This document shows positions 1 through 64,000 of a stretch of 64,000 nt of DNA, piece after piece. Source of the stretch: Microbulbifer sp. THAF38 (GTDB lineage: Bacteria > Pseudomonadota > Gammaproteobacteria > Pseudomonadales > Cellvibrionaceae). The notes below the pieces were generated by a model that did no database searches, was not told where the DNA came from, and was given only the letters and a program-made list of their open reading frames with translations. Each line of letters opens with the position of its first letter. The first letter of the stretch is position 1. The position numbers were made by a program, and so were the translations under genes. The DNA is taken from the NCBI RefSeq assembly GCF_009363535.1, contig NZ_CP045369.1, positions 1,066,501 to 1,130,500 of the forward strand, read 5' to 3'.

Positions 1-465
1 CAGCTGAAAAACGAATACGGCAGCCGTATCTATGCCAGTCAGGCCTCTCTGCGCCTGGCCGCTATCGCCGCCGACAAGAATGATCTGGAAGCCGCACAGA
101 CACAACTGCAATGGGTCCTCGACAACACCAAAGAGGAAGCTCTGGAGTTACTGGCCAAGCGCCGCCTGGCCACTGTGATTGCCGCCCGCGGCAACCCGGA
201 CGAAGCGCTGAAACTGATCGAGGGCAATGTGCCTCCGGCCTTTGCTGCCCTCTATTCCGAGACCCGCGGCGATATCCTCAGACAGAAAGGCGATGATGCG
301 GGTGCCCGCAGTGCCTATGAGCAGGCTTTATCCGAGTTGTTGCCGGAACAGGCGGGCAGCACACAGCTGCTGCGCCTCAAAGTGGAAAGCCTGGCGGTGG
401 CCTCTGGCGAGGAACAGGAACAGGAACAGAAACCAAGCGAACCAGCACCTGAGGGAGACGAGTGA
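1..465 (+). CDS. yfgM: YfgM-like TPR protein, C-terminal part
   Basis: The reading frame is open from the window edge, so only the last 154 residues are seen. They are rich in Ala, Leu and Glu and made of short helical repeats of the tetratricopeptide kind, ending in a low-complexity Glu/Gln/Pro tail. In gammaproteobacteria YfgM is an inner-membrane protein with a periplasmic TPR domain that works beside the SecYEG translocon and periplasmic chaperones. The assignment rests on this repeat composition and on the position directly before bamB, whose ATG overlaps this stop codon. The usual order hisS-yfgM-bamB-der supports it. The N-terminal membrane anchor would lie outside the window. Confidence 0.8.
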   Translation, partial: QLKNEYGSRIYASQASLRLAAIAADKNDLEAAQTQLQWVLDNTKEEALELLAKRRLATVIAARGNPDEALKLIEGNVPPAFAALYSETRGDILRQKGDDAGARSAYEQALSELLPEQAGSTQLLRLKVESLAVASGEEQEQEQKPSEPAPEGDE

Positions 466-1628
466 TGGGATTTCTCAATCGCGCTGTGGGGCGCACGGCA
501 GCAGTTGCCCTGGCGGTAGCCCTGGGTGCCTGCGCCTCCAACGAGAGCAAGGAAGATGTCGAGCCGGTGGAGCTGGTGGATTTCGCCCCTAGCGTCCAGC
601 TGCGCGAAGTCTGGTCGGCAGATGTGGGCAGTATCGACGAGAAGCGTTATGCCATGCTGCAACCTGGGTTGGCAGACGGCAAACTGGTCGCCGCCAGTAG
701 CGATGGTGAGGTGACCGCCTTCGATCGCAGCAGTGGCAGACCCCAGTGGGAAACCGACCTGGATATTGAATTGAGCGGTGGCGTCGGTGTTGGCCTCGGC
801 CTCGCCGTAGTAGTGGACTATCGCGGTCGCGCAATAGCCCTGGATCTGAACAACGGCGCCCAGCTGTGGAAGTACCAAGTTTCCGGTGAAGTGGTCTCCG
901 CGCCGGCGGTTGGCTCCGGGGTTGTGGTCCTGCAAACCGTGGACGGCAAGCTGGTGGGGCTCAATGCCAGCAACGGCGAAGAACTGTGGAGCCACAACAC
1001 CACCTTGCCGGTACTGACTTTACGCGGCACCGCGGCGCCGGTGATCAGCGGCGGCCTGGTGGTCGCCGGTCTCGACAACGGCAAATTGATCGCCCTGGAT
1101 GCCCGCGATGGCATTCCCCGCTGGGAGCAGCGCGTTGCCATACCGCAGGGCTCCGCCGAACTGGAGCGAGTTGTGGACATCGATGGCTCGCCGGTAGTGC
1201 GCGGCGATCTGGTGTTTGCCGCTAGCTATCAGGGCCGGGTTGTTGCCCTGTCCAAAGAAAATGGTCGCGGCCTTTGGGCGCGCGATGCCTCCACCCATCA
1301 CGCGGTAGCTGTGGGAGGTGGCAATGTTTACCTCAGTGGTGCCTCGGGTAGTGTGTACGCTTACAATGTGGGCGCCGGCCAGATTGCCTGGAGTAACAAC
1401 GAATTGCTGCGCCGCGAGTTGAGTGGCCCAGCGTACTTCCAGGACGTTGTGGTTGTCGGTGACCTGGAAGGTTATCTGCATGTACTCGACCCCAATTCCG
1501 GCCAGTTTATCGGCCGAGAAGAGGTCGATAATGACGCGATCCGTATCCCCATGCTGGTGGATGGCGACCTGCTATTTGTCCTGTCTGACGACGGCAAGCT
1601 GGTTGCTCTAACCCTCGCTCGGGGTTAA
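465..1628 (+). CDS. bamB: Outer-membrane assembly lipoprotein BamB
   Basis: BamB is the beta-propeller lipoprotein of the BAM complex, which inserts beta-barrel proteins into the outer membrane. The 387-residue product starts with a hydrophobic signal and a lipobox (LGAC, Cys near residue 23). Repeated blades follow with PQQ-like motifs (for example ALDLNNGAQLW, GLNASNGEELW, ALDARDGIPRW). I start at the ATG that overlaps the yfgM stop as TGATG; a GTG one codon earlier is also possible. Length and position between yfgM and der are normal for gammaproteobacteria. A terminator follows at about 1715. Confidence 0.95.
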   Translation: MGFLNRAVGRTAAVALAVALGACASNESKEDVEPVELVDFAPSVQLREVWSADVGSIDEKRYAMLQPGLADGKLVAASSDGEVTAFDRSSGRPQWETDLDIELSGGVGVGLGLAVVVDYRGRAIALDLNNGAQLWKYQVSGEVVSAPAVGSGVVVLQTVDGKLVGLNASNGEELWSHNTTLPVLTLRGTAAPVISGGLVVAGLDNGKLIALDARDGIPRWEQRVAIPQGSAELERVVDIDGSPVVRGDLVFAASYQGRVVALSKENGRGLWARDASTHHAVAVGGGNVYLSGASGSVYAYNVGAGQIAWSNNELLRRELSGPAYFQDVVVVGDLEGYLHVLDPNSGQFIGREEVDNDAIRIPMLVDGDLLFVLSDDGKLVALTLARG

Positions 1629-1714
1629 TCGCGCAAGATTGCTGCGGCGGACAGGCAGTCCGCCATGGGGCACAAAGCCCGCAAAAGGAGCCTGCTTCGC
1701 AGGTGAATTGAAAT

Positions 1715-1745
1715 CGCCCGCCTTGTGCGGGCGTTTGTATTTATT
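1715..1745 (+). terminator. Rho-independent terminator after bamB
   Basis: A perfect 7-bp stem (CGCCCGC/GCGGGCG, loop CTTGT) at 1715-1733 is followed by a T-rich tract. It ends the yfgM-bamB unit and lies about 25 bases before der. Confidence 0.85.
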
Positions 1746-1768
1746 TATTAGGCTAAAGCCAGAATTCT

Positions 1769-3163
1769 ATGCTGCCAGTTATCGCCCTGGTCGGGCGCCC
1801 CAACGTGGGCAAATCCACACTGTTTAATCGTCTTACCAAGAGCCGCGACGCCTTGGTGGCCAACTACGCCGGTTTGACTCGCGACCGCAAGTACGGCGAG
1901 GCCGAAATCGACGGACGCAAGGTGCTCCTTGTCGACACCGGCGGTATTACCGGCGGGGAAGAGGGCATGGATGCGGCTATGGCGCAGCAGTCCATGCAGG
2001 CTATCGAAGAGGCGGATATCGTGCTGTTCCTGGTGGACAGCCGCGATGGTCTGACACCGGCAGATGAAATGATCGCCGACCAGCTGCGCACCCGCTCAAA
2101 GTCCACCTTTTTGGTGGCCAACAAGGTCGATGGGGTCAACCCGGATATCGCTCTGGCGCCTTTCTACGAGCTGGGCATTGGTGAACTGTTCCCCACCACG
2201 GCCACCCATGGCCGCGGTGTGCGCAGCCTGATGCAGCGCGTGGTGGAAGACCTGCCGGAGCCTGCGGCAGAAGAAGAGCCTGAAGAGGCCACCGGAATCA
2301 AGATCGCTATCGTCGGGCGCCCCAACGTGGGTAAATCTACCCTGGTCAACCGCCTGTTGGGCGAGGACCGTGTAGTGGTTTACGACCAGCCCGGCACTAC
2401 CCGCGACAGTGTCTACATCAATTACGAGCGCGATGAAAAGCCTTACACATTGATCGATACCGCAGGTATCCGCCGACGCAAGAACATTAAGGAATCGGTG
2501 GAGAAGTTCTCCATCGTCAAAACCCTGCAGGCGGTGGAAGACGCCAATGTGGTGGTGCTGGTGATCGATGCTCGCGAGGGTCTGGTAGATCAGGATATGC
2601 ACCTGATGGGCAGTGTGATCCAGGCGGGGCGCGCGCTGGTAGTGGCGTTAAACAAGTGGGATGGCCTGGAGGCGGAGCACCGCGACTATGTCAAAGCGGA
2701 GCTGGAGCGCCGTCTGCGCTTTGTTGAATTTGCCGATGTGCATTTTATCTCCGCGCTGCATGGCACTGGTGTTGGCCATTTGTACGAGTCTATCGAGGCT
2801 GCCTATCAGAGTGCCACAGATAAGCTTTCCACCAATCACCTCACGCGCATCCTGCAGTGGGCGGTAAGTGAGCACCAACCACCTCTGGTGCACGGACACC
2901 GTATCAAACTGCGTTACGCACACGCCGGTGGTCAGAACCCGCCGGTAATCGTGATTCACGGCAACCAGACCGAACAGGTACCGGGGCACTATGTGCGTTA
3001 CCTGGAAAAGACTTTCCGCAAGGCTTTGGAATTGCACGGAACACCGGTGAAGATCGAATTCCGCACTGGTGACAACCCTTATGCGGGTAAGAAAAACAAA
3101 CTGAGTGATCGCCAGAAGGCCAAGAAGCGCCGCCTGATGAAGTTTGTGAAAAAGAAAAAATAA
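1769..3163 (+). CDS. der: Ribosome-assembly GTPase Der (EngA)
   Basis: Der is a tandem-domain GTPase needed for assembly of the 50S ribosomal subunit. The 464-residue protein has two complete G domains: the first from the start ([17 protein letters not shown]), the second from about residue 178 ([17 protein letters not shown]). A KH-like C-terminal domain and a basic Lys/Arg tail typical of the family follow. Its place after bamB is the conserved gammaproteobacterial order. Length is normal and no lesion is seen. Confidence 0.97.
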
Positions 3164-3300
3164 AGCTTTATCCGCCAGCAAGCCAGAGTGTCGCCAATTC
3201 CCCCCTAGTGTTGCATTGCGGGGGGGACTTTACGGGTTAATATCCTTAACGGTTGATCGCGGCCCGACCGGGATCAGGGAAGACACCTAAGGAGATGGCG

Positions 3301-4764
3301 ATGCTGGAGCTTAAAAATCCTGCGCTGTTGCGCACCCAGTCCTATATCAATGGCCAGTGGATCGATGCCGATTCCGGCGCCACTTTCGATGTCAAAGATC
3401 CGGCCACCGGTAAGGTGGTCGCCAGCGTAGCCGATCTTGGCGCTGCGGAAACCCGCCGCGCTATCGAGGCGGCCAGTGCCGCTTGGTCTGATTGGGCCGC
3501 CACTACCGTCAAGGAGCGGGCCAAGTTGCTGCGGCGCTGGTACAACCTGGTGATTGAAAACACCGAGGACCTAGCCAGAATTCTCACCGCCGAACAGGGT
3601 AAACCTCTTTCCGAGGCCCGCACTGAAATTGTCTATGGCGCCAACTATATCGAGTGGTTTGCGGAAGAGGCCAAACGCGTTTATGGGGATGTCATAGCCC
3701 CACCTGCCAACGACCGCCGCATTGTAGTGATCAAGCAGCCCGTAGGGGTCACCTGCTCGATTACACCGTGGAATTTCCCCAACGCCATGATTGCCCGCAA
3801 GATGGCACCGGCTCTGGCTGCCGGTTGTCCGTTTATCGCCAAGCCGGCTCAAGAAACGCCGCTATCTGCCCTGGCGCTCGCGGTATTGGCGGAGGAAGCG
3901 GGTATCCCTGCTGGTATTTTCAGTATTGTCGCAGGGTCATCGGCCAAGGATATTGGTGCCGAGATGACCAAAAACCCCCTGGTACGTAAGTTTACCTTCA
4001 CCGGTTCCACGGCCGTGGGCAAGCAGCTGCAGGCCCAGTGCGCAGAAACCATGAAGAAAACTTCTATGGAGCTGGGTGGCAATGCGCCGTTTATTGTCTT
4101 TGACGATGCGGACTTAGATGAAGCAGTGAAAGGCGCCATCGTCTGCAAGTACCGCAATGCGGGGCAAACCTGTGTCTGCGCCAATCGGATCTTTGTTCAG
4201 GAAGGGGTGTATGAGGCCTTCGCAGAAAAATTTGCCAAGGCGGTGAATGAATTGACGATGGGCAACGGCTTCGAGGAGGGAACAGATATTGGCCCCATGA
4301 TTACCATCAAGGCGGTAGAAAAGGTAGAGGAGTTAGTGGAAGACGCCCTGCAAAAAGGTGCGAAAACCCTAGTGTCTGGCGGCCCTGGCTCTATGGGAGA
4401 CCAGTTTTATGCCCCCATAATATTGGGCGATGCCACAGAGAAGATGAATCTGTTCAAAGAGGAAATCTTTGGTCCGGTAGCACCCCTGTTCAAGTTTTCC
4501 ACAGAAGAAGAGGTGATTCGTATGGCCAACGATACTGAGTTCGGTCTCGCCTCCTATTTTTACTCCCGTGATATCGGCCGGATCTTCCGGGTATCAGAAG
4601 CTTTGGAATATGGCATGGTAGGGGTTAATGAAGGCATCATCTCCAATGAGATGGCTCCATTTGGCGGTGTGAAAGAATCAGGACAGGGGCGGGAAGGTTC
4701 CAAATACGGTATCGAGGATTACCTGGAAATAAAATATCTGTGTATTGCAGGTATGGATAAATAA
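3301..4764 (+). CDS. gabD: NAD(P)-dependent succinate-semialdehyde dehydrogenase
   Basis: This aldehyde dehydrogenase oxidises succinate semialdehyde to succinate, the last step of 4-aminobutyrate breakdown, in the cytoplasm. The 487-residue product carries the GabD hallmarks: ITPWNFP near the cofactor site, FTGST, the ELGGNAPFIV segment with the general base Glu, and the catalytic Cys in GQTCVCANR. I choose the ATG at 3301, which has AAGGAG eight bases upstream; an in-frame ATG at 3295 overlaps that site and longer forms add non-conserved residues. No gabT lies beside it, so it may also serve other semialdehydes such as glutarate semialdehyde (DavD). Confidence 0.85.
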   Translation: MLELKNPALLRTQSYINGQWIDADSGATFDVKDPATGKVVASVADLGAAETRRAIEAASAAWSDWAATTVKERAKLLRRWYNLVIENTEDLARILTAEQGKPLSEARTEIVYGANYIEWFAEEAKRVYGDVIAPPANDRRIVVIKQPVGVTCSITPWNFPNAMIARKMAPALAAGCPFIAKPAQETPLSALALAVLAEEAGIPAGIFSIVAGSSAKDIGAEMTKNPLVRKFTFTGSTAVGKQLQAQCAETMKKTSMELGGNAPFIVFDDADLDEAVKGAIVCKYRNAGQTCVCANRIFVQEGVYEAFAEKFAKAVNELTMGNGFEEGTDIGPMITIKAVEKVEELVEDALQKGAKTLVSGGPGSMGDQFYAPIILGDATEKMNLFKEEIFGPVAPLFKFSTEEEVIRMANDTEFGLASYFYSRDIGRIFRVSEALEYGMVGVNEGIISNEMAPFGGVKESGQGREGSKYGIEDYLEIKYLCIAGMDK

Positions 4765-4824
4765 CGTCTCCAACTGGTTTAAAATGCCGGGCTCATCATT
4801 GAAAATTGGTTTTCTGGAATTTCC

Positions 4825-5514
4825 ATGGTTGTTGAGCCCATAGCCCGTGTGCACTCTTGCTTTGGTGAAAAATTTGGCGTTCCCCGGCAACCACTGCTCG
4901 CCGATGCCAGTCGGGCCAGTATCGAACTGTTACCGCCCCTGAATGTAGCGGATGCGGTAGCAGGGCTCGAGGAAAACAGCCATATCTGGGTTGTCTTTCA
5001 GTTTCACCAGGCCGCAGGTCAATGGTCCGCCAAGGTGCGCCCCCCACGACTGGGCGGCAATAAAAAACTCGGTGTACTCGCCACACGCTCCCCCTTTCGC
5101 CCCAATAATATCGGCCTTTCGGTGGTACGTTTATTGGAGGTACGAACCTCGCCAAAAGTCGAATTAATTGTTGGCGGAGCCGATCTGGTGGATGGCACGC
5201 CAGTTTTGGATATAAAGCCCTACGTACCCTATGCGGATGCCCTGCACCATGCTGAAAGTGCCTTTGCCGATGCCGCCCCGGCATTAATCCCAGTAAATAT
5301 CCCTGAAAAGATCCTTCATCAGGCCAGAGCTTATGAAGATGACTGGGGCACAGATCTGCCCAGGTTAATTGAACAGGTACTGGCCCAGGACCCCAGGCCC
5401 GCCTATCAGAAAAGTGATCCACAGCGCATTTATGGTATGGCTCTGTGTGGTTTTAATTTGTGTTGGCGCTATACGGAAAATGGGATTGAGGTGGTGTCAC
5501 TGGAGTCTTTGTGA
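4825..5514 (+). CDS. trmO: tRNA t6A37 N6-methyltransferase TrmO (TsaA/YaeB)
   Basis: TrmO methylates N6-threonylcarbamoyladenosine at position 37 of tRNA-Thr using S-adenosylmethionine. The 229-residue protein shows the family core PIARVHSCFGEKFGVPRQP at the N-terminus, then RPPRLGG, GVLATRSPFRPN and the VDGTPVLDIKPY block. These build the single beta-barrel methyltransferase domain, followed by a short C-terminal domain. Length is close to the E. coli protein. It stands alone, 60 bases after gabD. Confidence 0.9.
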   Translation: MVVEPIARVHSCFGEKFGVPRQPLLADASRASIELLPPLNVADAVAGLEENSHIWVVFQFHQAAGQWSAKVRPPRLGGNKKLGVLATRSPFRPNNIGLSVVRLLEVRTSPKVELIVGGADLVDGTPVLDIKPYVPYADALHHAESAFADAAPALIPVNIPEKILHQARAYEDDWGTDLPRLIEQVLAQDPRPAYQKSDPQRIYGMALCGFNLCWRYTENGIEVVSLESL

Positions 5515-5678
5515 AGGCTTTTTCCTCAGGGGTATAGGATTTCTTCTCTCGCTAGCGACTTCTTACTTTGGATACTGTGGTAGATAGTAGTGATATGTCA
5601 CCAACATTCGAGGAAATTGCAATTTCTCGACTTGTAGCACTTGCCTGAAAATACCCAAAACCGGTAAGAGAGTGCCCC

Positions 5679-6500
5679 ATGTCAGTAAGAGAAACGTTTA
5701 ACTATCAGGGCCTGGAAGCAATTCGTGTAGGTCGTCTGAATATGGGGATCAACACGACCTTTGTCGTGTATAGGCTTAATGGCACGGTAATAGATACTGG
5801 CCCCAGCAACCAATGGAAATATGTTAAGCCGTTTATTGAGAATACACCGCTAAAACAACTATTACTTACTCACCACCACGAGGATCACAGTGGTAACGCC
5901 GGTGCTATCCAAAAGCTCACCGGCGTGCAGGCTTTTGCTCCGGACTTAACTATTGGGATATTAAAAAGGGGCTTTCGTATCCCCCCCATGCAAAAACTTT
6001 TTTGGGGAACTGCCGGAAAAGCCGAAGTGGCGCCACTACCAGAGGATATACGTATCGGCATAGAGAAAGTGCAACCTTTGTTTAGCCCAGGTCATGCCAA
6101 AGATATGACTTGCTACCTGTTGCCAGAGCGCGGCTGGTTGTTCAGTGCGGATTTATTTATCGCCAATTACTTAAAGTTTCTGCGTATCGACGAAGATATT
6201 CCCACCCTGTTAAACAGTATTAAAAATGTACTGGGCCACTCCTTCAAAGTGATTCTCTGCCCACATAGAGGGGTTGTGGAGGATGGCTGGCAGCAGTTGA
6301 ACCAGAAATATGAGTACTTGCTAAATATTTCTGCAGAAGCCCAGCAGCTCGAACAGCAGGGGCTTCCTTTAGAGCAGATCACTCTGCGCTTGCTGGGAAA
6401 AGAGGGCTTGGTTAGCGTTTTAACTGGCTACAACTTTTGTAAGAGGAACCTAATTGCCTCTTGTTTAAACGTTGATTTAAATAGTATGGCCCGCTTTTAA
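5679..6500 (+). CDS. Metallo-beta-lactamase-fold hydrolase, paralogue 1
   Basis: A 273-residue protein of the metallo-beta-lactamase superfamily. The metal-binding HxHxDH motif appears as THHHEDHSGN near residue 66, followed by a distal His in SPGHAKDMTCYL, an Asp in FSADLF, and a final His in CPHRG. The substrate is unknown; the fold covers glyoxalase II, lactonases and thioesterases. A close paralogue lies at 17016, sharing long blocks such as GINTTF, PSNQWKYVK and LLLTHHHEDHSGNAG. It is a single gene with 164 bases before it and no recognised partner. Confidence 0.75.
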   Translation: MSVRETFNYQGLEAIRVGRLNMGINTTFVVYRLNGTVIDTGPSNQWKYVKPFIENTPLKQLLLTHHHEDHSGNAGAIQKLTGVQAFAPDLTIGILKRGFRIPPMQKLFWGTAGKAEVAPLPEDIRIGIEKVQPLFSPGHAKDMTCYLLPERGWLFSADLFIANYLKFLRIDEDIPTLLNSIKNVLGHSFKVILCPHRGVVEDGWQQLNQKYEYLLNISAEAQQLEQQGLPLEQITLRLLGKEGLVSVLTGYNFCKRNLIASCLNVDLNSMARF

Positions 6501-6659
6501 TTCTTTACTCTGTTCTTTGCTCTGCAAGAAATAAAAGAGTGGCTCTTGCTTTTACACCCTATGACTTTACCAAGTACTCAGAGAGTGAAGCGTATTCGTA
6601 GATAATTGGCTTGCATGAATTTGGTGTGATGATTTGTCAGTTGTGAGGCGGAAACTGAC

Positions 6660-7454
6660 TTATTTATTAGCTTCTATAATAAACCGCTTGATCCGTACCC
6701 CAGCATGCTTGCGCATTACTGGATGTATTTTTTGGTAGTAGGCATCCATCACTTGCTGGGAGAATTCTTTTCTTTGTGGGTTTTGCAGGTGCCGAAATTG
6801 AGGCACCCAAGATAAGAAAAACGCTGTGAGTGTGTCTCGGGTGTCAAAGTTTTCCACATGATGAATTTCATCGATCCTGGGGAGGTAAAATCCAGCCTCC
6901 TCAATATAATTGCGCATTTCGTTCAGCGTATAGTGATTGTAGGGATTGAGAAAATTCTCAAAGTAAGGTTGCCACTGAGTACTATTTTGGAATTCGTACA
7001 CCGTGTCCCAGAAATTTTCGTGGTCAACCTGGAAGCCAACCACAATTTTCCCATTTTCTTTTAAGTATTTGTAAAATCCACCCCAGACTTTTTTCTGGTC
7101 TGCCACCCAGTGCAGGCAGCTGAAAGAAAAAATAATATCGAACTGCTTTTCAAACTGAATTTCATCGGCACTCATCTGCTCGAAGGCGAGGTTGGGTACG
7201 TCGGCGTGGGCTTTGCGGGCGTGGCGAATCATATCTTCAGTGAGGTCCACACCGATAATTTTGCCATTCTTGAGGCGCTCGGCCAGATAGCGGGTAATTC
7301 TGCCATCGCCACAGCCCACATCGAGGATAGCGCTGGCCCCTTGATAGCTGCAGCGCTGGATGGCTTCCATGGCCTGTCGCCACTGCATGGAGGAGGCCTT
7401 CACATACTCTTGGGCCTGCCATTTGTCGTGTCTGGTGGATTTCTCTGAGGTCAT
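6660..7454 (-). CDS. Class I SAM-dependent methyltransferase
   Basis: A 264-residue soluble protein with the Rossmann methyltransferase motif I (ILDVGCGDGRI, about residue 42), an acidic motif II (GVDLTEDMI) and motif IV FSFSCLHWV. This pattern resembles trans-aconitate and juvenile-hormone-acid type small-molecule methyltransferases. The substrate cannot be read from sequence. It is transcribed divergently from the GFA-family gene on its right, and no operon partner is apparent. Confidence 0.75.
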   Translation of the reverse strand: MTSEKSTRHDKWQAQEYVKASSMQWRQAMEAIQRCSYQGASAILDVGCGDGRITRYLAERLKNGKIIGVDLTEDMIRHARKAHADVPNLAFEQMSADEIQFEKQFDIIFSFSCLHWVADQKKVWGGFYKYLKENGKIVVGFQVDHENFWDTVYEFQNSTQWQPYFENFLNPYNHYTLNEMRNYIEEAGFYLPRIDEIHHVENFDTRDTLTAFFLSWVPQFRHLQNPQRKEFSQQVMDAYYQKIHPVMRKHAGVRIKRFIIEANK

Positions 7455-7545
7455 GGCGGCATAACCCTTGGTAGTGGGACCGCTTACCAGTCTAGCCTAG
7501 ATACAGTGAATAAAGTTGTTGCCCAGTAAACAGGGAGGTTCAACA

Positions 7546-8025
7546 GTGAAACTCAATGGTTCCTGCCACTGCCAATCGGTGCGTTTTAGTCTCCAATGTG
7601 AACAACCCTACCCATTTACCCGTTGCTACTGTTCGATTTGCCGCAAGGCAGCTGGGGGAGGGGGTTATGCCGTGAATCTGGGTGGGGACTATCAGTCGCT
7701 GGTGATTAAGGGGAAGGAGTTTATTTCAGTGTATCAGGCGGTATTGCGCGACGAATCTGGTAGCAGTACCACCAGCCCAGCACAGCGCCATTTCTGTTCT
7801 CGCTGTGGCAGTGCGCTTTGGCTGTGGGATCCCCGCTGGCCCGATCTGGTCCACCCATTTGCCTCTGCGATAGATACTGAACTGCCCATACCGCCTGAGC
7901 GTACCCATGTGATGTTGGCTTTTGCCAAAGCCTGGGTAGAGCCGGATATTAGAGCCGAGGACAAACAATTTGATGAGTATCCAGATGAGTCACTGGCAGA
8001 GTGGCATCAACGCCATAATTTATAA
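7546..8025 (+). CDS. GFA (glutathione-dependent formaldehyde-activating) family protein
   Basis: A 159-residue zinc-binding protein of the GFA/CENP-V fold. Cysteine pairs occur as CHCQS, CYCSIC and CSRCGS, matching the two zinc sites of the family. True Gfa adds glutathione to formaldehyde, but most members have unknown substrates. The start is a GTG at 7546, eight bases after GGGAGG; an upstream in-frame ATG lacks a ribosome site. It faces a diheme cytochrome gene across a GC-rich hairpin. Confidence 0.75.
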   Translation: MKLNGSCHCQSVRFSLQCEQPYPFTRCYCSICRKAAGGGGYAVNLGGDYQSLVIKGKEFISVYQAVLRDESGSSTTSPAQRHFCSRCGSALWLWDPRWPDLVHPFASAIDTELPIPPERTHVMLAFAKAWVEPDIRAEDKQFDEYPDESLAEWHQRHNL

Positions 8026-8060
8026 TGAAGGGTTAAGGCTTGGGGGCTGGATAGTCAGCG

Positions 8061-8081
8061 GGGCGGGCCAATTGGCCGCCC
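8061..8081. terminator. GC-rich palindrome between convergent genes
   Basis: An inverted repeat (GGGCGG/CCGCCC around CCAATTGG) lies in the 85-base gap between the convergent GFA and diheme cytochrome genes. It has no strong T tract on either side, so a bidirectional terminator is an inference. Confidence 0.45.
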
Positions 8082-8110
8082 TGCAGTTGGTGCTAAGTAG
8101 TAAAAGCTTG

Positions 8111-9736
8111 CTATGGGGCCAAGTAGAGCACCAGGTTATCCAGGAATTTCAGCAGATCGGCTTTTTCGGCATCGCTAAGGGCTTCAAATTGCTCCTTACT
8201 GGATTGTGCCTCTCCACCGTGAAAGAGAACAGCTTCTGTCATAGTGGTGGCGCGGCCATCATGCAGATAGGGTGCTGTGGAGCCTACTCCCCATAGGTTT
8301 TCGGTGAGGAATACAGAGGCTCCTACATTACCTTCATCGAACTCCTCAGCAAGGGCCCGGCCCATGTCGTGTCGTTTCAGGTCGCCATAGAGCCGCACAA
8401 TCGCTCCACCATTTTCAGATTCCTCGAATTGACCCAGCGTCTGACCGGAGGGCAGCTCCTGAGGGTTATCGAGAATGTCTGTCAGCAGGTTAAATTGCAG
8501 TGAAGTGGTGGGTAGCCCGGCAATATTGCCTGCGGGATAGGTCTCATCGCGATAGCTGGCGTGCTTCGAGGGTTCATAAAATACAGGTGAGGCGACCTCC
8601 ATCTCGGGGGAGTGACACGAGGCGCAGCTGATGGAAGAGAAAATTTCCTCACCATTCTGAATGCTGGCAATGTCCGCCTCACTGAGTGGTAAACCGTAGG
8701 TTTCTTTTTCTTCCTCATTCAGGGTATCAATCACGCTGTTCAGCTCAATCTTGGTGACTGGTCGCGGTTGTGCGGCATTGTAGATCGTCAATGCGGTAAT
8801 ATCCCCGACGCTCAGCTCATTGGTGATGGAGTCGAAGTCACTATCAGCATCGCCTACCAGTTCGGTGGCCTGCATACCAAGCTCCTGGTGCGCGGCTCCG
8901 CGAACAAAGGCCCGCACGAAACCCGTTAAGCCTTTCCACTCAAAGGGACGAACAATGAGGTCTGTATCAATACCGGCGAGATTGTCATAGTTGACATTTT
9001 CACAGGAGACGGAAATTTCTCCAAAGCTCACTCCTTTGGCTGCAATCTCCACGCTGGCACTTTCACCAGAGGCACAGCTGTCAGCGACGGCTTGATCCCT
9101 TAGGCTTTGTAATTCGGTGGTCATTTCTTCAGCCACCAGCTGCACTGCACCCATGCCGAACAGGTGAGGGGAGTTACGCTCAATGAAACCTTTTTGTTTA
9201 CGCTCAGGGTCCATTCGGATCACATTGTCGTTCACACCACCACCGCCATCAGCAACGGGGACATTGTGACAGCTGATGCAGGAATCGCCGTTGGGACCTG
9301 TTGCCCGGTGGGGCAAAATATTGGCCCAGGCCATTGGGCCCCTGAGATCTGGGCGAGGGAAACTGGTGAAGCGCTTGCCGTTACCGACATTAACGCCCAC
9401 TCCGTCGAGGGCGTTGTAATTTATCTCAAATAGCTCATCGCCTTCTTCGAAAGCATGAACATAGGCCTCGATAGGATCCATGGTTTCTAGTTCGGCCTGG
9501 TTAATATGGCCACCGAGATGTATTTCTACAGCACCGGCTTCCAGAATTTGTACGGTGTTAAAGATCGCACTGAAATCAAAGGGTTGTTGCCTTGGCGGTC
9601 GAGGGCCCTTTCTAGCGCTCTTGGGCACCCGATGTTTATCGTGTTTAGAACCAAAATCCGCAAGGACTGGTGGTGCAGTAAATGTTAGAGCTGATATTGC
9701 CAGGGAAATAGGCAATAAGTGTCTTTTTGAAATCAT
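8111..9736 (-). CDS. Periplasmic di-heme oxidoreductase (DHOR/DUF1111 family)
   Basis: A 541-residue exported protein: an N-terminal signal ending near VLA-DFG, then two c-type heme motifs, CISCH (near residue 155) and CASCH (near residue 375), and the C-terminal YLHDGRA block typical of the DHOR family of 'thiol oxidoreductase' cytochromes related to MauG and cytochrome c peroxidase. Members are periplasmic redox proteins of mostly unknown substrate, some linked to imelysin-type metal uptake. No imelysin gene is beside it here. Start is the ATG at 9736. Confidence 0.8.
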   Translation of the reverse strand: MISKRHLLPISLAISALTFTAPPVLADFGSKHDKHRVPKSARKGPRPPRQQPFDFSAIFNTVQILEAGAVEIHLGGHINQAELETMDPIEAYVHAFEEGDELFEINYNALDGVGVNVGNGKRFTSFPRPDLRGPMAWANILPHRATGPNGDSCISCHNVPVADGGGGVNDNVIRMDPERKQKGFIERNSPHLFGMGAVQLVAEEMTTELQSLRDQAVADSCASGESASVEIAAKGVSFGEISVSCENVNYDNLAGIDTDLIVRPFEWKGLTGFVRAFVRGAAHQELGMQATELVGDADSDFDSITNELSVGDITALTIYNAAQPRPVTKIELNSVIDTLNEEEKETYGLPLSEADIASIQNGEEIFSSISCASCHSPEMEVASPVFYEPSKHASYRDETYPAGNIAGLPTTSLQFNLLTDILDNPQELPSGQTLGQFEESENGGAIVRLYGDLKRHDMGRALAEEFDEGNVGASVFLTENLWGVGSTAPYLHDGRATTMTEAVLFHGGEAQSSKEQFEALSDAEKADLLKFLDNLVLYLAP

Positions 9737-10943
9737 CAGCTATATCTCCCGGTACGAAATAGGGTGCGGATGGAGCAGTATTTTTTATGGAAATGCACCG
9801 GAAGAAATAACGGCAATCTATTTAGTGTCTGCCCAGACAGTCACAGGAAAAATTGCTAAATAGAACCTAGGCAAGGACCTATTCATTCTCACAAAGTGCA
9901 TCTCAATAACGCTAAAATGCATCCTTGCAAGCCACTCGTGGAAAACCACTAGTGGGATTAGGCTCAAAAAAATAGGGAGATTTACCGAAAGATAGCTTTA
10001 AGAGAGAGCTAACTTTCCGTTAGAGCTAATGCCCGAAGTACGACCCCAAATATTTATTTTTGCCCATAACCCTCTGCGCATTTGCGCAGGCCTTTTGTAT
10101 TTGTCTTACGTGTCTTAGTTGTCACCTCGGTCTTTGAAGTTCCCCATTTTTTGCGGAAATCAAAAAGTTGTTTTTCGGTGACAGGAAACCTAAGAGCGAA
10201 GGTATCCCTACTTGTGGTCAGACTAGTATGGGCTGCTGGTCTAAATGACAAAATGATAAAGGGTTAGTTAAGTTTTTGGTTTGCCTCGAGCTTTGAAGCA
10301 AGGTCTAGGGCAATTTTTCACTGCATCTTGCTAGGGGTTGGCGGGGGATTTGATATCAAACGTGGACGGCAATAACTATGAAAAAAGGGTTATTGCAGCT
10401 TGGATTAAAACAAGTGAAACATTATTTATCTTTGGTATTGTCATTGAGTGCCGGTTTCACTGACTGCTAGTTAGTAACCCCATCTCCTATTTTGCTTTTC
10501 ACATAGGTTATTCCCGCAGTTTAAAAGAGTGCATAATCAAAAATGATTGTATGTTTCTTTATACCTTTGCTTTCTGGGTGGCATAACCAGGGTACATTGG
10601 GGAGGATACAAGGCACCTCCAGATCATCGAATGGCCTACTCTTGCTCCTCTAAAAGGCGGAGAAAACTTAAATTGGCGCCATAATCCTTCAATTGGCGTG
10701 TTAATTGTCTTTGACGCCATATATTTCGTACTACAAACAGTGAGATAGTTCTAGTAGAGATCGTTGGCTTTCTCTGGGACATAAGCTCGGATGACGCTTA
10801 GCGATTGAATTAACCAATAAGCGAATGGATTTTGCTCTTGGATCGGAGTCCCGTCTAGAGAAGTTGGTCAGCGAGCTACTTGCTGCAGAGGGATTTTTAC
10901 TCGATCCAATATCATTTTTTTGTCACTAATCAATGAGGTCAGG
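9737..10943. other. 1.2-kb intergenic stretch without a supported gene
   Basis: Only short chance reading frames occur. A dyad with arms TGCGCA (near 10075-10095) lies in it. It separates the minus-strand cytochrome from the plus-strand sulfolipid-type unit and must hold both promoters, but no clear -35/-10 pair could be chosen. I recognise no RNA gene here. Confidence 0.5.
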
Positions 10944-12101
10944 GTGAGAAAAGTACTGGTTCTTGGCGGGGATGGATTCTGTGGGTGGCCAACATCTCTT
11001 CATCTTTCTGATGCAGGCTATGAAGTTATCATTGTTGATGATTTTTCCAGAAGGAAAACAGATATAGAGCTTGAAGTAGAGTCTCTGACCCCGATTCGGC
11101 CTTTAGGGGAGAGACTTAGGGTTTGGCAGGATGTGTCGGGCCGAAATATTCGGCATGTTGCAATTACTATCGGTAAAGAATATCACAAGCTGCTAGAGCT
11201 GTTGATTACCGAGAAACCCGACGCGATTGTGCATTTCGCAGAGCAGCGTTCAGCGCCTTATTCAATGAAATCCTCAAGTCATAGACGTTTGACGGTTAAT
11301 AATAATTTGAGTGCGACTAACGATGTTCTTGCCGCAATTGTAGAAAGTAAATTGGATATACATCTTGTTCACCTGGGTACTATGGGGGTTTATGGATACG
11401 GTACTGCCGAGATGAAGATTCCGGAAGGATATCTTAAGGTACAGGTTGAAGAGGATGGTGAGTGTAGGAGTAGAGAGATACTATACCCATCTAATCCCGG
11501 GTCTATCTATCATATGACCAAAGCACAGGATCAGTTGTTGTTTGCTTTTTACAATAAAAATGATGGGTTGCGTATTACTGATTTACACCAGGGTATTGTT
11601 TGGGGAACTCAAACCTCTCAAACTCGCCGAGATCAATATCTTATCAATCGATTTGATTATGATGGGGATTATGGCACTGTACTAAATCGCTTCCTAATGC
11701 AGGCGGCGATTAACTATCCTCTAACTGTCCATGGGACTGGTGGACAGAAGCGCGCGTTTATTCACATTCAGGATACCTGTCGCTGTATTCAGTTGGCTAT
11801 TGAGCATCCTCCAGAAAACCGGGATCGAGTCAAAATACTGAATCAGATGACTGAGATACACCGCGTCAGGGATTTGGCCAAGTTGATAGCAGACAAAACG
11901 GGGGTGGATATAGCCTATGTGGATAACCCAAGAAAAGAATCTGCAGAGAATGACTTATTGGCTGTTAATGATCAGTTGCTGGAGATGGGGTTGCGACCAA
12001 TTACCCTAAACGAGGAACTTCTTACTGAAGTAGAGCAGGTGGCAAAAAAGTATTCCGGTCGATGTGATCAAAGAAAAATACCTTGTTTGTCAAAGTGGTA
12101 A
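10944..12101 (+). CDS. sqdB: UDP-sulfoquinovose synthase (SqdB/SQD1)
   Basis: SqdB makes UDP-sulfoquinovose from UDP-glucose and sulfite, the head-group donor for the sulfolipid SQDG. The 385-residue protein is an extended short-chain dehydrogenase: NAD-binding GGDGFCGWPT at the start, the VDDFSRR block, the catalytic Thr in LGTMGVYGYG, and a Tyr-x-x-x-Lys pair in SIYHMTKAQ, with QGIVWGTQTSQT further on. These blocks are specific to the SQD1/SqdB clade. I use the GTG at 10944 (GAGG about eight bases before), giving the family-typical VRKVLVLGG start; a TTG 24 bases upstream is an alternative. A glycosyltransferase follows 95 bases downstream. Confidence 0.88.
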   Translation: MRKVLVLGGDGFCGWPTSLHLSDAGYEVIIVDDFSRRKTDIELEVESLTPIRPLGERLRVWQDVSGRNIRHVAITIGKEYHKLLELLITEKPDAIVHFAEQRSAPYSMKSSSHRRLTVNNNLSATNDVLAAIVESKLDIHLVHLGTMGVYGYGTAEMKIPEGYLKVQVEEDGECRSREILYPSNPGSIYHMTKAQDQLLFAFYNKNDGLRITDLHQGIVWGTQTSQTRRDQYLINRFDYDGDYGTVLNRFLMQAAINYPLTVHGTGGQKRAFIHIQDTCRCIQLAIEHPPENRDRVKILNQMTEIHRVRDLAKLIADKTGVDIAYVDNPRKESAENDLLAVNDQLLEMGLRPITLNEELLTEVEQVAKKYSGRCDQRKIPCLSKW

Positions 12102-12196
12102 ATAGAGGGGCCGATCCATATATATGCTGTGTATTAGTATATTCATTAATACGTGATGGGGCGCGCTTCTATCTTTAGGGATGAAGGTTTTCTGGT

Positions 12197-13225
12197 ATGA
12201 AAATATTAATTGCTACGGATACTTATCCAAAGCAGCTCAATGGTGTGTCGCGGGTTCTTGAGAAAACGATAAAAGAATTATCTACACGAGGGCATGAGAT
12301 TAAGCTTTTGTCAGTGGATGACTTTAAATATATCCCTTGGCCAGGGTACCATGAAATAAGAATTGCCATATTCCCCGGATCTCGACTTGCCCGTATTGTG
12401 GATGAATTCTCCCCTGATGCCATTCATATTATGACCGAGGGACCAATTGGTATCTCAATGCGTAGGTATTGCAAAAAAAGGGGGTTAAGATTTACCACTT
12501 CCTGGCTTTCCAGATTGTCTGAGTATGTTTCCCTGCGTTATAAAATCCCAGTGAAGTGGCTGCATAAGTTATTAGTTAATTTCCATCAGGCAGCAGCACA
12601 AACGATGGTAACTACTGCAAGTATGGAGGCCGAAGCCAAGGATTTGGGGATCAACAGGATAGTGCGCTGGCGTCGGGGAGTGGAGTTAGACAAGTTCCAC
12701 CCTGTTAAAACAGATATATTTGCAGGCTTGCCCAGGCCGATTCTGTTAAGCGTTGGCCGTGTTGCTGTAGAGAAATCACTGGATAGGTTTTTATCTATCA
12801 ACATCCCTGGAACCAAGGTGGTGGTAGGAGATGGCCCCCAGCTAAGTGCTTTAAAGAAAACATTTCCAGAAGCTATCTATTTGGGCGTAAAAGAAGGGGA
12901 TGAGCTAACAGAGTGTTATTCTGGGGCGGATGTATTTGTATTTCCGTCTCTAACAGATACTTTCGGCTTAGTGAACCTAGAGGCGCTTGCCTGCGGCCTA
13001 CCAATTGCCGCTTATCCAGTTACGGGTCCAAGGGATATCATTGGTGATGCACCTGTTGGCGCTATGGATAATGATCTAAGGGTGGCAATTCAAAGAGCCC
13101 TTTCCTGTAAAGCGGATGATTGTATTGCCAGGGCAAAAACCTTTTGTTGGGATTTGGCTACTGAGGATTTTCTCAAAAATCTGGTGCCTGTCAATATGGA
13201 GCAACCATTAGTGGCTGATTATTGA
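12197..13225 (+). CDS. GT4 glycosyltransferase, probable sulfoquinovosyltransferase
   Basis: A 342-residue GT-B glycosyltransferase with a GT4-type C-terminal half: LSVGRVAVEKS, the nucleotide-sugar pocket FPSLTDTFGLVNLEALACG with the conserved Glu, and the N-terminal DTYPKQLNGVSRV loop. It resembles bacterial and plant SqdX/SQD2-like enzymes that move sulfoquinovose to diacylglycerol, and also rhizobial glycolipid glycosyltransferases. The position just after sqdB is the main reason to predict UDP-sulfoquinovose as donor. No signal peptide is seen; a peripheral membrane location is expected. Confidence 0.7.
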   Translation: MKILIATDTYPKQLNGVSRVLEKTIKELSTRGHEIKLLSVDDFKYIPWPGYHEIRIAIFPGSRLARIVDEFSPDAIHIMTEGPIGISMRRYCKKRGLRFTTSWLSRLSEYVSLRYKIPVKWLHKLLVNFHQAAAQTMVTTASMEAEAKDLGINRIVRWRRGVELDKFHPVKTDIFAGLPRPILLSVGRVAVEKSLDRFLSINIPGTKVVVGDGPQLSALKKTFPEAIYLGVKEGDELTECYSGADVFVFPSLTDTFGLVNLEALACGLPIAAYPVTGPRDIIGDAPVGAMDNDLRVAIQRALSCKADDCIARAKTFCWDLATEDFLKNLVPVNMEQPLVADY

Positions 13226-14246
13226 GCGTGAAGAAAAAATCAACAGAATAGCTGCTATTGAAGTATTACTTATAAAGTAGATAACAAGTAAATTATGAAA
13301 TAAGAATTCAGGTCAGTTTTCTTGATTTAAAAGCCCACAGTGTCCTGCTCCAGGTCAAGATTAGGCTTTTACGTGGGGAGGCCTTTTCGAAAGTTGTAAA
13401 AACATTTTGAAGTTTATGATATCGTTTTTTTCCAAAAAAGATTTTGACTGGGCGGTTAAAGCTGCGTAATTTATCACTCCCCCAATCCCCAGATCGCTAT
13501 TGTCATTCCATAGAATCCTTCAATATTTTGATTCATTCCAGTTCTAAAAGAAGCCTTAAATCCTGGCTCGTTCAACAGAGTGGCTGCATCTGAGGGAGCT
13601 TTTAGCGCAGTTTACGGCATATATTTATCAGTATCTTTGATGGCACTGCGCGCAACATAAGTACAGGCCTATCGAATAAGAAAGTAATCTCGTAGATTCT
13701 CGCGATGAATTTTAGAACCTGGTTCTTCGGTATCAAAGTTACTTTTACTTCATCCAGGAGTACTGCTGGAGAGGTGAGAGATATCTTATAAACTCTATTA
13801 GGAATACTTTAAGCGACTGAAGCTAGGTGGGGCGCACCACCAGAGTGTCCTAGAATAGGGAGCTGATCCAGCTAGAGATAACTTGATAATTCCCCCATAT
13901 CCTTTCCCCGATCAATCAGTATTCTACTCTTATGTGGGGATGAGATTGCGATATCTGGCTGGTCTAAGGCTATCATCTTTGTACTAAGGGCGGTGACAAG
14001 TGTGTGATCGAGATTGTGAATCTCCTTGGAATCTGAAAAAAATTTAGAATTACAGGATAACCCTTGAGGGCGCCGTATTTATCGAATGAGAGACTGCGCC
14101 TACCCCTGAGAATTAATACGGGAATAATGAGAAGGTAATAAACGACTCTATTACTGATCTAAAGTAGTTATTCGGGAGTATATTGTTGGTGGATATCTAT
14201 AAATGAATTTATTCATTTTCCAGGCATAAAGCCCAAGGAAAAGTGT
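13226..14246. other. 1-kb intergenic stretch with a gene relic
   Basis: No intact gene is seen. A decayed hydrolase relic on the minus strand occupies about 13840-13995; the rest is AT-rich, with the promoter region for the DsbD-like gene near 14140-14240. Confidence 0.5.
13840..13995 (-). pseudogene. Alpha/beta-hydrolase relic
   Basis: Reading the minus strand gives a short frame with a nucleophile-elbow sequence ILGHSGGAP, preceded by LDQ and an in-frame stop, and upstream MIALDQPDIAISSPH, which matches the usual 'IDRPGYGLS' strand of alpha/beta hydrolases. Only about 50 codons are recognisable. It is a remnant with at least one stop and no start; what it did is unknown. Confidence 0.5.
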
Positions 14247-16304
14247 GTGTTAAAAATAAAGTCTGTCTTGATAATTGTCATTGGTATTTTGGCTTTTGGT
14301 TGTGGTTCCTGCATTTATGCACAGGAACAGGCTTCAGGTGAACATGTCCGAATTCGTTGGTTGGCCCCTTCTATTTTTGAGGAAAAGGTTTCAGAAAAAA
14401 TTGGCTTCTACTTTGAAGTGGATCTAGGTTGGCACGTATATTGGCAAAATTCAGGAGACTCAGGTGCACCACCTCGTTTTGACATAGACGCCGAGGGCGC
14501 AAGTCTGGGGAAAATAGAATGGCCTTTTCCCACTCGTCTTAGGGTAGAGCACCTAACAAACCTGGGTTATAAGGGAAATGTTGCCTATCTTTTTGATCTG
14601 AAGCCCAAGCCAGGGGCGCAGGAAGTCTCTTTGAAGGCAGATCTGGAATGGCTTGTCTGTAAGATTGAGTGTATTCCAGGTCGCGGCACCATGACGTTAT
14701 CCCGCCCCGTTGAAAAGCAGTCCAAATGGGCCCTAGAAGATCTGGAAGTTCGGAATCAGTTTGCGGAAAGAGTACCTCTTCCACAGGAAAGCAGTCCTTG
14801 GAGGCTGGACTCGCTGGCATTGCAAGGAAAAGACCGTATACGCCTGTTGGTCGAAGCTCGTACGCAAGGCCGTGCGCCACAGGTTTTCCCTTTAAATGGA
14901 AAAGTTTTCTCACCCGCCAAGCCAATAATGGAACGTGATGGTGACACCTTCGTTTATATTTTTAAGCGTCAAACTGATGTGGAAATTCCCGCAGCAGCCA
15001 GCTTTGTATTGAGTGATGGACATCGCGCCTGGGAGTTTGACGAAGTAGCGTTTAGCAGTCCCTTGCCGGCAGCAAAGTGGCGTCCACTTTGGCTGATCAT
15101 ACTTGCAGCTTTTGCTGGGGGAGTCATTCTAAACTTGATGCCCTGTGTTTTCCCTGTGCTTTCTATCAAGCTTTTTGGGTTGATAGGAGGAGGCTACAGC
15201 AGTGGTTCGAGATTAAGAGAGGGGCTTCTATATTCTGCAGGAGTGGTTCTCACCTTTACAGCACTTGGCCTTCTACTTTTGGTACTTCGTGCAGGGGGAT
15301 CCTCAATTGGCTGGGGGTTTCAACTACAGTCACCATCTGTGGTATTGGCACTAATAGTACTGTTTTGGGTGATGGCTATGTCTTTTCATGGTGTATTTGA
15401 GTTTGGTCATCACTTAGTTAGGGTAGCGGGCCTAAGCCAAGGTGGTACCTTTGCTACAGGCGTACTTGCGGTATTTGTCGCGGCTCCCTGTACGGGACCT
15501 TTTATGGGGGTTGCTCTTGGTACCGCAACAGTTTTACCTCCCTTAGAAGCCATGCTTATTTTTGTTTGCATGGGGATCGGCCTGGCTGCGCCATTCTTGA
15601 TTCTCTGTATTAGTCCTGCCCTTATGAATCGCCTCCCATCACCTGGGCCATGGATGGATAAGCTCCGTCAATTATTGGCTTTCCCCCTTTACGCTACGGT
15701 GATTTGGTTGCTCTGGGTCTTTGGGCGTATGGAAGGGGAAACAGGCTGGTTACTAGGTACCTCAATGGTACTACTGGTAACTTTTGCTCTCTTGATGATA
15801 CGTAATTACTCTGGAATCGTTAGGGTAATTTCATGGGGAGTACTAATCATTAGTTTGCCAGTAGGCTTTATGCTTTTAGGGAAAGAAGAGCAGAAGTCTC
15901 TTCCCATTACTATGGGCTGGAAGAAGTATGATCCACAGTTGCTTAAGCAGGCGCAACAAGAAAAACGCTCGGTGTTTGTCGACTATACCGCAGCTTGGTG
16001 TGTAACCTGCCAAGTGAATAAGAAGCGGGTACTCGATAAAGAGAAAACATTAAAAGTGTTTCAGGAAAATGGCGTTTTACTACTTCGTGCCGATTGGACC
16101 AGAGAGGACCCTGTGATCACTGAATCTCTGGCGGCATTAGGGCGTAACTCAATACCTGTCTATGCCTGGTATCCTGCAGGCGCTAAGAGACCGCAAATAT
16201 TGCCTCAGATACTGCAGGAATATATGATCATCGATTTATTCGATGAAAGTGAAGGTTCCAAGAAAGACCTAAATAAAGAAGGGAAGCCCTCTTCAAGTCG
16301 TTAG
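14247..16304 (+). CDS. DsbD/ScsB-type transmembrane thiol reductase
   Basis: A 685-residue inner-membrane protein that passes electrons from cytoplasmic thioredoxin to periplasmic thiols. Order: signal peptide, N-terminal periplasmic DsbD/ScsB domain (to about residue 270), a membrane core with one redox Cys in LMPCVFPVLSIK and the partner in AAPCTGPFMG, and a C-terminal thioredoxin-like domain with WCVTC (near residue 585). The N-terminal domain with VCKIECIPG resembles ScsB rather than classical DsbD. Start is GTG with AAGGAAAAG upstream. A TlpA-like thiol oxidoreductase follows 47 bases on, as in Scs systems, but no ScsC or ScsA is present. Confidence 0.85.
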   Translation: MLKIKSVLIIVIGILAFGCGSCIYAQEQASGEHVRIRWLAPSIFEEKVSEKIGFYFEVDLGWHVYWQNSGDSGAPPRFDIDAEGASLGKIEWPFPTRLRVEHLTNLGYKGNVAYLFDLKPKPGAQEVSLKADLEWLVCKIECIPGRGTMTLSRPVEKQSKWALEDLEVRNQFAERVPLPQESSPWRLDSLALQGKDRIRLLVEARTQGRAPQVFPLNGKVFSPAKPIMERDGDTFVYIFKRQTDVEIPAAASFVLSDGHRAWEFDEVAFSSPLPAAKWRPLWLIILAAFAGGVILNLMPCVFPVLSIKLFGLIGGGYSSGSRLREGLLYSAGVVLTFTALGLLLLVLRAGGSSIGWGFQLQSPSVVLALIVLFWVMAMSFHGVFEFGHHLVRVAGLSQGGTFATGVLAVFVAAPCTGPFMGVALGTATVLPPLEAMLIFVCMGIGLAAPFLILCISPALMNRLPSPGPWMDKLRQLLAFPLYATVIWLLWVFGRMEGETGWLLGTSMVLLVTFALLMIRNYSGIVRVISWGVLIISLPVGFMLLGKEEQKSLPITMGWKKYDPQLLKQAQQEKRSVFVDYTAAWCVTCQVNKKRVLDKEKTLKVFQENGVLLLRADWTREDPVITESLAALGRNSIPVYAWYPAGAKRPQILPQILQEYMIIDLFDESEGSKKDLNKEGKPSSSR

Positions 16305-16351
16305 GAATTATTGGGTCTGTAAGGTTAATTCAGTCTGAATGTGAAAAATAG

Positions 16352-16867
16352 GTGAAGGCTGTAGTGGGTATTCACTGGTATCGAATGTCGGTAAAACTGA
16401 TAGTCTTCTCCATGCTGGCTATTTTGGTAATGGCGGCGGTGGCCTACTATCAGCAACGGGACATCCCAGAAGATCTGGCGCCACCGCTGAAAGGGGAGAC
16501 TTTGAATGGGAATTTAATAGACCTTAAACATATGACGACACATGGGCCGGTGCTTATTTATTTCTGGGGCTCATGGTGTCCATATTGTCGCATAGTATCT
16601 CCTAAAATATCTGAACTGGCGCGAGAATATCAGGTCTTGAGCGTCGCTATGCAGTCTGGAGATGAGGGAGTGGTTAAAGAATATATGCTTCAACATAATT
16701 TAAAGTTTCCAACAATTAATGACCCTATGGGTAGTATAAGTGGCCAGTGGGGGATCAAAGTAACGCCAACGATGATTATCGTGGGGAGTAATGGACAGAT
16801 TGCTTGGGTTACCACTGGGGCTACCTCCAAGCTAGGACTAAAACTACGCATGGAGTTGACGGATTAA
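16352..16867 (+). CDS. Membrane-anchored TlpA/ScsD-like thioredoxin
   Basis: A roughly 171-residue protein with one N-terminal membrane helix and a periplasmic thioredoxin fold with active site WCPYC, plus a cis-Pro region VTPTMIIV. It resembles ScsD and other protein-disulfide oxidoreductases that take electrons from DsbD/ScsB. Close spacing behind the ScsB-like gene points to one transcript. The start is uncertain between the GTG at 16352 and the ATG at 16385, since neither has a strong ribosome site. Confidence 0.75.
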   Translation: MKAVVGIHWYRMSVKLIVFSMLAILVMAAVAYYQQRDIPEDLAPPLKGETLNGNLIDLKHMTTHGPVLIYFWGSWCPYCRIVSPKISELAREYQVLSVAMQSGDEGVVKEYMLQHNLKFPTINDPMGSISGQWGIKVTPTMIIVGSNGQIAWVTTGATSKLGLKLRMELTD

Positions 16868-17015
16868 TCTCATAAGCGTGAACGCTATCTTCTCTTCCTA
16901 AGATGTCGTGCTATTTACCCCTAGTTTCCCAGATACTTAGCCCTTCACCACTAGATATAACTATCTTAAATCTCTAGTCTTCCCAATTTATTGATTTCAG
17001 GTGACGGAGGCTTGT

Positions 17016-17834
17016 GTGTCGGTCATCGATTCATTTGATTACAAAGATCTCGATGCGCAGAGAGTTGGCAGGTTTGACTTTGGAATTAACACCACATTTA
17101 TCGTTTATCGATTAAAAGACACCATTATTGATGCAGGGCCTAGCAATCAATGGAAATACGTCAAGTGGTTTGTGAAAAATAAACCCTTTCGTCAGCTTCT
17201 TCTAACGCATCACCATGAAGATCATAGCGGCAATGCTGGATCTATCTATAAGCTGACAGGTGTTCAGCCTCGAGCACCTAAAGCAACGATTGAAATTTTA
17301 AAGCGTGGTTTCCGTATACCACCACTTCAAAGGCTTATTTGGGGAGCACCGGGACTCGCGGAAGCTGCGGAGCTGCCAAAGAATTTACGCATAGCTGGTG
17401 AGAAGGTAATTGCTATCCCGGCTCCGGGGCATGCCAAGGATATGACCTGCTATTTGATGGAGGATCGGGGTTGGATATTCACGGCAGACCTCTATGTGGC
17501 GAGTCATCTGAAGATGTTGCGTAAGGATGAGAGCATCCCAATTCTGATGCAAAGCATACGCAAAGTGCTTCAATATAATTTTGAACTTATCTTGTGTCCC
17601 CATCGGGGTATGGTCGAAAACGGTAAGAAACGACTACAAGATAAATATGATTACTTGCTTAACTTATCGTGTTCTGCCCAGGAGTTGGGGCGACAAGGAA
17701 TCTCCTTAAAAGAAATTACCCGTAGACTTTTAGGGAGGGAGAACATGATGGCTTTTCTCTCCGGTTATAATTTCAGTAAAAGAAATTTAATAGCCTCCTG
17801 TATGGCTTTGGAACCTTCCATGGATGATGAGTAG
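17016..17834 (+). CDS. Metallo-beta-lactamase-fold hydrolase, paralogue 2
   Basis: A 272-residue paralogue of the gene at 5679, with the same metal motifs THHHEDHSGN, PGHAKDMTCYL, TADL and CPHRG, and a similar C-terminal FSGYNFSKRNLIASC-like end. I start at the GTG at 17016, five bases after GGAGG, which gives a first residue matching the paralogue; a GTG 15 bases earlier is possible. Function is unknown. Two copies 11 kb apart in the same orientation suggest an old duplication with drift in codon use. Confidence 0.75.
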   Translation: MSVIDSFDYKDLDAQRVGRFDFGINTTFIVYRLKDTIIDAGPSNQWKYVKWFVKNKPFRQLLLTHHHEDHSGNAGSIYKLTGVQPRAPKATIEILKRGFRIPPLQRLIWGAPGLAEAAELPKNLRIAGEKVIAIPAPGHAKDMTCYLMEDRGWIFTADLYVASHLKMLRKDESIPILMQSIRKVLQYNFELILCPHRGMVENGKKRLQDKYDYLLNLSCSAQELGRQGISLKEITRRLLGRENMMAFLSGYNFSKRNLIASCMALEPSMDDE

Positions 17835-17953
17835 CCTGCTGGTGTTTGCACATCTCGCATTTTTTAAAGTGCAATATTCCACAGTTGGTTGTTTCTAGTT
17901 GCTACCTGGCATAAATTTATTGCTTCAAATTATCAGAATTAAGTGAGAATACG

Positions 17954-18664
17954 GTGGAGAAGGCGGTAAGAAGAATAGGGCTACTTGGTGGTATGAGTTG
18001 GGAGAGCACACAGCTCTACTACAAGTTGATTAATCAAGGGGTTAATCGGCAACTTGGCGGGCTGCATTCCGCAGAGATTATTTTATACAGTGTCGACTTT
18101 GCCAGGATTGAAAAGCTCCAACGAGCGAGTCAATGGGAAGAGGCTGGGCAGATGCTGGCTCAGGCGGCCCAGGCATTGGAATCCGCTGGGGCGGACTGTG
18201 TTCTTATCTGTACCAATACCATGCATAAAGTGGCCGAGCAGGTAGCGACTTCGGTGGATATCCCTCTCCTGCATATTGCAGACGCTGTGGCTGAAATTTT
18301 ACTTAGGGAAGATGTTCAGAAAGTGGGACTTTTGGGTACGGCTTTCACCATGGAGCAGGATTTTTACCGTAAGTATATACAGGAAAAATATGGAATAACC
18401 CTGATTGTTCCCACTGCCCCTGATAGAGAAATAGTACATAGTGTGATCTATGAGGAGCTCTGTAAAGGAAAGATCAAAGCTTCATCAAGAGAGGAGTATC
18501 TCCGCATTATCCATTTTCTGTCCGCCCAAGGGGTGGAAGCTGTGATTCTAGGCTGTACCGAAATTGGTATGTTGGTCTCTCAGGAGGATATAGCGATTCC
18601 ACTGATGGATACTACTCAAATACATGCAAATAAGGCTGTGGAGTTTGCCTTGGGCGACATATAG
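17954..18664 (+). CDS. Aspartate/glutamate racemase family protein
   Basis: A 236-residue cofactor-independent racemase-type protein. The first catalytic Cys lies in CTNTMH (near residue 84) and the second in ILGCTEIGML (near residue 197); GLLGGMSWEST at the N-terminus is typical of the YgeA/aspartate racemase branch. Such enzymes interconvert L- and D-amino acids through two cysteines. Start is GTG at 17954. Substrate cannot be fixed from sequence, and there is no obvious partner. Confidence 0.8.
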   Translation: MEKAVRRIGLLGGMSWESTQLYYKLINQGVNRQLGGLHSAEIILYSVDFARIEKLQRASQWEEAGQMLAQAAQALESAGADCVLICTNTMHKVAEQVATSVDIPLLHIADAVAEILLREDVQKVGLLGTAFTMEQDFYRKYIQEKYGITLIVPTAPDREIVHSVIYEELCKGKIKASSREEYLRIIHFLSAQGVEAVILGCTEIGMLVSQEDIAIPLMDTTQIHANKAVEFALGDI

Positions 18665-19207
18665 CTTATTTGGGGTTTTGCTAGGGGCTCACAGTAGACA
18701 GTAGGTTCTAGTGAAGCCCAGTACCCTTTAGTGGATGATGATCCCTTCAAATTTTTATTTCTTAGGACAGTCAGTTTCACTTTAGGGTAAATATCATTTA
18801 TTATTCTACCTGTGCTCGATATGGATGATAATTACTTACCTCGCATCCAATTTTTTCGGTTCGATAATTTCCTTTAAGTTCGTTTTATTCCTAATATCCT
18901 CAATGTCATAAATGACATTATTTCTAGATTAGACATGATTTAAATTGTCAATATCTGTTATTTAGGTATTTTAATTTTCCATTTTTACTGGCATTTTTTA
19001 CCTGTGTCACGCTTCTTGCAGTGATTAAAAATGATGATGTTCATCATTGGGATTTTCTGGCTAAATTTGTGTGTAACTCAGTGCAGGCTATCTAAAGCAG
19101 GCGCAGATTTCTCTGTATCTGGCCTCGTGCATTTGTAAGCCAACACGCTGCCGAAAATGGATCGATTAGGATTAGAAGATAAAACTAATAATTGACAGGG
19201 TAATTAC
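18665..19207. other. Upstream region of the TonB receptor gene
   Basis: About 540 AT-rich bases without a gene. A dyad with TGTCATAAATGACA-like arms (near 18903-18917) could be an operator, and the promoter of the receptor gene must lie here. No regulator site was firmly recognised. Confidence 0.4.
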
Positions 19208-21733
19208 ATGAAAGAAAACAAGAAGCGCTGGCTAGCGGCCTGTGGCGCTCCATCGCTGTTGGCAATGGCGGTTGCTGCAGTATCCAGCCCGGCATTTGCC
19301 GAGGATGCTCTTCTGGAGGAGGTCATCACCATCGGCACTCGCGTTGAAGGACGCTCTGCGACGGATTCCTCGGCACCTATCGATATTGTCACTGGTGATG
19401 AGTTTGTGAATCAGGGGGATGGGGATCTCAACAACCTTTTGCGCAATGTGGTGCCTTCCTACAATGTGAATGCAAAGCCAATCTCCGATGCTGCCTCGAT
19501 TGTACGCCCAGCCAACCTGCGTGGACTGCCGCCGGATAGCACCCTGGTATTGGTGAATGGCAAGCGTCGTCACCGTGCTTCTGTAATCTCCTTCTTGGGA
19601 AGTGGTGTATCGGATGGCGCTCAGGGCCCGGATATCTCCGCTATACCAGCCATAGCCTTGAAACAGGTGGAAGTTCTTCGCGATGGTGCAGCCGCCCAAT
19701 ACGGCTCTGATGCTATTGCCGGGGTCATCAACTTCCAGCTCAAAGATGCTGCCGAGGGTGGCACTGTTGAAATGAAGCATGCCACTACCGCGGAAGGTGA
19801 TGGTGACCAGAGTATGGTTGCTGCTAACTTCGGCCTGCCACTGACCGATTCCGGCTTTGTCAACTTCAGCATGGAATATCGCGAACAGGATTCCACCAGT
19901 CGCAGTACCCAGCGGGATGACGCCGCACAGCTGATTGCCGATGGCAATACCCATGTTGCCAGTCCCGCGCAGATCTGGGGGCAGCCGGAAGTAAATGATG
20001 ACACTAAGTTCTTTATTAACAGTGCTATTGAACTGAATGATACCGTTGAGCTATATGCCTTTGGTAACTACGCCAGCCGTTCCACAGATGGAGGATTCTA
20101 TTATCGTAATCCTGAGACTCGGGCAGGCGTTTTTGCAATGGAGGTTGATTCAGATGTGGATAGTGATGGTGATGGGGAACTCGATAAAATTCTAGTTCCT
20201 TTGATCGGTGACTTAGACCCCAGTAATGGTATTGATAACTGTCAGAATGTCAGTGTATCTGAAGCCCACGATCTCGATGAGTGTTTCTCCTTTACAGAGA
20301 TGTTCCCGGGTGGTTTTACCCCGCGTTTTGGTGGCGACCTGGAAGACTATTCCATGGTCTTCGGACTGCGCGGTGAGTTGGCTAATGGCATTGGCTATGA
20401 TGTCAGCGCCAGTAGGGGGCGTAACGAAGTAGATTTCAATATCTACAATACCGTGAATGCTACCATGGGCCCTGATACTCCAACCAAGTTCAGCCCTGGC
20501 GGATATGCGCAAACTGAGACCAATTTTAATATTGACCTGACCAAGGCTGCGGAAGTTGCCGGCAAAACACTGTATATGGCCGGTGGTTTTGAGTGGCGCG
20601 AGGAAGAATTTCAGGTCAAAATGGGAGATGAAGCCTCCTGGACTACTGGGCCCTTGACTGAGCAGGGCTTCTTGATAGGTTCCAATGGCTTTTCTGGTTT
20701 TGGTCCGGAAGTAGCTGGTACTTTCGATCGGGACAATATTGCCCTTTACACGGACCTTGAACTGGAAATGACCGATAGCTTGCGGTTGGGTGCTGCCTCA
20801 CGCTGGGAGGACTTTTCTGACTTCGGAAGTACTTTCAACTACAAGCTTTCCGCGCATTGGGCAATCAATGACATAATTGCGCTGCGCTCTACCTACAGTA
20901 CCGGCTTCCGTGCGCCTACACCTGGTCAGTCTAATATCAGTAATGTGACGACGGCATTTACCGATGGTCAGTTGGCGAACCGTGGCACTATTCCTCCAAC
21001 TAACCCCATCGCGGAGCTAAAGGGAGGAAAGCAACTGCAGCCAGAGGAGTCTAAGAGCTTTACCATTGGTACTATCATTGCTGCTGGCGACTGGGATATT
21101 ACCCTCGATTACTTCCAAATTGCGGTGAGCGATCGTATTACCCAGTCTGCTAACCAGGAGCTGAGTGACGCTGAACGTGCTCAGCTAGTGGCAGATGGTA
21201 TTAGTGGTGCTGACTCCCTTCAGTATTTCCGTTTTTACACTAACGACTTTGATACCAAGACTCGTGGTATCGACCTAGTTGCTACTTATCCACTTGGCGA
21301 TGCTACCGATCTGAGCTTTGCTGCCAACTGGACAGACACAGAAGTTACCGACTTCAGTCCGGATACAATGGATGATATGCGGCTTAAGCAGCTGGAAGAT
21401 GGTCTGCCAAATGTTCGTGGTAATGCAACCGTTTCTCATGCCGGTGATGGCTGGCGTGGATTGGTTCGTTTGAACTATTACGGTAGCTATTGGGAAGCGC
21501 ATCTGGATGATTACAGCCTACCCATTGATGCCGGTGATGAGTGGACTGTGGATATCGAAGGTGCTTACGACTTTACAGAGTCTTTGTCCCTGATTGCTGG
21601 TGCTGAAAACCTGTTCAATAACTACCCAGATAAAAACCCCTGGTCAGGTGTTGCAGGTGCTGAGTACCCAGAAACAGCGCCTATGGGCTTTAATGGTGCA
21701 CTCTATTATGTGCGTGCACAGTATGAGTTTTAA
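19208..21733 (+). CDS. TonB-dependent outer-membrane receptor
   Basis: An 841-residue outer-membrane active transporter. A signal peptide cut after AFA is followed by a TonB-box-like segment (EEVITIGTR), a plug domain (IDIVTGDEF, RNVVPSYNV, LVLVNGKRRH, VEVLRDGAAAQYGSDAIAGVINF) and a long 22-strand barrel region ending in an aromatic residue (AQYEF). The substrate is unknown; the plug type RNVVPS with VLVNGKRRH is common in marine gammaproteobacterial receptors for carbohydrates or peptides. It is a single gene ended by a strong terminator. Confidence 0.9.
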   Translation: MKENKKRWLAACGAPSLLAMAVAAVSSPAFAEDALLEEVITIGTRVEGRSATDSSAPIDIVTGDEFVNQGDGDLNNLLRNVVPSYNVNAKPISDAASIVRPANLRGLPPDSTLVLVNGKRRHRASVISFLGSGVSDGAQGPDISAIPAIALKQVEVLRDGAAAQYGSDAIAGVINFQLKDAAEGGTVEMKHATTAEGDGDQSMVAANFGLPLTDSGFVNFSMEYREQDSTSRSTQRDDAAQLIADGNTHVASPAQIWGQPEVNDDTKFFINSAIELNDTVELYAFGNYASRSTDGGFYYRNPETRAGVFAMEVDSDVDSDGDGELDKILVPLIGDLDPSNGIDNCQNVSVSEAHDLDECFSFTEMFPGGFTPRFGGDLEDYSMVFGLRGELANGIGYDVSASRGRNEVDFNIYNTVNATMGPDTPTKFSPGGYAQTETNFNIDLTKAAEVAGKTLYMAGGFEWREEEFQVKMGDEASWTTGPLTEQGFLIGSNGFSGFGPEVAGTFDRDNIALYTDLELEMTDSLRLGAASRWEDFSDFGSTFNYKLSAHWAINDIIALRSTYSTGFRAPTPGQSNISNVTTAFTDGQLANRGTIPPTNPIAELKGGKQLQPEESKSFTIGTIIAAGDWDITLDYFQIAVSDRITQSANQELSDAERAQLVADGISGADSLQYFRFYTNDFDTKTRGIDLVATYPLGDATDLSFAANWTDTEVTDFSPDTMDDMRLKQLEDGLPNVRGNATVSHAGDGWRGLVRLNYYGSYWEAHLDDYSLPIDAGDEWTVDIEGAYDFTESLSLIAGAENLFNNYPDKNPWSGVAGAEYPETAPMGFNGALYYVRAQYEF

Positions 21734-21804
21734 GCTTTAAGGTAAATTAGAGGGGGAGCTTTGCTCTTAGCAAACGTTCACCCTTTAGATTTTTACCTTC
21801 CATG

Positions 21805-21833
21805 AAAAAGCCCGCAAATTTGCGGGCTTTTTT
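21805..21833. terminator. Bidirectional Rho-independent terminator
   Basis: A perfect hairpin (AGCCCGCA/TGCGGGCT) flanked by A5 and T6 runs, so it can act on both strands. It separates the convergent TonB receptor and ferritin-like genes. Confidence 0.92.
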
Positions 21834-21834
21834 G

Positions 21835-22293
21835 TTACATATCCCAGAGAGAATTAGTTGCCATAGATAGGGTAATGCGTTCTTTGTCTTGTATTTGCTT
21901 CAAATCCTCGAAGACTTCTTTTACTTCCATCGACTCAATAGCGCCATAAACGGCTTCATAGAGGCTTGAAAAATACCGATCCACTTCCCGTCCAATATTA
22001 TTGACCTCTTTAATAGTTGGGGGATCACTTAGTGGTAGCTGTCGAATAAAATCGTGAGCGCTTTCTTCGTGGGTATACTGAAGCCAGGTTTGCATGACTC
22101 TTTGCTGAGCGATTTCTCCATAATTTGAAAGATTTCTCGCCATACGTTGTTCGTGTTCCAACATATGCTTTAACAGTAACTGTGTTCTGTAGTCCTCAGA
22201 TTTGTCAAGTAAATTCTCGTATAAGCCAGCCATATCCAGGTGAAATTTCTCGGCATCTTGAATGATTTCAAATGCCTGCTTAAAAGTTTTCAT
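21835..22293 (-). CDS. Ferritin-like four-helix protein, function unknown
   Basis: A 152-residue, highly helical, acidic protein. Residues such as EKFHLDM, LEHEQRMARN and EESAHDFI place Glu and His in patterns seen in rubrerythrin/ferritin-like four-helix bundles, but a complete Ex(2)H pair set was not proven. It lies 80 bases downstream of nuoN on the same strand; whether it shares the nuo transcript is not clear. Confidence 0.55.
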   Translation of the reverse strand: MKTFKQAFEIIQDAEKFHLDMAGLYENLLDKSEDYRTQLLLKHMLEHEQRMARNLSNYGEIAQQRVMQTWLQYTHEESAHDFIRQLPLSDPPTIKEVNNIGREVDRYFSSLYEAVYGAIESMEVKEVFEDLKQIQDKERITLSMATNSLWDM

Positions 22294-22374
22294 AGATTTG
22301 CCCTTTGATACCTAGGAAATTGTTATTGGGCAGAAAATGGTCGTATCTTCTAGCGGCCATACCCTAATTAATCT

Positions 22375-23916
22375 TTATAGTGCATTTATCCAGTTGATCA
22401 AGATTTGAGGGAATATACCAAAGATCAATAGAGCAACTGTCAATATAAACAAGAGTAGCTGACCTGATACAGCGATTTGTACAGTTCCTGTGTTAACAGT
22501 GTCATGTGTGCTATCACGTTGAACCATAGTTAGTAGCAAGCGTAGATAGTAAAAAAGCCCCAGTGCGCTGCCGATTACTACACCTGCCAGGAGTACCCAC
22601 ATTTGCCCCTCTACTCCAGCAGTAAATACATAAAATTTGCCGATAAATCCGATAGTTAAAGGAATACCGGCGAGGGAAAGCAGCATAGCGGCAAAACAGC
22701 TCGCCAGCCAAGGTGAGCGCCATAAAAGGCCCTGGTAGAATGCACGTTGATAAGGGTTTTGTGCGTCTGAAAGGGGATTTTCAGGATACTCACCTTTAAG
22801 AATTTTTTCCTCAACAGAATCAGCGACTAAACCTACTACCGCAAAAGATCCCAGTGTGGTGATTATGTATGCTATCAGGTAATAAATAACTGCCTCAGTG
22901 CCAAAAGTGCTTTTACCAATGATAAAGGCCACAATCAAATAACCAATATGACCAATAGAGGAGTAGGCTAGAAGGCGTTTGATATTTGTTTGCATTAATG
23001 CCAGAAGATTGCCAACTAACATACTGGCTATAGCTGCTATAGAGAGCATATCAATTAAAACCTGACTACTGTAAAGATCCAGGATATTAAAGAATCGCAG
23101 TAGAAATCCGATTACGGCACCTTTACCTATGGTTGCTATTAAGGCTGTTGTTGGTGTTGGAGCCCCTTGATAAACATCAGGTGTCCAAATATGAAATGGA
23201 ACTAGTGATAATTTAAAAGCTACAGAGATAAGGAGCAAGGTGACCCCAGTAGCAAATAAAGTAGATGTTTGGGATAGCTCGGTTATCCGTGAGGCTATGC
23301 CTATAAAATCCAGAGCGCCACTTGCACTATAAATCAGTGCGATACCAAATAGGCCCAATGCAGTGGATAAAGCAGATAGAATCAGGTATTTAATCGCCGA
23401 TTCAAGGGATTGAAGTTGCTCACGCTTGGGGGATAGGTCTCCAGTCAATGAAAATCCGAGCATTGGATATAAAGAGAGACTAATAAGTTCAAGTCCAAGA
23501 AAGAAGGTAGCAAAGTGACTGGAAAAAATAAGCGTGCAGGCTCCTAACATTGCCAGCAGCAACAGGATGTAATACTCCTCAGGATAACTTCCCGAGATCC
23601 CTTTGGGATCACAGCGCAAACGCAGGTAATTAAAACCCATGATGCTAATCCCAAAGGCGGTTAAGAGTAGAAGGAGGCAGAAAAATAAAGCCGTATAGTC
23701 GACTAGAATTAATGCAGTCACCTGAATAGAGCTGGTCGCTCCAGATAGAGTGCCAGCAACCAAAAAGCAGGATGCCATGGCTAACACTAGGGTAATCATG
23801 GTGGTTGCCAATGCACCCAGATGTCCTCTCCAAAAAGATACCTGTAACAGAAGAATCACTATACCTGCACTTAGTATCAGTAGGGGCAGTATCCCAAAAA
23901 GTTCCTGAGCACTCAT
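22375..23916 (-). CDS. nuoN: NADH-quinone oxidoreductase subunit N
   Basis: A 513-residue polytopic membrane protein, one of the three antiporter-like proton-pumping subunits of complex I. Conserved segments include the Lys-containing helix AFKLSLVPFHIWTPDVYQGAP and KRLLAYSSIGHIGYL, with a charged Glu in the helix FFLGLELISL. It is the last nuo gene and its ATG overlaps the end of nuoM by four bases. Length is slightly above E. coli NuoN. Confidence 0.95.
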   Translation of the reverse strand: MSAQELFGILPLLILSAGIVILLLQVSFWRGHLGALATTMITLVLAMASCFLVAGTLSGATSSIQVTALILVDYTALFFCLLLLLTAFGISIMGFNYLRLRCDPKGISGSYPEEYYILLLLAMLGACTLIFSSHFATFFLGLELISLSLYPMLGFSLTGDLSPKREQLQSLESAIKYLILSALSTALGLFGIALIYSASGALDFIGIASRITELSQTSTLFATGVTLLLISVAFKLSLVPFHIWTPDVYQGAPTPTTALIATIGKGAVIGFLLRFFNILDLYSSQVLIDMLSIAAIASMLVGNLLALMQTNIKRLLAYSSIGHIGYLIVAFIIGKSTFGTEAVIYYLIAYIITTLGSFAVVGLVADSVEEKILKGEYPENPLSDAQNPYQRAFYQGLLWRSPWLASCFAAMLLSLAGIPLTIGFIGKFYVFTAGVEGQMWVLLAGVVIGSALGLFYYLRLLLTMVQRDSTHDTVNTGTVQIAVSGQLLLFILTVALLIFGIFPQILINWINAL

Positions 23917-25505
23917 GGAGTTGTTTCCTCTATTGAGGTGTGTTCAAGCTTAATCGGATGAATCTGAGTAGATAATTTGTCTCGAGTGGAATTCTGAATA
24001 TACAAAGCTGCTTCAATTTTTGCGGTCGATCTCTGTACGGTCTGGTCAGCAATATTGAAAATCGGCTGTGGATGCAAACCGATAAATACCAAAAGTCCGG
24101 CGAGCGTGAGCAGGGCACAGGACTCTCGTATAGTAAGATCTGTCGTTTCTTGCTCTCGAATGGGTTTTTCCAGTCTTTTATTTAGCTTACCGAAAAAGAC
24201 TTTTTGCATCATCAATAGGGCATAGAGTGCAGCACCAATAAGCCCGATAGCCGCTAGGGCTGTTATCCAGTGATTGCTGCGGAAGCTCCCTACAAGCACT
24301 GTGAATTCAGCAACAAAGTTGCCGAGGCCGGGAAGGCCCAGTGATGCTACCGCAAAGAAAAGCGCAACAGCAGATAACTTTGGCAATCTGGCCCAAAGGC
24401 CACCCAGTTGCTGCATATCCCTGGTGTGGAGGCGATGTTGCAAGGTCCCAACTAGCGCAAATAAGGCTGCGGTACTCAAACCATGAGCAATCATTTGCAT
24501 TACAGCCCCTTGTATAGCAATAGTGTCAAGGGCGTAAAGACCAAGCAAAACAAATCCCATGTGGCTAACACTGGAGTAGGCCACGAGTCTCTTCATGTCT
24601 CTTTGGGCAAACGCGAGCATCGCACCATAAATAATACTGATAGCTCCAATGGTCATCGCGACAGGTGCAAATTCTATTGAGCTCTCGGGAAATAAAGGTA
24701 GATTGAAGCGTAATAGGCCATAAGCACCAGTTTTAAGGAGAATAGCAGCCAAAAGGATACTGCCTGCTGTAGGTGCTTGAGTATGTGCATCGGGCAGCCA
24801 GGTATGGAAAGGTAGAGCTGGTAATTTGACTATAAAAGCAACAAAGAATCCCAGCATTAACCAGTAGGCAACTCCAGGAGAGAGGCGGGCATCTAATAGT
24901 ACATTGTAATTAAAGGTTAGCTGCCCAGTGTTGGTGTAGTGAATGTAAACCAAAGCAACGATAGCAATCAACATGAGAAGGCTACTGGCTTGGGTAAAAA
25001 TAAAGAACTTGATAGCGGCATAAATACGCTGCTCATATCCCCATACCGCGATAAGGAATAGCATGGGTATCAGCATGACTTCCCAAAAAAAGAAAAACAG
25101 GAAAAGATCAATAGCGGTAAAAACACCAGCAACCCCAGCCAGAGTCCAGAGGTAATTGAAATAGAAAAATCCTCTACGGAAATTTATATCGTTCCAAGTC
25201 ATCAAGACCCCAAAAATTCCCATAGCCAGGGTCAGCGCCAGCATGAGAAAGCTTAAGCCATCAATGGCAAGATGGAAGTCAATTCCAAATCGGGGAATCC
25301 AAGGTATCTGTAGACTATCCCACCAGGGTTTCGTTGTCCCCACTCCGGTAGAATGAATAAATGTGGAATAGTTTGTGAGTAATAAGGCGGCGAGTAGAAG
25401 GCTGATCAAACTAATCCAACGTCCACCAGCCTTAAAATAACGCTCTGACAGCCAAGCTACTATGCCACCGGTGAACAATATAATAATGATTGTCAATAGG
25501 GTCAT
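23913..25505 (-). CDS. nuoM: NADH-quinone oxidoreductase subunit M
   Basis: An antiporter-like membrane subunit of complex I, 530 residues when started at the ATG at 25505. That ATG overlaps the nuoL stop as ATGA; a longer frame adds 20 residues encoded inside nuoL and is unlikely. Signature helices: FFFFWEVMLIPMLFLI with the conserved Glu, LPALPFHTWLPDAHTQAPT with the key Lys, and KRLVAYSSVSHMGFV. It ends with a Glu/Ile/Lys-rich tail somewhat longer than usual. Confidence 0.95.
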   Translation of the reverse strand: MTLLTIIIILFTGGIVAWLSERYFKAGGRWISLISLLLAALLLTNYSTFIHSTGVGTTKPWWDSLQIPWIPRFGIDFHLAIDGLSFLMLALTLAMGIFGVLMTWNDINFRRGFFYFNYLWTLAGVAGVFTAIDLFLFFFFWEVMLIPMLFLIAVWGYEQRIYAAIKFFIFTQASSLLMLIAIVALVYIHYTNTGQLTFNYNVLLDARLSPGVAYWLMLGFFVAFIVKLPALPFHTWLPDAHTQAPTAGSILLAAILLKTGAYGLLRFNLPLFPESSIEFAPVAMTIGAISIIYGAMLAFAQRDMKRLVAYSSVSHMGFVLLGLYALDTIAIQGAVMQMIAHGLSTAALFALVGTLQHRLHTRDMQQLGGLWARLPKLSAVALFFAVASLGLPGLGNFVAEFTVLVGSFRSNHWITALAAIGLIGAALYALLMMQKVFFGKLNKRLEKPIREQETTDLTIRESCALLTLAGLLVFIGLHPQPIFNIADQTVQRSTAKIEAALYIQNSTRDKLSTQIHPIKLEHTSIEETTP

Positions 25506-27340
25506 AAAGCCACCAGAAGTGCAAGGAATAAAATTGAGCCAATTGTAAAAGAGGTTAGGTACCAACGCACCTGTCCATTTTGAGAAGAGCTTAAAAGGGC
25601 GTTCATCTGCCGACTAGCTGCCGCGGTCCCCTTGTAGAAGCTGTCAATAATATCGTTATGGTTTATTTTGGTAAGGTACTTGAAGGGTCTAACCAGTAGA
25701 TGGTCATACAACCAGTCAAAGCCCCAGCCAGAGAACCAAAATTGCATAAGGGGCGAGCGTTGTTCGCCGGCTTTCTGTTCATGCAGAAATAATCGCCAGG
25801 CGATGGTTAGGCCAATCAATGGCATTGCTATGGCAATAACTTCGATCCAAGGTGAGTGGTCTTCATCTGGGCGAACACCAAATACAGACTGTAGGGGTGG
25901 AGCTAATAAGCCACCAAATAATGCCAGCACTGCGAGAATGCAGAGAGGTATGCTCATCACAGGGGTGTTGGCATCCTTACAGTGGGCGGAAGCTATGCCT
26001 TCTCTTCCGAGAAAAACCAAAAATAATAGACGGAAGCTATAAATCCCAGTTACTAATGCTCCGAGTATACCGGCAAGCCATAAAATATTGACTCCCTGGT
26101 GGTACTCCCAAGCACTCAGCAATATATGGTCTTTACTATAGAATCCCGATGTAAAGGGGAGTGCGGCAAGGCATGCGCATCCGATAGCAAAACAGATAAA
26201 AGTTAATGGTATTTTTCTGTAGAGGCCACCCATAGAATAAACATTCTGTTCATGGTGTAGGCTTAATATCACTGAACCTGCGGAGAGAAAAAGTAAAGCC
26301 TTAAAAAAAGCATGCGTCATTAAATGAAATATCGCACCCGACCAAGCACCGACCCCTAGTGCAAGGAACATATAGCCGATCTGGCTGATTGTGGAGTAGG
26401 CGAGTACCCTTTTTATATCGCTTTGAGCTATTGCACTAAAGCCCGAAAGCAGTAATGTGATAGCGCCGACAAGTGCAACAGCAGTCATTGCTACTTCGGA
26501 TAGCATATAAAGAGGATGCATGCGTGCAATCAAGTAAACTCCCGCGGTAACCATAGTGGCAGCGTGAATTAAGGCGCTAACAGGTGTTGGACCTGCCATC
26601 GCATCGGGCAGCCAAGTCTGTAGTGGTAACTGTGCAGACTTGCCCACAGCACCTCCGAGTAGAAGCAAGCAAGCTAAAGTAATTACTTCGGTATTTACAT
26701 CTTGACTATTTACAGCAGAGGTAAGTTGTTGAATATTCAGTGTTGAAAATTCATAGAACAGCAGGAACAAACCGATGGCCATTGCCGTATCGCCAATACG
26801 GGTAACAATAAACGCTTTTTGTGCAGCAGTGCCATTGGCTGGCTCTTTATACCAAAAACCTATTAGTAGGTAGCTGCAGAGCCCAACGCCTTCCCAGCCA
26901 AGATAGAGTAAAACCAGATTATCGGCCAAAACTAGAATCAACATGGCGCATACAAACAGATTCAGATAGGCGAAGTAGCGGCGAAAATCTAGATCCTCCC
27001 GCATATATCCCACTGAATAAAGATGAATCAAAAAACCTACCCCTGTGATGATCAATAACATCACCATGGTCAACCAATCTACGTGGAATTTGAAACCCAG
27101 TTCCAAATTGTCCACCAGCATCCACTGCCATAAAGTAATACTGACTAGCTCGGATGGAGTTCTCCAAAACAATGTTATGGCGACGGTTATAGTTAATAGT
27201 GCGGCTAAGCCAACACTTCCTACGCCGATACAGGCTACTAACTTTTGCGGAGGCTCATTTCGATGAAAGAGGGGAATAGCAACCAGAGTCAGGAAGCCAA
27301 CTAGCGGTAAAAGGGGTACCCAAGCCAATAGCCCCTGCAT
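25502..27340 (-). CDS. nuoL: NADH-quinone oxidoreductase subunit L
   Basis: The distal proton-pumping subunit of complex I, 612 residues, with the long lateral helix HL near the C-terminus. Visible signatures: LVLLYLGWEGVGLCSYLLIGFW, KSAQLPLQTWLPDAMAGPTPVSALIHAATMVTAGVYL and KRVLAYSTISQIGYM. It directly follows nuoK with one base between them and overlaps nuoM by four bases. Confidence 0.96.
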   Translation of the reverse strand: MQGLLAWVPLLPLVGFLTLVAIPLFHRNEPPQKLVACIGVGSVGLAALLTITVAITLFWRTPSELVSITLWQWMLVDNLELGFKFHVDWLTMVMLLIITGVGFLIHLYSVGYMREDLDFRRYFAYLNLFVCAMLILVLADNLVLLYLGWEGVGLCSYLLIGFWYKEPANGTAAQKAFIVTRIGDTAMAIGLFLLFYEFSTLNIQQLTSAVNSQDVNTEVITLACLLLLGGAVGKSAQLPLQTWLPDAMAGPTPVSALIHAATMVTAGVYLIARMHPLYMLSEVAMTAVALVGAITLLLSGFSAIAQSDIKRVLAYSTISQIGYMFLALGVGAWSGAIFHLMTHAFFKALLFLSAGSVILSLHHEQNVYSMGGLYRKIPLTFICFAIGCACLAALPFTSGFYSKDHILLSAWEYHQGVNILWLAGILGALVTGIYSFRLLFLVFLGREGIASAHCKDANTPVMSIPLCILAVLALFGGLLAPPLQSVFGVRPDEDHSPWIEVIAIAMPLIGLTIAWRLFLHEQKAGEQRSPLMQFWFSGWGFDWLYDHLLVRPFKYLTKINHNDIIDSFYKGTAAASRQMNALLSSSQNGQVRWYLTSFTIGSILFLALLVAL

Positions 27341-27341
27341 A

Positions 27342-27659
27342 TTAACCTCTCAGTTCATTTAGTTGATCAATATCGACGGTGTGTTTACGATGGTAAAACT
27401 GCAGAACCAAAGCGAGTGCAATGGCAACTTCCGCAGCTGCTAAGGTGACCACAAATACAAACATCACTTGACCATCCGCATTTCCCCAGTGCGCACCGGC
27501 TACAACAAACATCAATGCTGTTGCATTTGTACATATTTCTACACACATCAACATGAAGATGATATTTCGTCTCATCATCAAGCCGGCTAGGCCAAGGCAA
27601 AAAAGAATGGATGCGAGAAGAATACCTACTTCAAGGCCTGGTGCAGTTTCAATTGGCAT
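27342..27659 (-). CDS. nuoK: NADH-quinone oxidoreductase subunit K
   Basis: A small three-helix membrane subunit of complex I, 105 residues. The membrane Glu residues needed for proton transfer are seen in [11 protein letters not shown] and [12 protein letters not shown] start at the ATG at 27659 ([12 protein letters not shown]), which overlaps the end of nuoJ by 11 bases; the longer frame runs into nuoJ and adds a non-conserved basic stretch. Confidence 0.93.
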
Positions 27660-28173
27660 TGCTGGAATCCTCAGTGTTAATTTTCTTACGCCGAGCCAGA
27701 TGGAAAGCACCGACTAACCCCGCAAGTAATAACATTGAGGCCAATTCTACGGCGAGGACATAGTGGCTGAAGAGGGCGATACCAATTTGCTTGGGGCCTA
27801 TGTAATAGAAAGTTTGATGTGAAGAAACCTGCCCACTACTTACCAGTATTATCAGTTGAGCTAACAATAGGGCAGATAATAAAGCTGGGCCGAACCATGT
27901 TTTGGGTTGAAGCCAAGTTTGCTCCTGTACCACTGTGGAATCTCCCTGGTTAAGCATCATTATCACAAAAATAATGAGCACCATAATGGCGCCTGCATAA
28001 ATGATGACTTCAAGTGCTGCAGCAAGAGGGGCGCCAAATTGGTAGAAGATTACAGCCACTGCCAGTAACGACGTCACAAGATAAAGAAGGGCGTGAACAG
28101 CATTTTTGTGAAAGATCACCATCGTAGTGGCCGCTACCGCTATGGCTGCTGTCAAGTAGAAGATAAAATTCAT
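27649..28173 (-). CDS. nuoJ: NADH-quinone oxidoreductase subunit J
   Basis: A 174-residue five-helix membrane subunit. The conserved block [17 protein letters not shown], which contains the pi-bulge helix of TM3, is present, as is the N-terminal [22 protein letters not shown]. The C-terminus is charged and reaches into nuoK. Unlike its neighbours it is preceded by a gap of about 190 bases. Confidence 0.93.
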
Positions 28174-28365
28174 ATGGATGTTCCCTCCAGATTAAATCTT
28201 TTCCAATTTAGAGGCGATCGATAACAGCATCTTCAGCTGTGTTAGAATAATTTTTATGAGTGTTTATTTATAGGTGGTAATAATTTTAACCGTGAGATCA
28301 TTTCCTTTGTTCATGTTTTATCTTTTTAAAAAATAAAGGTTCTCCGATTACCTTGATTTTTCAGA
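28174..28365. other. Gap inside the nuo operon, nuoI-nuoJ
   Basis: A 192-base AT-rich gap in an otherwise tightly packed operon. It has A/T runs (near 28325-28340) but no clear hairpin-plus-T tract. It could hold an internal promoter for nuoJ-N or an mRNA processing site; neither is proven. Confidence 0.4.
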
Positions 28366-28884
28366 CTATAAATTAAGACTCTTAACATTAATCGGTTCCG
28401 CTTCATTTTCCGCCTGCCCTTTATCTTTTCCTTTTATTGCTTTGCCGGCGACTTGATAGAAGCTGTAGTCGTGATATTTACCTGGTCCGTCAATTAAGAG
28501 ATCTTCCTTTTCGTATACCATATTTTGTCGGTCGTATTCACACATCTCAAAGTCAGGTGTTAGTTGAATTGCATAAGTAGGACAGGCATCTTCACAGAGC
28601 CCACACATAATGCAACGAGAGAAATTAATACGGAAATACTCAGGACGCCAACGGCCATCAGGGTCTTCTGTCTTTTGTAATGAAATACAGTCGGGAGGGC
28701 AGGCAACCGCGCAAAGATTACAAGCAACACAGCGCTCATCCCCATTGGGGTCTCGGCTTAAAATAATTCTTCCGCGATAGCGTGGTGCTAGGTAGGGTTT
28801 TTCCTCGGGGTACTGAACAGTAACATTGCGCCGAAATAGATGCTTAAAAACCAACCACATGCTGCGTATTTGACTGGCGATCAT
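28366..28884 (-). CDS. nuoI: NADH-quinone oxidoreductase subunit I
   Basis: A 172-residue iron-sulfur subunit of the peripheral arm carrying clusters N6a and N6b. Two ferredoxin-type motifs are seen: [12 protein letters not shown] and [12 protein letters not shown]. An amphipathic N-terminus ([17 protein letters not shown]) sits on the membrane arm. Family-typical length. Confidence 0.96.
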
Positions 28885-28924
28885 TTTCTTTCTCCGACAA
28901 TGCCGGCTAGATATGATTGAATAC

Positions 28925-29881
28925 CTAGGCGACCCATAACAAGATTCCAGCGGTAGCGAGCAGATTTACCAGTGATAAGGGGAGCATGACTTTCCATCCA
29001 AATTTCATCAGCTGGTCGTATCGGGGGCGTGGTAAGGCGGCTCGCAGCAGGATGAAAATGGCAACCATGAAAGCGGTTTTCAGGCAGAACCAGATAATAG
29101 GAGGAAGTAGGGGGCCATGCCAGCCCCCTAAAAATAAAGTGGTGATTAGTGCGGATATCAGAATGACGGCAAGATATTCACCGACGAAGAACATCCCAAA
29201 TTTCATGCCTGAATATTCGGTATGAAATCCTGCAGTCAATTCATGTTCTGCCTCAGGGAGATCAAAGGGCGTTCTGCGACTCTCGGCAATACCGGCGATG
29301 AAAAAAACTATAAATCCCAGAAACTGAGGCACGATAAACCAGGTATCGGCCTGGGCATTGACAATATCTCGCAGGTTGAAACTACCGGACATCATCACTA
29401 CGCCCATCAGGCTCAATCCCATAAAGACTTCGTAAGACACGGTTTGAGCGGCGGCCCTAAGGCCTCCCAAAAGAGCATACTTATTGTTGGAGGCATAACC
29501 ACCGAGGATGATGCTGTAAACCGCAATGGAACTCATTGCCAGTACAAATAACAGACCAATATTAAGATCAGAAACGCCAACATTGGGTGATATGGGTACA
29601 ACGGCAAAGGCAATTAACATCGTTGCCATAACGACAGTTGGTGCCAGAACAAATACGGGTATATCGGCAAATCGAGGAATGAAATCCTCTTTGAAAAATA
29701 ATTTAATCATATCGGCAATGACTTGCAATGTGCCAAATGGACCTACACGATTTGGCCCTGGCCTGTCTTGCCAGAAACCCAGCAGTCGCCTTTCTCCCCA
29801 GGTGAGGATGGCCGCCAGTAATACCGTAACGATAAGTACTCCGAAAATATTTAATAGAGTCATCCAGATTGATGTACTCAT
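28925..29881 (-). CDS. nuoH: NADH-quinone oxidoreductase subunit H
   Basis: A 318-residue membrane subunit that forms much of the quinone chamber. Signature blocks: [20 protein letters not shown], the Glu-rich loop [27 protein letters not shown], and [15 protein letters not shown]. Its start lies three bases after nuoG ends. Slightly shorter than E. coli NuoH, with all conserved blocks intact. Confidence 0.96.
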
Positions 29882-29884
29882 GGC

Positions 29885-32725
29885 TTATTGCCCCTCGCTA
29901 ATTGCAGGTGTCACTGCCGGACGTAAAGCGGCATAGCCGGGGATCTGGGGAGCTAGGGTTTCCAGTCCAGGCAAACCAAAAGGAATGCCAATACAGCCGT
30001 TAGGTATACTGATACAGCTCTTTAGCTCAGCCCTGTAGACTCCACAGTTAGTTTCAATATCTACCAGTTCTCCCTCTTGGGTCGTGTATTGAGTGATCAC
30101 ATCAGGATGTATCAATACGAAGGGAGCATCAATGACTTCAGAAAATGACATCGATTGATTACTGAGCTCCTCACTGCCAAATAGGCGATAAATGGGCAGC
30201 ATCTGCAATTTATTGTCATTTTCGGCTGGTTTTATTGATTGATCGTCCGAAGTATTCCACTCATGGAGAGACTGTTGGGAGCGCTCAATATATTTACCCG
30301 ATGGGCCGCCTTTGCGCTCACCGCCAACTTGCTGCTGGAACTTAAAAATAGACTGGTTCGAATTCCATCCAGGTGACCAAATATTCGCCTGCAGTGGCGT
30401 TTTATTGGGATTGTGTATGCCTTCCATGCTGAAGCTCATGGGAGCATCAGGATCAATTACAGGAGGTGTCTCTGAGACATGCTGTTGGGCGTGAATAGCT
30501 GTGCGGCCGCTATAACGAGCACTTTGGCGAGCAACCTTAAGCCCATCAATACGATAGTCTTCATTTGGACCTAGTTCCGACAGAATCCTCAATGCCTTAA
30601 ATTCCTTCGCTATGGCATCACTGAGATCTGTGCTGTGCTTCCAGTGGCAGAGTGGTGAAAGGTTATCGGATTTTTCTGTGCAAAAATCTACGGCATCTAC
30701 CAGCCAGCGCCAGCTCTCTTGTATAAAACCTTTTCCCTCATAGACTGCATAAAAACGCTGTGCCAGACCATTATTGTTAACATAGGTACCTTGTGACTCA
30801 GCAGTAGTGGATGCTGGAAAGATCCAGTTTGCTCTCTTGGCAGTGGACGTAAGAAGGGTATCAATAAGAATCACTTCATCCACGTGAGTAAAGATTTTTT
30901 CTACTGATGGTGTGTCTAGTCGCCGATATAAATCATTTTCCAGCACGATAAGACTAGTGGGCATATCCTCGCTTGAGTCTGTTAATGACTCCAAAAGTTG
31001 TTCCAGATAGCCTTCTTTTTCATTGAATAACTGGATCATTCCCAGGCTATTCACTTCGCCACAGTTTAAATACAACTTTGTGGGCATCTTTCTATGATCG
31101 CTGAGTACACCGGCTAGTTCTGCTGCCGCCATTAGAATGCTGGAGCTCCTACTGGAAATTCCAGAAATAATGAGAGGATTGGTCGCATTGAGTAGTAGTT
31201 GTGTAGTGTGTTTGACTTCTTTCTGAAGCTCTGAAGAAATATCTGGGCACTGATTACCTGACCCAGTTATTTCCCGGGTAAGGGCTTGGGTAAAGAGGGC
31301 AATTTTATCTGGCGATTCAAATAGGGTAGTTGCGCTAATGTCTGCGAGCTCAGTAAGCTCCGTTCCAATAAAGGTAATCGGATTGGGATCACCCTCTAGC
31401 TGTCTAACAGAAGCATCTTGCCAGAGAGGTATCTTTAGATTCTGTGCCTGTTTTTTTTGACGGTTTCGTGCTGCTTGACGTACGGCCAGAGCAATTCGTG
31501 GCGCCGTGTTATAGATATCCTCGCCGATGATCAGAACTACATCAGCGGCTTCTATTTGAGGCGTGTTGGGGCTGGTAATCCGTTGGTCGCTTTGTATGTG
31601 GTTTACTAATTGAACTAATTGGTGATCGAGACGGTTTAGTCCAGAGAAGAAGTTATCGGCCCCGACTAACTGACGTAGCGCATAATTATTTTCCAGTGAT
31701 GCCCGAGGTGAGCCAATACCGATGATTCTTCGCAGCTGGCGTTGCGCAGCGGTGATTTGTACCGATAGGTGCAGGACGCCATCACGGGGACTGACCCTTC
31801 GATGGAGTTGATCTTTTGAATCTGCAGTGGAACCGATGAGATCTTCTTCCTGTGCACTTAAAACATGATTAATACGTGCTGCGCTATTGACATATTCGTA
31901 TCCGAAGCGTCCCCGATCACAGAGAAAATAACCGTTAATATCGTGATGGTAGAGGTTGGTAATACGCCTTAACATTGGTTCGTAGCTGTTACTAGATTCC
32001 CTTGCTCCAGGTGCAGTATTACATCCCACTGCACAATGCTCACAAATTGAAGGCGCAGTTTGCAGATCCCACTTACGTACAAAATGTGCACTAAAAGTCT
32101 TGTCCGTAAATACACCAGTTGGGCAGACTTCAACTAAGTTGCCACTGAAGCCATTTTGTAACCGGCCTTCTTGCTCTCGGCCAAAGTAAACCTGGTGATT
32201 TCGGCCGAGTGCCTGTAAGTCATTTCCTCCGGCATAGTCGTTATAAAACCGTATACAGCGGTAGCAGGTAATACAGCGGTTCATTTCGTGATTGATAAAA
32301 GGGCCAAGATATTGATTGCGATGTGTGCGCTTTGTGCCTCTGTAGCGGCGCATGGTATGGCCTGACATTTCTGTCATGTCCTGTAAATGACACTCACCCC
32401 CCTCCTCACAAACTGGGCAATCGTGAGGGTGGTTGGTCATCAGATCTTCAATTATGCTGCCGCGAAATTCCTGTGCCGCTTCGGCCTTAACACTGTAAAT
32501 GCCACCATCACGAACTGGCGTCATACAGCTCATAATCAAGCGGCCTGATTCATCTTCACTGTCTTTATATTCGATCATCGCACATTGACGACAGGCACCT
32601 ACCGAGCCCATTTCCGGATGCCAGCAAAAATAGGGAACGTTTAAGCCCAGAGTCAAGCAGCTGCTGAGTAGGTTCTGATCACCATCAACCAGATATTTCT
32701 CGCCGTCGATTGTAATGGTTGGCAT
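29885..32725 (-). CDS. nuoG: NADH-quinone oxidoreductase subunit G
   Basis: The 946-residue catalytic-arm subunit with several Fe-S clusters: the [2Fe-2S] N1b region (CRQCAM), CPVCEEGGECHLQDM, CITCYRCIRF, and a further set CEHCAVGCN with a distal Cys in FLCDRGRF as in E. coli NuoG (cluster N7). The C-terminal two thirds are a molybdopterin-oxidoreductase-like fold without a cofactor. The region around residues 300-450 is poorly conserved, and the protein is slightly longer than the E. coli one. Confidence 0.94.
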   Translation of the reverse strand: MPTITIDGEKYLVDGDQNLLSSCLTLGLNVPYFCWHPEMGSVGACRQCAMIEYKDSEDESGRLIMSCMTPVRDGGIYSVKAEAAQEFRGSIIEDLMTNHPHDCPVCEEGGECHLQDMTEMSGHTMRRYRGTKRTHRNQYLGPFINHEMNRCITCYRCIRFYNDYAGGNDLQALGRNHQVYFGREQEGRLQNGFSGNLVEVCPTGVFTDKTFSAHFVRKWDLQTAPSICEHCAVGCNTAPGARESSNSYEPMLRRITNLYHHDINGYFLCDRGRFGYEYVNSAARINHVLSAQEEDLIGSTADSKDQLHRRVSPRDGVLHLSVQITAAQRQLRRIIGIGSPRASLENNYALRQLVGADNFFSGLNRLDHQLVQLVNHIQSDQRITSPNTPQIEAADVVLIIGEDIYNTAPRIALAVRQAARNRQKKQAQNLKIPLWQDASVRQLEGDPNPITFIGTELTELADISATTLFESPDKIALFTQALTREITGSGNQCPDISSELQKEVKHTTQLLLNATNPLIISGISSRSSSILMAAAELAGVLSDHRKMPTKLYLNCGEVNSLGMIQLFNEKEGYLEQLLESLTDSSEDMPTSLIVLENDLYRRLDTPSVEKIFTHVDEVILIDTLLTSTAKRANWIFPASTTAESQGTYVNNNGLAQRFYAVYEGKGFIQESWRWLVDAVDFCTEKSDNLSPLCHWKHSTDLSDAIAKEFKALRILSELGPNEDYRIDGLKVARQSARYSGRTAIHAQQHVSETPPVIDPDAPMSFSMEGIHNPNKTPLQANIWSPGWNSNQSIFKFQQQVGGERKGGPSGKYIERSQQSLHEWNTSDDQSIKPAENDNKLQMLPIYRLFGSEELSNQSMSFSEVIDAPFVLIHPDVITQYTTQEGELVDIETNCGVYRAELKSCISIPNGCIGIPFGLPGLETLAPQIPGYAALRPAVTPAISEGQ

Positions 32726-32783
32726 CGCTAATCCATTATGCTTTATCGATGATATTGGGAGCCCTGGACAAATAGTTTGTTAA

Positions 32784-34058
32784 TTATTTATAGGGGCAAC
32801 AGCCTTTCTTTATATGGTCTAGGAAGTCCTGTTCGAATAATTTGAGAGCACTCTGAATAGGTTCTGCCGCTCCAGGAGCCAGTGCACAGAAGGTTTTACC
32901 GGGGCCAATTCGTTTACACTGTTCTTGTAGTAGCTCTAGATCCTCGGGTAGCCCCTCTCCGTTTTCTATTCGCTGTAGAACTTTCACAACCCATGGCAAT
33001 CCATCCCGGCAAGGGGTACACCAGCCACAGGACTCTCGCGCGAAAAACTGGGTAAGGTTTAGCACTAGCCCAACAGGGCAGGTCTTATCATCCATGACAG
33101 TAATTGTGCCGGTTCCCATGCGGCTACCAGCTTTGCCGATTACGTCGTAATCCATGGGGAGGTCCAGATGGTCGGGCCCGAGGAAGTCGGTAGAGCCACC
33201 ACCTGGAAGGAAACCTTTCAGTCTGAGTCCATCTCGCATGCCTCCGGCATGCTGCTCAATAATCTCGCGAATGGAAGTCCCCATGGGCAGTTCCCAGGCG
33301 CCCGGATTTTTGACCTTGCCGCTGACACCAAAAATTTTACTGCCGGCATCCTGACCCACTCCCAAGCTTCGATACCAGTCGACTCCGAGAGCCACCAGAT
33401 GTGGGATATTGCAGAAGGTCTCTACATTGTTCACCACCGTTGGTTTGCCCCAGAGGCCACTTACCTGTGGAAAGGGCGGTTTTGCTCTGGGGATTGCGCG
33501 GCGTCCCTCAAGGGCGTTGAGCAGCGCTGTTTCCTCTCCACAAATATAATTACCGGCACTGCGATGGACGAAGATTTCCAGTGAATACTCACTGTCAAAA
33601 ATATTATTGCCAATGAATCCTTGGGATCTTGCCTCCTCAATTGCAATTTCCAGGCGCTCTGCAGCCAGATGATATTCCCCGCGAATGAAGATATACCCAA
33701 CAGATGCACCTATGGCGTAGGCTGCTATTGCCATGCCCTCTAGCAATGAGTGAGGATCACGTTCCATCAGGAGTCGGTCTTTGAAGGTACCTGGCTCCAT
33801 CTCATCGGCATTGCATACAATAAACTTCTGGTTTGGTGAGTCTTCACCACGGGGAACAAAGCTCCACTTTAATCCGGTATTAAATCCCGCACCGCCACGT
33901 CCACGTAACCCACCCTCTTTGACGAGATTGATAATGTCATCCGGCGCCATAGCGTGGGCCTTGCGCCATCCTTGATAACCATCGTTAGCCAGGTATCGTG
34001 TGATATCCGCTGCGATATTCTCTTTTGTGATGTTTTTAGTGAGAGGATTTGTCAGCAT
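32784..34058 (-). CDS. nuoF: NADH-quinone oxidoreductase subunit F
   Basis: The NADH- and FMN-binding subunit, 424 residues. The nucleotide-binding stretch GGLRGRGGAGFNTGLKW, the FMN region CNADEMEPGTFKDR, and the N3 cluster motif ESCGWCTPCRDG with a distal Cys near CKRIGPGKTFCALAPGA are all present. Its start overlaps the end of nuoE by 23 bases, indicating translational coupling. Confidence 0.96.
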   Translation of the reverse strand: MLTNPLTKNITKENIAADITRYLANDGYQGWRKAHAMAPDDIINLVKEGGLRGRGGAGFNTGLKWSFVPRGEDSPNQKFIVCNADEMEPGTFKDRLLMERDPHSLLEGMAIAAYAIGASVGYIFIRGEYHLAAERLEIAIEEARSQGFIGNNIFDSEYSLEIFVHRSAGNYICGEETALLNALEGRRAIPRAKPPFPQVSGLWGKPTVVNNVETFCNIPHLVALGVDWYRSLGVGQDAGSKIFGVSGKVKNPGAWELPMGTSIREIIEQHAGGMRDGLRLKGFLPGGGSTDFLGPDHLDLPMDYDVIGKAGSRMGTGTITVMDDKTCPVGLVLNLTQFFARESCGWCTPCRDGLPWVVKVLQRIENGEGLPEDLELLQEQCKRIGPGKTFCALAPGAAEPIQSALKLFEQDFLDHIKKGCCPYK

Positions 34059-34602
34059 GGACTTGTTTCTTTTTATCGATTAATGCGTCGATGGCTGATT
34101 CATCGAGATTTCTATACATTTCATCTCCAAGCATCAACACCGGCGCTTTATCACAGTCGCCAAGGCAGGGTGTTTCCAGTAGGGTAAAGATCCCATCATT
34201 AGATGTCTGTCCAGGTTCAATTTGCAGGCGCTGGCTTATATGTTTTTGCAATTGATCGCAGCCCATAATCCAGCAGCTGGAACTTTTACATAGATAAATT
34301 ACTTCCTTGCCAACAGGTTGGCGGAAAATGAGTTGATAATAGGTGGCTACACCTTCCAGTTGGGCCGCGGGTATTTGCAAGTAGTTTGCAATCGCCTGAA
34401 GACTGCTATCTGAAATCCAACCCCGATGCTTTTGTACGATTCTGAGAGCCTCTAAACCCACTGAAGATTTGCCCTCATAATGAGCGGCCTCTTTATCAAT
34501 TTCTCTTTTTTCCTCGTCAGTGAGGGTTCCTGAGAGTTTTTCTGGATCCTTGTTGCTTTTCTCCATTACTTCAATAAGTTCCGGTTCTAATAAGCTGGAC
34601 AT
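34036..34602 (-). CDS. nuoE: NADH-quinone oxidoreductase subunit E
   Basis: A 188-residue thioredoxin-like [2Fe-2S] subunit (cluster N1a). Cys ligands are visible as CKSSSC and CLGDC, with the family helix GWISDSSLQAIANYL and GVATYYQLIFRQP. The first 45 residues are charged and variable. A 133-base gap separates it from nuoCD. Confidence 0.95.
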   Translation of the reverse strand: MSSLLEPELIEVMEKSNKDPEKLSGTLTDEEKREIDKEAAHYEGKSSVGLEALRIVQKHRGWISDSSLQAIANYLQIPAAQLEGVATYYQLIFRQPVGKEVIYLCKSSSCWIMGCDQLQKHISQRLQIEPGQTSNDGIFTLLETPCLGDCDKAPVLMLGDEMYRNLDESAIDALIDKKKQVHADKSSH

Positions 34603-34735
34603 TTGCGCCTCCTATGTTGGTATCACGGAGGCATCTAGAAGATGCCGTTGCCGCCGGATGTTATTGCGGCAAGAGGACATCGGACTGCGAAATGCATAAA
34701 TATCCCCTCCCAAGTCTAAGAGTGATTATTTGTTG

Positions 34736-36541
34736 TTATCGATCCACATCCGCCATAACAAAATCAATACTGGCAATAATTGCGATTAGATCTGCAATTA
34801 GTAATCCCCGCGACATCAGAGGGATCATTTGTAAGTGTGGAAATGAGGGGGTGCGTATTCTAGTGCGATATGATGTTGTGCCCCCATCGCTGATAATTTG
34901 ATAGCTGTTGAGACCTTTGGTGGCTTCAATAGGGAAACACACCTCACCAGCTGGCATTACCGGCCCCCAACTGTTATTGACAAAGTGTTGAATGAGCGTT
35001 TCGATATCCTGCATAGTGCGCCCCTTTCGCGGCGGCGTCGTCAATGGATGATCGGATTTATAAGGGCCTGCCGGCATATTCTCCAGGCACTGGCGAATGA
35101 TGCGCAGGCTCTGCCACATCTCATCAACCCGTACACGGCATCGATCAAAACAGTCACCACCATCATAGCTGGGAATATCGAACTCAAATTGGTCATAGCC
35201 ACTGTAAGGACGCTTCTTGCGTAAATCCCACTCAAGTCCGGTTGCGCGTAGGCCGGGGCCTGTAACTCCCCACTCCATTGCCTCAGCGGTATTGTAGACA
35301 CCGATTCCTCGAGTGCGTTTTTGTAACAGTTTGTTCTTGATTACCATGCCGTCGTAATCGCGCAATCGTTCGGGCATATAGTCGAGGAATTCCCGAACCA
35401 TTTTATCCCAGCCCTCCGGCAGGTCCTGGGCTACACCGCCGATACGAAACCAGGCCGGATGCATTCGTCCACCGGTGATGGCTTCGACAATCCCAAAGAG
35501 TTTTTCCCGGTCGATAAACATGTAAAAGACAGGCGACATCTGCCCGACATCTTGCGCAAAAGTACCAAAAAATACCAAATGGCTAGAAATACGAAAAAAC
35601 TCGCACATCATCACCCTAATCACCTGGGCACGCTCGGGAACTTGTATACCGGCGAGTTGCTCAAGGGCCAATACATAGGGCAGGTTATTCATAACGCCAC
35701 CCAGGTAATCGATGCGGTCTGTATAGGGCACATAGGTGTGCCAGGCCTGACGTTCCGCCATCTTTTCTGCGCCGCGATGGTGGTATCCGATATCCGGCAC
35801 CGCATCTACTATTTGTTCGCCATCGAGTTGCAGGGCGATACGAAATACACCGTGCACGCTAGGGTGGTTGGGCCCCAGGTTTAGGAACATAAACTCCGAG
35901 TCTTCATTGGCGCGGGCCATACCCCAGTCTTCTGGGCGGAACAATAGTGCTTCTTGTTCCTTGCGCTCTTTTTCTTCAGAGAGGCTGAAAGGGTCGACTT
36001 CTGTGGCGCGCGCATGATGATCTTTACGGAGGGGGTGCCCTTTCCAGGTGGTGGGCATCATTATTCGACGTAAGTGAGGGTGCCCTTCAAAATTGATGCC
36101 AAAGAGATCCCAGACTTCCCGTTCATACCAGTTGGCGTTCTGCCAAACACTTGAAATCGATGGTGCTGAAAGCTTCGATTCGGCCAGTGCGACCTTAATG
36201 CGGATAAATAAATTTCTAGTGAAAGAGAGCAGCTGATAGACCAGGGTGAAATCACTGGCGGGCTGCTTTTCAGGCCCCTCTCCACGATTTACCCGCAATC
36301 GCTCATCTATCGCGCTGAGATCGTAGAGCATGGCAAAGGGGCGAGAAATACTCTGTTTAAGGAATTGCAACAGTGGAGTCAGGGACTGGGTGTCTACCCA
36401 TAGGGTGGGCATATCGTCACAGTTAGGCTGTAACCAGTAATTGTGTAAGTGATACTCCAGGTCGAGGTCGCGCAGGAATAATTCAGCCTCCTTGCTATAG
36501 GCAGTCTCGCTGTGAACACTTTTTGCTATAACACCTGTCAT
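34736..36541 (-). CDS. nuoCD: NADH-quinone oxidoreductase fused subunit C/D
   Basis: A fused 30-kDa/49-kDa subunit, 601 residues, as in E. coli. The C part (to about residue 190) has [23 protein letters not shown] and the D part begins near [19 protein letters not shown], the start of the 49-kDa quinone-site domain, with [12 protein letters not shown] and the C-terminal VMADVDR. The fusion is the gammaproteobacterial arrangement. Confidence 0.96.
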
Positions 36542-36583
36542 GGGAGTCCCACTGTTATTTTTCTTGGTGCGCCTAAAGCTTTG

Positions 36584-37231
36584 TTAAACCGTATCTGGAG
36601 AGCGCAATAGTTCTGTGCGCATGCGTTCTTCTCGGTGTAAATCTCTCTGGCTCGGTTTGGCTACTTTTCTTGTTCCCTGTTCATCCACTACCCAACTAAA
36701 GTTTCTGCGCTCGGCGGCGACGGACTTTTGTAACAGGGTAAGCCCTTGCAGTAATGCTTCTGGGCGAGGAGGGCAGCCGGGTACATATACATCGACGGGC
36801 AAAAATTTGTCGACCCCCTGCACCACGCTATAAATATCGTACATGCCTCCAGAATTGGCACAGGAGCCCATGGAAATTACCCAGCGAGGTTCGATCATTT
36901 GTTCATAAAGACGCTGAACCACTGGTGCCATTTTTAAGAATACGGTGCCGGAAATAACGATAAGATCGGCTTGCCTTGGCGTTGCACGAATCACTTCCGC
37001 GCCGAATCGGGAAATATCGTGTCGACTGGTAAATGCGGTGGCCATTTCCACATAACAGCAGGAGAGGCCAAAGTTAAATGGCCAAAGTGAATTAGAGCGC
37101 CCCCAGGCAACCAACTCTTCCAACTTGGCGAGTAGGACATTCTTTTGCAGGTCTTCCTCCATCTCTACGCTATCTGTCTTACGTGAGTCGGAGGCAATGA
37201 CATCGTCGGCTTTACTCAACTTCCAGCGCAT
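36584..37231 (-). CDS. nuoB: NADH-quinone oxidoreductase subunit B
   Basis: A 215-residue subunit carrying terminal cluster N2. The tandem Cys GLSCCYVEM, the third ligand in [12 protein letters not shown] and the fourth in [11 protein letters not shown] are all seen. Extra charged residues at both ends are normal for gammaproteobacteria. Confidence 0.96.
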
Positions 37232-37249
37232 GGTCTTTCCAGCTTTTCT

Positions 37250-37663
37250 TTATTGATGGTTTTTGCGATTGATCAGGCTTTTCTGCTCTCCTCCCCACTC
37301 CAGGGCACCAAGGCGCCATAGGTAGATCAATCCCACCAGTAGGATGACGATAAATATGGTGGCTTCGATAAAGCCGAGTAATCCGGTTTCATAGAAGGCA
37401 ACTGACCAGCTAAAGAGATAAACCGCTTCCAGGTCGAACACGATGAATAAAATGGCAACCAGATAGTAGGCAACCGATATTCGCAACCGAGCGCTGCCCT
37501 GGGAAATAATGCCTGACTCAAAGGGTTCATCGGTTGCGGGGTCTCTTCTCTTTTGCCCAAGAAAATAGGAGAGACTGAGCATAAGTACGATTAATGCGAG
37601 TACGGCGAGGCAATAAACGACCAGTGGCCATACTTCCGGGTTAAGCTGCTCTGGATAGTTCAA
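37250..37663 (-). CDS. nuoA: NADH-quinone oxidoreductase subunit A
   Basis: A 137-residue three-helix membrane subunit and first gene of the nuo operon. The loop PFESGIISQGSARLRISVAYYLVAILFIVFDLEAVYLF contains the conserved Glu, Asp and the first-turn Arg residues; helix 1 follows the short N-terminus. The operon promoter must lie to the right, between 37664 and 38076. Confidence 0.95.
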   Translation of the reverse strand: MNYPEQLNPEVWPLVVYCLAVLALIVLMLSLSYFLGQKRRDPATDEPFESGIISQGSARLRISVAYYLVAILFIVFDLEAVYLFSWSVAFYETGLLGFIEATIFIVILLVGLIYLWRLGALEWGGEQKSLINRKNHQ

Positions 37664-38076
37664 CTTCTTTCTCCCCGTTTTTCTATTGGGCCCCGCCCGT
37701 ATTGATTATTAGTACCGCCGCGAAAACACTGGATCAAGATGGGCGCTTTCTTTGTTGATGAAAGCGAATTTGACAATGGGCTTTTATTCTTGATTTGGCA
37801 TCTGTTTCAATGGACGTTATTTAAACCCAAAATCCTTGTCTGGCCGTTCACTGTTTATAAGGCCTAGCTGTAGATTGCGCCAGTGCCACTAAGGAACGTT
37901 TACTTCTTACGCTTTTAGTTTTTATTAGTTGGCATTCTGTAAGAATTAACGACAGTGGATGAAAGGCTTCACATTTTTTCCGTAAATGGAAATGTTTAAA
38001 AGGATCAATAGACAAATTAATGAGTGAAGAGACGATATTTGGAAGGGAGTCGGGGGAAAGTAGTGAAATAATAATT
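37664..38076. other. nuo operon upstream region
   Basis: About 410 bases without a gene between nuoA and the cassette region. It should contain the nuo promoter, reading leftwards, but no box could be assigned with confidence. Confidence 0.45.
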
Positions 38077-38101
38077 AATAAGGGGGTAGATCCCCCTTAT
38101 T
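38077..38101. terminator. Terminator-like hairpin at the left end of the cassette region
   Basis: A perfect 10-bp stem (AATAAGGGGG/CCCCCTTATT, loop TAGAT). On the minus strand it is followed by a T-rich run, so it would stop transcripts of the leftward cassette array before nuo. Confidence 0.75.
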
Positions 38102-38102
38102 A

Positions 38103-38347
38103 TTAGCAACCAAATCTGACCAACTTAAAGGTTACTGATTCACCGGCTTCCTGCCAGGTGATAGCTGCCTCCGCTTCTTCATCGATATTGTCGACGCTGG
38201 GTGCTGGGTGCTGGGTGCTGGGTGCTGGGTACTGGGTACTGGGTAGTAATGCAGCATGATGGTTTCGCCCTCTGGGCCAGCTGGAGTTTTTGCGCGCTGC
38301 AAGATTGCCTCGGTGATATAGGGCATTAGCGGGTGCGTTAAGCGCAT
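38103..38347 (-). pseudogene. valS fragment with inserted heptad repeat
   Basis: On the minus strand, MRLTHPLMPYITEAILQRAK, then AGPEGETIML, then (one frame over) DEEAEAAITW match the C-terminal third of valyl-tRNA synthetase. Only about 50 codons are present, with no tRNA synthetase core. A seven-fold 7-bp repeat lies between the two halves and shifts the frame. The real valS is not in the window. The fragment abuts a truncated intron end, so it was probably captured during rearrangement of the array. Confidence 0.75.
38196..38244. repeat. Seven tandem copies of a 7-bp unit
   Basis: Five copies of GCTGGGT followed by two of ACTGGGT. The array lies within the valS fragment and would encode a 7-residue repeat (PSTQHPA-like) on the minus strand. 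Confidence 0.97.
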
Positions 38348-38363
38348 AATTGCAGACCATCTT

Positions 38364-38411
38364 CGATGGGTGGTTTGGGGGCCGATAGCTAGAAACTACC
38401 GACTATCCGAT
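38364..38411 (+). mobile_element. Group II intron 3'-end remnant (R0)
   Basis: Matches the last half of domain V and all of domain VI of the longer copies (GATGGGTGGT..., GATAGCTAGAAACTACCGAC, end CTATCCGAT). The GNAT cassette's stop codon (TAA on the minus strand) begins at the next base, as at other intron 3' ends. Confidence 0.75.
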
Positions 38412-38834
38412 TTATATGACTGTAAGCGTCATTTGATAAAATCTATCATCTTCGCTTTCTATGACAAACCCTAGGCGACCATAAAGTCTATATGCTGGAC
38501 TACGTTTAAATACTCGTAGATCAATGAACCCTAGTTGTTTTTGCCTTGCAAGCTCGATTACCTTAGAAATAATTAAAGCGCCTAACCCTTTGTTCTGTTG
38601 AGTAGATACAACTTGAATATCTCGCAGTTGACAGCGATTGTTTTCGAATGAGAGTCGAACAACACCAAAAACTCCATCAGCGTTCACTACATCATAGTTT
38701 TCAAGATTTTCAATTGCACTGCGTACATCTGATAAAGTCCAGTCAACGCCATACATGTCATAGTACTCCTGCATGTTGGCAAGAGTAAGTTTTGCAGATT
38801 TATCCAAGTCTTGGGTTTTAATAAATTGTGTCAT
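38412..38834 (-). CDS. Cassette GNAT acetyltransferase
   Basis: A 140-residue GCN5-related N-acetyltransferase. The acetyl-CoA loop appears as QQNKGLGALI (near residue 80), followed by the Leu/Phe-rich strand FIDLRVF and a C-terminal YRLYGRLGFV typical of the family. The acceptor is unknown. It is the leftmost cassette ORF, ends exactly at an intron end, and a decayed second copy lies at 53166. Confidence 0.8.
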   Translation of the reverse strand: MTQFIKTQDLDKSAKLTLANMQEYYDMYGVDWTLSDVRSAIENLENYDVVNADGVFGVVRLSFENNRCQLRDIQVVSTQQNKGLGALIISKVIELARQKQLGFIDLRVFKRSPAYRLYGRLGFVIESEDDRFYQMTLTVI

Positions 38835-38842
38835 TGGTAAAA

Positions 38843-38891
38843 TTATAACGTCTCAAACACCGGATGACGCGACAGCTGTGTCTGGTTGATT
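38843..38891 (-). repeat. Short attC-like site between two cassettes
   Basis: On the minus strand an AATCAAC box, a 7-bp stem CAGACAC/GTGTTTG (one wobble) and then ACGTTATAA resemble a short attC. The duplicate at 53.6 kb keeps the same arrangement. The boxes are imperfect, so this is tentative. Confidence 0.35.
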
Positions 38892-39272
38892 TGACTTATT
38901 AGTAGTGAAGTAGTCAGTAATTTGAGCTTCCACTTCTTTCCTACAAATCTCAATTACTTTATCGCCCACCTCGTCATTGAATGAAGATTTAAATATGCAT
39001 TGAATAAAAACACCTTTTTCACCAGAACTAAAAGACATATTTTGGTAGCGAAGACCTAAAAGATTACTTAAATCTTGACCCTGGAGCTCTACAACTTCTT
39101 TTTGAATTTGATGATGTAAATTGCCATTCCAAACAAGATTAGCTATGACAGGGGCTGCCTTGAGATTCTCCTCATGATTCTGGCCTCCTTCAACTTGAAT
39201 ATTATAATTCTTTGAAGTGGATACTTCGCAAGCACCAATAAAAAGAATGGTTATTAATAAAATAGTCCTCAT
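38853..39272 (-). CDS. Cassette lipoprotein, unknown function
   Basis: A 139-residue exported lipoprotein: hydrophobic N-terminus with lipobox LFIGAC (Cys near residue 15), then a soluble region with scattered Cys (QCIF, EICR). No known domain recognised. It lies upstream of the GNAT cassette on the same strand, 18 bases apart. A disrupted paralogue near 53.6-54.6 kb is split by an IS200-type element. Confidence 0.7.
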   Translation of the reverse strand: MRTILLITILFIGACEVSTSKNYNIQVEGGQNHEENLKAAPVIANLVWNGNLHHQIQKEVVELQGQDLSNLLGLRYQNMSFSSGEKGVFIQCIFKSSFNDEVGDKVIEICRKEVEAQITDYFTTNKSNQPDTAVASSGV

Positions 39273-39293
39273 TTGAAATTCCTTACTTCTAAT

Positions 39294-39346
39294 GCCTAAA
39301 GCACCTGTGGCAAAACCGGAGCGAAGCGGCAGTTTTGACGTTGGGT
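39294..39346 (-). repeat. attC-like recombination site (A1)
   Basis: Outer arms GCACC/GGTGC and inner stem CAAAA/TTTTG with a three-base bulge and a GAGCGAAG loop. On the minus strand ACCCAAC fits the RYYYAAC box; on the plus strand GTTGGGT fits GTTRRRY. A short spacer then leads to the intron R1 5' end. Confidence 0.7.
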
Positions 39347-39357
39347 GCCTTTACTTG

Positions 39358-39716
39358 ATACGCCTAAGACGGGCATGGACTAATCGGGGTGAAAGTCCCC
39401 TGTAGGAAGATCACCATTTAATGGGTTCCATTAAATGCTAACTACTGGCGAATGACGACTGCAACAGCCAAGGACACCGAAGCCGGGTGATCTAACGGGT
39501 AGAGTCAAAGATGCAATTGTGTAGTGAAAGTTCATGCTTTTAACTGGGGAAGTCTGTTTAATTTACTACAGTGAAGCTGTCAGGACGGTAACAGACTCAT
39601 GTATAGGCCTAACCGGTTCGAGACTATCGTTAAGTGCATGGGTAGGGAACCGCTGATTACGTACCCCGCGATGACTGGTGTAGTAGCCGGTAACTATAAA
39701 TTGCCGGCTACACGAT
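39358..39716 (+). mobile_element. Group II intron-like element R1 (short, 359 nt)
   Basis: Starts ATACGCC after CTTG; contains the conserved GTGAAAGTCCCCTGTAGGAA and TTAATGGG/CCATTAA stem near the 5' end, and domain V/VI-like GGGAACCGC...GGTGTAG and a hairpin AGCCGGTAACTATAAATTGC ending CACGAT. It lacks about 350 nt present in the longest copies. No ORF. Confidence 0.8.
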
Positions 39717-39726
39717 TTTGAGCTAC

Positions 39727-40413
39727 TCAACAACATTGCCAGAGGAACTTACCGATCGTTCCCTCTTTATTTATGAATGCGTATGAAACACCGGAGTCTC
39801 CAAAATTGATACTAAATGGAACTTCACAGGAATCTAGCTGCATAAGAAGTGACCAATCATCCGTATTTCCGGGAAATTCGTCACCTTGTAGAAAGCTAGG
39901 TGTCCCACCAATTTTATTTCCTCCCAGCTTATTACAGTATTTTTCATAGTCATCGTCAGCTAGTTCAAAGCGTTCTGCTTCTGGAATGAACTCTGGGTCT
40001 TTTGAGGCTGAAAGATCAACAGCTAATTCGATGTCTATTGGGTAAAGACCAGTTTTCCCCTTTACCTCAACAAAGTCCTGTAAAGTTGGTCCAGTGGTGA
40101 TATTTCGTACCTTAATTTGAGGCTTACCACCCGGTTGAATAATTACTGCATTCTCGCCACCATCTGGCTCCCATGTTCCATCAACGTACTCATCATCATC
40201 TGTCATGAAGATATAGGCTACTTTTCCCTCACAACCTGGGAATAGATCATTTGTAAGTTTGATCTGACAAATAAAGCGCATGGGAGAATCCATTTCAGAG
40301 CTTATTGGCCATTGAGCTTCCTCAAGCCAATTGGGCTGACCGCCAAATTTTGTAACAACATCAGAAATCGGTAATTCAGTTACTTTGAATTTTATTGTAT
40401 TCCGAGTAATCAT
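39727..40413 (-). CDS. Cassette DUF1963 (YwqG-like) protein
   Basis: A 228-residue protein of the DUF1963/YwqG type, with FGGQPNWL near the start, an inner PMRFICQIKL strand and a C-terminal repeat NKLGGNKIGGTPSFLQGDEFP followed by LLMQLDS. Function is unknown; the family is frequent in bacterial accessory regions. I start at the ATG at 40413; the longer frame runs through the attC-like site into intron R2. Confidence 0.75.
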   Translation of the reverse strand: MITRNTIKFKVTELPISDVVTKFGGQPNWLEEAQWPISSEMDSPMRFICQIKLTNDLFPGCEGKVAYIFMTDDDEYVDGTWEPDGGENAVIIQPGGKPQIKVRNITTGPTLQDFVEVKGKTGLYPIDIELAVDLSASKDPEFIPEAERFELADDDYEKYCNKLGGNKIGGTPSFLQGDEFPGNTDDWSLLMQLDSCEVPFSINFGDSGVSYAFINKEGTIGKFLWQCC

Positions 40414-40445
40414 ACTTATCCTTGTGTACTCTAAACCCTTGCTAA

Positions 40446-40510
40446 TAGGCTGCTGAAACTCAGTGTAGGCTGTCCCGCGGAAGCGGAACGGAGTGTACTT
40501 GAGTAACTTG
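40446..40510 (-). repeat. attC-like site before intron R2 (A2)
   Basis: On the minus strand a stem ACTCA/TGAGT encloses a second stem (GTTCCGC/GCGGGAC). With the bases after the intron the box reads GCATAAC, matching RYYYAAC. The distal core is degenerate. Confidence 0.5.
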
Positions 40511-40979
40511 GTACGCCTAGTATGGACGTGAACTAATGGGGTGAAAGCCCCCTGTAGGAAGATCACCGTTTAATGGGCGTCATTAAATGCTAACTACCAG
40601 CGAATGGCAACTGCAACACCGTGAGGTCTTGTGAGGAGGAAGCCGCTAGCAAGACTACGAGCTGACGAACAGAAACATCCTATAAGGCTTAGCCTGGAGG
40701 GGCACCGAAACGGGGAGGTCTAAGGGTAGAGTCAATGGTGTAGCTGTGCAGTGAAAGGTCACATTCTTATCTGGGGAGATCGGTTTAGCTTGCTGCTGTG
40801 AAGCTGTCAACGTGGCCGCTGACTCAGGAGTAGTGCACTGACATGATACTCTACTCAAATGAAGAGCTACTCGACACTTTCGTTAGGTAGAAATTCATTA
40901 CGGATAGGGAACCGCTCATTGCGGACCCACACAATGGGCGGTGTGGGGGCCGGTAGCTAGAAACTACCGGCTACCCGAT
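40511..40979 (+). mobile_element. Group II intron-like element R2 (469 nt)
   Basis: 5' junction CTTG/GTACGCC and 3' end CTACCCGAT followed by TTA. The domain V candidate is at about 40907-40947 (GGGAACCGC...GGTGTGGG) and the domain VI hairpin CCGGTAGCTAGAAACTACCGG follows. It lacks a segment of about 210 nt found in the longer copies, with the same breakpoints as R6. Confidence 0.88.
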
Positions 40980-41035
40980 TTATGCGCCTGTCTCTGCCTA
41001 ATCACAGCGACATCTATGTAGTTATCAAATAGTGC

Positions 41036-41281
41036 TTATTTACGATTAGCCCACGGAGATTTATTTTCAAAAGTTGAGATATACAGATTCTCGACTTTAT
41101 CTCGAGCCCACTGGGTTTTGCGTAAAAATTTGAGCGAAGACTTAATTGATGGGTCACTCTTAAAACAATTGATATTAATCCTATCAGCCAAACCATCCCA
41201 GCCATAATGCTCCTGCAAACGTGCAACAACCTTCTCAAGAGCAATACCATGTAGCGGATTATTTGGTTGTTCTTTGCTCAT
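41036..41281 (-). CDS. Cassette VF530-family protein, copy 1
   Basis: An 81-residue protein of the VF530 DNA-binding family: NNPLHGI at the N-terminus, [14 protein letters not shown], and the conserved [25 protein letters not shown] structure of a Vibrio member shows a helical fold, and the family is common in integron cassettes. Copy 2 at 50274 differs at only a few residues. Confidence 0.85.
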
Positions 41282-41305
41282 TCTTCAATCAATACTCTAT
41301 GTTTA

Positions 41306-42014
41306 ATGCCGCGAGCATGGGCGTGAACTGATGGGGTGAAAGCTCCCTGCAGGAAGATCACCATTTAATGGGTGCCATTAAATGCTAACTACTAGCGAAT
41401 GGCAACTGTAACACCGTGAGGTCTTGTGGGGATGAAGCGGCTAGTTAAGCTATGGGCTGACGGACCGAAACATCCTATAAGGCTTCGCCTGGAGGCGAGA
41501 TGGGCAAGGACACGGAAGCCGGGTGATCTAATGGGTAGAGTCAATGATGCAGCTGTGTAGTGAAGGTTCACACTCTTACCTGGGGAGATCTGTTTAACTT
41601 GCTGTTGTGAAGTTGTCAGTGTGGCCGCTGACTCATAAGTAGGCTCAACCCGCTAGTCATCATCGCGGGGGTAGAGAAAAAGTGGTGGAACACAGCAGCG
41701 CCTCGGTCAGTAATGACTAAGGTGATTAAGCAGAAGTCAGCCGACGGCATAGTAGCCTAATGCAAAGATTAATACCTTGGACATGGTGAAGGCCTGAACC
41801 TAAACTCCACGAGTTTAAAGACAGGGCTAGCCTACGGATAGGTTTCCAGTCGGATAAAGTTGAGGTAGCGCACTGCCATGACACTCAGATCAAATGAAGA
41901 GCTGCACGATACTGTTGTTGGGTAGAGATTCATTACGGATAGGGAACCGCCCATTGCGGAGTCCCATGATGGGTGGTGTGGGGGCCGGCAGCTAGAAACT
42001 ACCGGCTACCCGAT
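41306..42014 (+). mobile_element. Group II intron-like element R3 (709 nt)
   Basis: A long copy. The 5' end is degenerate (ATGCCGCG before AGCATGGG), and the 3' end is CTACCCGAT/TTA. It includes the internal CAGCCGACGGCATAG block, which I read as a leftover of the intron protein gene, and domain V/VI at about 41941-42014. Confidence 0.88.
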
Positions 42015-42023
42015 TTATATGAA

Positions 42024-42950
42024 TTACTCACGTAATTTGCAATAAGTTTGTACGCCACCATATGTGACCTTCCACTGTTTCTGATTACTTTCATTATCAG
42101 AAGACACTAATGAATACTCTATTGTTGCCTGCCCACATACTATCTCTGGGTCTACTGATCTTCTACAAAGTCCATAATTTCCATTTTTGTCAGAGACCCA
42201 AAAATCCTTGTACCTCGTAATTCGAGGTTTGGGTATACTCTTGTACATCGAGCCATCTTCTAGAAGAGAAATTAGCTCTATAGAATTCATTGGCGGCCTG
42301 TTAATAGCTTCCCAGCGACGAGCATTACCAAGCTCGCCACATCCGTCGGGCAGACTATTTTGTTTCCATGTAATAGCATCTAAAGCAATAGGATCTGGCT
42401 TCACATCTAGTTTTCGATATTCTTTGAATTTACCTAGCTCTTTGAAATCATTTACAGCGTATAAAACTAATCCGGTTCGAGCGCAGATATTGGTTGTATA
42501 TACGATTTCGTCATCGGTCAATTCATCAATCGACTTGTGATTCTTAATTGTTTTTCTATCTCCAATAATACTAAGGGAGGCGGCATTTGGAGCTCCATCT
42601 ATTTGCTTGTTATTCCAGTTTTCTGCTTTTCTTCCGAAACCGTAAACTATTAGGTTGGTCCCAGGCTTTAAAAATTCACGGAAGAAGCCTCCACAGCTAG
42701 AACCCTCTACATTAGTATGCATGGTAAACTTACTACTAATATTACCTTTCCATACCCTAGCAACATCGAATTCCAATAGAATTCTAGGTTCCCATTCCTC
42801 TTTAGAGTCCACAAGCGTGAAGTTATCCACTATGCCTGCAAAAACCACATCTGCGGATTCCTTAGCTTCATTCACGCTTATGGGGGCACATGTACACGCC
42901 CAAGACTGATAGGAAACTAATAATCCAAATATTGGTAACAATCTAAACAT
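42024..42950 (-). CDS. Cassette secreted Cys-rich protein, TIMP/NTR-like N-terminus
   Basis: A 308-residue exported protein. The signal peptide ends before CTCAP, and the pattern CTCAPISVNEAKESADVVFAG, VARVWKG and a later SSCGGFF matches the netrin/TIMP-like OB fold seen in some bacterial exported proteins, where the N-terminal Cys pair binds metal in the animal inhibitors. The C-terminal part is unassigned. Its stop lies nine bases past the intron end. Any protease-inhibitor role is inference only. Confidence 0.6.
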   Translation of the reverse strand: MFRLLPIFGLLVSYQSWACTCAPISVNEAKESADVVFAGIVDNFTLVDSKEEWEPRILLEFDVARVWKGNISSKFTMHTNVEGSSCGGFFREFLKPGTNLIVYGFGRKAENWNNKQIDGAPNAASLSIIGDRKTIKNHKSIDELTDDEIVYTTNICARTGLVLYAVNDFKELGKFKEYRKLDVKPDPIALDAITWKQNSLPDGCGELGNARRWEAINRPPMNSIELISLLEDGSMYKSIPKPRITRYKDFWVSDKNGNYGLCRRSVDPEIVCGQATIEYSLVSSDNESNQKQWKVTYGGVQTYCKLRE

Positions 42951-42977
42951 ATATATGTTTTCGTTTTACGAGACTAA

Positions 42978-43057
42978 GCTCAAACTCACAAAACGCCTTT
43001 AGCAAAGGCAAATTGCGGAGCCGAAGGCGTAGTAATTTGTCCGCTTGCCTAAATTTA
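42978..43057 (-). repeat. attC-like site before intron R4 (A4)
   Basis: Inner hairpin CAAATT/AATTTG at 43009-43014 and 43034-43039 with unpaired bases on one side, and an outer stem using AGGC and GCCT segments. The right half is repeated before intron R6 (near 49706). Confidence 0.55.
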
Positions 43058-43310
<253 letters not shown>

Positions 43311-43684
43311 TTCAAAGCTGAATGAAGGCAATAATTACAGTCGCAAATACAAGGATTTATAATTTCGAGTGGCTCAGCAAACTGAAACTCAACTCGCCAT
43401 CGGTTACATTTACACGATCCTTTATAGAACATAAAAATTTGTACCAATTACAATTAAGCACAGCATTCTCATTTTCGACGAGGAAGGCTTCCCGCCTCCA
43501 ACATTGTGGACTATATGTGATAAGTTTTATTGAGTCCGCTTTACCTATTGTTGTTATAGGTACGCTCGTTTGTAGTTTGCATCAAGAAAGAACAAAATAT
43601 TTATATTTTGACTTACAGTTGCCTGCAAATATGAGATAATACTAGACTTACTTCTCAGCCCATTTGTAGTTTGGATTTATCTTA
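43311..43684. other. Non-cassette DNA before the DUF945 gene
   Basis: A short plus-strand frame (43322-43639) shows no recognisable motif and is probably not a gene. The stretch leads to the DUF945 gene, likely including its promoter. Confidence 0.4.
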
Positions 43685-45094
43685 ATGAAGAAATTATTAA
43701 GTGTGTTGCTTTCAGCAGCAGTGCTTACTGGTGTTGTTGCACCGAAAATTACCGGTATTCAACTTGAGTCATCCATTGATGAAATAATCACTGCCGCGAA
43801 TGAAAATTCGGCATACACGGTTGAAGTAAAAAGCATGGATTCATCCTGGTTTTCAACCCAGACCACCTTTTTGGTAAGCATGGATCTCAATGCTTTCTCG
43901 GATGTATCAGATACCCCTGAACTTGAACCTTTTTCTGTAGAAGTAGATTTCAGTGCTTCCCACGGCCCCTTTCGCTTCGGTGAACATGCCGGTTTCGGAT
44001 GGCTTGGCTGGACGCTAGAAGTTGCCGGTGATCAATTACGTGAACATTTGGTGTGGGCTGAGCAAACTCCTTTTTACCAGCTTCATGGCGATATGAATGC
44101 TCTAGGTGGTTATTACTATAACGACAGCATTACGCCATTTACTACTGATATTGAAGATCATAAAGCTCAATTAACTTTCAGCGGTTTTCAGGGTAAAGGG
44201 CAATATCAGGATGGGCAACTAACTTACCAAGGGGGTGCCGATAGCCTTACCGTCACTTCTGAGTTAAGGGATGTCAAGGTTGAGAGGTTGACTATGGATA
44301 TGACCATGCCTTCCTCCCTTAAGGCAATCTTTGAAAGTGCTTTTTATGATTCTGATACAACAATTAACTTTGGTGCCATCAGGTTAAATGATAGAGAACA
44401 AAACGAAAATATTGACATTGCTGACCTATATGTGAAGGCCAGTACTGAATTCAACCAAGAAAAACAACAGGGAAATATGCAGGTTGCCTACGGCTCTAAA
44501 AAGATCGACATAGCTGAATTCCATGGTGAAGATCTGGCCCTTGAGATTGAGGTCGCCAATATCAGCCAAGAATTTTTGAAGTCTTATCAGGATTTTGCCA
44601 ACTCACTCAATACGCTACCTGCTGAAGACGCAGGAGCTAAGGCCATGGAGTTTATGAGCGCTAACCTGTTATCTTTAGTGGCTGGCGAGCCTCAAGTGAA
44701 TATTACCAGCTTACGAGGTACTTTCCCGCAAGGCAGCTTTAACAGTAACCTTCATACTAGCTTAGTTGGCATTAGCGCGTTACCGGAGCAATCACTAGAT
44801 CCGGCTTTCTGGCTGTCACATGCCTTAGTTGACGGCAAGCTAAGTGGAGATAAAGCCTTGATTGAATTTATGGCCGTACAAGTGATGAAAGTTCAATTGA
44901 AAAATAACCCGCAAACCCAAGGCATGAGTGAAGAGCAGCTGGAGCAAGTAGCTGCTCAACAAGTACCGACCATATTAGAGTCTCTTGAGCAACAAGGTTT
45001 GTTGGTATCAACCAATGACGGCTACAGCTCCAATATCAGCCTGAAGGACAGCGAGTTTAAGGTTAATGAAAAACCTATGCCGCTGCCCCTTTAG
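43685..45094 (+). CDS. DUF945 (YdgA-like) exported protein
   Basis: A 469-residue protein with an N-terminal signal (KKLLSVLLSAAVLTGVVAP) followed by long beta-rich and acidic stretches that fit the YdgA/DUF945 family of bacterial periplasmic or inner-membrane-attached proteins of unknown function. It is the only clear gene of the array on the plus strand and carries its own terminator, so it may be a non-cassette insertion. It is flanked on the left by a half intron and on the right by an intron 3' remnant. Confidence 0.75.
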   Translation: MKKLLSVLLSAAVLTGVVAPKITGIQLESSIDEIITAANENSAYTVEVKSMDSSWFSTQTTFLVSMDLNAFSDVSDTPELEPFSVEVDFSASHGPFRFGEHAGFGWLGWTLEVAGDQLREHLVWAEQTPFYQLHGDMNALGGYYYNDSITPFTTDIEDHKAQLTFSGFQGKGQYQDGQLTYQGGADSLTVTSELRDVKVERLTMDMTMPSSLKAIFESAFYDSDTTINFGAIRLNDREQNENIDIADLYVKASTEFNQEKQQGNMQVAYGSKKIDIAEFHGEDLALEIEVANISQEFLKSYQDFANSLNTLPAEDAGAKAMEFMSANLLSLVAGEPQVNITSLRGTFPQGSFNSNLHTSLVGISALPEQSLDPAFWLSHALVDGKLSGDKALIEFMAVQVMKVQLKNNPQTQGMSEEQLEQVAAQQVPTILESLEQQGLLVSTNDGYSSNISLKDSEFKVNEKPMPLPL

Positions 45095-45116
45095 CGGATA
45101 TTAGCCGTTTGTGATT

Positions 45117-45151
45117 GAAGTGGCTTACCTTAAGCCACTTCATACTTTTTT
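45117..45151 (+). terminator. Terminator after DUF945 gene
   Basis: A perfect stem GAAGTGGCTT/AAGCCACTTC, loop ACCTT, followed by ATACTTTTTT. Confidence 0.9.
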
Positions 45152-45310
45152 GCGTCAGACTGACTGTTTCCTCCTCTTCTAAGGCTGACGATTTATCGGT
45201 TTATTGTGTTAACGATGTTTACCTAAGCTATAAACAAAGCGGGACATGGTTTAGTTTTTGTTATTGGTGAAAACGTAAGAATACAAGCGCTAACGGCTGT
45301 TAACCCATGG

Positions 45311-45759
45311 TTATGACTTTTTAAGCCCTTTTAGTATGGCTACCGAATGCTCCCTGGTCTTACGATAAAAGTCCTTTCTTCCTGAGACTGAAGCAAACCC
45401 TGTCGTTGCAAACATTGCGGTCATAACCTGACCATATTCGGAAAAATACAATTCGCCGGCTTCACTTGAAATATTTATGCGAAGGTCTTTGTCCAGCTCC
45501 CAAGCCCCTTTATCGAAAAGAGCGGTATGCATACCGGGCTCCAATTCTAACTCAAAGACCCCTCCATTCTTGAGGCAGCTAATTTCTTTTTGGTCGATAA
45601 CCAAATCAGGGGAACTTCCAGATCCGTAAAATGATGCTTGGCGGAAAATATAGGCTATGGCCTTTTCATTTTTCGGCTCGTCAACCTGATCAAACGCTGG
45701 CCCAGTTGCGGTGCATCCTATCAGCATTACTGAAAAATAAGTAGAATGGTTTGCTTCAT
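45311..45759 (-). pseudogene. DUF2846-like lipoprotein, broken by a 1-nt deletion
   Basis: From 45727 down, the 138-residue frame begins MLIGCTATGP, a lipobox, followed by AIAYIFRQ and LELEPGMHTA, resembling DUF2846 lipoproteins. The signal peptide lies upstream in a different frame: ATG at 45759 gives MKQTILLIF, then a stop. Adding one T to the five-T run (complement of 45733-45737) restores MKQTILLIFSVMLIGC. It is thus either inactivated, or read by slippage or re-initiation. Confidence 0.65.
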
Positions 45760-45790
45760 TGATACTCCTGAGTCATAACAGCCGCTACTA

Positions 45791-45816
45791 TGAGTAGAAA
45801 CTACCGGCTACCTGAT
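45791..45816 (+). mobile_element. Group II intron domain VI remnant (R4b)
   Basis: Ends GTAGAAACTACCGGCTACCTGAT, matching the last bases of the longer copies. This suggests the whole 43.3-45.8 kb segment replaced or interrupted a former intron between cassettes. Confidence 0.75.
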
Positions 45817-45840
45817 TCAGTTGAAAACCCTATTAGAGCC

Positions 45841-46080
45841 TCATTGCTTTGAGGCCCAAATTGCCAACCTATGCATGATAGCCTTCTGTGATATTTTGTC
45901 TTCTTGAAGCGGTTGAATAACTTTATCGTGCACTAAAAGACGATAAATATATTCGAGCTTCTCGTGAGCTGAATCGGTAGCTTCGAATTCGACAACTCCT
46001 CGCTTGGTGCCATACGCAGTACCAAGTGCTATAGCCTTTTTCACTAACTCTTTTTCGTTTTTGAGTTTCTTCATTATCAT
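45841..46080 (-). CDS. Cassette small protein, DUF5062-like
   Basis: A 79-residue charged protein, KKLKNEKELVKKAIALG..., with IYRLLVHDKVIQPL and a C-terminal HRLAIWASKQ, recalling the small DUF5062 family found in marine gammaproteobacteria. No function is known. ATG at 46074 or 46080. It is bordered by an attC site on its right. Confidence 0.6.
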   Translation of the reverse strand: MIMKKLKNEKELVKKAIALGTAYGTKRGVVEFEATDSAHEKLEYIYRLLVHDKVIQPLQEDKISQKAIMHRLAIWASKQ

Positions 46081-46107
46081 GTCTCAAAGAGGTCGTCGAT
46101 ATTACGC

Positions 46108-46208
46108 ACCTAACGTCCGCCTCAACTGCCTGAGGCTGCTGCCACCTTTTTTGCCAAAGTTTTGGCAAAAAAGGTGACAGTGGTCGGAGGTTAGATTGCA
46201 GATGCTTG
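46108..46208 (-). repeat. attC site before intron R5 (A5), best match
   Basis: Perfect core boxes ACCTAAC (46108) and GTTAGAT (46190) enclose a nested stem whose centre is TTTTTTGCCAAA/TTTGGCAAAAAA-like. With the CTTG/TTAG junction of intron R5 the outer core reads ATCTAAC on the minus strand. Confidence 0.82.
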
Positions 46209-46884
46209 GTATGCCCAGCATGGGCGTGAACTAATGAGGTGAAAGGCCCCAGTGGGAGGATCACCATTTAATTGGTTCCATTAAATGCTAACTATTGGCG
46301 AATGGCAACTGCAACACCGTGAGGTCTTGTGGGGAGGAAGCCGTTAGCAAATACGAGCTGACGAACAGAAACATCCTATAAGGCTTAGCCTGGAGGCGAG
46401 GTGGCCAAGGACACCGAAGCCATGTCATCTAACGGGTAGAGTCAATGATGCACTTGTGTAGTGAAAGTTCACACTCTTACCTGGGGAGGTCTGTTCAGCT
46501 TGTTGCTGTGAAGCTGTCAGCGTGGCCGTTGATTCATAAATGGCCCAGCCCGCTAGCCATCATCGCGGGGATAGATAAAAGTGGTGGGACATAACAGCGC
46601 CTCGGTCAGAAATGACCAAGGTGACTAAACAGAAGTCAGCCGACGGCATAGTAGCCTAATGCCAAGATGAATACCTTGGACATGGTGAAGGCCTGAACCT
46701 AAAGCCATGAGTTAAAAGGCAAAGCTAGCCTATCGATATGTTTCCAGGCCGATAAAGTTGAGGTAGCGCACTGCCATAACACTACCCTTGGGTAGAGGTT
46801 CATTACGGATAGGAAGGCGCCCATTGTGGACCCGCACGATGGGTGGTGTGGGGGTCGGTAGCTAGAAACTACTGGCTACCAAAT
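46209..46884 (+). mobile_element. Group II intron-like element R5 (676 nt)
   Basis: Junctions CTTG/GTATGCC and CTACCAAAT/TTAG. It has the full internal region including CAGCCGACGGCATAG and domain V GCGCCCATTGTGG...GGTGGTGTGG. The final bases differ slightly (AAAT for CGAT). Confidence 0.88.
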
Positions 46885-47706
46885 TTAGATCTTTCCTATC
46901 AGATATTCTAGGTGCCTCTTATCTGTGCCACAACAACCACCTAAAACTTTAACCCCATAATTGGAATGTAAACTTATCATTGCACTACCCCATTCATGAA
47001 TATCATCAACCTGTACACTACTTGCGAGCTCTAGTTCTTGGTGAGATAGCGATGAAGCATTTGCTTGAACACCAAGTAATCTACCACAAGGCACCTTATC
47101 TAACTTTATATATTTAGGGTGTACGCAGTTAATAAAGTAGCCAAGTGGTTTTTTTGATTCTAACAGCTCATCTATTTCAGAGATTGCTATATGAAGAGGA
47201 GTACCATCTAACAAATTACTTTGATCATCTAGTACAAAGCTAATAATAAAGGGCTTAGATTGCCTTGACATTAAAATAGCTAGACCTAGTGCTTCTGATA
47301 AGCTTGGTAGCGTAACGGCCATGAGATAATCAACATCTGTATTTGAAAACTCATTAACCTGCCAAGAATGAAAATATTTAGCTTCAGAAATAGAAAGGGA
47401 TTGCTCAGGTCTATAACAGTCATTTTTACAGCCAATGAGACCGCCGACTCTAACATTATGATTAGTTTCAGGAATCAACGAACGAATAAATGCAATAGAA
47501 TCTTGATTGATACATTCTGGAAATTCAGATGCTAATACACGTTCATAATTAGCTCTCCATGTTGGAGCTGCAATTAGTAAAGGAAGGCTAGCTTGAATAG
47601 CTAAGTCAATATATTCATTGTAGATCTTGGCCAAAGATGACCTGCCGATCGGGCTATAGATAAGATGAGCATTTATAAGATTTTCATCAAGACTGATCTC
47701 TGGCAT
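46885..47706 (-). pseudogene. Homocysteine S-methyltransferase-family gene, 5' end lost
   Basis: The frame shows the family's zinc-binding residues: Cys in FINCVHP and the Cys pair in VLGGCCGTDKRH near the C-terminus. The N-terminal LDGG-type strand is missing, since homology begins near LINAHLIYSP where the IS30 element starts; about 15-20 residues look replaced by IS DNA. The stop TAA is the base triplet directly after intron R5. Family members move methyl groups from donors such as S-methylmethionine to homocysteine. Confidence 0.7.
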
Positions 47707-47817
47707 CTCACGTAACCGCTCCCTAGATTCCCATAACAACCGACACACTTGGCGATAGCGAAGGAGGCCAGCTGGCTGTAGGCTAGTAAGCTTCCACACA
47801 AACAAGCCAGGAACCTC

Positions 47818-48765
47818 ATGGGAACCCGTACCAGCCAGCTGACCTTGAAAGAACGATACCAGATTGAGGTCCTTAATGGGCAGAACTATTCAGCCCGAGC
47901 CATTGGACTACGCCTCAATAGATCCAATAAGACCATCTCTCGTGAGCTTGGTCGTTACAGCCCTTACTGTGCCGAGAGTGCCCACCGTCAGGCACTGCAA
48001 CGACGGCACGGAGCTATTAAACATACCAAGCTCGACTTTGCCATGCAGGTACAAATCGACCACCAGCTAAAAAATGCAAGTCCTGAACAAATCGCTGGGC
48101 GAATGCGGCTTGAACGGTGTACGAAAACGGTTAGTTGTTCAACAATTTACCGCTGGGTCAGTCGACTTAACTGGAGGTCACGTCTGCCAAGGAAAGCCAA
48201 ACCTTATCAGAAACGGGCAGGTTCCGAGGCAGGCGTAAAGCTTATTCCAGAGCGCATAGATATTGATCAAAGACCTGCGATTGTCGATGAAAACACTGAG
48301 ATAGGTCACTGGGAAGGCGATACAGTTTATGGTCAAGATGGCTATCTGGTGACACTGGTTGAACGAGTTTCCAAATTATTGCTCACTCGCAGAGTCCCAA
48401 ATAAGAGCAAGAAAACAGTGAGCCGGGCGATCAAGCAGATGTTGAAGCCATATCAGGCCATCTGCAAAACCATCACCTTCGATAATGGTGGAGAATTCGC
48501 AGGTCATCAATCGATTGCGCAGAAGCTAGGATGCAGAATATATTTTGCGAAACCTTACCACTCCTGGGAGCGTGGGCTGAACGAAAACACTAATGGTCTC
48601 TTGAGGCGCTTCTTCCCGAAAGGAGTGGAAATAGGCAAGATACCAAAAAGCCGTATTGATGATGCAGTGTTTCGAATCAATACTCGCCCCAGGAAGGTGT
48701 TAAATTACTTGAGCCCACTGGAATTTTTGGTGGGTAAACGTGTGTCACTTATGTTGGCAATCTAG
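47818..48765 (+). CDS. IS30-family transposase, apparently intact
   Basis: A 315-residue DDE transposase. Visible parts: N-terminal helix-turn-helix (TLKERYQIEVL, AIGLRLNRSNKTISRELGR), the first Asp in IGHWEGDTVYG, the second Asp in TFDNGGEF, and the Glu region ERGLNENTNGLLRRF. Length is typical. It has cut the homocysteine methyltransferase-like cassette. Terminal repeats could not be set with certainty. Confidence 0.9.
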   Translation: MGTRTSQLTLKERYQIEVLNGQNYSARAIGLRLNRSNKTISRELGRYSPYCAESAHRQALQRRHGAIKHTKLDFAMQVQIDHQLKNASPEQIAGRMRLERCTKTVSCSTIYRWVSRLNWRSRLPRKAKPYQKRAGSEAGVKLIPERIDIDQRPAIVDENTEIGHWEGDTVYGQDGYLVTLVERVSKLLLTRRVPNKSKKTVSRAIKQMLKPYQAICKTITFDNGGEFAGHQSIAQKLGCRIYFAKPYHSWERGLNENTNGLLRRFFPKGVEIGKIPKSRIDDAVFRINTRPRKVLNYLSPLEFLVGKRVSLMLAI

Positions 48766-48847
48766 GCTCAACTACCGCCGCCTCTGACAATATAAAATCT
48801 TGACTAAGTAAATCGTGCATAAAAGTCCCGGTTAAATACAATTAATA

Positions 48848-48956
48848 CCGTGCTCAGCCTCAGCTTGCTGCGGGTGCATTGTCTAAAATAATAGGCGCGC
48901 AGCGACCGTGCAAAAGGTGCCCGCAGTAAGCTGAGGACTGCAGCGCATTGTTAGTT
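48848..48956 (-). repeat. attC-like site without intron (A-IS)
   Basis: A long imperfect stem (CCTCAGCTTGCTGCGGG with CCCGCAGTAAGCTGAGG) flanked on the minus strand by AACTAAC, then AATGCGCTGC. It keeps the attC outline but carries no intron. The far core is degraded near the IS30 end. Confidence 0.6.
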
Positions 48957-49185
48957 TTTTTCGCCTACTTAACCAAGCAGCACCCACTATAGAAAGTAAA
49001 AGCCACCCTGACATTACGATATTGAAATTACGCTGCTGATCTGCTTCAGAATTGTAGAGCCTGAAATCTGCCAGGCTCAAGCCCCATCCAGCTAAATACA
49101 CTAAGAAGAAATAAGAAGCCTCCCTCTGTAGAGTTGTCGCGTTTGGGCAACTTGTTATGTATTGTATTAGCTGCATTGTAGGCAC
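48883..49185 (-). CDS. Cassette small membrane protein
   Basis: A frame of about 100 residues with two probable membrane helices (FFLVYLAGWGLSLADF and IVMSGWLLLSIVGAAWL) and a basic end that runs into the attC-like site. No family recognised. Confidence 0.5.
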   Translation of the reverse strand: MPTMQLIQYITSCPNATTLQREASYFFLVYLAGWGLSLADFRLYNSEADQQRNFNIVMSGWLLLSIVGAAWLSRRKKLTMRCSPQLTAGTFCTVAARLLF

Positions 49186-49205
49186 GATTTTAATTTTTAT
49201 TTAAA

Positions 49206-49688
49206 TCAATGTTTACCCCTAATCTTGGTAACTATCTCATTAATTAATTCAGCAGGTAATAACGATTTAGACAAGTACTGCTGCCCTCCAGATTTAGCCA
49301 CCAAAATAAGCCCTAAATCAGTTTCAATAATATGCTCGATATCTGCCCACGACAGAGCTGTTATCGTATAAGGATTCTGTGTCTGGATTCCATCCTTATC
49401 TATGGTTAATTTCACTTCACTACCGGCACTTCTCCCAAGCATCTGCCGTGCTAACCACCAAGCTCGTCGAAATCGAATATGAATCAGTTCCAGTACGCCT
49501 AATGCAATTAAGGTGTAACTTGCGATCTTAGGTTGCTCAGTAAATAACAGCAATCCCGCACCAGTAGATAATAATAATGTAGGAAGAAGATAACTGGGTT
49601 TGACATTTTTCCCATAGGGTAGAGACTGATCATAGCATTCGGCAAGGTAATCTCTAGATAAGGTAAATTGAGTATTAAAAGGCTGCAT
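49206..49688 (-). CDS. Cassette YcxB-like membrane protein
   Basis: A 160-residue protein with two membrane helices (around PSYLLPTLLLSTGAGLLLF and IASYTLIALGVLELIHI) and a C-terminal soluble domain with SWADIEHIIETDLGLILVAK, characteristic of the YcxB-like family of unknown function. It has a cassette-like setting beside intron R6. Confidence 0.7.
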   Translation of the reverse strand: MQPFNTQFTLSRDYLAECYDQSLPYGKNVKPSYLLPTLLLSTGAGLLLFTEQPKIASYTLIALGVLELIHIRFRRAWWLARQMLGRSAGSEVKLTIDKDGIQTQNPYTITALSWADIEHIIETDLGLILVAKSGGQQYLSKSLLPAELINEIVTKIRGKH

Positions 49689-49736
49689 AAAAACAACTTA
49701 TTGTGTCTGGTAAATTTGTTCACTTGCCTAAATTTG

Positions 49737-50217
49737 GCACGCCCAGCATGGGTGTGGACTAATGGGGTAAAAGTCCTCTGTAGGAAGATCACCGATTAAT
49801 GGGTTCCATTAAATGCTAACTATCAGCGAATGGCAACTGCAACACCGTGAGGTCTTGTGGGGAGGAAGCGGCTAGTAAAGCTATGAGCTGGCGAACAGAA
49901 ACATCCTATAAGGCTTAACCTGGAGGCGAGGGGCCAAGGGCACCGAACCCGGGTGATCTAATAGGTAGAGTCAATGGTGCAGCTGTGCAGTGAAAGGTCA
50001 CGTTCTTACTCTGGGTAGATCAGTTTAACTTGCTGCTGTGAGGCTGCCAGCGTGGCCGCTGGCTCAGAAGTAGCGCACTGCCATGATACTCTACTCAGAT
50101 GAAGAGCTGCTCGACACTATCGTTGGGTAGGGATTCAACGGATAGGGAACCGGCCATTGCGGATTGGCACGATGGGTGGTGTGGGGGCCGGTAGCTAGAA
50201 ACTACCGGCTACCCGAT
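49737..50217 (+). mobile_element. Group II intron-like element R6 (481 nt)
   Basis: 5' GCACGCCC after TTTG and 3' CTACCCGAT/TTATGCGCC. It shares with R2 the internal deletion that joins CTCAGAAGTAG to CGCACTG. A half attC (AAATTTG, GCCTAAATTTG) precedes it. Confidence 0.88.
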
Positions 50218-50273
50218 TTATGCGCCTGTCCCAGCTTAATCACAGCGACATCTATGTGGCTACCAAATAGTGA

Positions 50274-50519
50274 TTATTTACGATTAGCCCACGGAGATTT
50301 ATTTTCAAAAGTTGAGATATACAGATTCTCGACTTTATCTCGCGCCCACTGGGTTTTGCGTAAAAACTTGAGCGAAGACTTAATTGTTGGATCGCTCTTA
50401 AAGCAATTGATATTAATCCTATCTGCCAAACCATCCCAGCCATAATGCTCCTGCAAACGTGTAACAACTTTCTCAAGAGTAATACCATGTAGCGGATTAT
50501 TTGGTTGTTCTTTACTCAT
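50274..50519 (-). CDS. Cassette VF530-family protein, copy 2
   Basis: An 81-residue near-duplicate of the ORF at 41036 with the same ends and about three changes ([18 protein letters not shown]). Flanking intron sequence on both sides is also duplicated, so copying took place as a larger unit. Confidence 0.85.
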
Positions 50520-50543
50520 TCTTCAATCAATACTCTATGTTTA

Positions 50544-51251
50544 ATGCCGCGAGCATGGGCGTGAACTAATAGGGATGAAAGTTCCCTGTAGGAAGATCAC
50601 CGTTTAATGGGTTCCATTAAATGCTAACTACTAGCGAATGGCAACTGTAAGATCGCGAGGTCTTGTGGGGAGGAAGCCGCTAGCAAAATATGAGCTGACG
50701 AACAGAGCATCCTATAAGGCTTAACCTGGAGGTGAGGTGGCCAGGGGCACTGAAGCTGGGTGATCTAACGGGTAGAGTCAATGATGCAGTTAGGTAGCGA
50801 AAGTTCACGTTCTTATCTGGGGAGATCAGTTTAGCTTGTGCTGTGAAGCTGTCAGCGTGACCGCTGACTCATTAGTAGGCTTAATCCGCTAGCCATCATC
50901 GCGGGGATAGATGAAAGAGGTGAGACACAGCAGGGCCTAGGTCAGTGATGAGCAAGGTGATCAAACAGAGGTTAGCCGACGGCATAGTAGCCTAATGCCA
51001 AGATGAATAGCTTGGACAGGGTGAAGGCCTGAACCCAAACTCCATAAGTTAAAAGACAGGGCTAGCCTACCGATATGTTATCCAGTCGGATAAAGTTGTG
51101 GTAGCTCACTGCCATGACACTCAACTCAAAAGAAGAGCTCCTCGATACTATCGTTAGGTAGACATTTAATTCGGGTAGGGAATCGCCCACTGCGGACCCG
51201 TACGATAGGTGGTGAGGAGGGCTGGTAACTAGATACTGCCCGCTGCCTGAT
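50544..51251 (+). mobile_element. Group II intron-like element R7 (708 nt)
   Basis: A long copy with a start as in R3 (GCGAGCATGGGCG) and 3' end CTGCCTGAT/TTA. The next cassette's stop TAA begins at the base after the intron. It contains the GTTAGCCGACGGCATAG block. Confidence 0.85.
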
Positions 51252-51497
51252 TTAATTGCTTGGTGTGATATCGGATTTCTTACCGCCAGCAATATATGTT
51301 TCTATGTAATTTTCAATTGTACTGGAGGGGAAAGAATAAACCATCACATTAAGAAGACCATAAATCTCAGTATCTTTTATAGATGTAGATTCTACATTCA
51401 GAGTGGTCTGAATATTATTGTAGGTGTCCATGTTTTGAATAATATATTTTTCACCCCATTGATACATTTTCTTCCTCTCCGCGCCTTGAAAATCCAA
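51252..51497 (-). CDS. Cassette hypothetical protein
   Basis: An 81-residue frame with no recognised domain (KKMYQWGEKYIIQN, NYIETYIAGG). It overlaps the next frame by 47 bases in another phase, so the two may be one gene split by a frameshift. Confidence 0.45.
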   Translation of the reverse strand: MDFQGAERKKMYQWGEKYIIQNMDTYNNIQTTLNVESTSIKDTEIYGLLNVMVYSFPSSTIENYIETYIAGGKKSDITPSN

Positions 51498-51660
51498 GGA
51501 GAAGAGTAATCATTTTTGCTTGGTCTGCCGAGCACCCTGACTGGATAAGGACTACTGAGATTTCTATACCTCGCTTTAGGCCTCTATGCTCACCAGTAAG
51601 ATAAGCAGTTACAACTAGACAAAAAACTACCAAACTTCTAATAAAGTTTGTATATGGCAT
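51451..51660 (-). CDS. Cassette hypothetical membrane protein
   Basis: A 69-residue frame with one N-terminal hydrophobic helix (SLVVFCLVVTAYLTG). It may be the 5' part of the gene ending at 51252 if a frameshift is assumed. Confidence 0.4.
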   Translation of the reverse strand: MPYTNFIRSLVVFCLVVTAYLTGEHRGLKRGIEISVVLIQSGCSADQAKMITLLLGFSRRGEEENVSMG

Positions 51661-51732
51661 AATTTCTCTTTTGGTAATTAATACTGTGCTTAGATGAGGA
51701 CAAATATGGGTGATTTATGCGCAATAATGGGA

Positions 51733-51793
51733 GCACAACGATCACACGTAGCGTGCACAAAATTGGCTTTCGGCCTGAAGTGCATTGTTAGCA
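51733..51793 (-). repeat. attC-like site without intron
   Basis: On the minus strand GCTAAC, then AATGCACTTCAGGCCGAAAGCC, ending with GTTGTGC. It has the outline of an attC, carries no intron, and lies between two cassette ORFs. Confidence 0.45.
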
Positions 51794-51799
51794 GCTTCT

Positions 51800-52393
51800 T
51801 CATGAACCACCCCAAAGCAATAGCCCAACAATCGGTAAAATCGATGCGAATAGAGCAAGAAAGGGTGCAGATTTCTTCTTTGATGTCTCGATAAGATAGA
51901 GCGCAATCTCCGATGAAAATAGACCGGTTATTAACATTGAGTTGAAGCAAATCATTAATAGTGCAAGTGCGGTACCATGTACAGACCAGTTGAAAGCAGA
52001 ATGTATAATAGAAACAATTGATAAGCCCAACGTAAACGCAACAATTGAACTTGTTACCTGCTTCAGTCTTAGCTTTAGATGTGCCGCTGAATCATGAAAT
52101 ATATTACATCGAAATTCCAAACGAGATATACAAACCGCAGCAGAGCCTAAAATCAAAACACCAAACAGCATTAAGCCATAGGCCTGAAAAGAAACGAAGT
52201 CTGAAAATAGCGCATTAGCCCAAGATTCTTCAGATGCGATTCCTGCTCTTCTAGCGGGGGCATAAATTATCATAAAAATTCCAACAAGCGCCCCAGATAG
52301 CGAGAAAAATGGTAGATCCTTTTTAAGCTCACTTAAGAACTCGCTATATGCTTCTTTCAAAATCTCATTCATTACTCTTTTGACTCCTTTCAT
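51800..52393 (-). CDS. Cassette four-helix membrane protein
   Basis: A 197-residue protein with about four membrane helices (LSGALVGIFMIIYAP; GLMLFGVLILGSAAVCI; SSIVAFTLGLSIVSII; ALLMICFNSMLITGLF) and a short helix at the end. No family recognised. The start could be at 52393 or the ATG at 52372. It lies between an attC-like site and intron R8. Confidence 0.55.
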   Translation of the reverse strand: MKGVKRVMNEILKEAYSEFLSELKKDLPFFSLSGALVGIFMIIYAPARRAGIASEESWANALFSDFVSFQAYGLMLFGVLILGSAAVCISRLEFRCNIFHDSAAHLKLRLKQVTSSIVAFTLGLSIVSIIHSAFNWSVHGTALALLMICFNSMLITGLFSSEIALYLIETSKKKSAPFLALFASILPIVGLLLWGGS

Positions 52394-52398
52394 CAGCT

Positions 52399-52469
52399 AG
52401 CATCCACAACATCGGCGGAGCGTCAGCGACGTCCAGCGGAACGAGGTGGAGCAATTGTGCTTGTACTTG
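52399..52469 (-). repeat. attC-like site before intron R8
   Basis: An outer CACAA/TTGTG pairing around imperfect inner arms (AGCGTCAGCGACGTCC). The core GTTGTGG lies at the far end on the minus strand. Moderate match only. Confidence 0.45.
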
Positions 52470-53166
52470 GTACGCCCAGTATGGGCGTGTACTAGTGGGG
52501 TGAATGCCCCCTGTAGGAAGATCACCATTTAATGAATTTCATTAAATGCTAACTACAAGCGAATGGCAAGTGTAATACCGTGAGGTATTGTGGGGAGGAA
52601 GCTGCTAGTAAAGCTATGAGCCGATGGGCAGAAACATCATACAAGGCTTAGCCTGGAGGCGAGGTGGCCAAGGGCACCGAAGCGGGTTGATCTAACAGGT
52701 AGAGTCAATGATGCAGTTGTGTAGTGAAAGTTCACCTTCTTATCTGGGGAGGTCTATTTAGCTTGCTGCTGTGAAGCTGTCAGCATGGTCGCTGACTCAT
52801 AAGTAGGCCCAGCCCGCTAGCCACCATCGCGGAGATAGAGAAAAAGTGGTGGGACACAGCTGCGCCTCGGTCAGTATTGATCAAGGTTATTAAGCAGTAG
52901 TCAGCCGACGGCATAGTAGCCAAATGTCAAGACTAATACCTTGGAAAGGGTGAAAACCTGAATCTAACTCCATGATTTAAAAGATAGGGCAAGTCTACCA
53001 ATAGGTTTTCAGTTGGATAAAGTTGAGGTAGCGCTCTGCGACGGCACTTAACTTAAATGAAGAGCTGCTCGACACTATTGTTGGGTAGAGATTTATTGCG
53101 GGTAGGGAACCGCCCAATGCGGACCCACTCGATGGGTGGTGTAGTCGTCGGTAGCTAGAAACTACC
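52470..53166 (+). mobile_element. Group II intron-like element R8 (697 nt), 3' end clipped
   Basis: Junction TACTTG/GTACGCCC. It contains CAGCCGACGGCATAG and domain V. The last bases of domain VI are lost: ACTACC joins directly to TATATGACTG, which in the left copy follows the full intron end. Confidence 0.85.
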
Positions 53167-53580
53167 TATATGACTGTAAGCATCATTTGATAAAATTTAT
53201 GATCCTCGCTTTCTATGGCAAACTCCAGGCGACCATAAAGTCTATATGCTGCACTACGTTTAAATACTCGTAGATCAATGAAATCTAGTGTTTTTGCCTG
53301 CAAGCTCGATTACCTTAGAGATAATTAAAGTGCCTAACCGTTTGTTCTGTTGAGTAGATATAACTTGAATATCTCGCAGTTGACAGCGATTGTTTTCAAA
53401 TGAGAGTCGAATAGCTCCAAAAACTTCATCAGCGCTCACTACATCATAGTTCTCAAAATTTTCAATTGCACTGCGCACATCTGATAAAATCCATTCAACG
53501 CCATACATGCCATAGTGCTCCTGTATGTTGGTAAGAGTAAGTCTTGCAGATTTATTCAAGTCTTGGATTTTAATAAATTG
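53166..53580 (-). pseudogene. Decayed duplicate of the GNAT cassette
   Basis: Aligns with the GNAT gene at 38412 along its length. Two one-base losses (CTAGTTG to CTAGTG and CCTTGC to CCTGC on the plus strand) break the frame after VIELA. Confidence 0.8.
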
Positions 53581-53672
53581 TGTGATTGGTCAAATCATAA
53601 TGTCTAAACAACGACGAGGCGACAGCTGTGTCTGAATGGTTTGACTTATTAGAATTGAAGTAGTCAGTAATT

Positions 53673-54275
53673 AACATACAGGTAAACCATCGACTCTGGC
53701 GGTGAGACTTGACAAGGCTCAGCTGTTCCGGCGTGCAGAGTAAAAATATGGCCTCCATGAACCGGCAAGTTCTAGAATGAGGCCATATGCGAGATTGGCA
53801 GTGCCAAGCTCACGTAAAACATTATTGCAGGTACCACGTGGTATTTGTGCCCAAGTATCGAAAGAAAGTGTTATTTGGGACATTGAGACGGGAGATTGGA
53901 GCAATATTCCGAGATATATGTTGTCAAAAGGGTGTTGAGTTGATCGAGGGGTACGCAATGAGGGATCACATTCATACGCTATTAATGATTCCTACGAAGT
54001 TTAGTGTTTCTAATACGGTTGGGTTTCTGAAAGGGAAATCTGCGATCCAGATATTTCAGAAGTACAAGAATGTACAGAGAAATTTCACAGGAAGACACTT
54101 TTGGGCTCGGGGTTACTGCGAGAGTACAGTGGGGCTTGATGATCAGATGATTAGAGAGTACATCAAGAATCAAGAGGTCGAAGAACGCCGGCAAGATCTG
54201 ATGTAACTTGCGGGGTTATAACTAGCCCCTCTGGGGGCTTTCATCATACCACTCGCTATGCGGGTGGTTGCTGAT
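53673..54275 (+). mobile_element. IS200/IS605-family insertion element (about 603 bp)
   Basis: Exact limits follow from comparing the interrupted lipoprotein copy with the intact one: GTCAGTAATT / TGAGCTTCC are contiguous at 38.9 kb. No target duplication is seen, as expected for single-strand transposition. Hairpins occur at both ends (GGCCTC/GAGGCC near 53749-53784; AGCCCC/GGGGCT near 54225). Confidence 0.85.
53787..54206 (+). CDS. tnpA: IS200/IS605 TnpA transposase
   Basis: A 139-residue Y1 transposase. The HUH motif is HIH in DHIHTLLM, and the catalytic Tyr is in EYIKNQE near the C-terminus. The KYRKKVLF and AIFRDI blocks are typical. It appears full length. Confidence 0.92.
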   Translation: MRDWQCQAHVKHYCRYHVVFVPKYRKKVLFGTLRREIGAIFRDICCQKGVELIEGYAMRDHIHTLLMIPTKFSVSNTVGFLKGKSAIQIFQKYKNVQRNFTGRHFWARGYCESTVGLDDQMIREYIKNQEVEERRQDLM

Positions 54276-54644
54276 TGAGCTTCCACTTCTTTCCTACAAA
54301 TCTCAATTACTTTATCGCCCATCTTGTCAATGAATGAAGATTTAAATATGCATTGAATAAAACACCTCTTTCACCAGAACTTAAAGACATATTTTGTAGC
54401 GAAGACCTAATAGATTACTTAAATCTTGATCTTGGAGCTCTACAACTTCTTTTTGAATTTGATGATTTAATTTGTTATTCCAGACAAGATTAGCTATGAC
54501 AGGGTAGGCTTTAAGATTCTCCTCATGATTCTACCATCCCTCAGCTTGAATAGTATAATTCTTTGAAGTGGATACTTCGCAAGTACTAAGAAAAAGAAAG
54601 GTTATTAATAAAATAGTCCTCATTTGAAACTCCTTACTTCTAAT

Positions 54645-54697
54645 GCCTAAAGCACCTGTGTTAAAACCAGGGCAAAACGGTGGTTTTGATGTTGGAT
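54645..54697 (-). repeat. attC-like site (A9), duplicate of A1
   Basis: Near copy of the site at 39294, with GCCTAAAGCACC and GTTGGAT. Confidence 0.65.
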
Positions 54698-54708
54698 GCC
54701 TTTATTTG

Positions 54709-54801
54709 ATACGTCAAGCATTTCGAGACTATCGTTGGGTAATACGGATTGGGAACCGCCCATTGCGGCCCCGCATAATGGGTGATTCAGAACCGGTAGC
54801 T
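54709..54801 (+). mobile_element. Internally deleted group II intron remnant (R9)
   Basis: Starts ATACGTCAAGCA and jumps to TTCGAGACTATCG and domain V-like GGGAACCGCCCATTGCGG. It ends in domain VI, where an IS5-type element has inserted at GTAGCTAG. Confidence 0.7.
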
Positions 54802-55594
54802 AGAGGCTGTTTCATAACTTGAAATCGGTTTTTTTCACGCAATTACATAGCAAAAAATCCAGCAATACTGAGCCGATTGAAGTCAGAATTAACCAATGAT
54901 CAATTGACAATCGAGACTGTTTTGAAGGCATCCTGTGGGTTATACGTTCTGGAGCGCGAAGGAAAGATCTTCCTTCACACTATCCATCACCGAGTACATA
55001 CTGGAGAAGGCTTTAGTTTTAGGAAGAGCAAGGAGCTTGGTTACAGGTATGGAGTAGGTTCCTGGAGCTGTTGGATCAACAGTCTTTGCTTAACTGGGAG
55101 GAGGTCTTTTCTGATGGCAACTTTGAACCACCAAAAAAGGGGGCTTCGAAATCGGGAAAACTAAGCGGGGCAAGGGTTCAAAGTGGATGGTGGTGGACGA
55201 TGGCGAAGATACTCCACTAGGAGGCACCATTACTTCGGCCTCACCAGCAGAACTAAAGTTATTACATCCATTATTTGATGTTACGTATAAAAATACAAAG
55301 ATTCATCGCTTAGTTTATGATAAAACGGCGAACTCTGATCTACTTCGAGATAGTTTGTAGGGTCGTGGAATCGACCTTATCTGTCCAAATAGGAGAAATA
55401 GCAAAAAAACTCAAGGCAGGATGGTAAAAAGCTCAGAAGGTATACTCGCCGTTGGAAAGTTGAGCGGTCTTTTGCGTGGCTGGTAAATTACCGCCATTTT
55501 GTTGTTAGAGAGGAACGATATTCGTTCAATTATCGCGCTTTTTCTATATTGCATGCATGTTAATTACATTAAAGAAGTTATGAAATAGCTTCTA
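54802..55594 (+). mobile_element. IS5-family element, degenerate
   Basis: Terminal inverted repeats AGAGGCTGTTTCATAACTT (54802) and AAGTTATGAAATAGCTTCT (55575) face each other. Inside, frame-broken IS5-type transposase pieces are seen: VVDDGEDTPLGGTI, then [16 protein letters not shown] and YSFNYRAF. Confidence 0.75.
54877..55564 (+). pseudogene. IS5-family transposase remnants
   Basis: Several stops and frame changes. The C-terminal [16 protein letters not shown] block is diagnostic of IS5-group DDE transposases. Confidence 0.75.
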
Positions 55595-56035
55595 GTATAA
55601 CCTCTTCAAAATCAATACCAATGTACTCATACTGCTTCTCTCTAGCAACTACACAAATTACTCTTGAGGATGTATGTATGATAGAAACAATGAATCCATT
55701 TGGCCAAACAGGAGCTCTATATTAACCTATGGAAATGCTCGACAATCCGTTATAGTCGGGGCAGAAAATAGAATGACTTTTGAACACCAAAACGTACTGC
55801 TAGAAATTCCGCTTGACATTTTTCTACTGCTGTTTTGATTTTTTTGAGAAATAGATATTTAATTCTGAAAACAGTTTAGGCTTGTAATTCGAAGCATTGA
55901 AATCGCATGCAATCATATGAACTGAGCAAGTACTATTGCCCCAATATTGGGTGTCACATACGAAATCATTTTTCGGCTTTGGGTTATTGTTTGATAAAAC
56001 AGGCTTTGTATCATCCAGGTTCCTTTCGTTTTATT
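55595..56035. other. Intergenic region, nothing recognised
   Basis: About 440 AT-rich bases between the IS5-type element and the thioesterase gene. No gene or RNA seen. Confidence 0.5.
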
Positions 56036-56803
56036 CTAAGCTGATTTATTTTTTTGTAAGTATTTAACTTTATCTATGATTAATGAGACCTGTTTAACAA
56101 CCTCACTGCTATATTCGTTAATAAAAAAGTGATCTCCTGGTAGTTGAATTATTTTGAAGTGGTTACTGGTTAACTCGCCCCATGCTGCTAGCTCTTTTTT
56201 TCCTATATCTGTATCTTTTTTTCCATGTAAGACAGATATAGGAAATGGCATTTGAACTCGTTTTGCTTGGTAGTTATCAGCTATTTTGAAATCTGCTCGC
56301 AATAATGGAGTGAACAACTCCATTAATTCTTTATGTGCGAGTATTTCTTTAGGGGTACCATTTAATTTTTCTAATTCTCTAATAAACGACTCTTTAGGGA
56401 GGTTGTATATAAGTTTATTCCTATTTTTTGAGTGAGGAGCTCTTGATCCAGAAGCAATAAAGTATTCAGGCAAAGGCATTCGAAGAGACATTAACTTACA
56501 AGATAGTTCGTAAGCAACTCTGCTACCTAAACTATGACCAAATAAAATGTAAGGAATATTGGTAATATGTTGTGCATAGTTCATTAACTCATCGACAAGA
56601 CTACTAATATGCTCATGAGGTTTCTCTGCTATTCGAGCCCCTCTTCCTGGTGGTTGTATTAAAACGACCTCTATATCACTATAAAATTTGTCCACCCAAG
56701 AAATATAAGTGCTTGCTGAACCTCCAGCAAAGGGAAAACAGAACAAACGAATTTTGGGGTTTTTTATTGGTTTTGGAACTATAAATAATTTGCTATTAAT
56801 CAA
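56036..56803 (-). CDS. Type II thioesterase of NRPS type
   Basis: A 255-residue alpha/beta hydrolase with the usual TEII pattern: FCFPFAGGSAS near the start, the nucleophile Ser in LFGHSLGSRVA (near residue 90), and a late Asp/His (HGKKDTDIG, PGDHFFINE). TEIIs remove wrong or stalled acyl groups from carrier proteins. It faces the halogenase cluster across an IS30 relic and probably belongs to it. Confidence 0.85.
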   Translation of the reverse strand: MINSKLFIVPKPIKNPKIRLFCFPFAGGSASTYISWVDKFYSDIEVVLIQPPGRGARIAEKPHEHISSLVDELMNYAQHITNIPYILFGHSLGSRVAYELSCKLMSLRMPLPEYFIASGSRAPHSKNRNKLIYNLPKESFIRELEKLNGTPKEILAHKELMELFTPLLRADFKIADNYQAKRVQMPFPISVLHGKKDTDIGKKELAAWGELTSNHFKIIQLPGDHFFINEYSSEVVKQVSLIIDKVKYLQKNKSA

Positions 56804-56990
56804 CTTGCGCTCCGGATAAATTATTTTGATAATTTTGAATTTTCATAAATTAACTGAAAATTAACTTGTTGACAACGTTTTAGATGCATGTATGATCATC
56901 AAAGAATCTTGGTTTCGGATAATAAATGTAATTGGTAAGAGGGACTCAGCTGATAGATTCGGCAACCCTCCCAGCCAAGAGAAAGGCACT

Positions 56991-57935
56991 GATGAGCTAG
57001 TGTCAACTAAGCGAGAACGAACGTACCAAATTTACAGTCTAAGAAGAGCTGGACACTCTCAGAAAGCAATAGAAAAGTTTTTAGAGAGGTACCCTTAGGC
57101 GATCAGCCGAGAGTTGCGACTCAATATAGGGTTGCGAGGATGTCGCCCAGTATAGCCATAAGCATGAGGAGCTAAGACGCCAGCAAGCGCATAAGATACA
57201 GAAAGTGACTAATAGCGAGTGGCAACAAATCGACATCCTAACTCAGAAAGAATTAAGCCCTCAGCAGACTGTATGCTAATTAAGAAGACATACGAGTGGA
57301 TCGTTAAATCATGAGGCGATCTACCAATTCATTTATTTAGATTAGAAAAATGGTGGGGACCTATACAAACAACTTAGGATTGCATCAAAGCTCTATCGCA
57401 GGTGCTGCTATAAATATGATCGACGTGGAAAGATCAAAAGTAGAATGAGCATAGATGATCGGCCTTTGTTGTGGACCGGATGAATCGGGTCGGAGACTGG
57501 GAGGGTGATACCGTTAGAGGAAAGTGACGTGGAAGAATTTTATTGACCATGGTTGAATGCAGGATATTATTTACTGGTATTATTAGATTGATAGGTAAGC
57601 GATCAGACTTGTTGGCTGAAGCAGCGGTTAGTCATATGGTGAGCTTCAAAGATGAAATCAAAAAAATTATCTTCGCCAATGATCTTGAATTCACTAGCCA
57701 TGAAACGATTGTACAAGGCTTGGAGGCTGATATTTATTTTACTCACCCATACTCATCCTGGGAGAGAGGGATCAATGAAGATACTAACTGCCTAATTCGA
57801 AAGTATTAACAAAAGGATACCGACTTTAATAAGGTAACAGTCGAGCAGGTTCAATTTGTAATCGATCGCTTGAATAGTAGATCAAGAGCGAGTTGGGCTG
57901 GAAAATCACCAAGTAAATTATTTATAGAGATGTAA
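56991..57935 (+). pseudogene. Degenerate IS30-family transposase
   Basis: Recognisable IS30 blocks with many stops: RRAGHSQKAIEKFLERYP, ISRELR, then GRVIPL-like, IIFANDLEFTSHETI, and ERGINEDTNCLIRKY. Compared with the intact copy at 47818 it is diverged, so it is a different, older insertion. Confidence 0.8.
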
Positions 57936-58049
57936 GATGATCTGCTTGCAGTATAAAAGGATTTCAGTTATTACTTGAAACCAAGCATCTCATTTATGCC
58001 ATAATTCATTGCAATAGTTGCAATTAAACACTGCTTAAAAGGATTTAAG

Positions 58050-58877
58050 TTGATAAAGCGCTCAGTATTTCAGAAAGGTAACATTTCATTTAATTATTTG
58101 GTTTCATATTGTTCCGGTGATAGCCCTTGGATTTGCTTGATATTGCCTTTTGGGTTGAAGGTGGATATTGCACAGCCATTTTTCGAAACCTTTGCCAAAC
58201 GGTTTAATATAATCACTTATGAATGTCGATTAATACTCGCTCCACCAAGTCGCAAAGTAGTTCAGGATGAGCTGACTGTAGATAATCATGCGAAAGATTT
58301 ACTTTCCCTGCTAAAATACAAAAATATTAACAATGCAATACTCGTTGGTTATTGTTCCGGTGCGGGTATCGCACTCGCTACAGAAAACCAAAGCCCCCAA
58401 TCATTTAGCCATTTAATACTTATTAATGGTGAGTATACCTTATTGGATGACCCTGACTGCATAACACAATATGGAATGGACATTAGTAATTTATTGCCAA
58501 TTGCAGCCATGAGCGAAGACAAAGCCCAATTCATTCTTAGTCGTCTAAAATTAGAAAATCCAGATGTTCCTTGCGGTGTTAATCTTCCTTTTTCACAAGC
58601 TCATTATTTTCATCGTTATGCAATCAACTACTTGTCTTATCGTTCCGTAGAATATAAAAAGTTAGCACGCGCTGTCTCAACACCTACTTTGTTAGTAACA
58701 GGCACAAAAGACTTGCAAACGAATGTTTCAAGTACTGAAAAAATTCAAAGTCTGATTTTAGATTCGCTTATACATATTGAATCAGATGGAGACCATTACG
58801 GCCTGCTGCGAGAACGGTCTAAAACATTAGCTTATCTCTACGATTATTTAAGCATGGAGTTAACAGGTGTCGTATAA
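58050..58877 (+). CDS. Alpha/beta hydrolase with Cys nucleophile, SyrC/CmaE-like shuttle
   Basis: A 275-residue alpha/beta hydrolase. The elbow reads GYCSGAG (near residue 101), so the G-x-S-x-G position holds Cys (G-Y-C-S-G), with a later Asp in GTKDLQT and His in DGDHYG. SyrC and CmaE, which move chlorinated aminoacyl groups between carrier proteins, use such a Cys. Its gene overlaps the adenylation gene by 11 bases, giving translational coupling. TTG start at 58050 behind AAAGGA. A hydrolase role remains possible. Confidence 0.7.
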   Translation: MIKRSVFQKGNISFNYLVSYCSGDSPWICLILPFGLKVDIAQPFFETFAKRFNIITYECRLILAPPSRKVVQDELTVDNHAKDLLSLLKYKNINNAILVGYCSGAGIALATENQSPQSFSHLILINGEYTLLDDPDCITQYGMDISNLLPIAAMSEDKAQFILSRLKLENPDVPCGVNLPFSQAHYFHRYAINYLSYRSVEYKKLARAVSTPTLLVTGTKDLQTNVSSTEKIQSLILDSLIHIESDGDHYGLLRERSKTLAYLYDYLSMELTGVV

Positions 58878-60372
58878 TAATATCGGAGCACTATTGGTCC
58901 ATGAGCTAGTTGAAATACAAGCACAGATAGCCTCTCAAAACATAGCTGTTAAATATAAAGAACATGAATTGACTTATGGTGAGCTGAATCAAAAAGCAGA
59001 CCTATTTGCCAACTACTTAAAATCTACAGGTGTCAACCAAGACGATGTTGTTGCATTGTCGATGAAACGTTCTTTTGAAGTCATTATCGCGATGCTCGCT
59101 ATTTTAAAGTGCGGAGCTGCTTATCTTCCCATTGATGACAGAGCGCCTCTTGCAATCACCTTAAAAAATTTAAGCGAAGCAAGTGTTAAACATATAGTAT
59201 CAACAGGCGATTGTAGCGGTTTGCTTGAAGATGATCGACAGGCTATTGAATTTAAGGATTACAATCAAATACCGGACGTAGAACAGACCCAATTAGCGGT
59301 AATCACTTCTCGCGTAAATAAACACGAAGCTAGATGTTATGTCATGTTTACATCGGGCTCTACAGGAGAACCTAAAGGTGTTCAAATACCACATCGAGCT
59401 GTTGTTAGATTAGTTAAGGATACTAATTACATAAAGATTAAAGTATCAGACACAATTTTTCAGTTTGCACCACTCTCTTTTGATGCCTCGACGTTTGAAA
59501 TATGGGGAGCACTCTGTTCAGGGGCGACATTAGCACTTTATTCAGGTGTAATACTAGACCCTAAACTATTCTATCGGGAAATCAAAGATAACAAGGTGAC
59601 CATCCTTTGGCTTACCGCCGCACTTTTTCATTTAATTGCTACCCGATATATTAATGTACTGTCCACAGTGAATGTTGTGTTGGCCGGTGGCGACGTTTTG
59701 TATCCAAAAATGATCAACAAATTGCTAGAGACATATCCAGAAATAACTGTAATCAATGGGTATGGACCTACTGAAAATACGACGTTTACATGTTGCCATC
59801 GTATGACTCATGCTAACAGACCTAATTCTGTTGTCCCAATTGGCAAAGCGATTACCGGTACGGAAGTATTTATTTTGGATGGCCACTTAAAACCAGTTGA
59901 TGAAGGTGATGTTGGGGAATTAGTGGTTGCCGGTTTAGGGGTTTCTTTGGGTTACTTAAATAATAAAAGTGATAGCTTTTTTGAAAATTCGTCGATTGCT
60001 GGCGGCTTACTTTATAAAACCGGTGACTTAGTAAAAAGAAATGTTGACGGTGATATTGAATTTGTTGGTAGAAAAGATAATCAAGTCAAAATTAGAGGTT
60101 ATCGAGTGTCCCTTGAAGCTATCCAAAACAGTTTGCTTGAAGTAGAACATGTCGATGAGGCTGTGGTTTTATTGGAGCAACATGACACAGGAGAGCAGCT
60201 ACTCATCGCGTTCTTAAAAATTGCTAAACAAAGTGATTTGACAGCTAGAGATATCAAGCAATACCTCACAACCAAGATAGCAGATTATATGATTCCTGAA
60301 ATGATTGAATTCTGTTCCGAATTACCTATCACAAAAAATGGAAAAATCGATAAAAAAAGTTTGAAAAAATAG
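58867..60372 (+). CDS. Stand-alone amino-acid adenylation domain
   Basis: A 501-residue NRPS A domain that activates an amino acid as AMP ester. Core motifs: A3 FTSGSTGEPKGV, A4 FDASTFEIW, A5 NGYGPTENT, A7 YKTGDL, A8 GRKDNQVKIRGYRV, A10 NGKIDKK with the catalytic Lys. Reading the ten pocket positions by motif alignment to GrsA gives roughly D-A-F-L-V-A-G-T-F-K, near the Val code DAFWIGGTFK and Ile DAFFYGITFK. GTG start overlaps the upstream gene. The predicted substrate is a branched aliphatic amino acid (inference). Confidence 0.85.
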   Translation: MSYNNIGALLVHELVEIQAQIASQNIAVKYKEHELTYGELNQKADLFANYLKSTGVNQDDVVALSMKRSFEVIIAMLAILKCGAAYLPIDDRAPLAITLKNLSEASVKHIVSTGDCSGLLEDDRQAIEFKDYNQIPDVEQTQLAVITSRVNKHEARCYVMFTSGSTGEPKGVQIPHRAVVRLVKDTNYIKIKVSDTIFQFAPLSFDASTFEIWGALCSGATLALYSGVILDPKLFYREIKDNKVTILWLTAALFHLIATRYINVLSTVNVVLAGGDVLYPKMINKLLETYPEITVINGYGPTENTTFTCCHRMTHANRPNSVVPIGKAITGTEVFILDGHLKPVDEGDVGELVVAGLGVSLGYLNNKSDSFFENSSIAGGLLYKTGDLVKRNVDGDIEFVGRKDNQVKIRGYRVSLEAIQNSLLEVEHVDEAVVLLEQHDTGEQLLIAFLKIAKQSDLTARDIKQYLTTKIADYMIPEMIEFCSELPITKNGKIDKKSLKK

Positions 60373-60414
60373 AAACTCAATCGAAATTAACTCAATTGAT
60401 AGTAAGGAGAGAAA

Positions 60415-60654
60415 ATGAGTGAAGTTAAGATAAGTGAAGTAATTAGAGGTTTCTTTAATAATAAGCCAATCTTTAAAAACCTTTCCGATGAGCAAGACTT
60501 TTTTGACATAGGTGCTTCATCACTAACAGTAGTTGATTTGCAAATTCAAATAGAAGAAGTTCTTAATTTAGAGGTGGCTACCTCCAAATTAATGGAAAAT
60601 CCGACCCTAAATGGATGGATTTCTTCATATTTAGACGCATCTGAGAGAGCATAG
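60415..60654 (+). CDS. Stand-alone peptidyl carrier protein
   Basis: A 79-residue thiolation protein with the phosphopantetheine attachment Ser in FFDIGASSLTVVDL (near residue 43). Strong ribosome site TAAGGAG. It would receive the amino acid from the A domain and present it to the halogenase, as in the KtzC, BarA and SyrB1-T systems. Confidence 0.88.
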   Translation: MSEVKISEVIRGFFNNKPIFKNLSDEQDFFDIGASSLTVVDLQIQIEEVLNLEVATSKLMENPTLNGWISSYLDASERA

Positions 60655-60700
60655 TAGTCCAAATAATTAAATAGGATACATAATCCAAGTAGAGGGAATT

Positions 60701-61615
60701 ATGACCAAGAAATTTTCTTTAACTTCTGAAGAGTTAAAATCATTCCGTGAAAAAGGCTATGCAGGCCCTTTTGATTTATACGAAAGAAACGAAATTTTAG
60801 CAAAATATAAAAAGATCCGTGCCGCATTGTTCAATCGAGAAAATGCCGTTTACGATTTAGACAATAGAAGTCTTATTGCTGGTTACGATCGCCACTTCGA
60901 CGTTGATGAATTGACCCAGCATATTGTTCGTCATGAAATTGTTGACAAAATTTCTAGTATCTTAGGTCCTGACTTAATTTGTTGGCGCAGCGAGATGTTT
61001 CCGAAATATCCAGGTGATGAAGGTACCGATTGGCATCAAGCTGACACCTTTGCACATGCATCAGGTAAACCACAAGTAGTATGGCCGATGGAAAGCGGTT
61101 TCGGTGGTGCGGTTACCGTTTGGACAGCATTAACTGACGTAACAGAAGAAAATGGCTGCTTACGATTCATTCCTGGTACACATGAAGAAATGGTTTACGA
61201 CGAATCTTTGGAAATGAAGTACTCACCGGAAACTGTTAATTCAATGGAAAAAGATGGTATAAAACGTGGCTTTTTTGGCTACGATTACCGGAACCTACAA
61301 AAAGACAAAGACTTTGTGCCAAACGAAGATGATGCTGTTTCTATTGAAATGAATGCAGGTCAATTTGTCATTTTTTGGTCAACATTGATGCACTCTTCTT
61401 TACCTAACATCACAGAAAATCAAACACGTATGGCAGTTACTACGCGTTACGTGCCGTCCTCAGTGAAAATATACCCTGATTCTGATTACATTGACGAATA
61501 TGGTAGTAAGATATCGTTAAACAAATATGGTGTTGTTGTTGTTGCTGGTGAAAACAAAGAACCAAGTAATAGAGTAGTAACACATAACCTAAAAGGTACG
61601 CCTTTTACGGCATAA
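60701..61615 (+). CDS. SyrB2-type non-heme Fe(II)/2-oxoglutarate halogenase
   Basis: A 304-residue oxygenase-fold protein very like SyrB2. At the iron site the usual HxD/E carboxylate is replaced: TDWHQADTF gives His-Gln-Ala, leaving room for chloride. The distal His is in FWSTLMHSSLPN, and Arg in RMAVTTRY can bind 2-oxoglutarate. Strongly conserved stretches (FGGAVTVWTALTD, GFFGYDYR, YPDSD, ISLNKYGVV) place it in the carrier-protein-dependent chlorinase clade that chlorinates unactivated carbons of tethered amino acids. It follows the carrier gene by 46 bases. Confidence 0.93.
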   Translation: MTKKFSLTSEELKSFREKGYAGPFDLYERNEILAKYKKIRAALFNRENAVYDLDNRSLIAGYDRHFDVDELTQHIVRHEIVDKISSILGPDLICWRSEMFPKYPGDEGTDWHQADTFAHASGKPQVVWPMESGFGGAVTVWTALTDVTEENGCLRFIPGTHEEMVYDESLEMKYSPETVNSMEKDGIKRGFFGYDYRNLQKDKDFVPNEDDAVSIEMNAGQFVIFWSTLMHSSLPNITENQTRMAVTTRYVPSSVKIYPDSDYIDEYGSKISLNKYGVVVVAGENKEPSNRVVTHNLKGTPFTA

Positions 61616-61639
61616 CATGGTTATGTGGGTGTAGAAATA

Positions 61640-61668
61640 AAACTCCTTGTCAATTTGATAAGGAGTTT
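61640..61668 (+). terminator. Hairpin after halogenase gene
   Basis: Stem AAACTCCTT/AAGGAGTTT with an 11-base loop; no long T run follows, so activity is uncertain. Confidence 0.5.
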
Positions 61669-61757
61669 AAACCATTATAATAAAGTAAAAATACTCATCA
61701 GTATGCAGGGCGGTTGCACTACAAACCCTGGATAATGGCATAATGTCGCACTCTATA

Positions 61758-61950
61758 ATTGATGCTGCTATTAATGAAAAAGCCAGTCCCAAATACTTTT
61801 CAGCGCTGTAGTGGTATAGCGCGGAGGATCTGGTGCGCCTGAGACATTACGCGCTTAAATTACTCAAGCAGAATAAGAAGACAAAAATAGTATTTAAAAA
61901 ACGCCTTAAAGCAGACTTAAGTAACGATTAACTTTTGAAGCTTCTCAATG
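61758..61950 (+). pseudogene. ISAs1-type transposase C-terminal relic
   Basis: LRHYALKLLKQNKKTK and LKADLSND-stop-LLKLLNG match the end of ISAs1-family transposases. Only about 60 codons, with stops. Confidence 0.6.
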
Positions 61951-62119
61951 GAGAGCATCAGGCTGCTAATTTAAAGGATAGTCATTATTATTCATAACAA
62001 TATTGAGAATATCTCCGAACATGCTTAGATTGTAGTGTAATTTTCCTTTATCAGTACGGCAAGTCTGGCAACACTAAAATTAGTACGCTAATTCAGACCT
62101 TAAGTTGAGATTTTTAAGT

Positions 62120-64000
62120 ATGGAATTCATTCAGCGAATATATAAATCATCACCGATGATCATTTTATTCATCACATTCATTGTAATTCCCGCAAGTTTT
62201 TTTATTTTTCATGGGTATCAACATCTAGACAATAGTGTTCCTAAGAGTTCGGGAGAAATATCTGTTGAAGGTGTTCAGGCTAGTGTGAGAATTAGTACAG
62301 ATCCACAAGGTGTTAAGTATATCAATGCAGAAAGCGACTATGACGCCTATTTTTCCATGGGGTTTTTGCATGCACAGGACAGATTGTGGCAGCTAGAATT
62401 ACAACGCAGAGTGGCAACGGGAACATTGAGTGAGATTTTTGGCAAAAGTGCTCTGGATGTTGATATTTATATGCGCACAATGGGCATTGCTCGAAACGCA
62501 GTTGAATCATTTAATGTGATGAACGATGAAGCGAAGGCATCGTTGGTTGCTTATTCGGCAGGTATCAACAGTTGGATAGAGGCAAGTCATTCACTTCCTA
62601 TTGAATTCACTTTACTTGATATTGAACCTCAACGCTGGCAACCGATACACTCAGTTGCTTGGTTTAAAATGTTTGGGCTAGGATTATCGGGGGATTTTCA
62701 AAAAGATATTCAACGGCTTGTCATGTCTTCATTGCTTAATGATGACAAAGCAAACGCGTTAATGCCAAACAGAGATAAATTATTAACACAAGACACAAAA
62801 GAATTAACGCAAGTGTTTGCCGATGGCTTAAGCGTACTAGATGATATCAATGCTCAGCTGGAAAATGATTGGGGAATAGGCGGCAACAATGTAGGCAGTA
62901 ATGCTTGGGTTATTTCTGGTGAACACACCAACAATGGTTTTGCCTTGTTAGCAGCCGATCCTCATCTTGCTATTCAACTACCTTCTGTCTGGTATATGGT
63001 TTCTATTAAGGGAAACAAGGTAAATGCTTCCGGTGCAAGTATTGTTGGCCTTCCTATTATCATGCTAGGTAAAAACGAGCATATCGCGTGGGCCAGCACC
63101 AATATGATGGCCGATACCATGGACTTGTATTATGAAGAAATAAACTTAAGCAATAATCAGCAATATTTGCGAGGTAATACATGGAAGGACTTTACAACAT
63201 ATACCGAAAAGATCGCTGTTAAAGCCGATTTTCCATCCATGTTAAGAGAGCCACTAAAAGCGATTGAGATCCAAGTACGAACAACAGAAGAGGGCCCCAT
63301 TGTTTCAGACATTGTCAACGTGTTTCAACAACCTGTTTCATTGCGCTGGGTAGGCAACGAATCTAAAGATACCTCTTATGAAGCTTTTTTCCGCCTGAAT
63401 TATGCTAACAATTGGGCTTCCTTTAATCAAGCGCTAGATTTATTAATAACACCTGCTTTAAATGTCGTTTATGTTGATCATAAGCAAAACATCGGTCAAC
63501 TTGGCGCTGGTAAAATACCGATTAGAGGTCAAGGAAATGGCAGTTTGCCGGTGCCCGGATATGATTTAACCTACTCTTGGCAAGGGTTTATTCCACAGTC
63601 ACAAATGCCTCAACGTTACAATCCAAGTGAAGGCTACTTGGTTTCTGCTAATAATGCTGTGGTATCCACTGGTGTTGAGCATTTTATTTCAAACGATTTT
63701 GCAAGGCCTTATCGAGCACAACGGATAAAGGCGTTGATAGAAGAGAAGTTAAAGCAAGAAGAAAAACTATCAATAGCGGATCAGAAATTGATGCAACTTG
63801 ATATGTTTGATCTGGAAGTCGCACAAATATTGCCACGACTGACAGACATTGAGTCGAGTGACGAACATATTAATCAAATGCTAGACATTTTGCGCAATTG
63901 GCAAGGAGACACAAAAGCAGAAAATATTGGTCCTACCATTTTTTATACCTTGATTCGACATTTAAAGCACGCACTGCTAAGTGACGAGTTTCGAAGCTAT
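62120..64000 (+). CDS. Penicillin acylase-family amidohydrolase, 5' part
   Basis: An open frame to the window edge, 627 residues seen. An N-terminal membrane helix/signal (PMIILFITFIVIPASFFIF) is followed by the alpha chain (YFSMGFLHAQDRLWQLELQRR), a linker, and the self-cleavage point before Ser in NNVGSNAWVISG (near residue 260). AADPHLAIQLPSVWY follows as in Ntn-hydrolases of this family. Such enzymes cut acyl-amides: beta-lactam side chains, acyl-homoserine lactones, or fatty acids on siderophore precursors. Its substrate, and any link to the halogenase cluster, is inferred only. Confidence 0.88.
   Translation, partial: MEFIQRIYKSSPMIILFITFIVIPASFFIFHGYQHLDNSVPKSSGEISVEGVQASVRISTDPQGVKYINAESDYDAYFSMGFLHAQDRLWQLELQRRVATGTLSEIFGKSALDVDIYMRTMGIARNAVESFNVMNDEAKASLVAYSAGINSWIEASHSLPIEFTLLDIEPQRWQPIHSVAWFKMFGLGLSGDFQKDIQRLVMSSLLNDDKANALMPNRDKLLTQDTKELTQVFADGLSVLDDINAQLENDWGIGGNNVGSNAWVISGEHTNNGFALLAADPHLAIQLPSVWYMVSIKGNKVNASGASIVGLPIIMLGKNEHIAWASTNMMADTMDLYYEEINLSNNQQYLRGNTWKDFTTYTEKIAVKADFPSMLREPLKAIEIQVRTTEEGPIVSDIVNVFQQPVSLRWVGNESKDTSYEAFFRLNYANNWASFNQALDLLITPALNVVYVDHKQNIGQLGAGKIPIRGQGNGSLPVPGYDLTYSWQGFIPQSQMPQRYNPSEGYLVSANNAVVSTGVEHFISNDFARPYRAQRIKALIEEKLKQEEKLSIADQKLMQLDMFDLEVAQILPRLTDIESSDEHINQMLDILRNWQGDTKAENIGPTIFYTLIRHLKHALLSDEFRSY

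Follow-up and report, generated by a model that had tools for sequence, protein, structure and literature searches.

Integron biology has yet to settle how a gene first comes by its attC site. Group IIC-attC introns of the S.ma.I2 type are reported to occupy the bottom strand of attC at the target TTGT/T, antisense to the cassettes (PMC7923331), and the model of Leon and Roy, as retold in another paper (PMC3053210), has genes linked to an attC when introns recombine with each other by homology. Group II introns without an ORF are described from Thermosynechococcus elongatus, where 17 ORF-less TeI3 introns arose by one ORF deletion and have relatives bearing a reverse transcriptase (RT) (PMC2882425); a review considers ORF-less group II introns rare in bacteria and expects that few have escaped notice, except where domain V is atypical (PMC4424553). 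Among titles and the opening lines of abstracts, in a collection mostly outside the subscription journals, no ORF-less IIC-attC family was named and no paper joined 'Microbulbifer' and 'group II intron'.

We analysed a stretch of 64,000 nucleotides (hereafter, the window) from Microbulbifer sp. THAF38, a member of a marine genus not known to be harmful, in which one RNA element recurs among minus-strand cassettes as 11 plus-strand copies or fragments, eight long and three short (Table 1). These were located with an nhmmer model of the intron, except for R4b, which was seen by eye and missed by the HMM; up to eight are in-register repeat copies. A preliminary description had counted at least eight long copies and three fragments on one strand, with most attC sites occupied; the inventory (R1 to R8; R0f, R4b and R9f) bears this out, and approximately nine of 14 minus-strand cassettes, read by eye, carry a whole or partial intron. 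The deletion type of R1 is also present twice in genome G003.

Table 1. Intron copies and VF530-family genes in the window (positions in nucleotides from its first letter).
Feature	Description	Position	Strand	Evidence
R0f	3' tail (part of domain V and domain VI), precedes GNAT cassette	38349..38411	+	nhmmer model positions 647-708
R1	Short ORF-less intron, deletion type model 2-108/198-360/599-708	39358..39716	+	HMM
R2	ORF-less intron, extra D4-region deletion (model 336/558 type)	40511..40979	+	RF02001, HMM
VF530, first	VF530-family gene between R2 and R3, start 27 nt from R3	41036..41281	-	PF09905
R3	Long ORF-less intron, not preceded by an attC hairpin	41308..42014	+	RF02001, RF01998, HMM
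R4 (R4f)	5' half of copy, ends before DUF945 gene	43062..43319	+	RF02001; HMM stretch 43085-43312
R4b	Final 24 nt of a copy, adjoins DUF5062 cassette	45793..45816	+	By eye, then aligned
R5	Long ORF-less intron	46209..46884	+	RF02001, RF01998, HMM
R6	ORF-less intron, 336/558 type, ahead of second VF530 gene	49737..50217	+	RF02001, HMM
VF530, second	VF530-family gene between R6 and R7	50274..50519	-	Protein 96% identical to first VF530
R7	Long ORF-less intron, gene start 27 nt away, no attC hairpin ahead	50546..51251	+	RF02001, RF01998, HMM
R8	Long ORF-less intron, last nucleotides missing	52470..53166	+	RF02001, RF01998; HMM to position 697
R9f	Domain V fragment, right edge	54710..54808	+	HMM 587-694

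Rfam families for domains D1-D4 match seven of the 11 window copies, all on the plus strand and above the Rfam gathering score: RF02001, which we take to be of the IIC type, in seven (E 8.9e-20 to 6.5e-9) and RF01998 in four. Both also match F1, an RT-bearing copy, and for neither the window copies nor F1 was a match to RF00029, the Rfam domain V family, listed. Of the 121 3' ends listed, 101 entered our alignment of domains V and VI (outside the alignment are five of the six near-identical RT-bearing G000 copies and 15 others, mostly fragments or odd-ended rows). With the pairing of a structure named from the sequence, and proposed after RNAalifold, unaided, had returned an unrelated 6-pair structure and not domains V and VI, 90.8% of cells are paired, versus 34–50% when the pairing is slid, and 16 of 24 pairs have changed on both sides, versus 9.5 in shuffles (0/500). 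Minimum-energy folds contain both domains in four of seven sequences folded singly. Domain V, whose pairing covaries, has the triad CGC with a G-U pair in the middle, reported as the triad of IIC introns (PMC7923331), and single-sequence folds place a bulged A in domain VI, 7 nt from the 3' end. The reading of the 3' ends as domains V and VI, which the preliminary description would have given up had no such fold emerged, is therefore supported by covariation, with the caveats of RF00029 and of RNAalifold. Its further identification of group IIC-attC introns lying antisense at attC-like sites is likewise supported, by the D1-D4 families, an RT relative, the site motif and an empty allele. Judged from sequence, the elements are ORF-less group IIC-attC introns, predicted to splice as ribozymes; their own RT ORF is absent, hence we class them as non-autonomous.

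Outside the window, the same genome contains six further copies, 1.9 kb long and near-identical, that encode an intact class C RT of 423 aa (TIGR04416, no endonuclease domain), whose nearest solved relative is the GsI-IIC RT (E 3.7e-118, residues 9-423 of 423). Such an RT is a feature of the RT-bearing copies only, and the statement that the elements have no ORF at all holds within the window, where just a short remnant of the RT-gene start persists, and fails for these six. The preliminary description had neither this source of RT nor the single ORF deletion, and it did not include the spread within Microbulbifer or the way genes and attCs are reassorted across introns. Among the best five candidates per genome, the ORF-less form was found in nine of 48 members of the genus and in none of 48 genomes of other genera. 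Our copy and allele counts are lower bounds, drawn from the best 5-8 candidates per genome (in G044, the best 40 of 65), and they leave out the arrays of G004, which carries copies, and isolated copies outside the chosen stretches. A common ORF-deletion junction occurs in 95 of the 103 ORF-less copies that cover the place (at most 6 edits of 23 nt; within 3 edits in 69), compared with 4/103 shuffled copies, all at 6 edits; a single ORF-less derivative has thus apparently spread in trans. Genome G044, in which highly similar ORF-less copies with unrelated flanks speak for mobility in trans, has an intact RT 96% identical to that of THAF38. In five of the genomes that carry the intron, including two single-contig ones, no RT of this family was found at E 1e-80, and so the copies there may be immobile.

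Intron orientation is uniform within each locus and opposite to the cassette genes. Among 96 two-ended copies, 13 of which exceed 1200 nt, TTG stands before 80 and TTA after 83. An attC-arm motif is present in 59 of 119 upstream flanks, versus 10.1 expected, while 50 of 119 fail both attC tests (motif and L-box counts); these tests were used instead of a local-alignment test of the attC arm, which was too weak (9/119 at p<0.02, 18/119 at p<0.05). The RT-bearing copy F2 has an ungapped intron-free allele with attC and gene intact (310/358 and 307/356 identities), giving a junction TTG|TTA, one base from the published target, and an intron 5' end of GTACG; six places, distributed among five genomes, match this empty site across both attC and gene (74-91%). 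Thirteen sites were tried in this way, with the best 6 to 8 candidates per genome, and the empty allele was found at one of four RT-bearing sites and at none of nine ORF-less sites, where the longest match reaches 23 nt past the junction. The check for empty alleles in relatives, suggested in advance, therefore succeeded for F2 but at no ORF-less site among the nine.

That last result would also be expected if the array copies were dead relics multiplied by duplication of DNA blocks, through cassette duplication or unequal crossing-over, and not by movement at the RNA level. The window does contain duplicated blocks (GNAT with the next cassette, and the VF530 module) and its copies are diverged; direct repeats within an array mostly share 80-90% identity, with a maximum of 98%. 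We nonetheless regard this explanation as very unlikely, because the 96 two-ended copies have 92 distinct flank combinations and sharp TTG|TTA ends, paired positions covary, and G044 holds copies that are more than 95% identical with both flanks unrelated (ORF-less copies there reach 97.6% over 705 nt).

Types of attC recur beside unrelated genes, and sharing on the attC side alone thus means little. Where introns are present, 28 of 35 same-gene pairs have no attC in common (some discordance in 8 of 9 families), compared with 9 of 34 intron-free pairs (3 of 10 families; Fisher p 0.020), in a control that dropped ORFs followed by no more than a piece of an intron and those with an intron at most 260 nt away but not adjoining. 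The 3' end of the intron tracks the gene in 11 of 14 hand-listed families, pairs sharing both flanks being left out (Wilcoxon p 0.0023), whereas 5' ends do not. Four of eight testable introns are mosaic at p<=0.002 (10 of 23 triples reach p<0.01, without correction) and the other four show no significant mosaic; in G042_332465 the 3' part resembles G009_122874 and the 5' part G042_344578. The PHI test is significant for G009 (0/500) and G044 (1/500), and not for G042 alone (85/500) or for all 48 long copies together (334/500). A TrmH-like cassette has related attCs at five of six intron-free places, the sixth, in G044, being 48-60% like the others, and two unrelated attCs at its two intron-bearing places; no intron-free chimera, the last step of Leon and Roy, was seen. 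Six intron-bounded copies of the VF530 module have six different right flanks.

Retrotransposition without recombination, into genes already paired with different attCs, could account for the precision of attC insertion, for the partial discordance of three intron-free families, for gene-sharing pairs whose introns differ throughout (for example G009_127204 and G029_189623) and for the introns without significant mosaic. Against it stand the tracking of genes by 3' ends alone, mosaics such as G042_332465 and the related attCs of the TrmH-like cassette at five of its six intron-free places, and we consider it improbable. We think it probable that the elements are non-autonomous group IIC-attC introns that also act as homology handles, through which genes and attCs are exchanged. 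An RT-bearing IIC-attC intron would have lost most of its ORF once, and the ORF-less ribozyme, with later shorter forms, would have been copied in trans by a class C RT and inserted into the attC bottom strand at TTG|TTARRY, which places each copy between a cassette gene and its attC hairpin. Homologous recombination between direct-repeat introns could then provide the gene on one side with another attC on the other.

The nearest above-cut-off integrase match is more than 0.8 Mb away and none lies beside the array; one match has a TAG and one covers profile positions 113-315 only. With no integrase nearby and the R'' box split by insertion, excision by integrase should be impaired. Whether ORF-less ribozymes have replaced attC and integrase as the recombination sites of these arrays, with intron-flanked genes (such as VF530, some without attC) moving between arrays, we judge to be evenly balanced; if so, nature would here display the step of the Leon and Roy model at which gene and attC are joined. 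Retention of the elements as functional RNAs or cassette promoters would agree with outward promoters reported for IIC-attC introns (PMC8876359), yet sigma-70-like sites, the one promoter type scored, show no enrichment between 38300 and 54900 (24 sites versus 34.2 expected), and we give this explanation hardly any weight.

Against the expectation of rarity, carrier genomes in Microbulbifer contain tens of copies each of an intron family without a listed Rfam domain V match. Like S.ma.I2 and other group IIC-attC introns, the family combines a IIC ribozyme and an RT without endonuclease domain with cassette-opposed insertion after the attC bottom-strand hairpin, but it differs in its TTG|TTA junction, in its 5' end GTACG and in the tens of ORF-less copies that fill arrays. 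The TeI3 introns belong to class CL/IIB1, occur in one genome and are not known to occupy attC. A single ORF deletion alongside RT-bearing relatives is common to both cases, whereas here the introns are IIC, lie in integron arrays of nine genomes and have undergone serial further deletions. The array recalls a CALIN (cluster of attC without integrase) in that its cassettes have attC-like sites while an integrase is missing from the vicinity, although here the attCs are mostly interrupted by introns. Recombination between introns that brings a gene to an attC is shared with the model of Leon and Roy, which starts from an intron at a terminator and has RNA splicing and reverse transcription as its final steps, whereas in these arrays the partner on the gene side also resembles an insertion at attC; with one gene facing several attCs across an intron, and breakpoints inside the intron, that model becomes directly testable.

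Read on both strands, the 38.3-54.9 kb region of the window carries a row of minus-strand cassette-type genes, between which lie plus-strand repeats (Table). Rfam families for group II intron D1-D4 match these repeats, RF02001 in 7 of the 11 window copies and RF01998 in 4 of the 11, always on the plus strand. The host genome (4.79 Mb, three contigs) has six near-identical full RT-bearing copies elsewhere, with 0 or 1 difference over 1900 nt from F1, an RT-bearing full copy. The window introns are the ORF-less form of this element. The full copy is 1917 nt long, starts GTACGCCC, ends CTACCCGAT and encodes a 423-aa RT, which passes TIGR04416, has the GsI-IIC RT as its best solved relative and is 93% identical to an RT from Microbulbifer okhotskensis, whose contig shares a 3243-nt stretch, without any difference, with a contig of a comparison genome of the same genus (G004).

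Table. Coordinates of array features and related loci (plain numbers, window positions; G000, the window's own genome; L numbers, fetched loci)
Feature	Position	Strand	Remarks
Window cassette genes	38.3-54.9 kb	-	GNAT, DUF1963, VF530, DUF2846, S-methyltransferase, YcxB-like, unknowns
Transposase-like gene (rve, HTH_38)	47818-48765	+	Inside cassette array, adjoining S-methyltransferase cassette; presumably IS30 type
IS200-like Y1 transposase	53787-54206	+	Between second copies of two cassettes
First copies of those two cassettes	38412-39272		Adjoin each other
DUF945 gene	43685-45094	+	In array, strand opposite to cassettes, after cut-off intron R4f
Short tandem expansion of GGGCAT units	43062-43095		Within 5' hairpin of R4f
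Both over-cut-off integron integrases of G000	G000:C1:2000279-2001217 and 3326568-3327176		L046, L047; both look broken (internal TAG in one; other spans profile positions 113-315 only)
Second group II RT gene	G000:C1:1769197-1770420		L010 / L045; 44% identity to the family's RT; ~2 kb away, an intact attC resembling one that holds an intron in G042
Second small array	G000:C1:1279196-1283182		L040; next to F1, an ORF-less copy with another type of deletion that also occurs in G010 and G044

The ribozyme fold was assessed on the last 81 nt at the 3' end in 101 copies, taking DV as 9+4 pairs and DVI as 11 pairs. In this structure 90.8% of cells pair, against 34-50% when structures are slid along, and both-sided changes occur in 16 of the 24 pairs compared with 9.5 in shuffles (0/500). 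Folded as single sequences, F1 and the window copies R2, R3 and R6 form DV/DVI, R5 does so in part, and R7 and R1 do not; nor was the structure returned by RNAalifold on the alignment.

We surveyed 96 genomes (the window's own, 47 of the same genus and 48 of other genera) through the best five candidates in each, among which contiguous ORF-less copies were found in 9 of the 48 genus members (counting G000) but not in any of the 48 genomes of other genera; 12 further genomes of the 96 gave partial matches only. Eight carriers, when re-searched, had 13 to 50 scored matches each, with split matches counted apart. Close RTs (at least 93%, full length, no stop) are present in G000, G044 and G004, and a broken piece (84%) in G003; no family RT was found at 1e-80 in G009, G010, G029, G036 or G042, of which G010 and G042 are single contigs.

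A profile run over 30 loci of eight carriers, nearly all picked because they contain copies, integrase genes or the RT, detected 160 copies or fragments (96 two-ended), with intron orientation uniform within each locus. A common ORF-deletion junction is seen in 95 of 103 ORF-less copies covering the place at up to 6 edits of 23 nt (69 at up to 3), compared with 4/103 in the shuffled-copy control. A second deletion (model 336/558) occurs in 21 copies from all eight genomes, and rarer deletions are each common to 2-3 copies. The shared junction and shared later deletions indicate that the element shrank stepwise, the shrunken forms multiplying. ORF-less copies in G044 have unrelated flanks on both sides, yet are up to 97.6% identical.

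Flank comparisons suggest that genes and attCs have been reassorted across introns. The 83 ORF-less two-ended copies gave 69 flank-sharing pairs, 35 on the gene side only, 27 on the attC side only and 7 on both; attC-side sharing is weak evidence because attC types recur with unrelated genes. Gene-side pairs lacked a common attC in 28 of 35 cases with introns and 9 of 34 without, such a pair occurring in 8/9 and 3/10 families respectively (Fisher p 0.020). In gene-sharing pairs the 3' intron end is more alike but the 5' end is not (11/14 families, p 0.0023). Mosaics were significant in four of the eight copies having both a 5' and a 3' partner (p values uncorrected for 23 triples), and the PHI test reached significance for G009 and for G044, but not for G042 or the pooled set.

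The clearest case of reassortment is the TrmH-like cassette, whose gene follows an ORF-less intron in G042 and G009. Between these two, the gene flanks are 99% identical over 400 nt, and the introns match at 194/199 in the last 200 nt, then 113/141 over the next blocks; the 5' flanks are unrelated. An intron-free form of the gene occurs once in each of six genomes (G000, G002, G003, G010, G036, G044); those in G000 and G036 are not independent because both lie in a longer common block (2.5 kb, 93%). Five of the six intron-free attCs are mutually 62-89% identical, and the sixth (G044) is 48-60% identical to the others, for some near the shuffled level. Against the four intron-free attCs tried, the scores of the two intron-bearing flanks match or approach those of shuffled sequence. 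Among the fetched arrays, five genomes together carry seven copies of a VF530-family gene. Six copies are bounded on both sides by introns, with only 27-38 nt from gene start to right intron, and have three left flanks and six different right flanks; bounded in this way, the gene is an attC-less module. An intron-free copy in G044 has flanks that, judged by eye, are attC-like.

TTG precedes 80 of the 96 two-ended copies and TTA follows 83. Of 119 upstream flanks, 59 contain YAACGY, the far attC arm motif, at 35-135 nt from the intron (10.1 expected), and 28 show L-box complementarity of at least 5 (3.9 expected); 50 of the 119 were negative in both looser attC tests. The cassette of F2, another RT-bearing copy, is intron-free in six places in five genomes, and the two of these alleles that were aligned span the site without a gap, at 310/358 and 307/356 identities, with no intron in the stretches examined. 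ORF-less copies yielded only related empty attCs, the matches extending 18 and 14 nt beyond the junction (89/102 and 81/99 identities). The best explanation, which we consider probable, is that these are non-autonomous IIC-attC introns doubling as homology handles for genes and attCs; our confidence is slightly lowered because none of nine ORF-less sites searched yielded an attC-plus-gene empty allele.

Our searches of open-licence papers turned up no description of an ORF-less family of IIC-attC introns, of its serial miniaturisation, or of genome comparisons supporting an exchange of genes and attCs at introns. IIC-attC introns themselves are described in PMC7923331, and ORF-less introns derived from one deletion are known among IIB1 introns of T. 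elongatus, as related in PMC2882425. A model in which intron recombination joins genes to attCs has also been published, as retold in PMC3053210.
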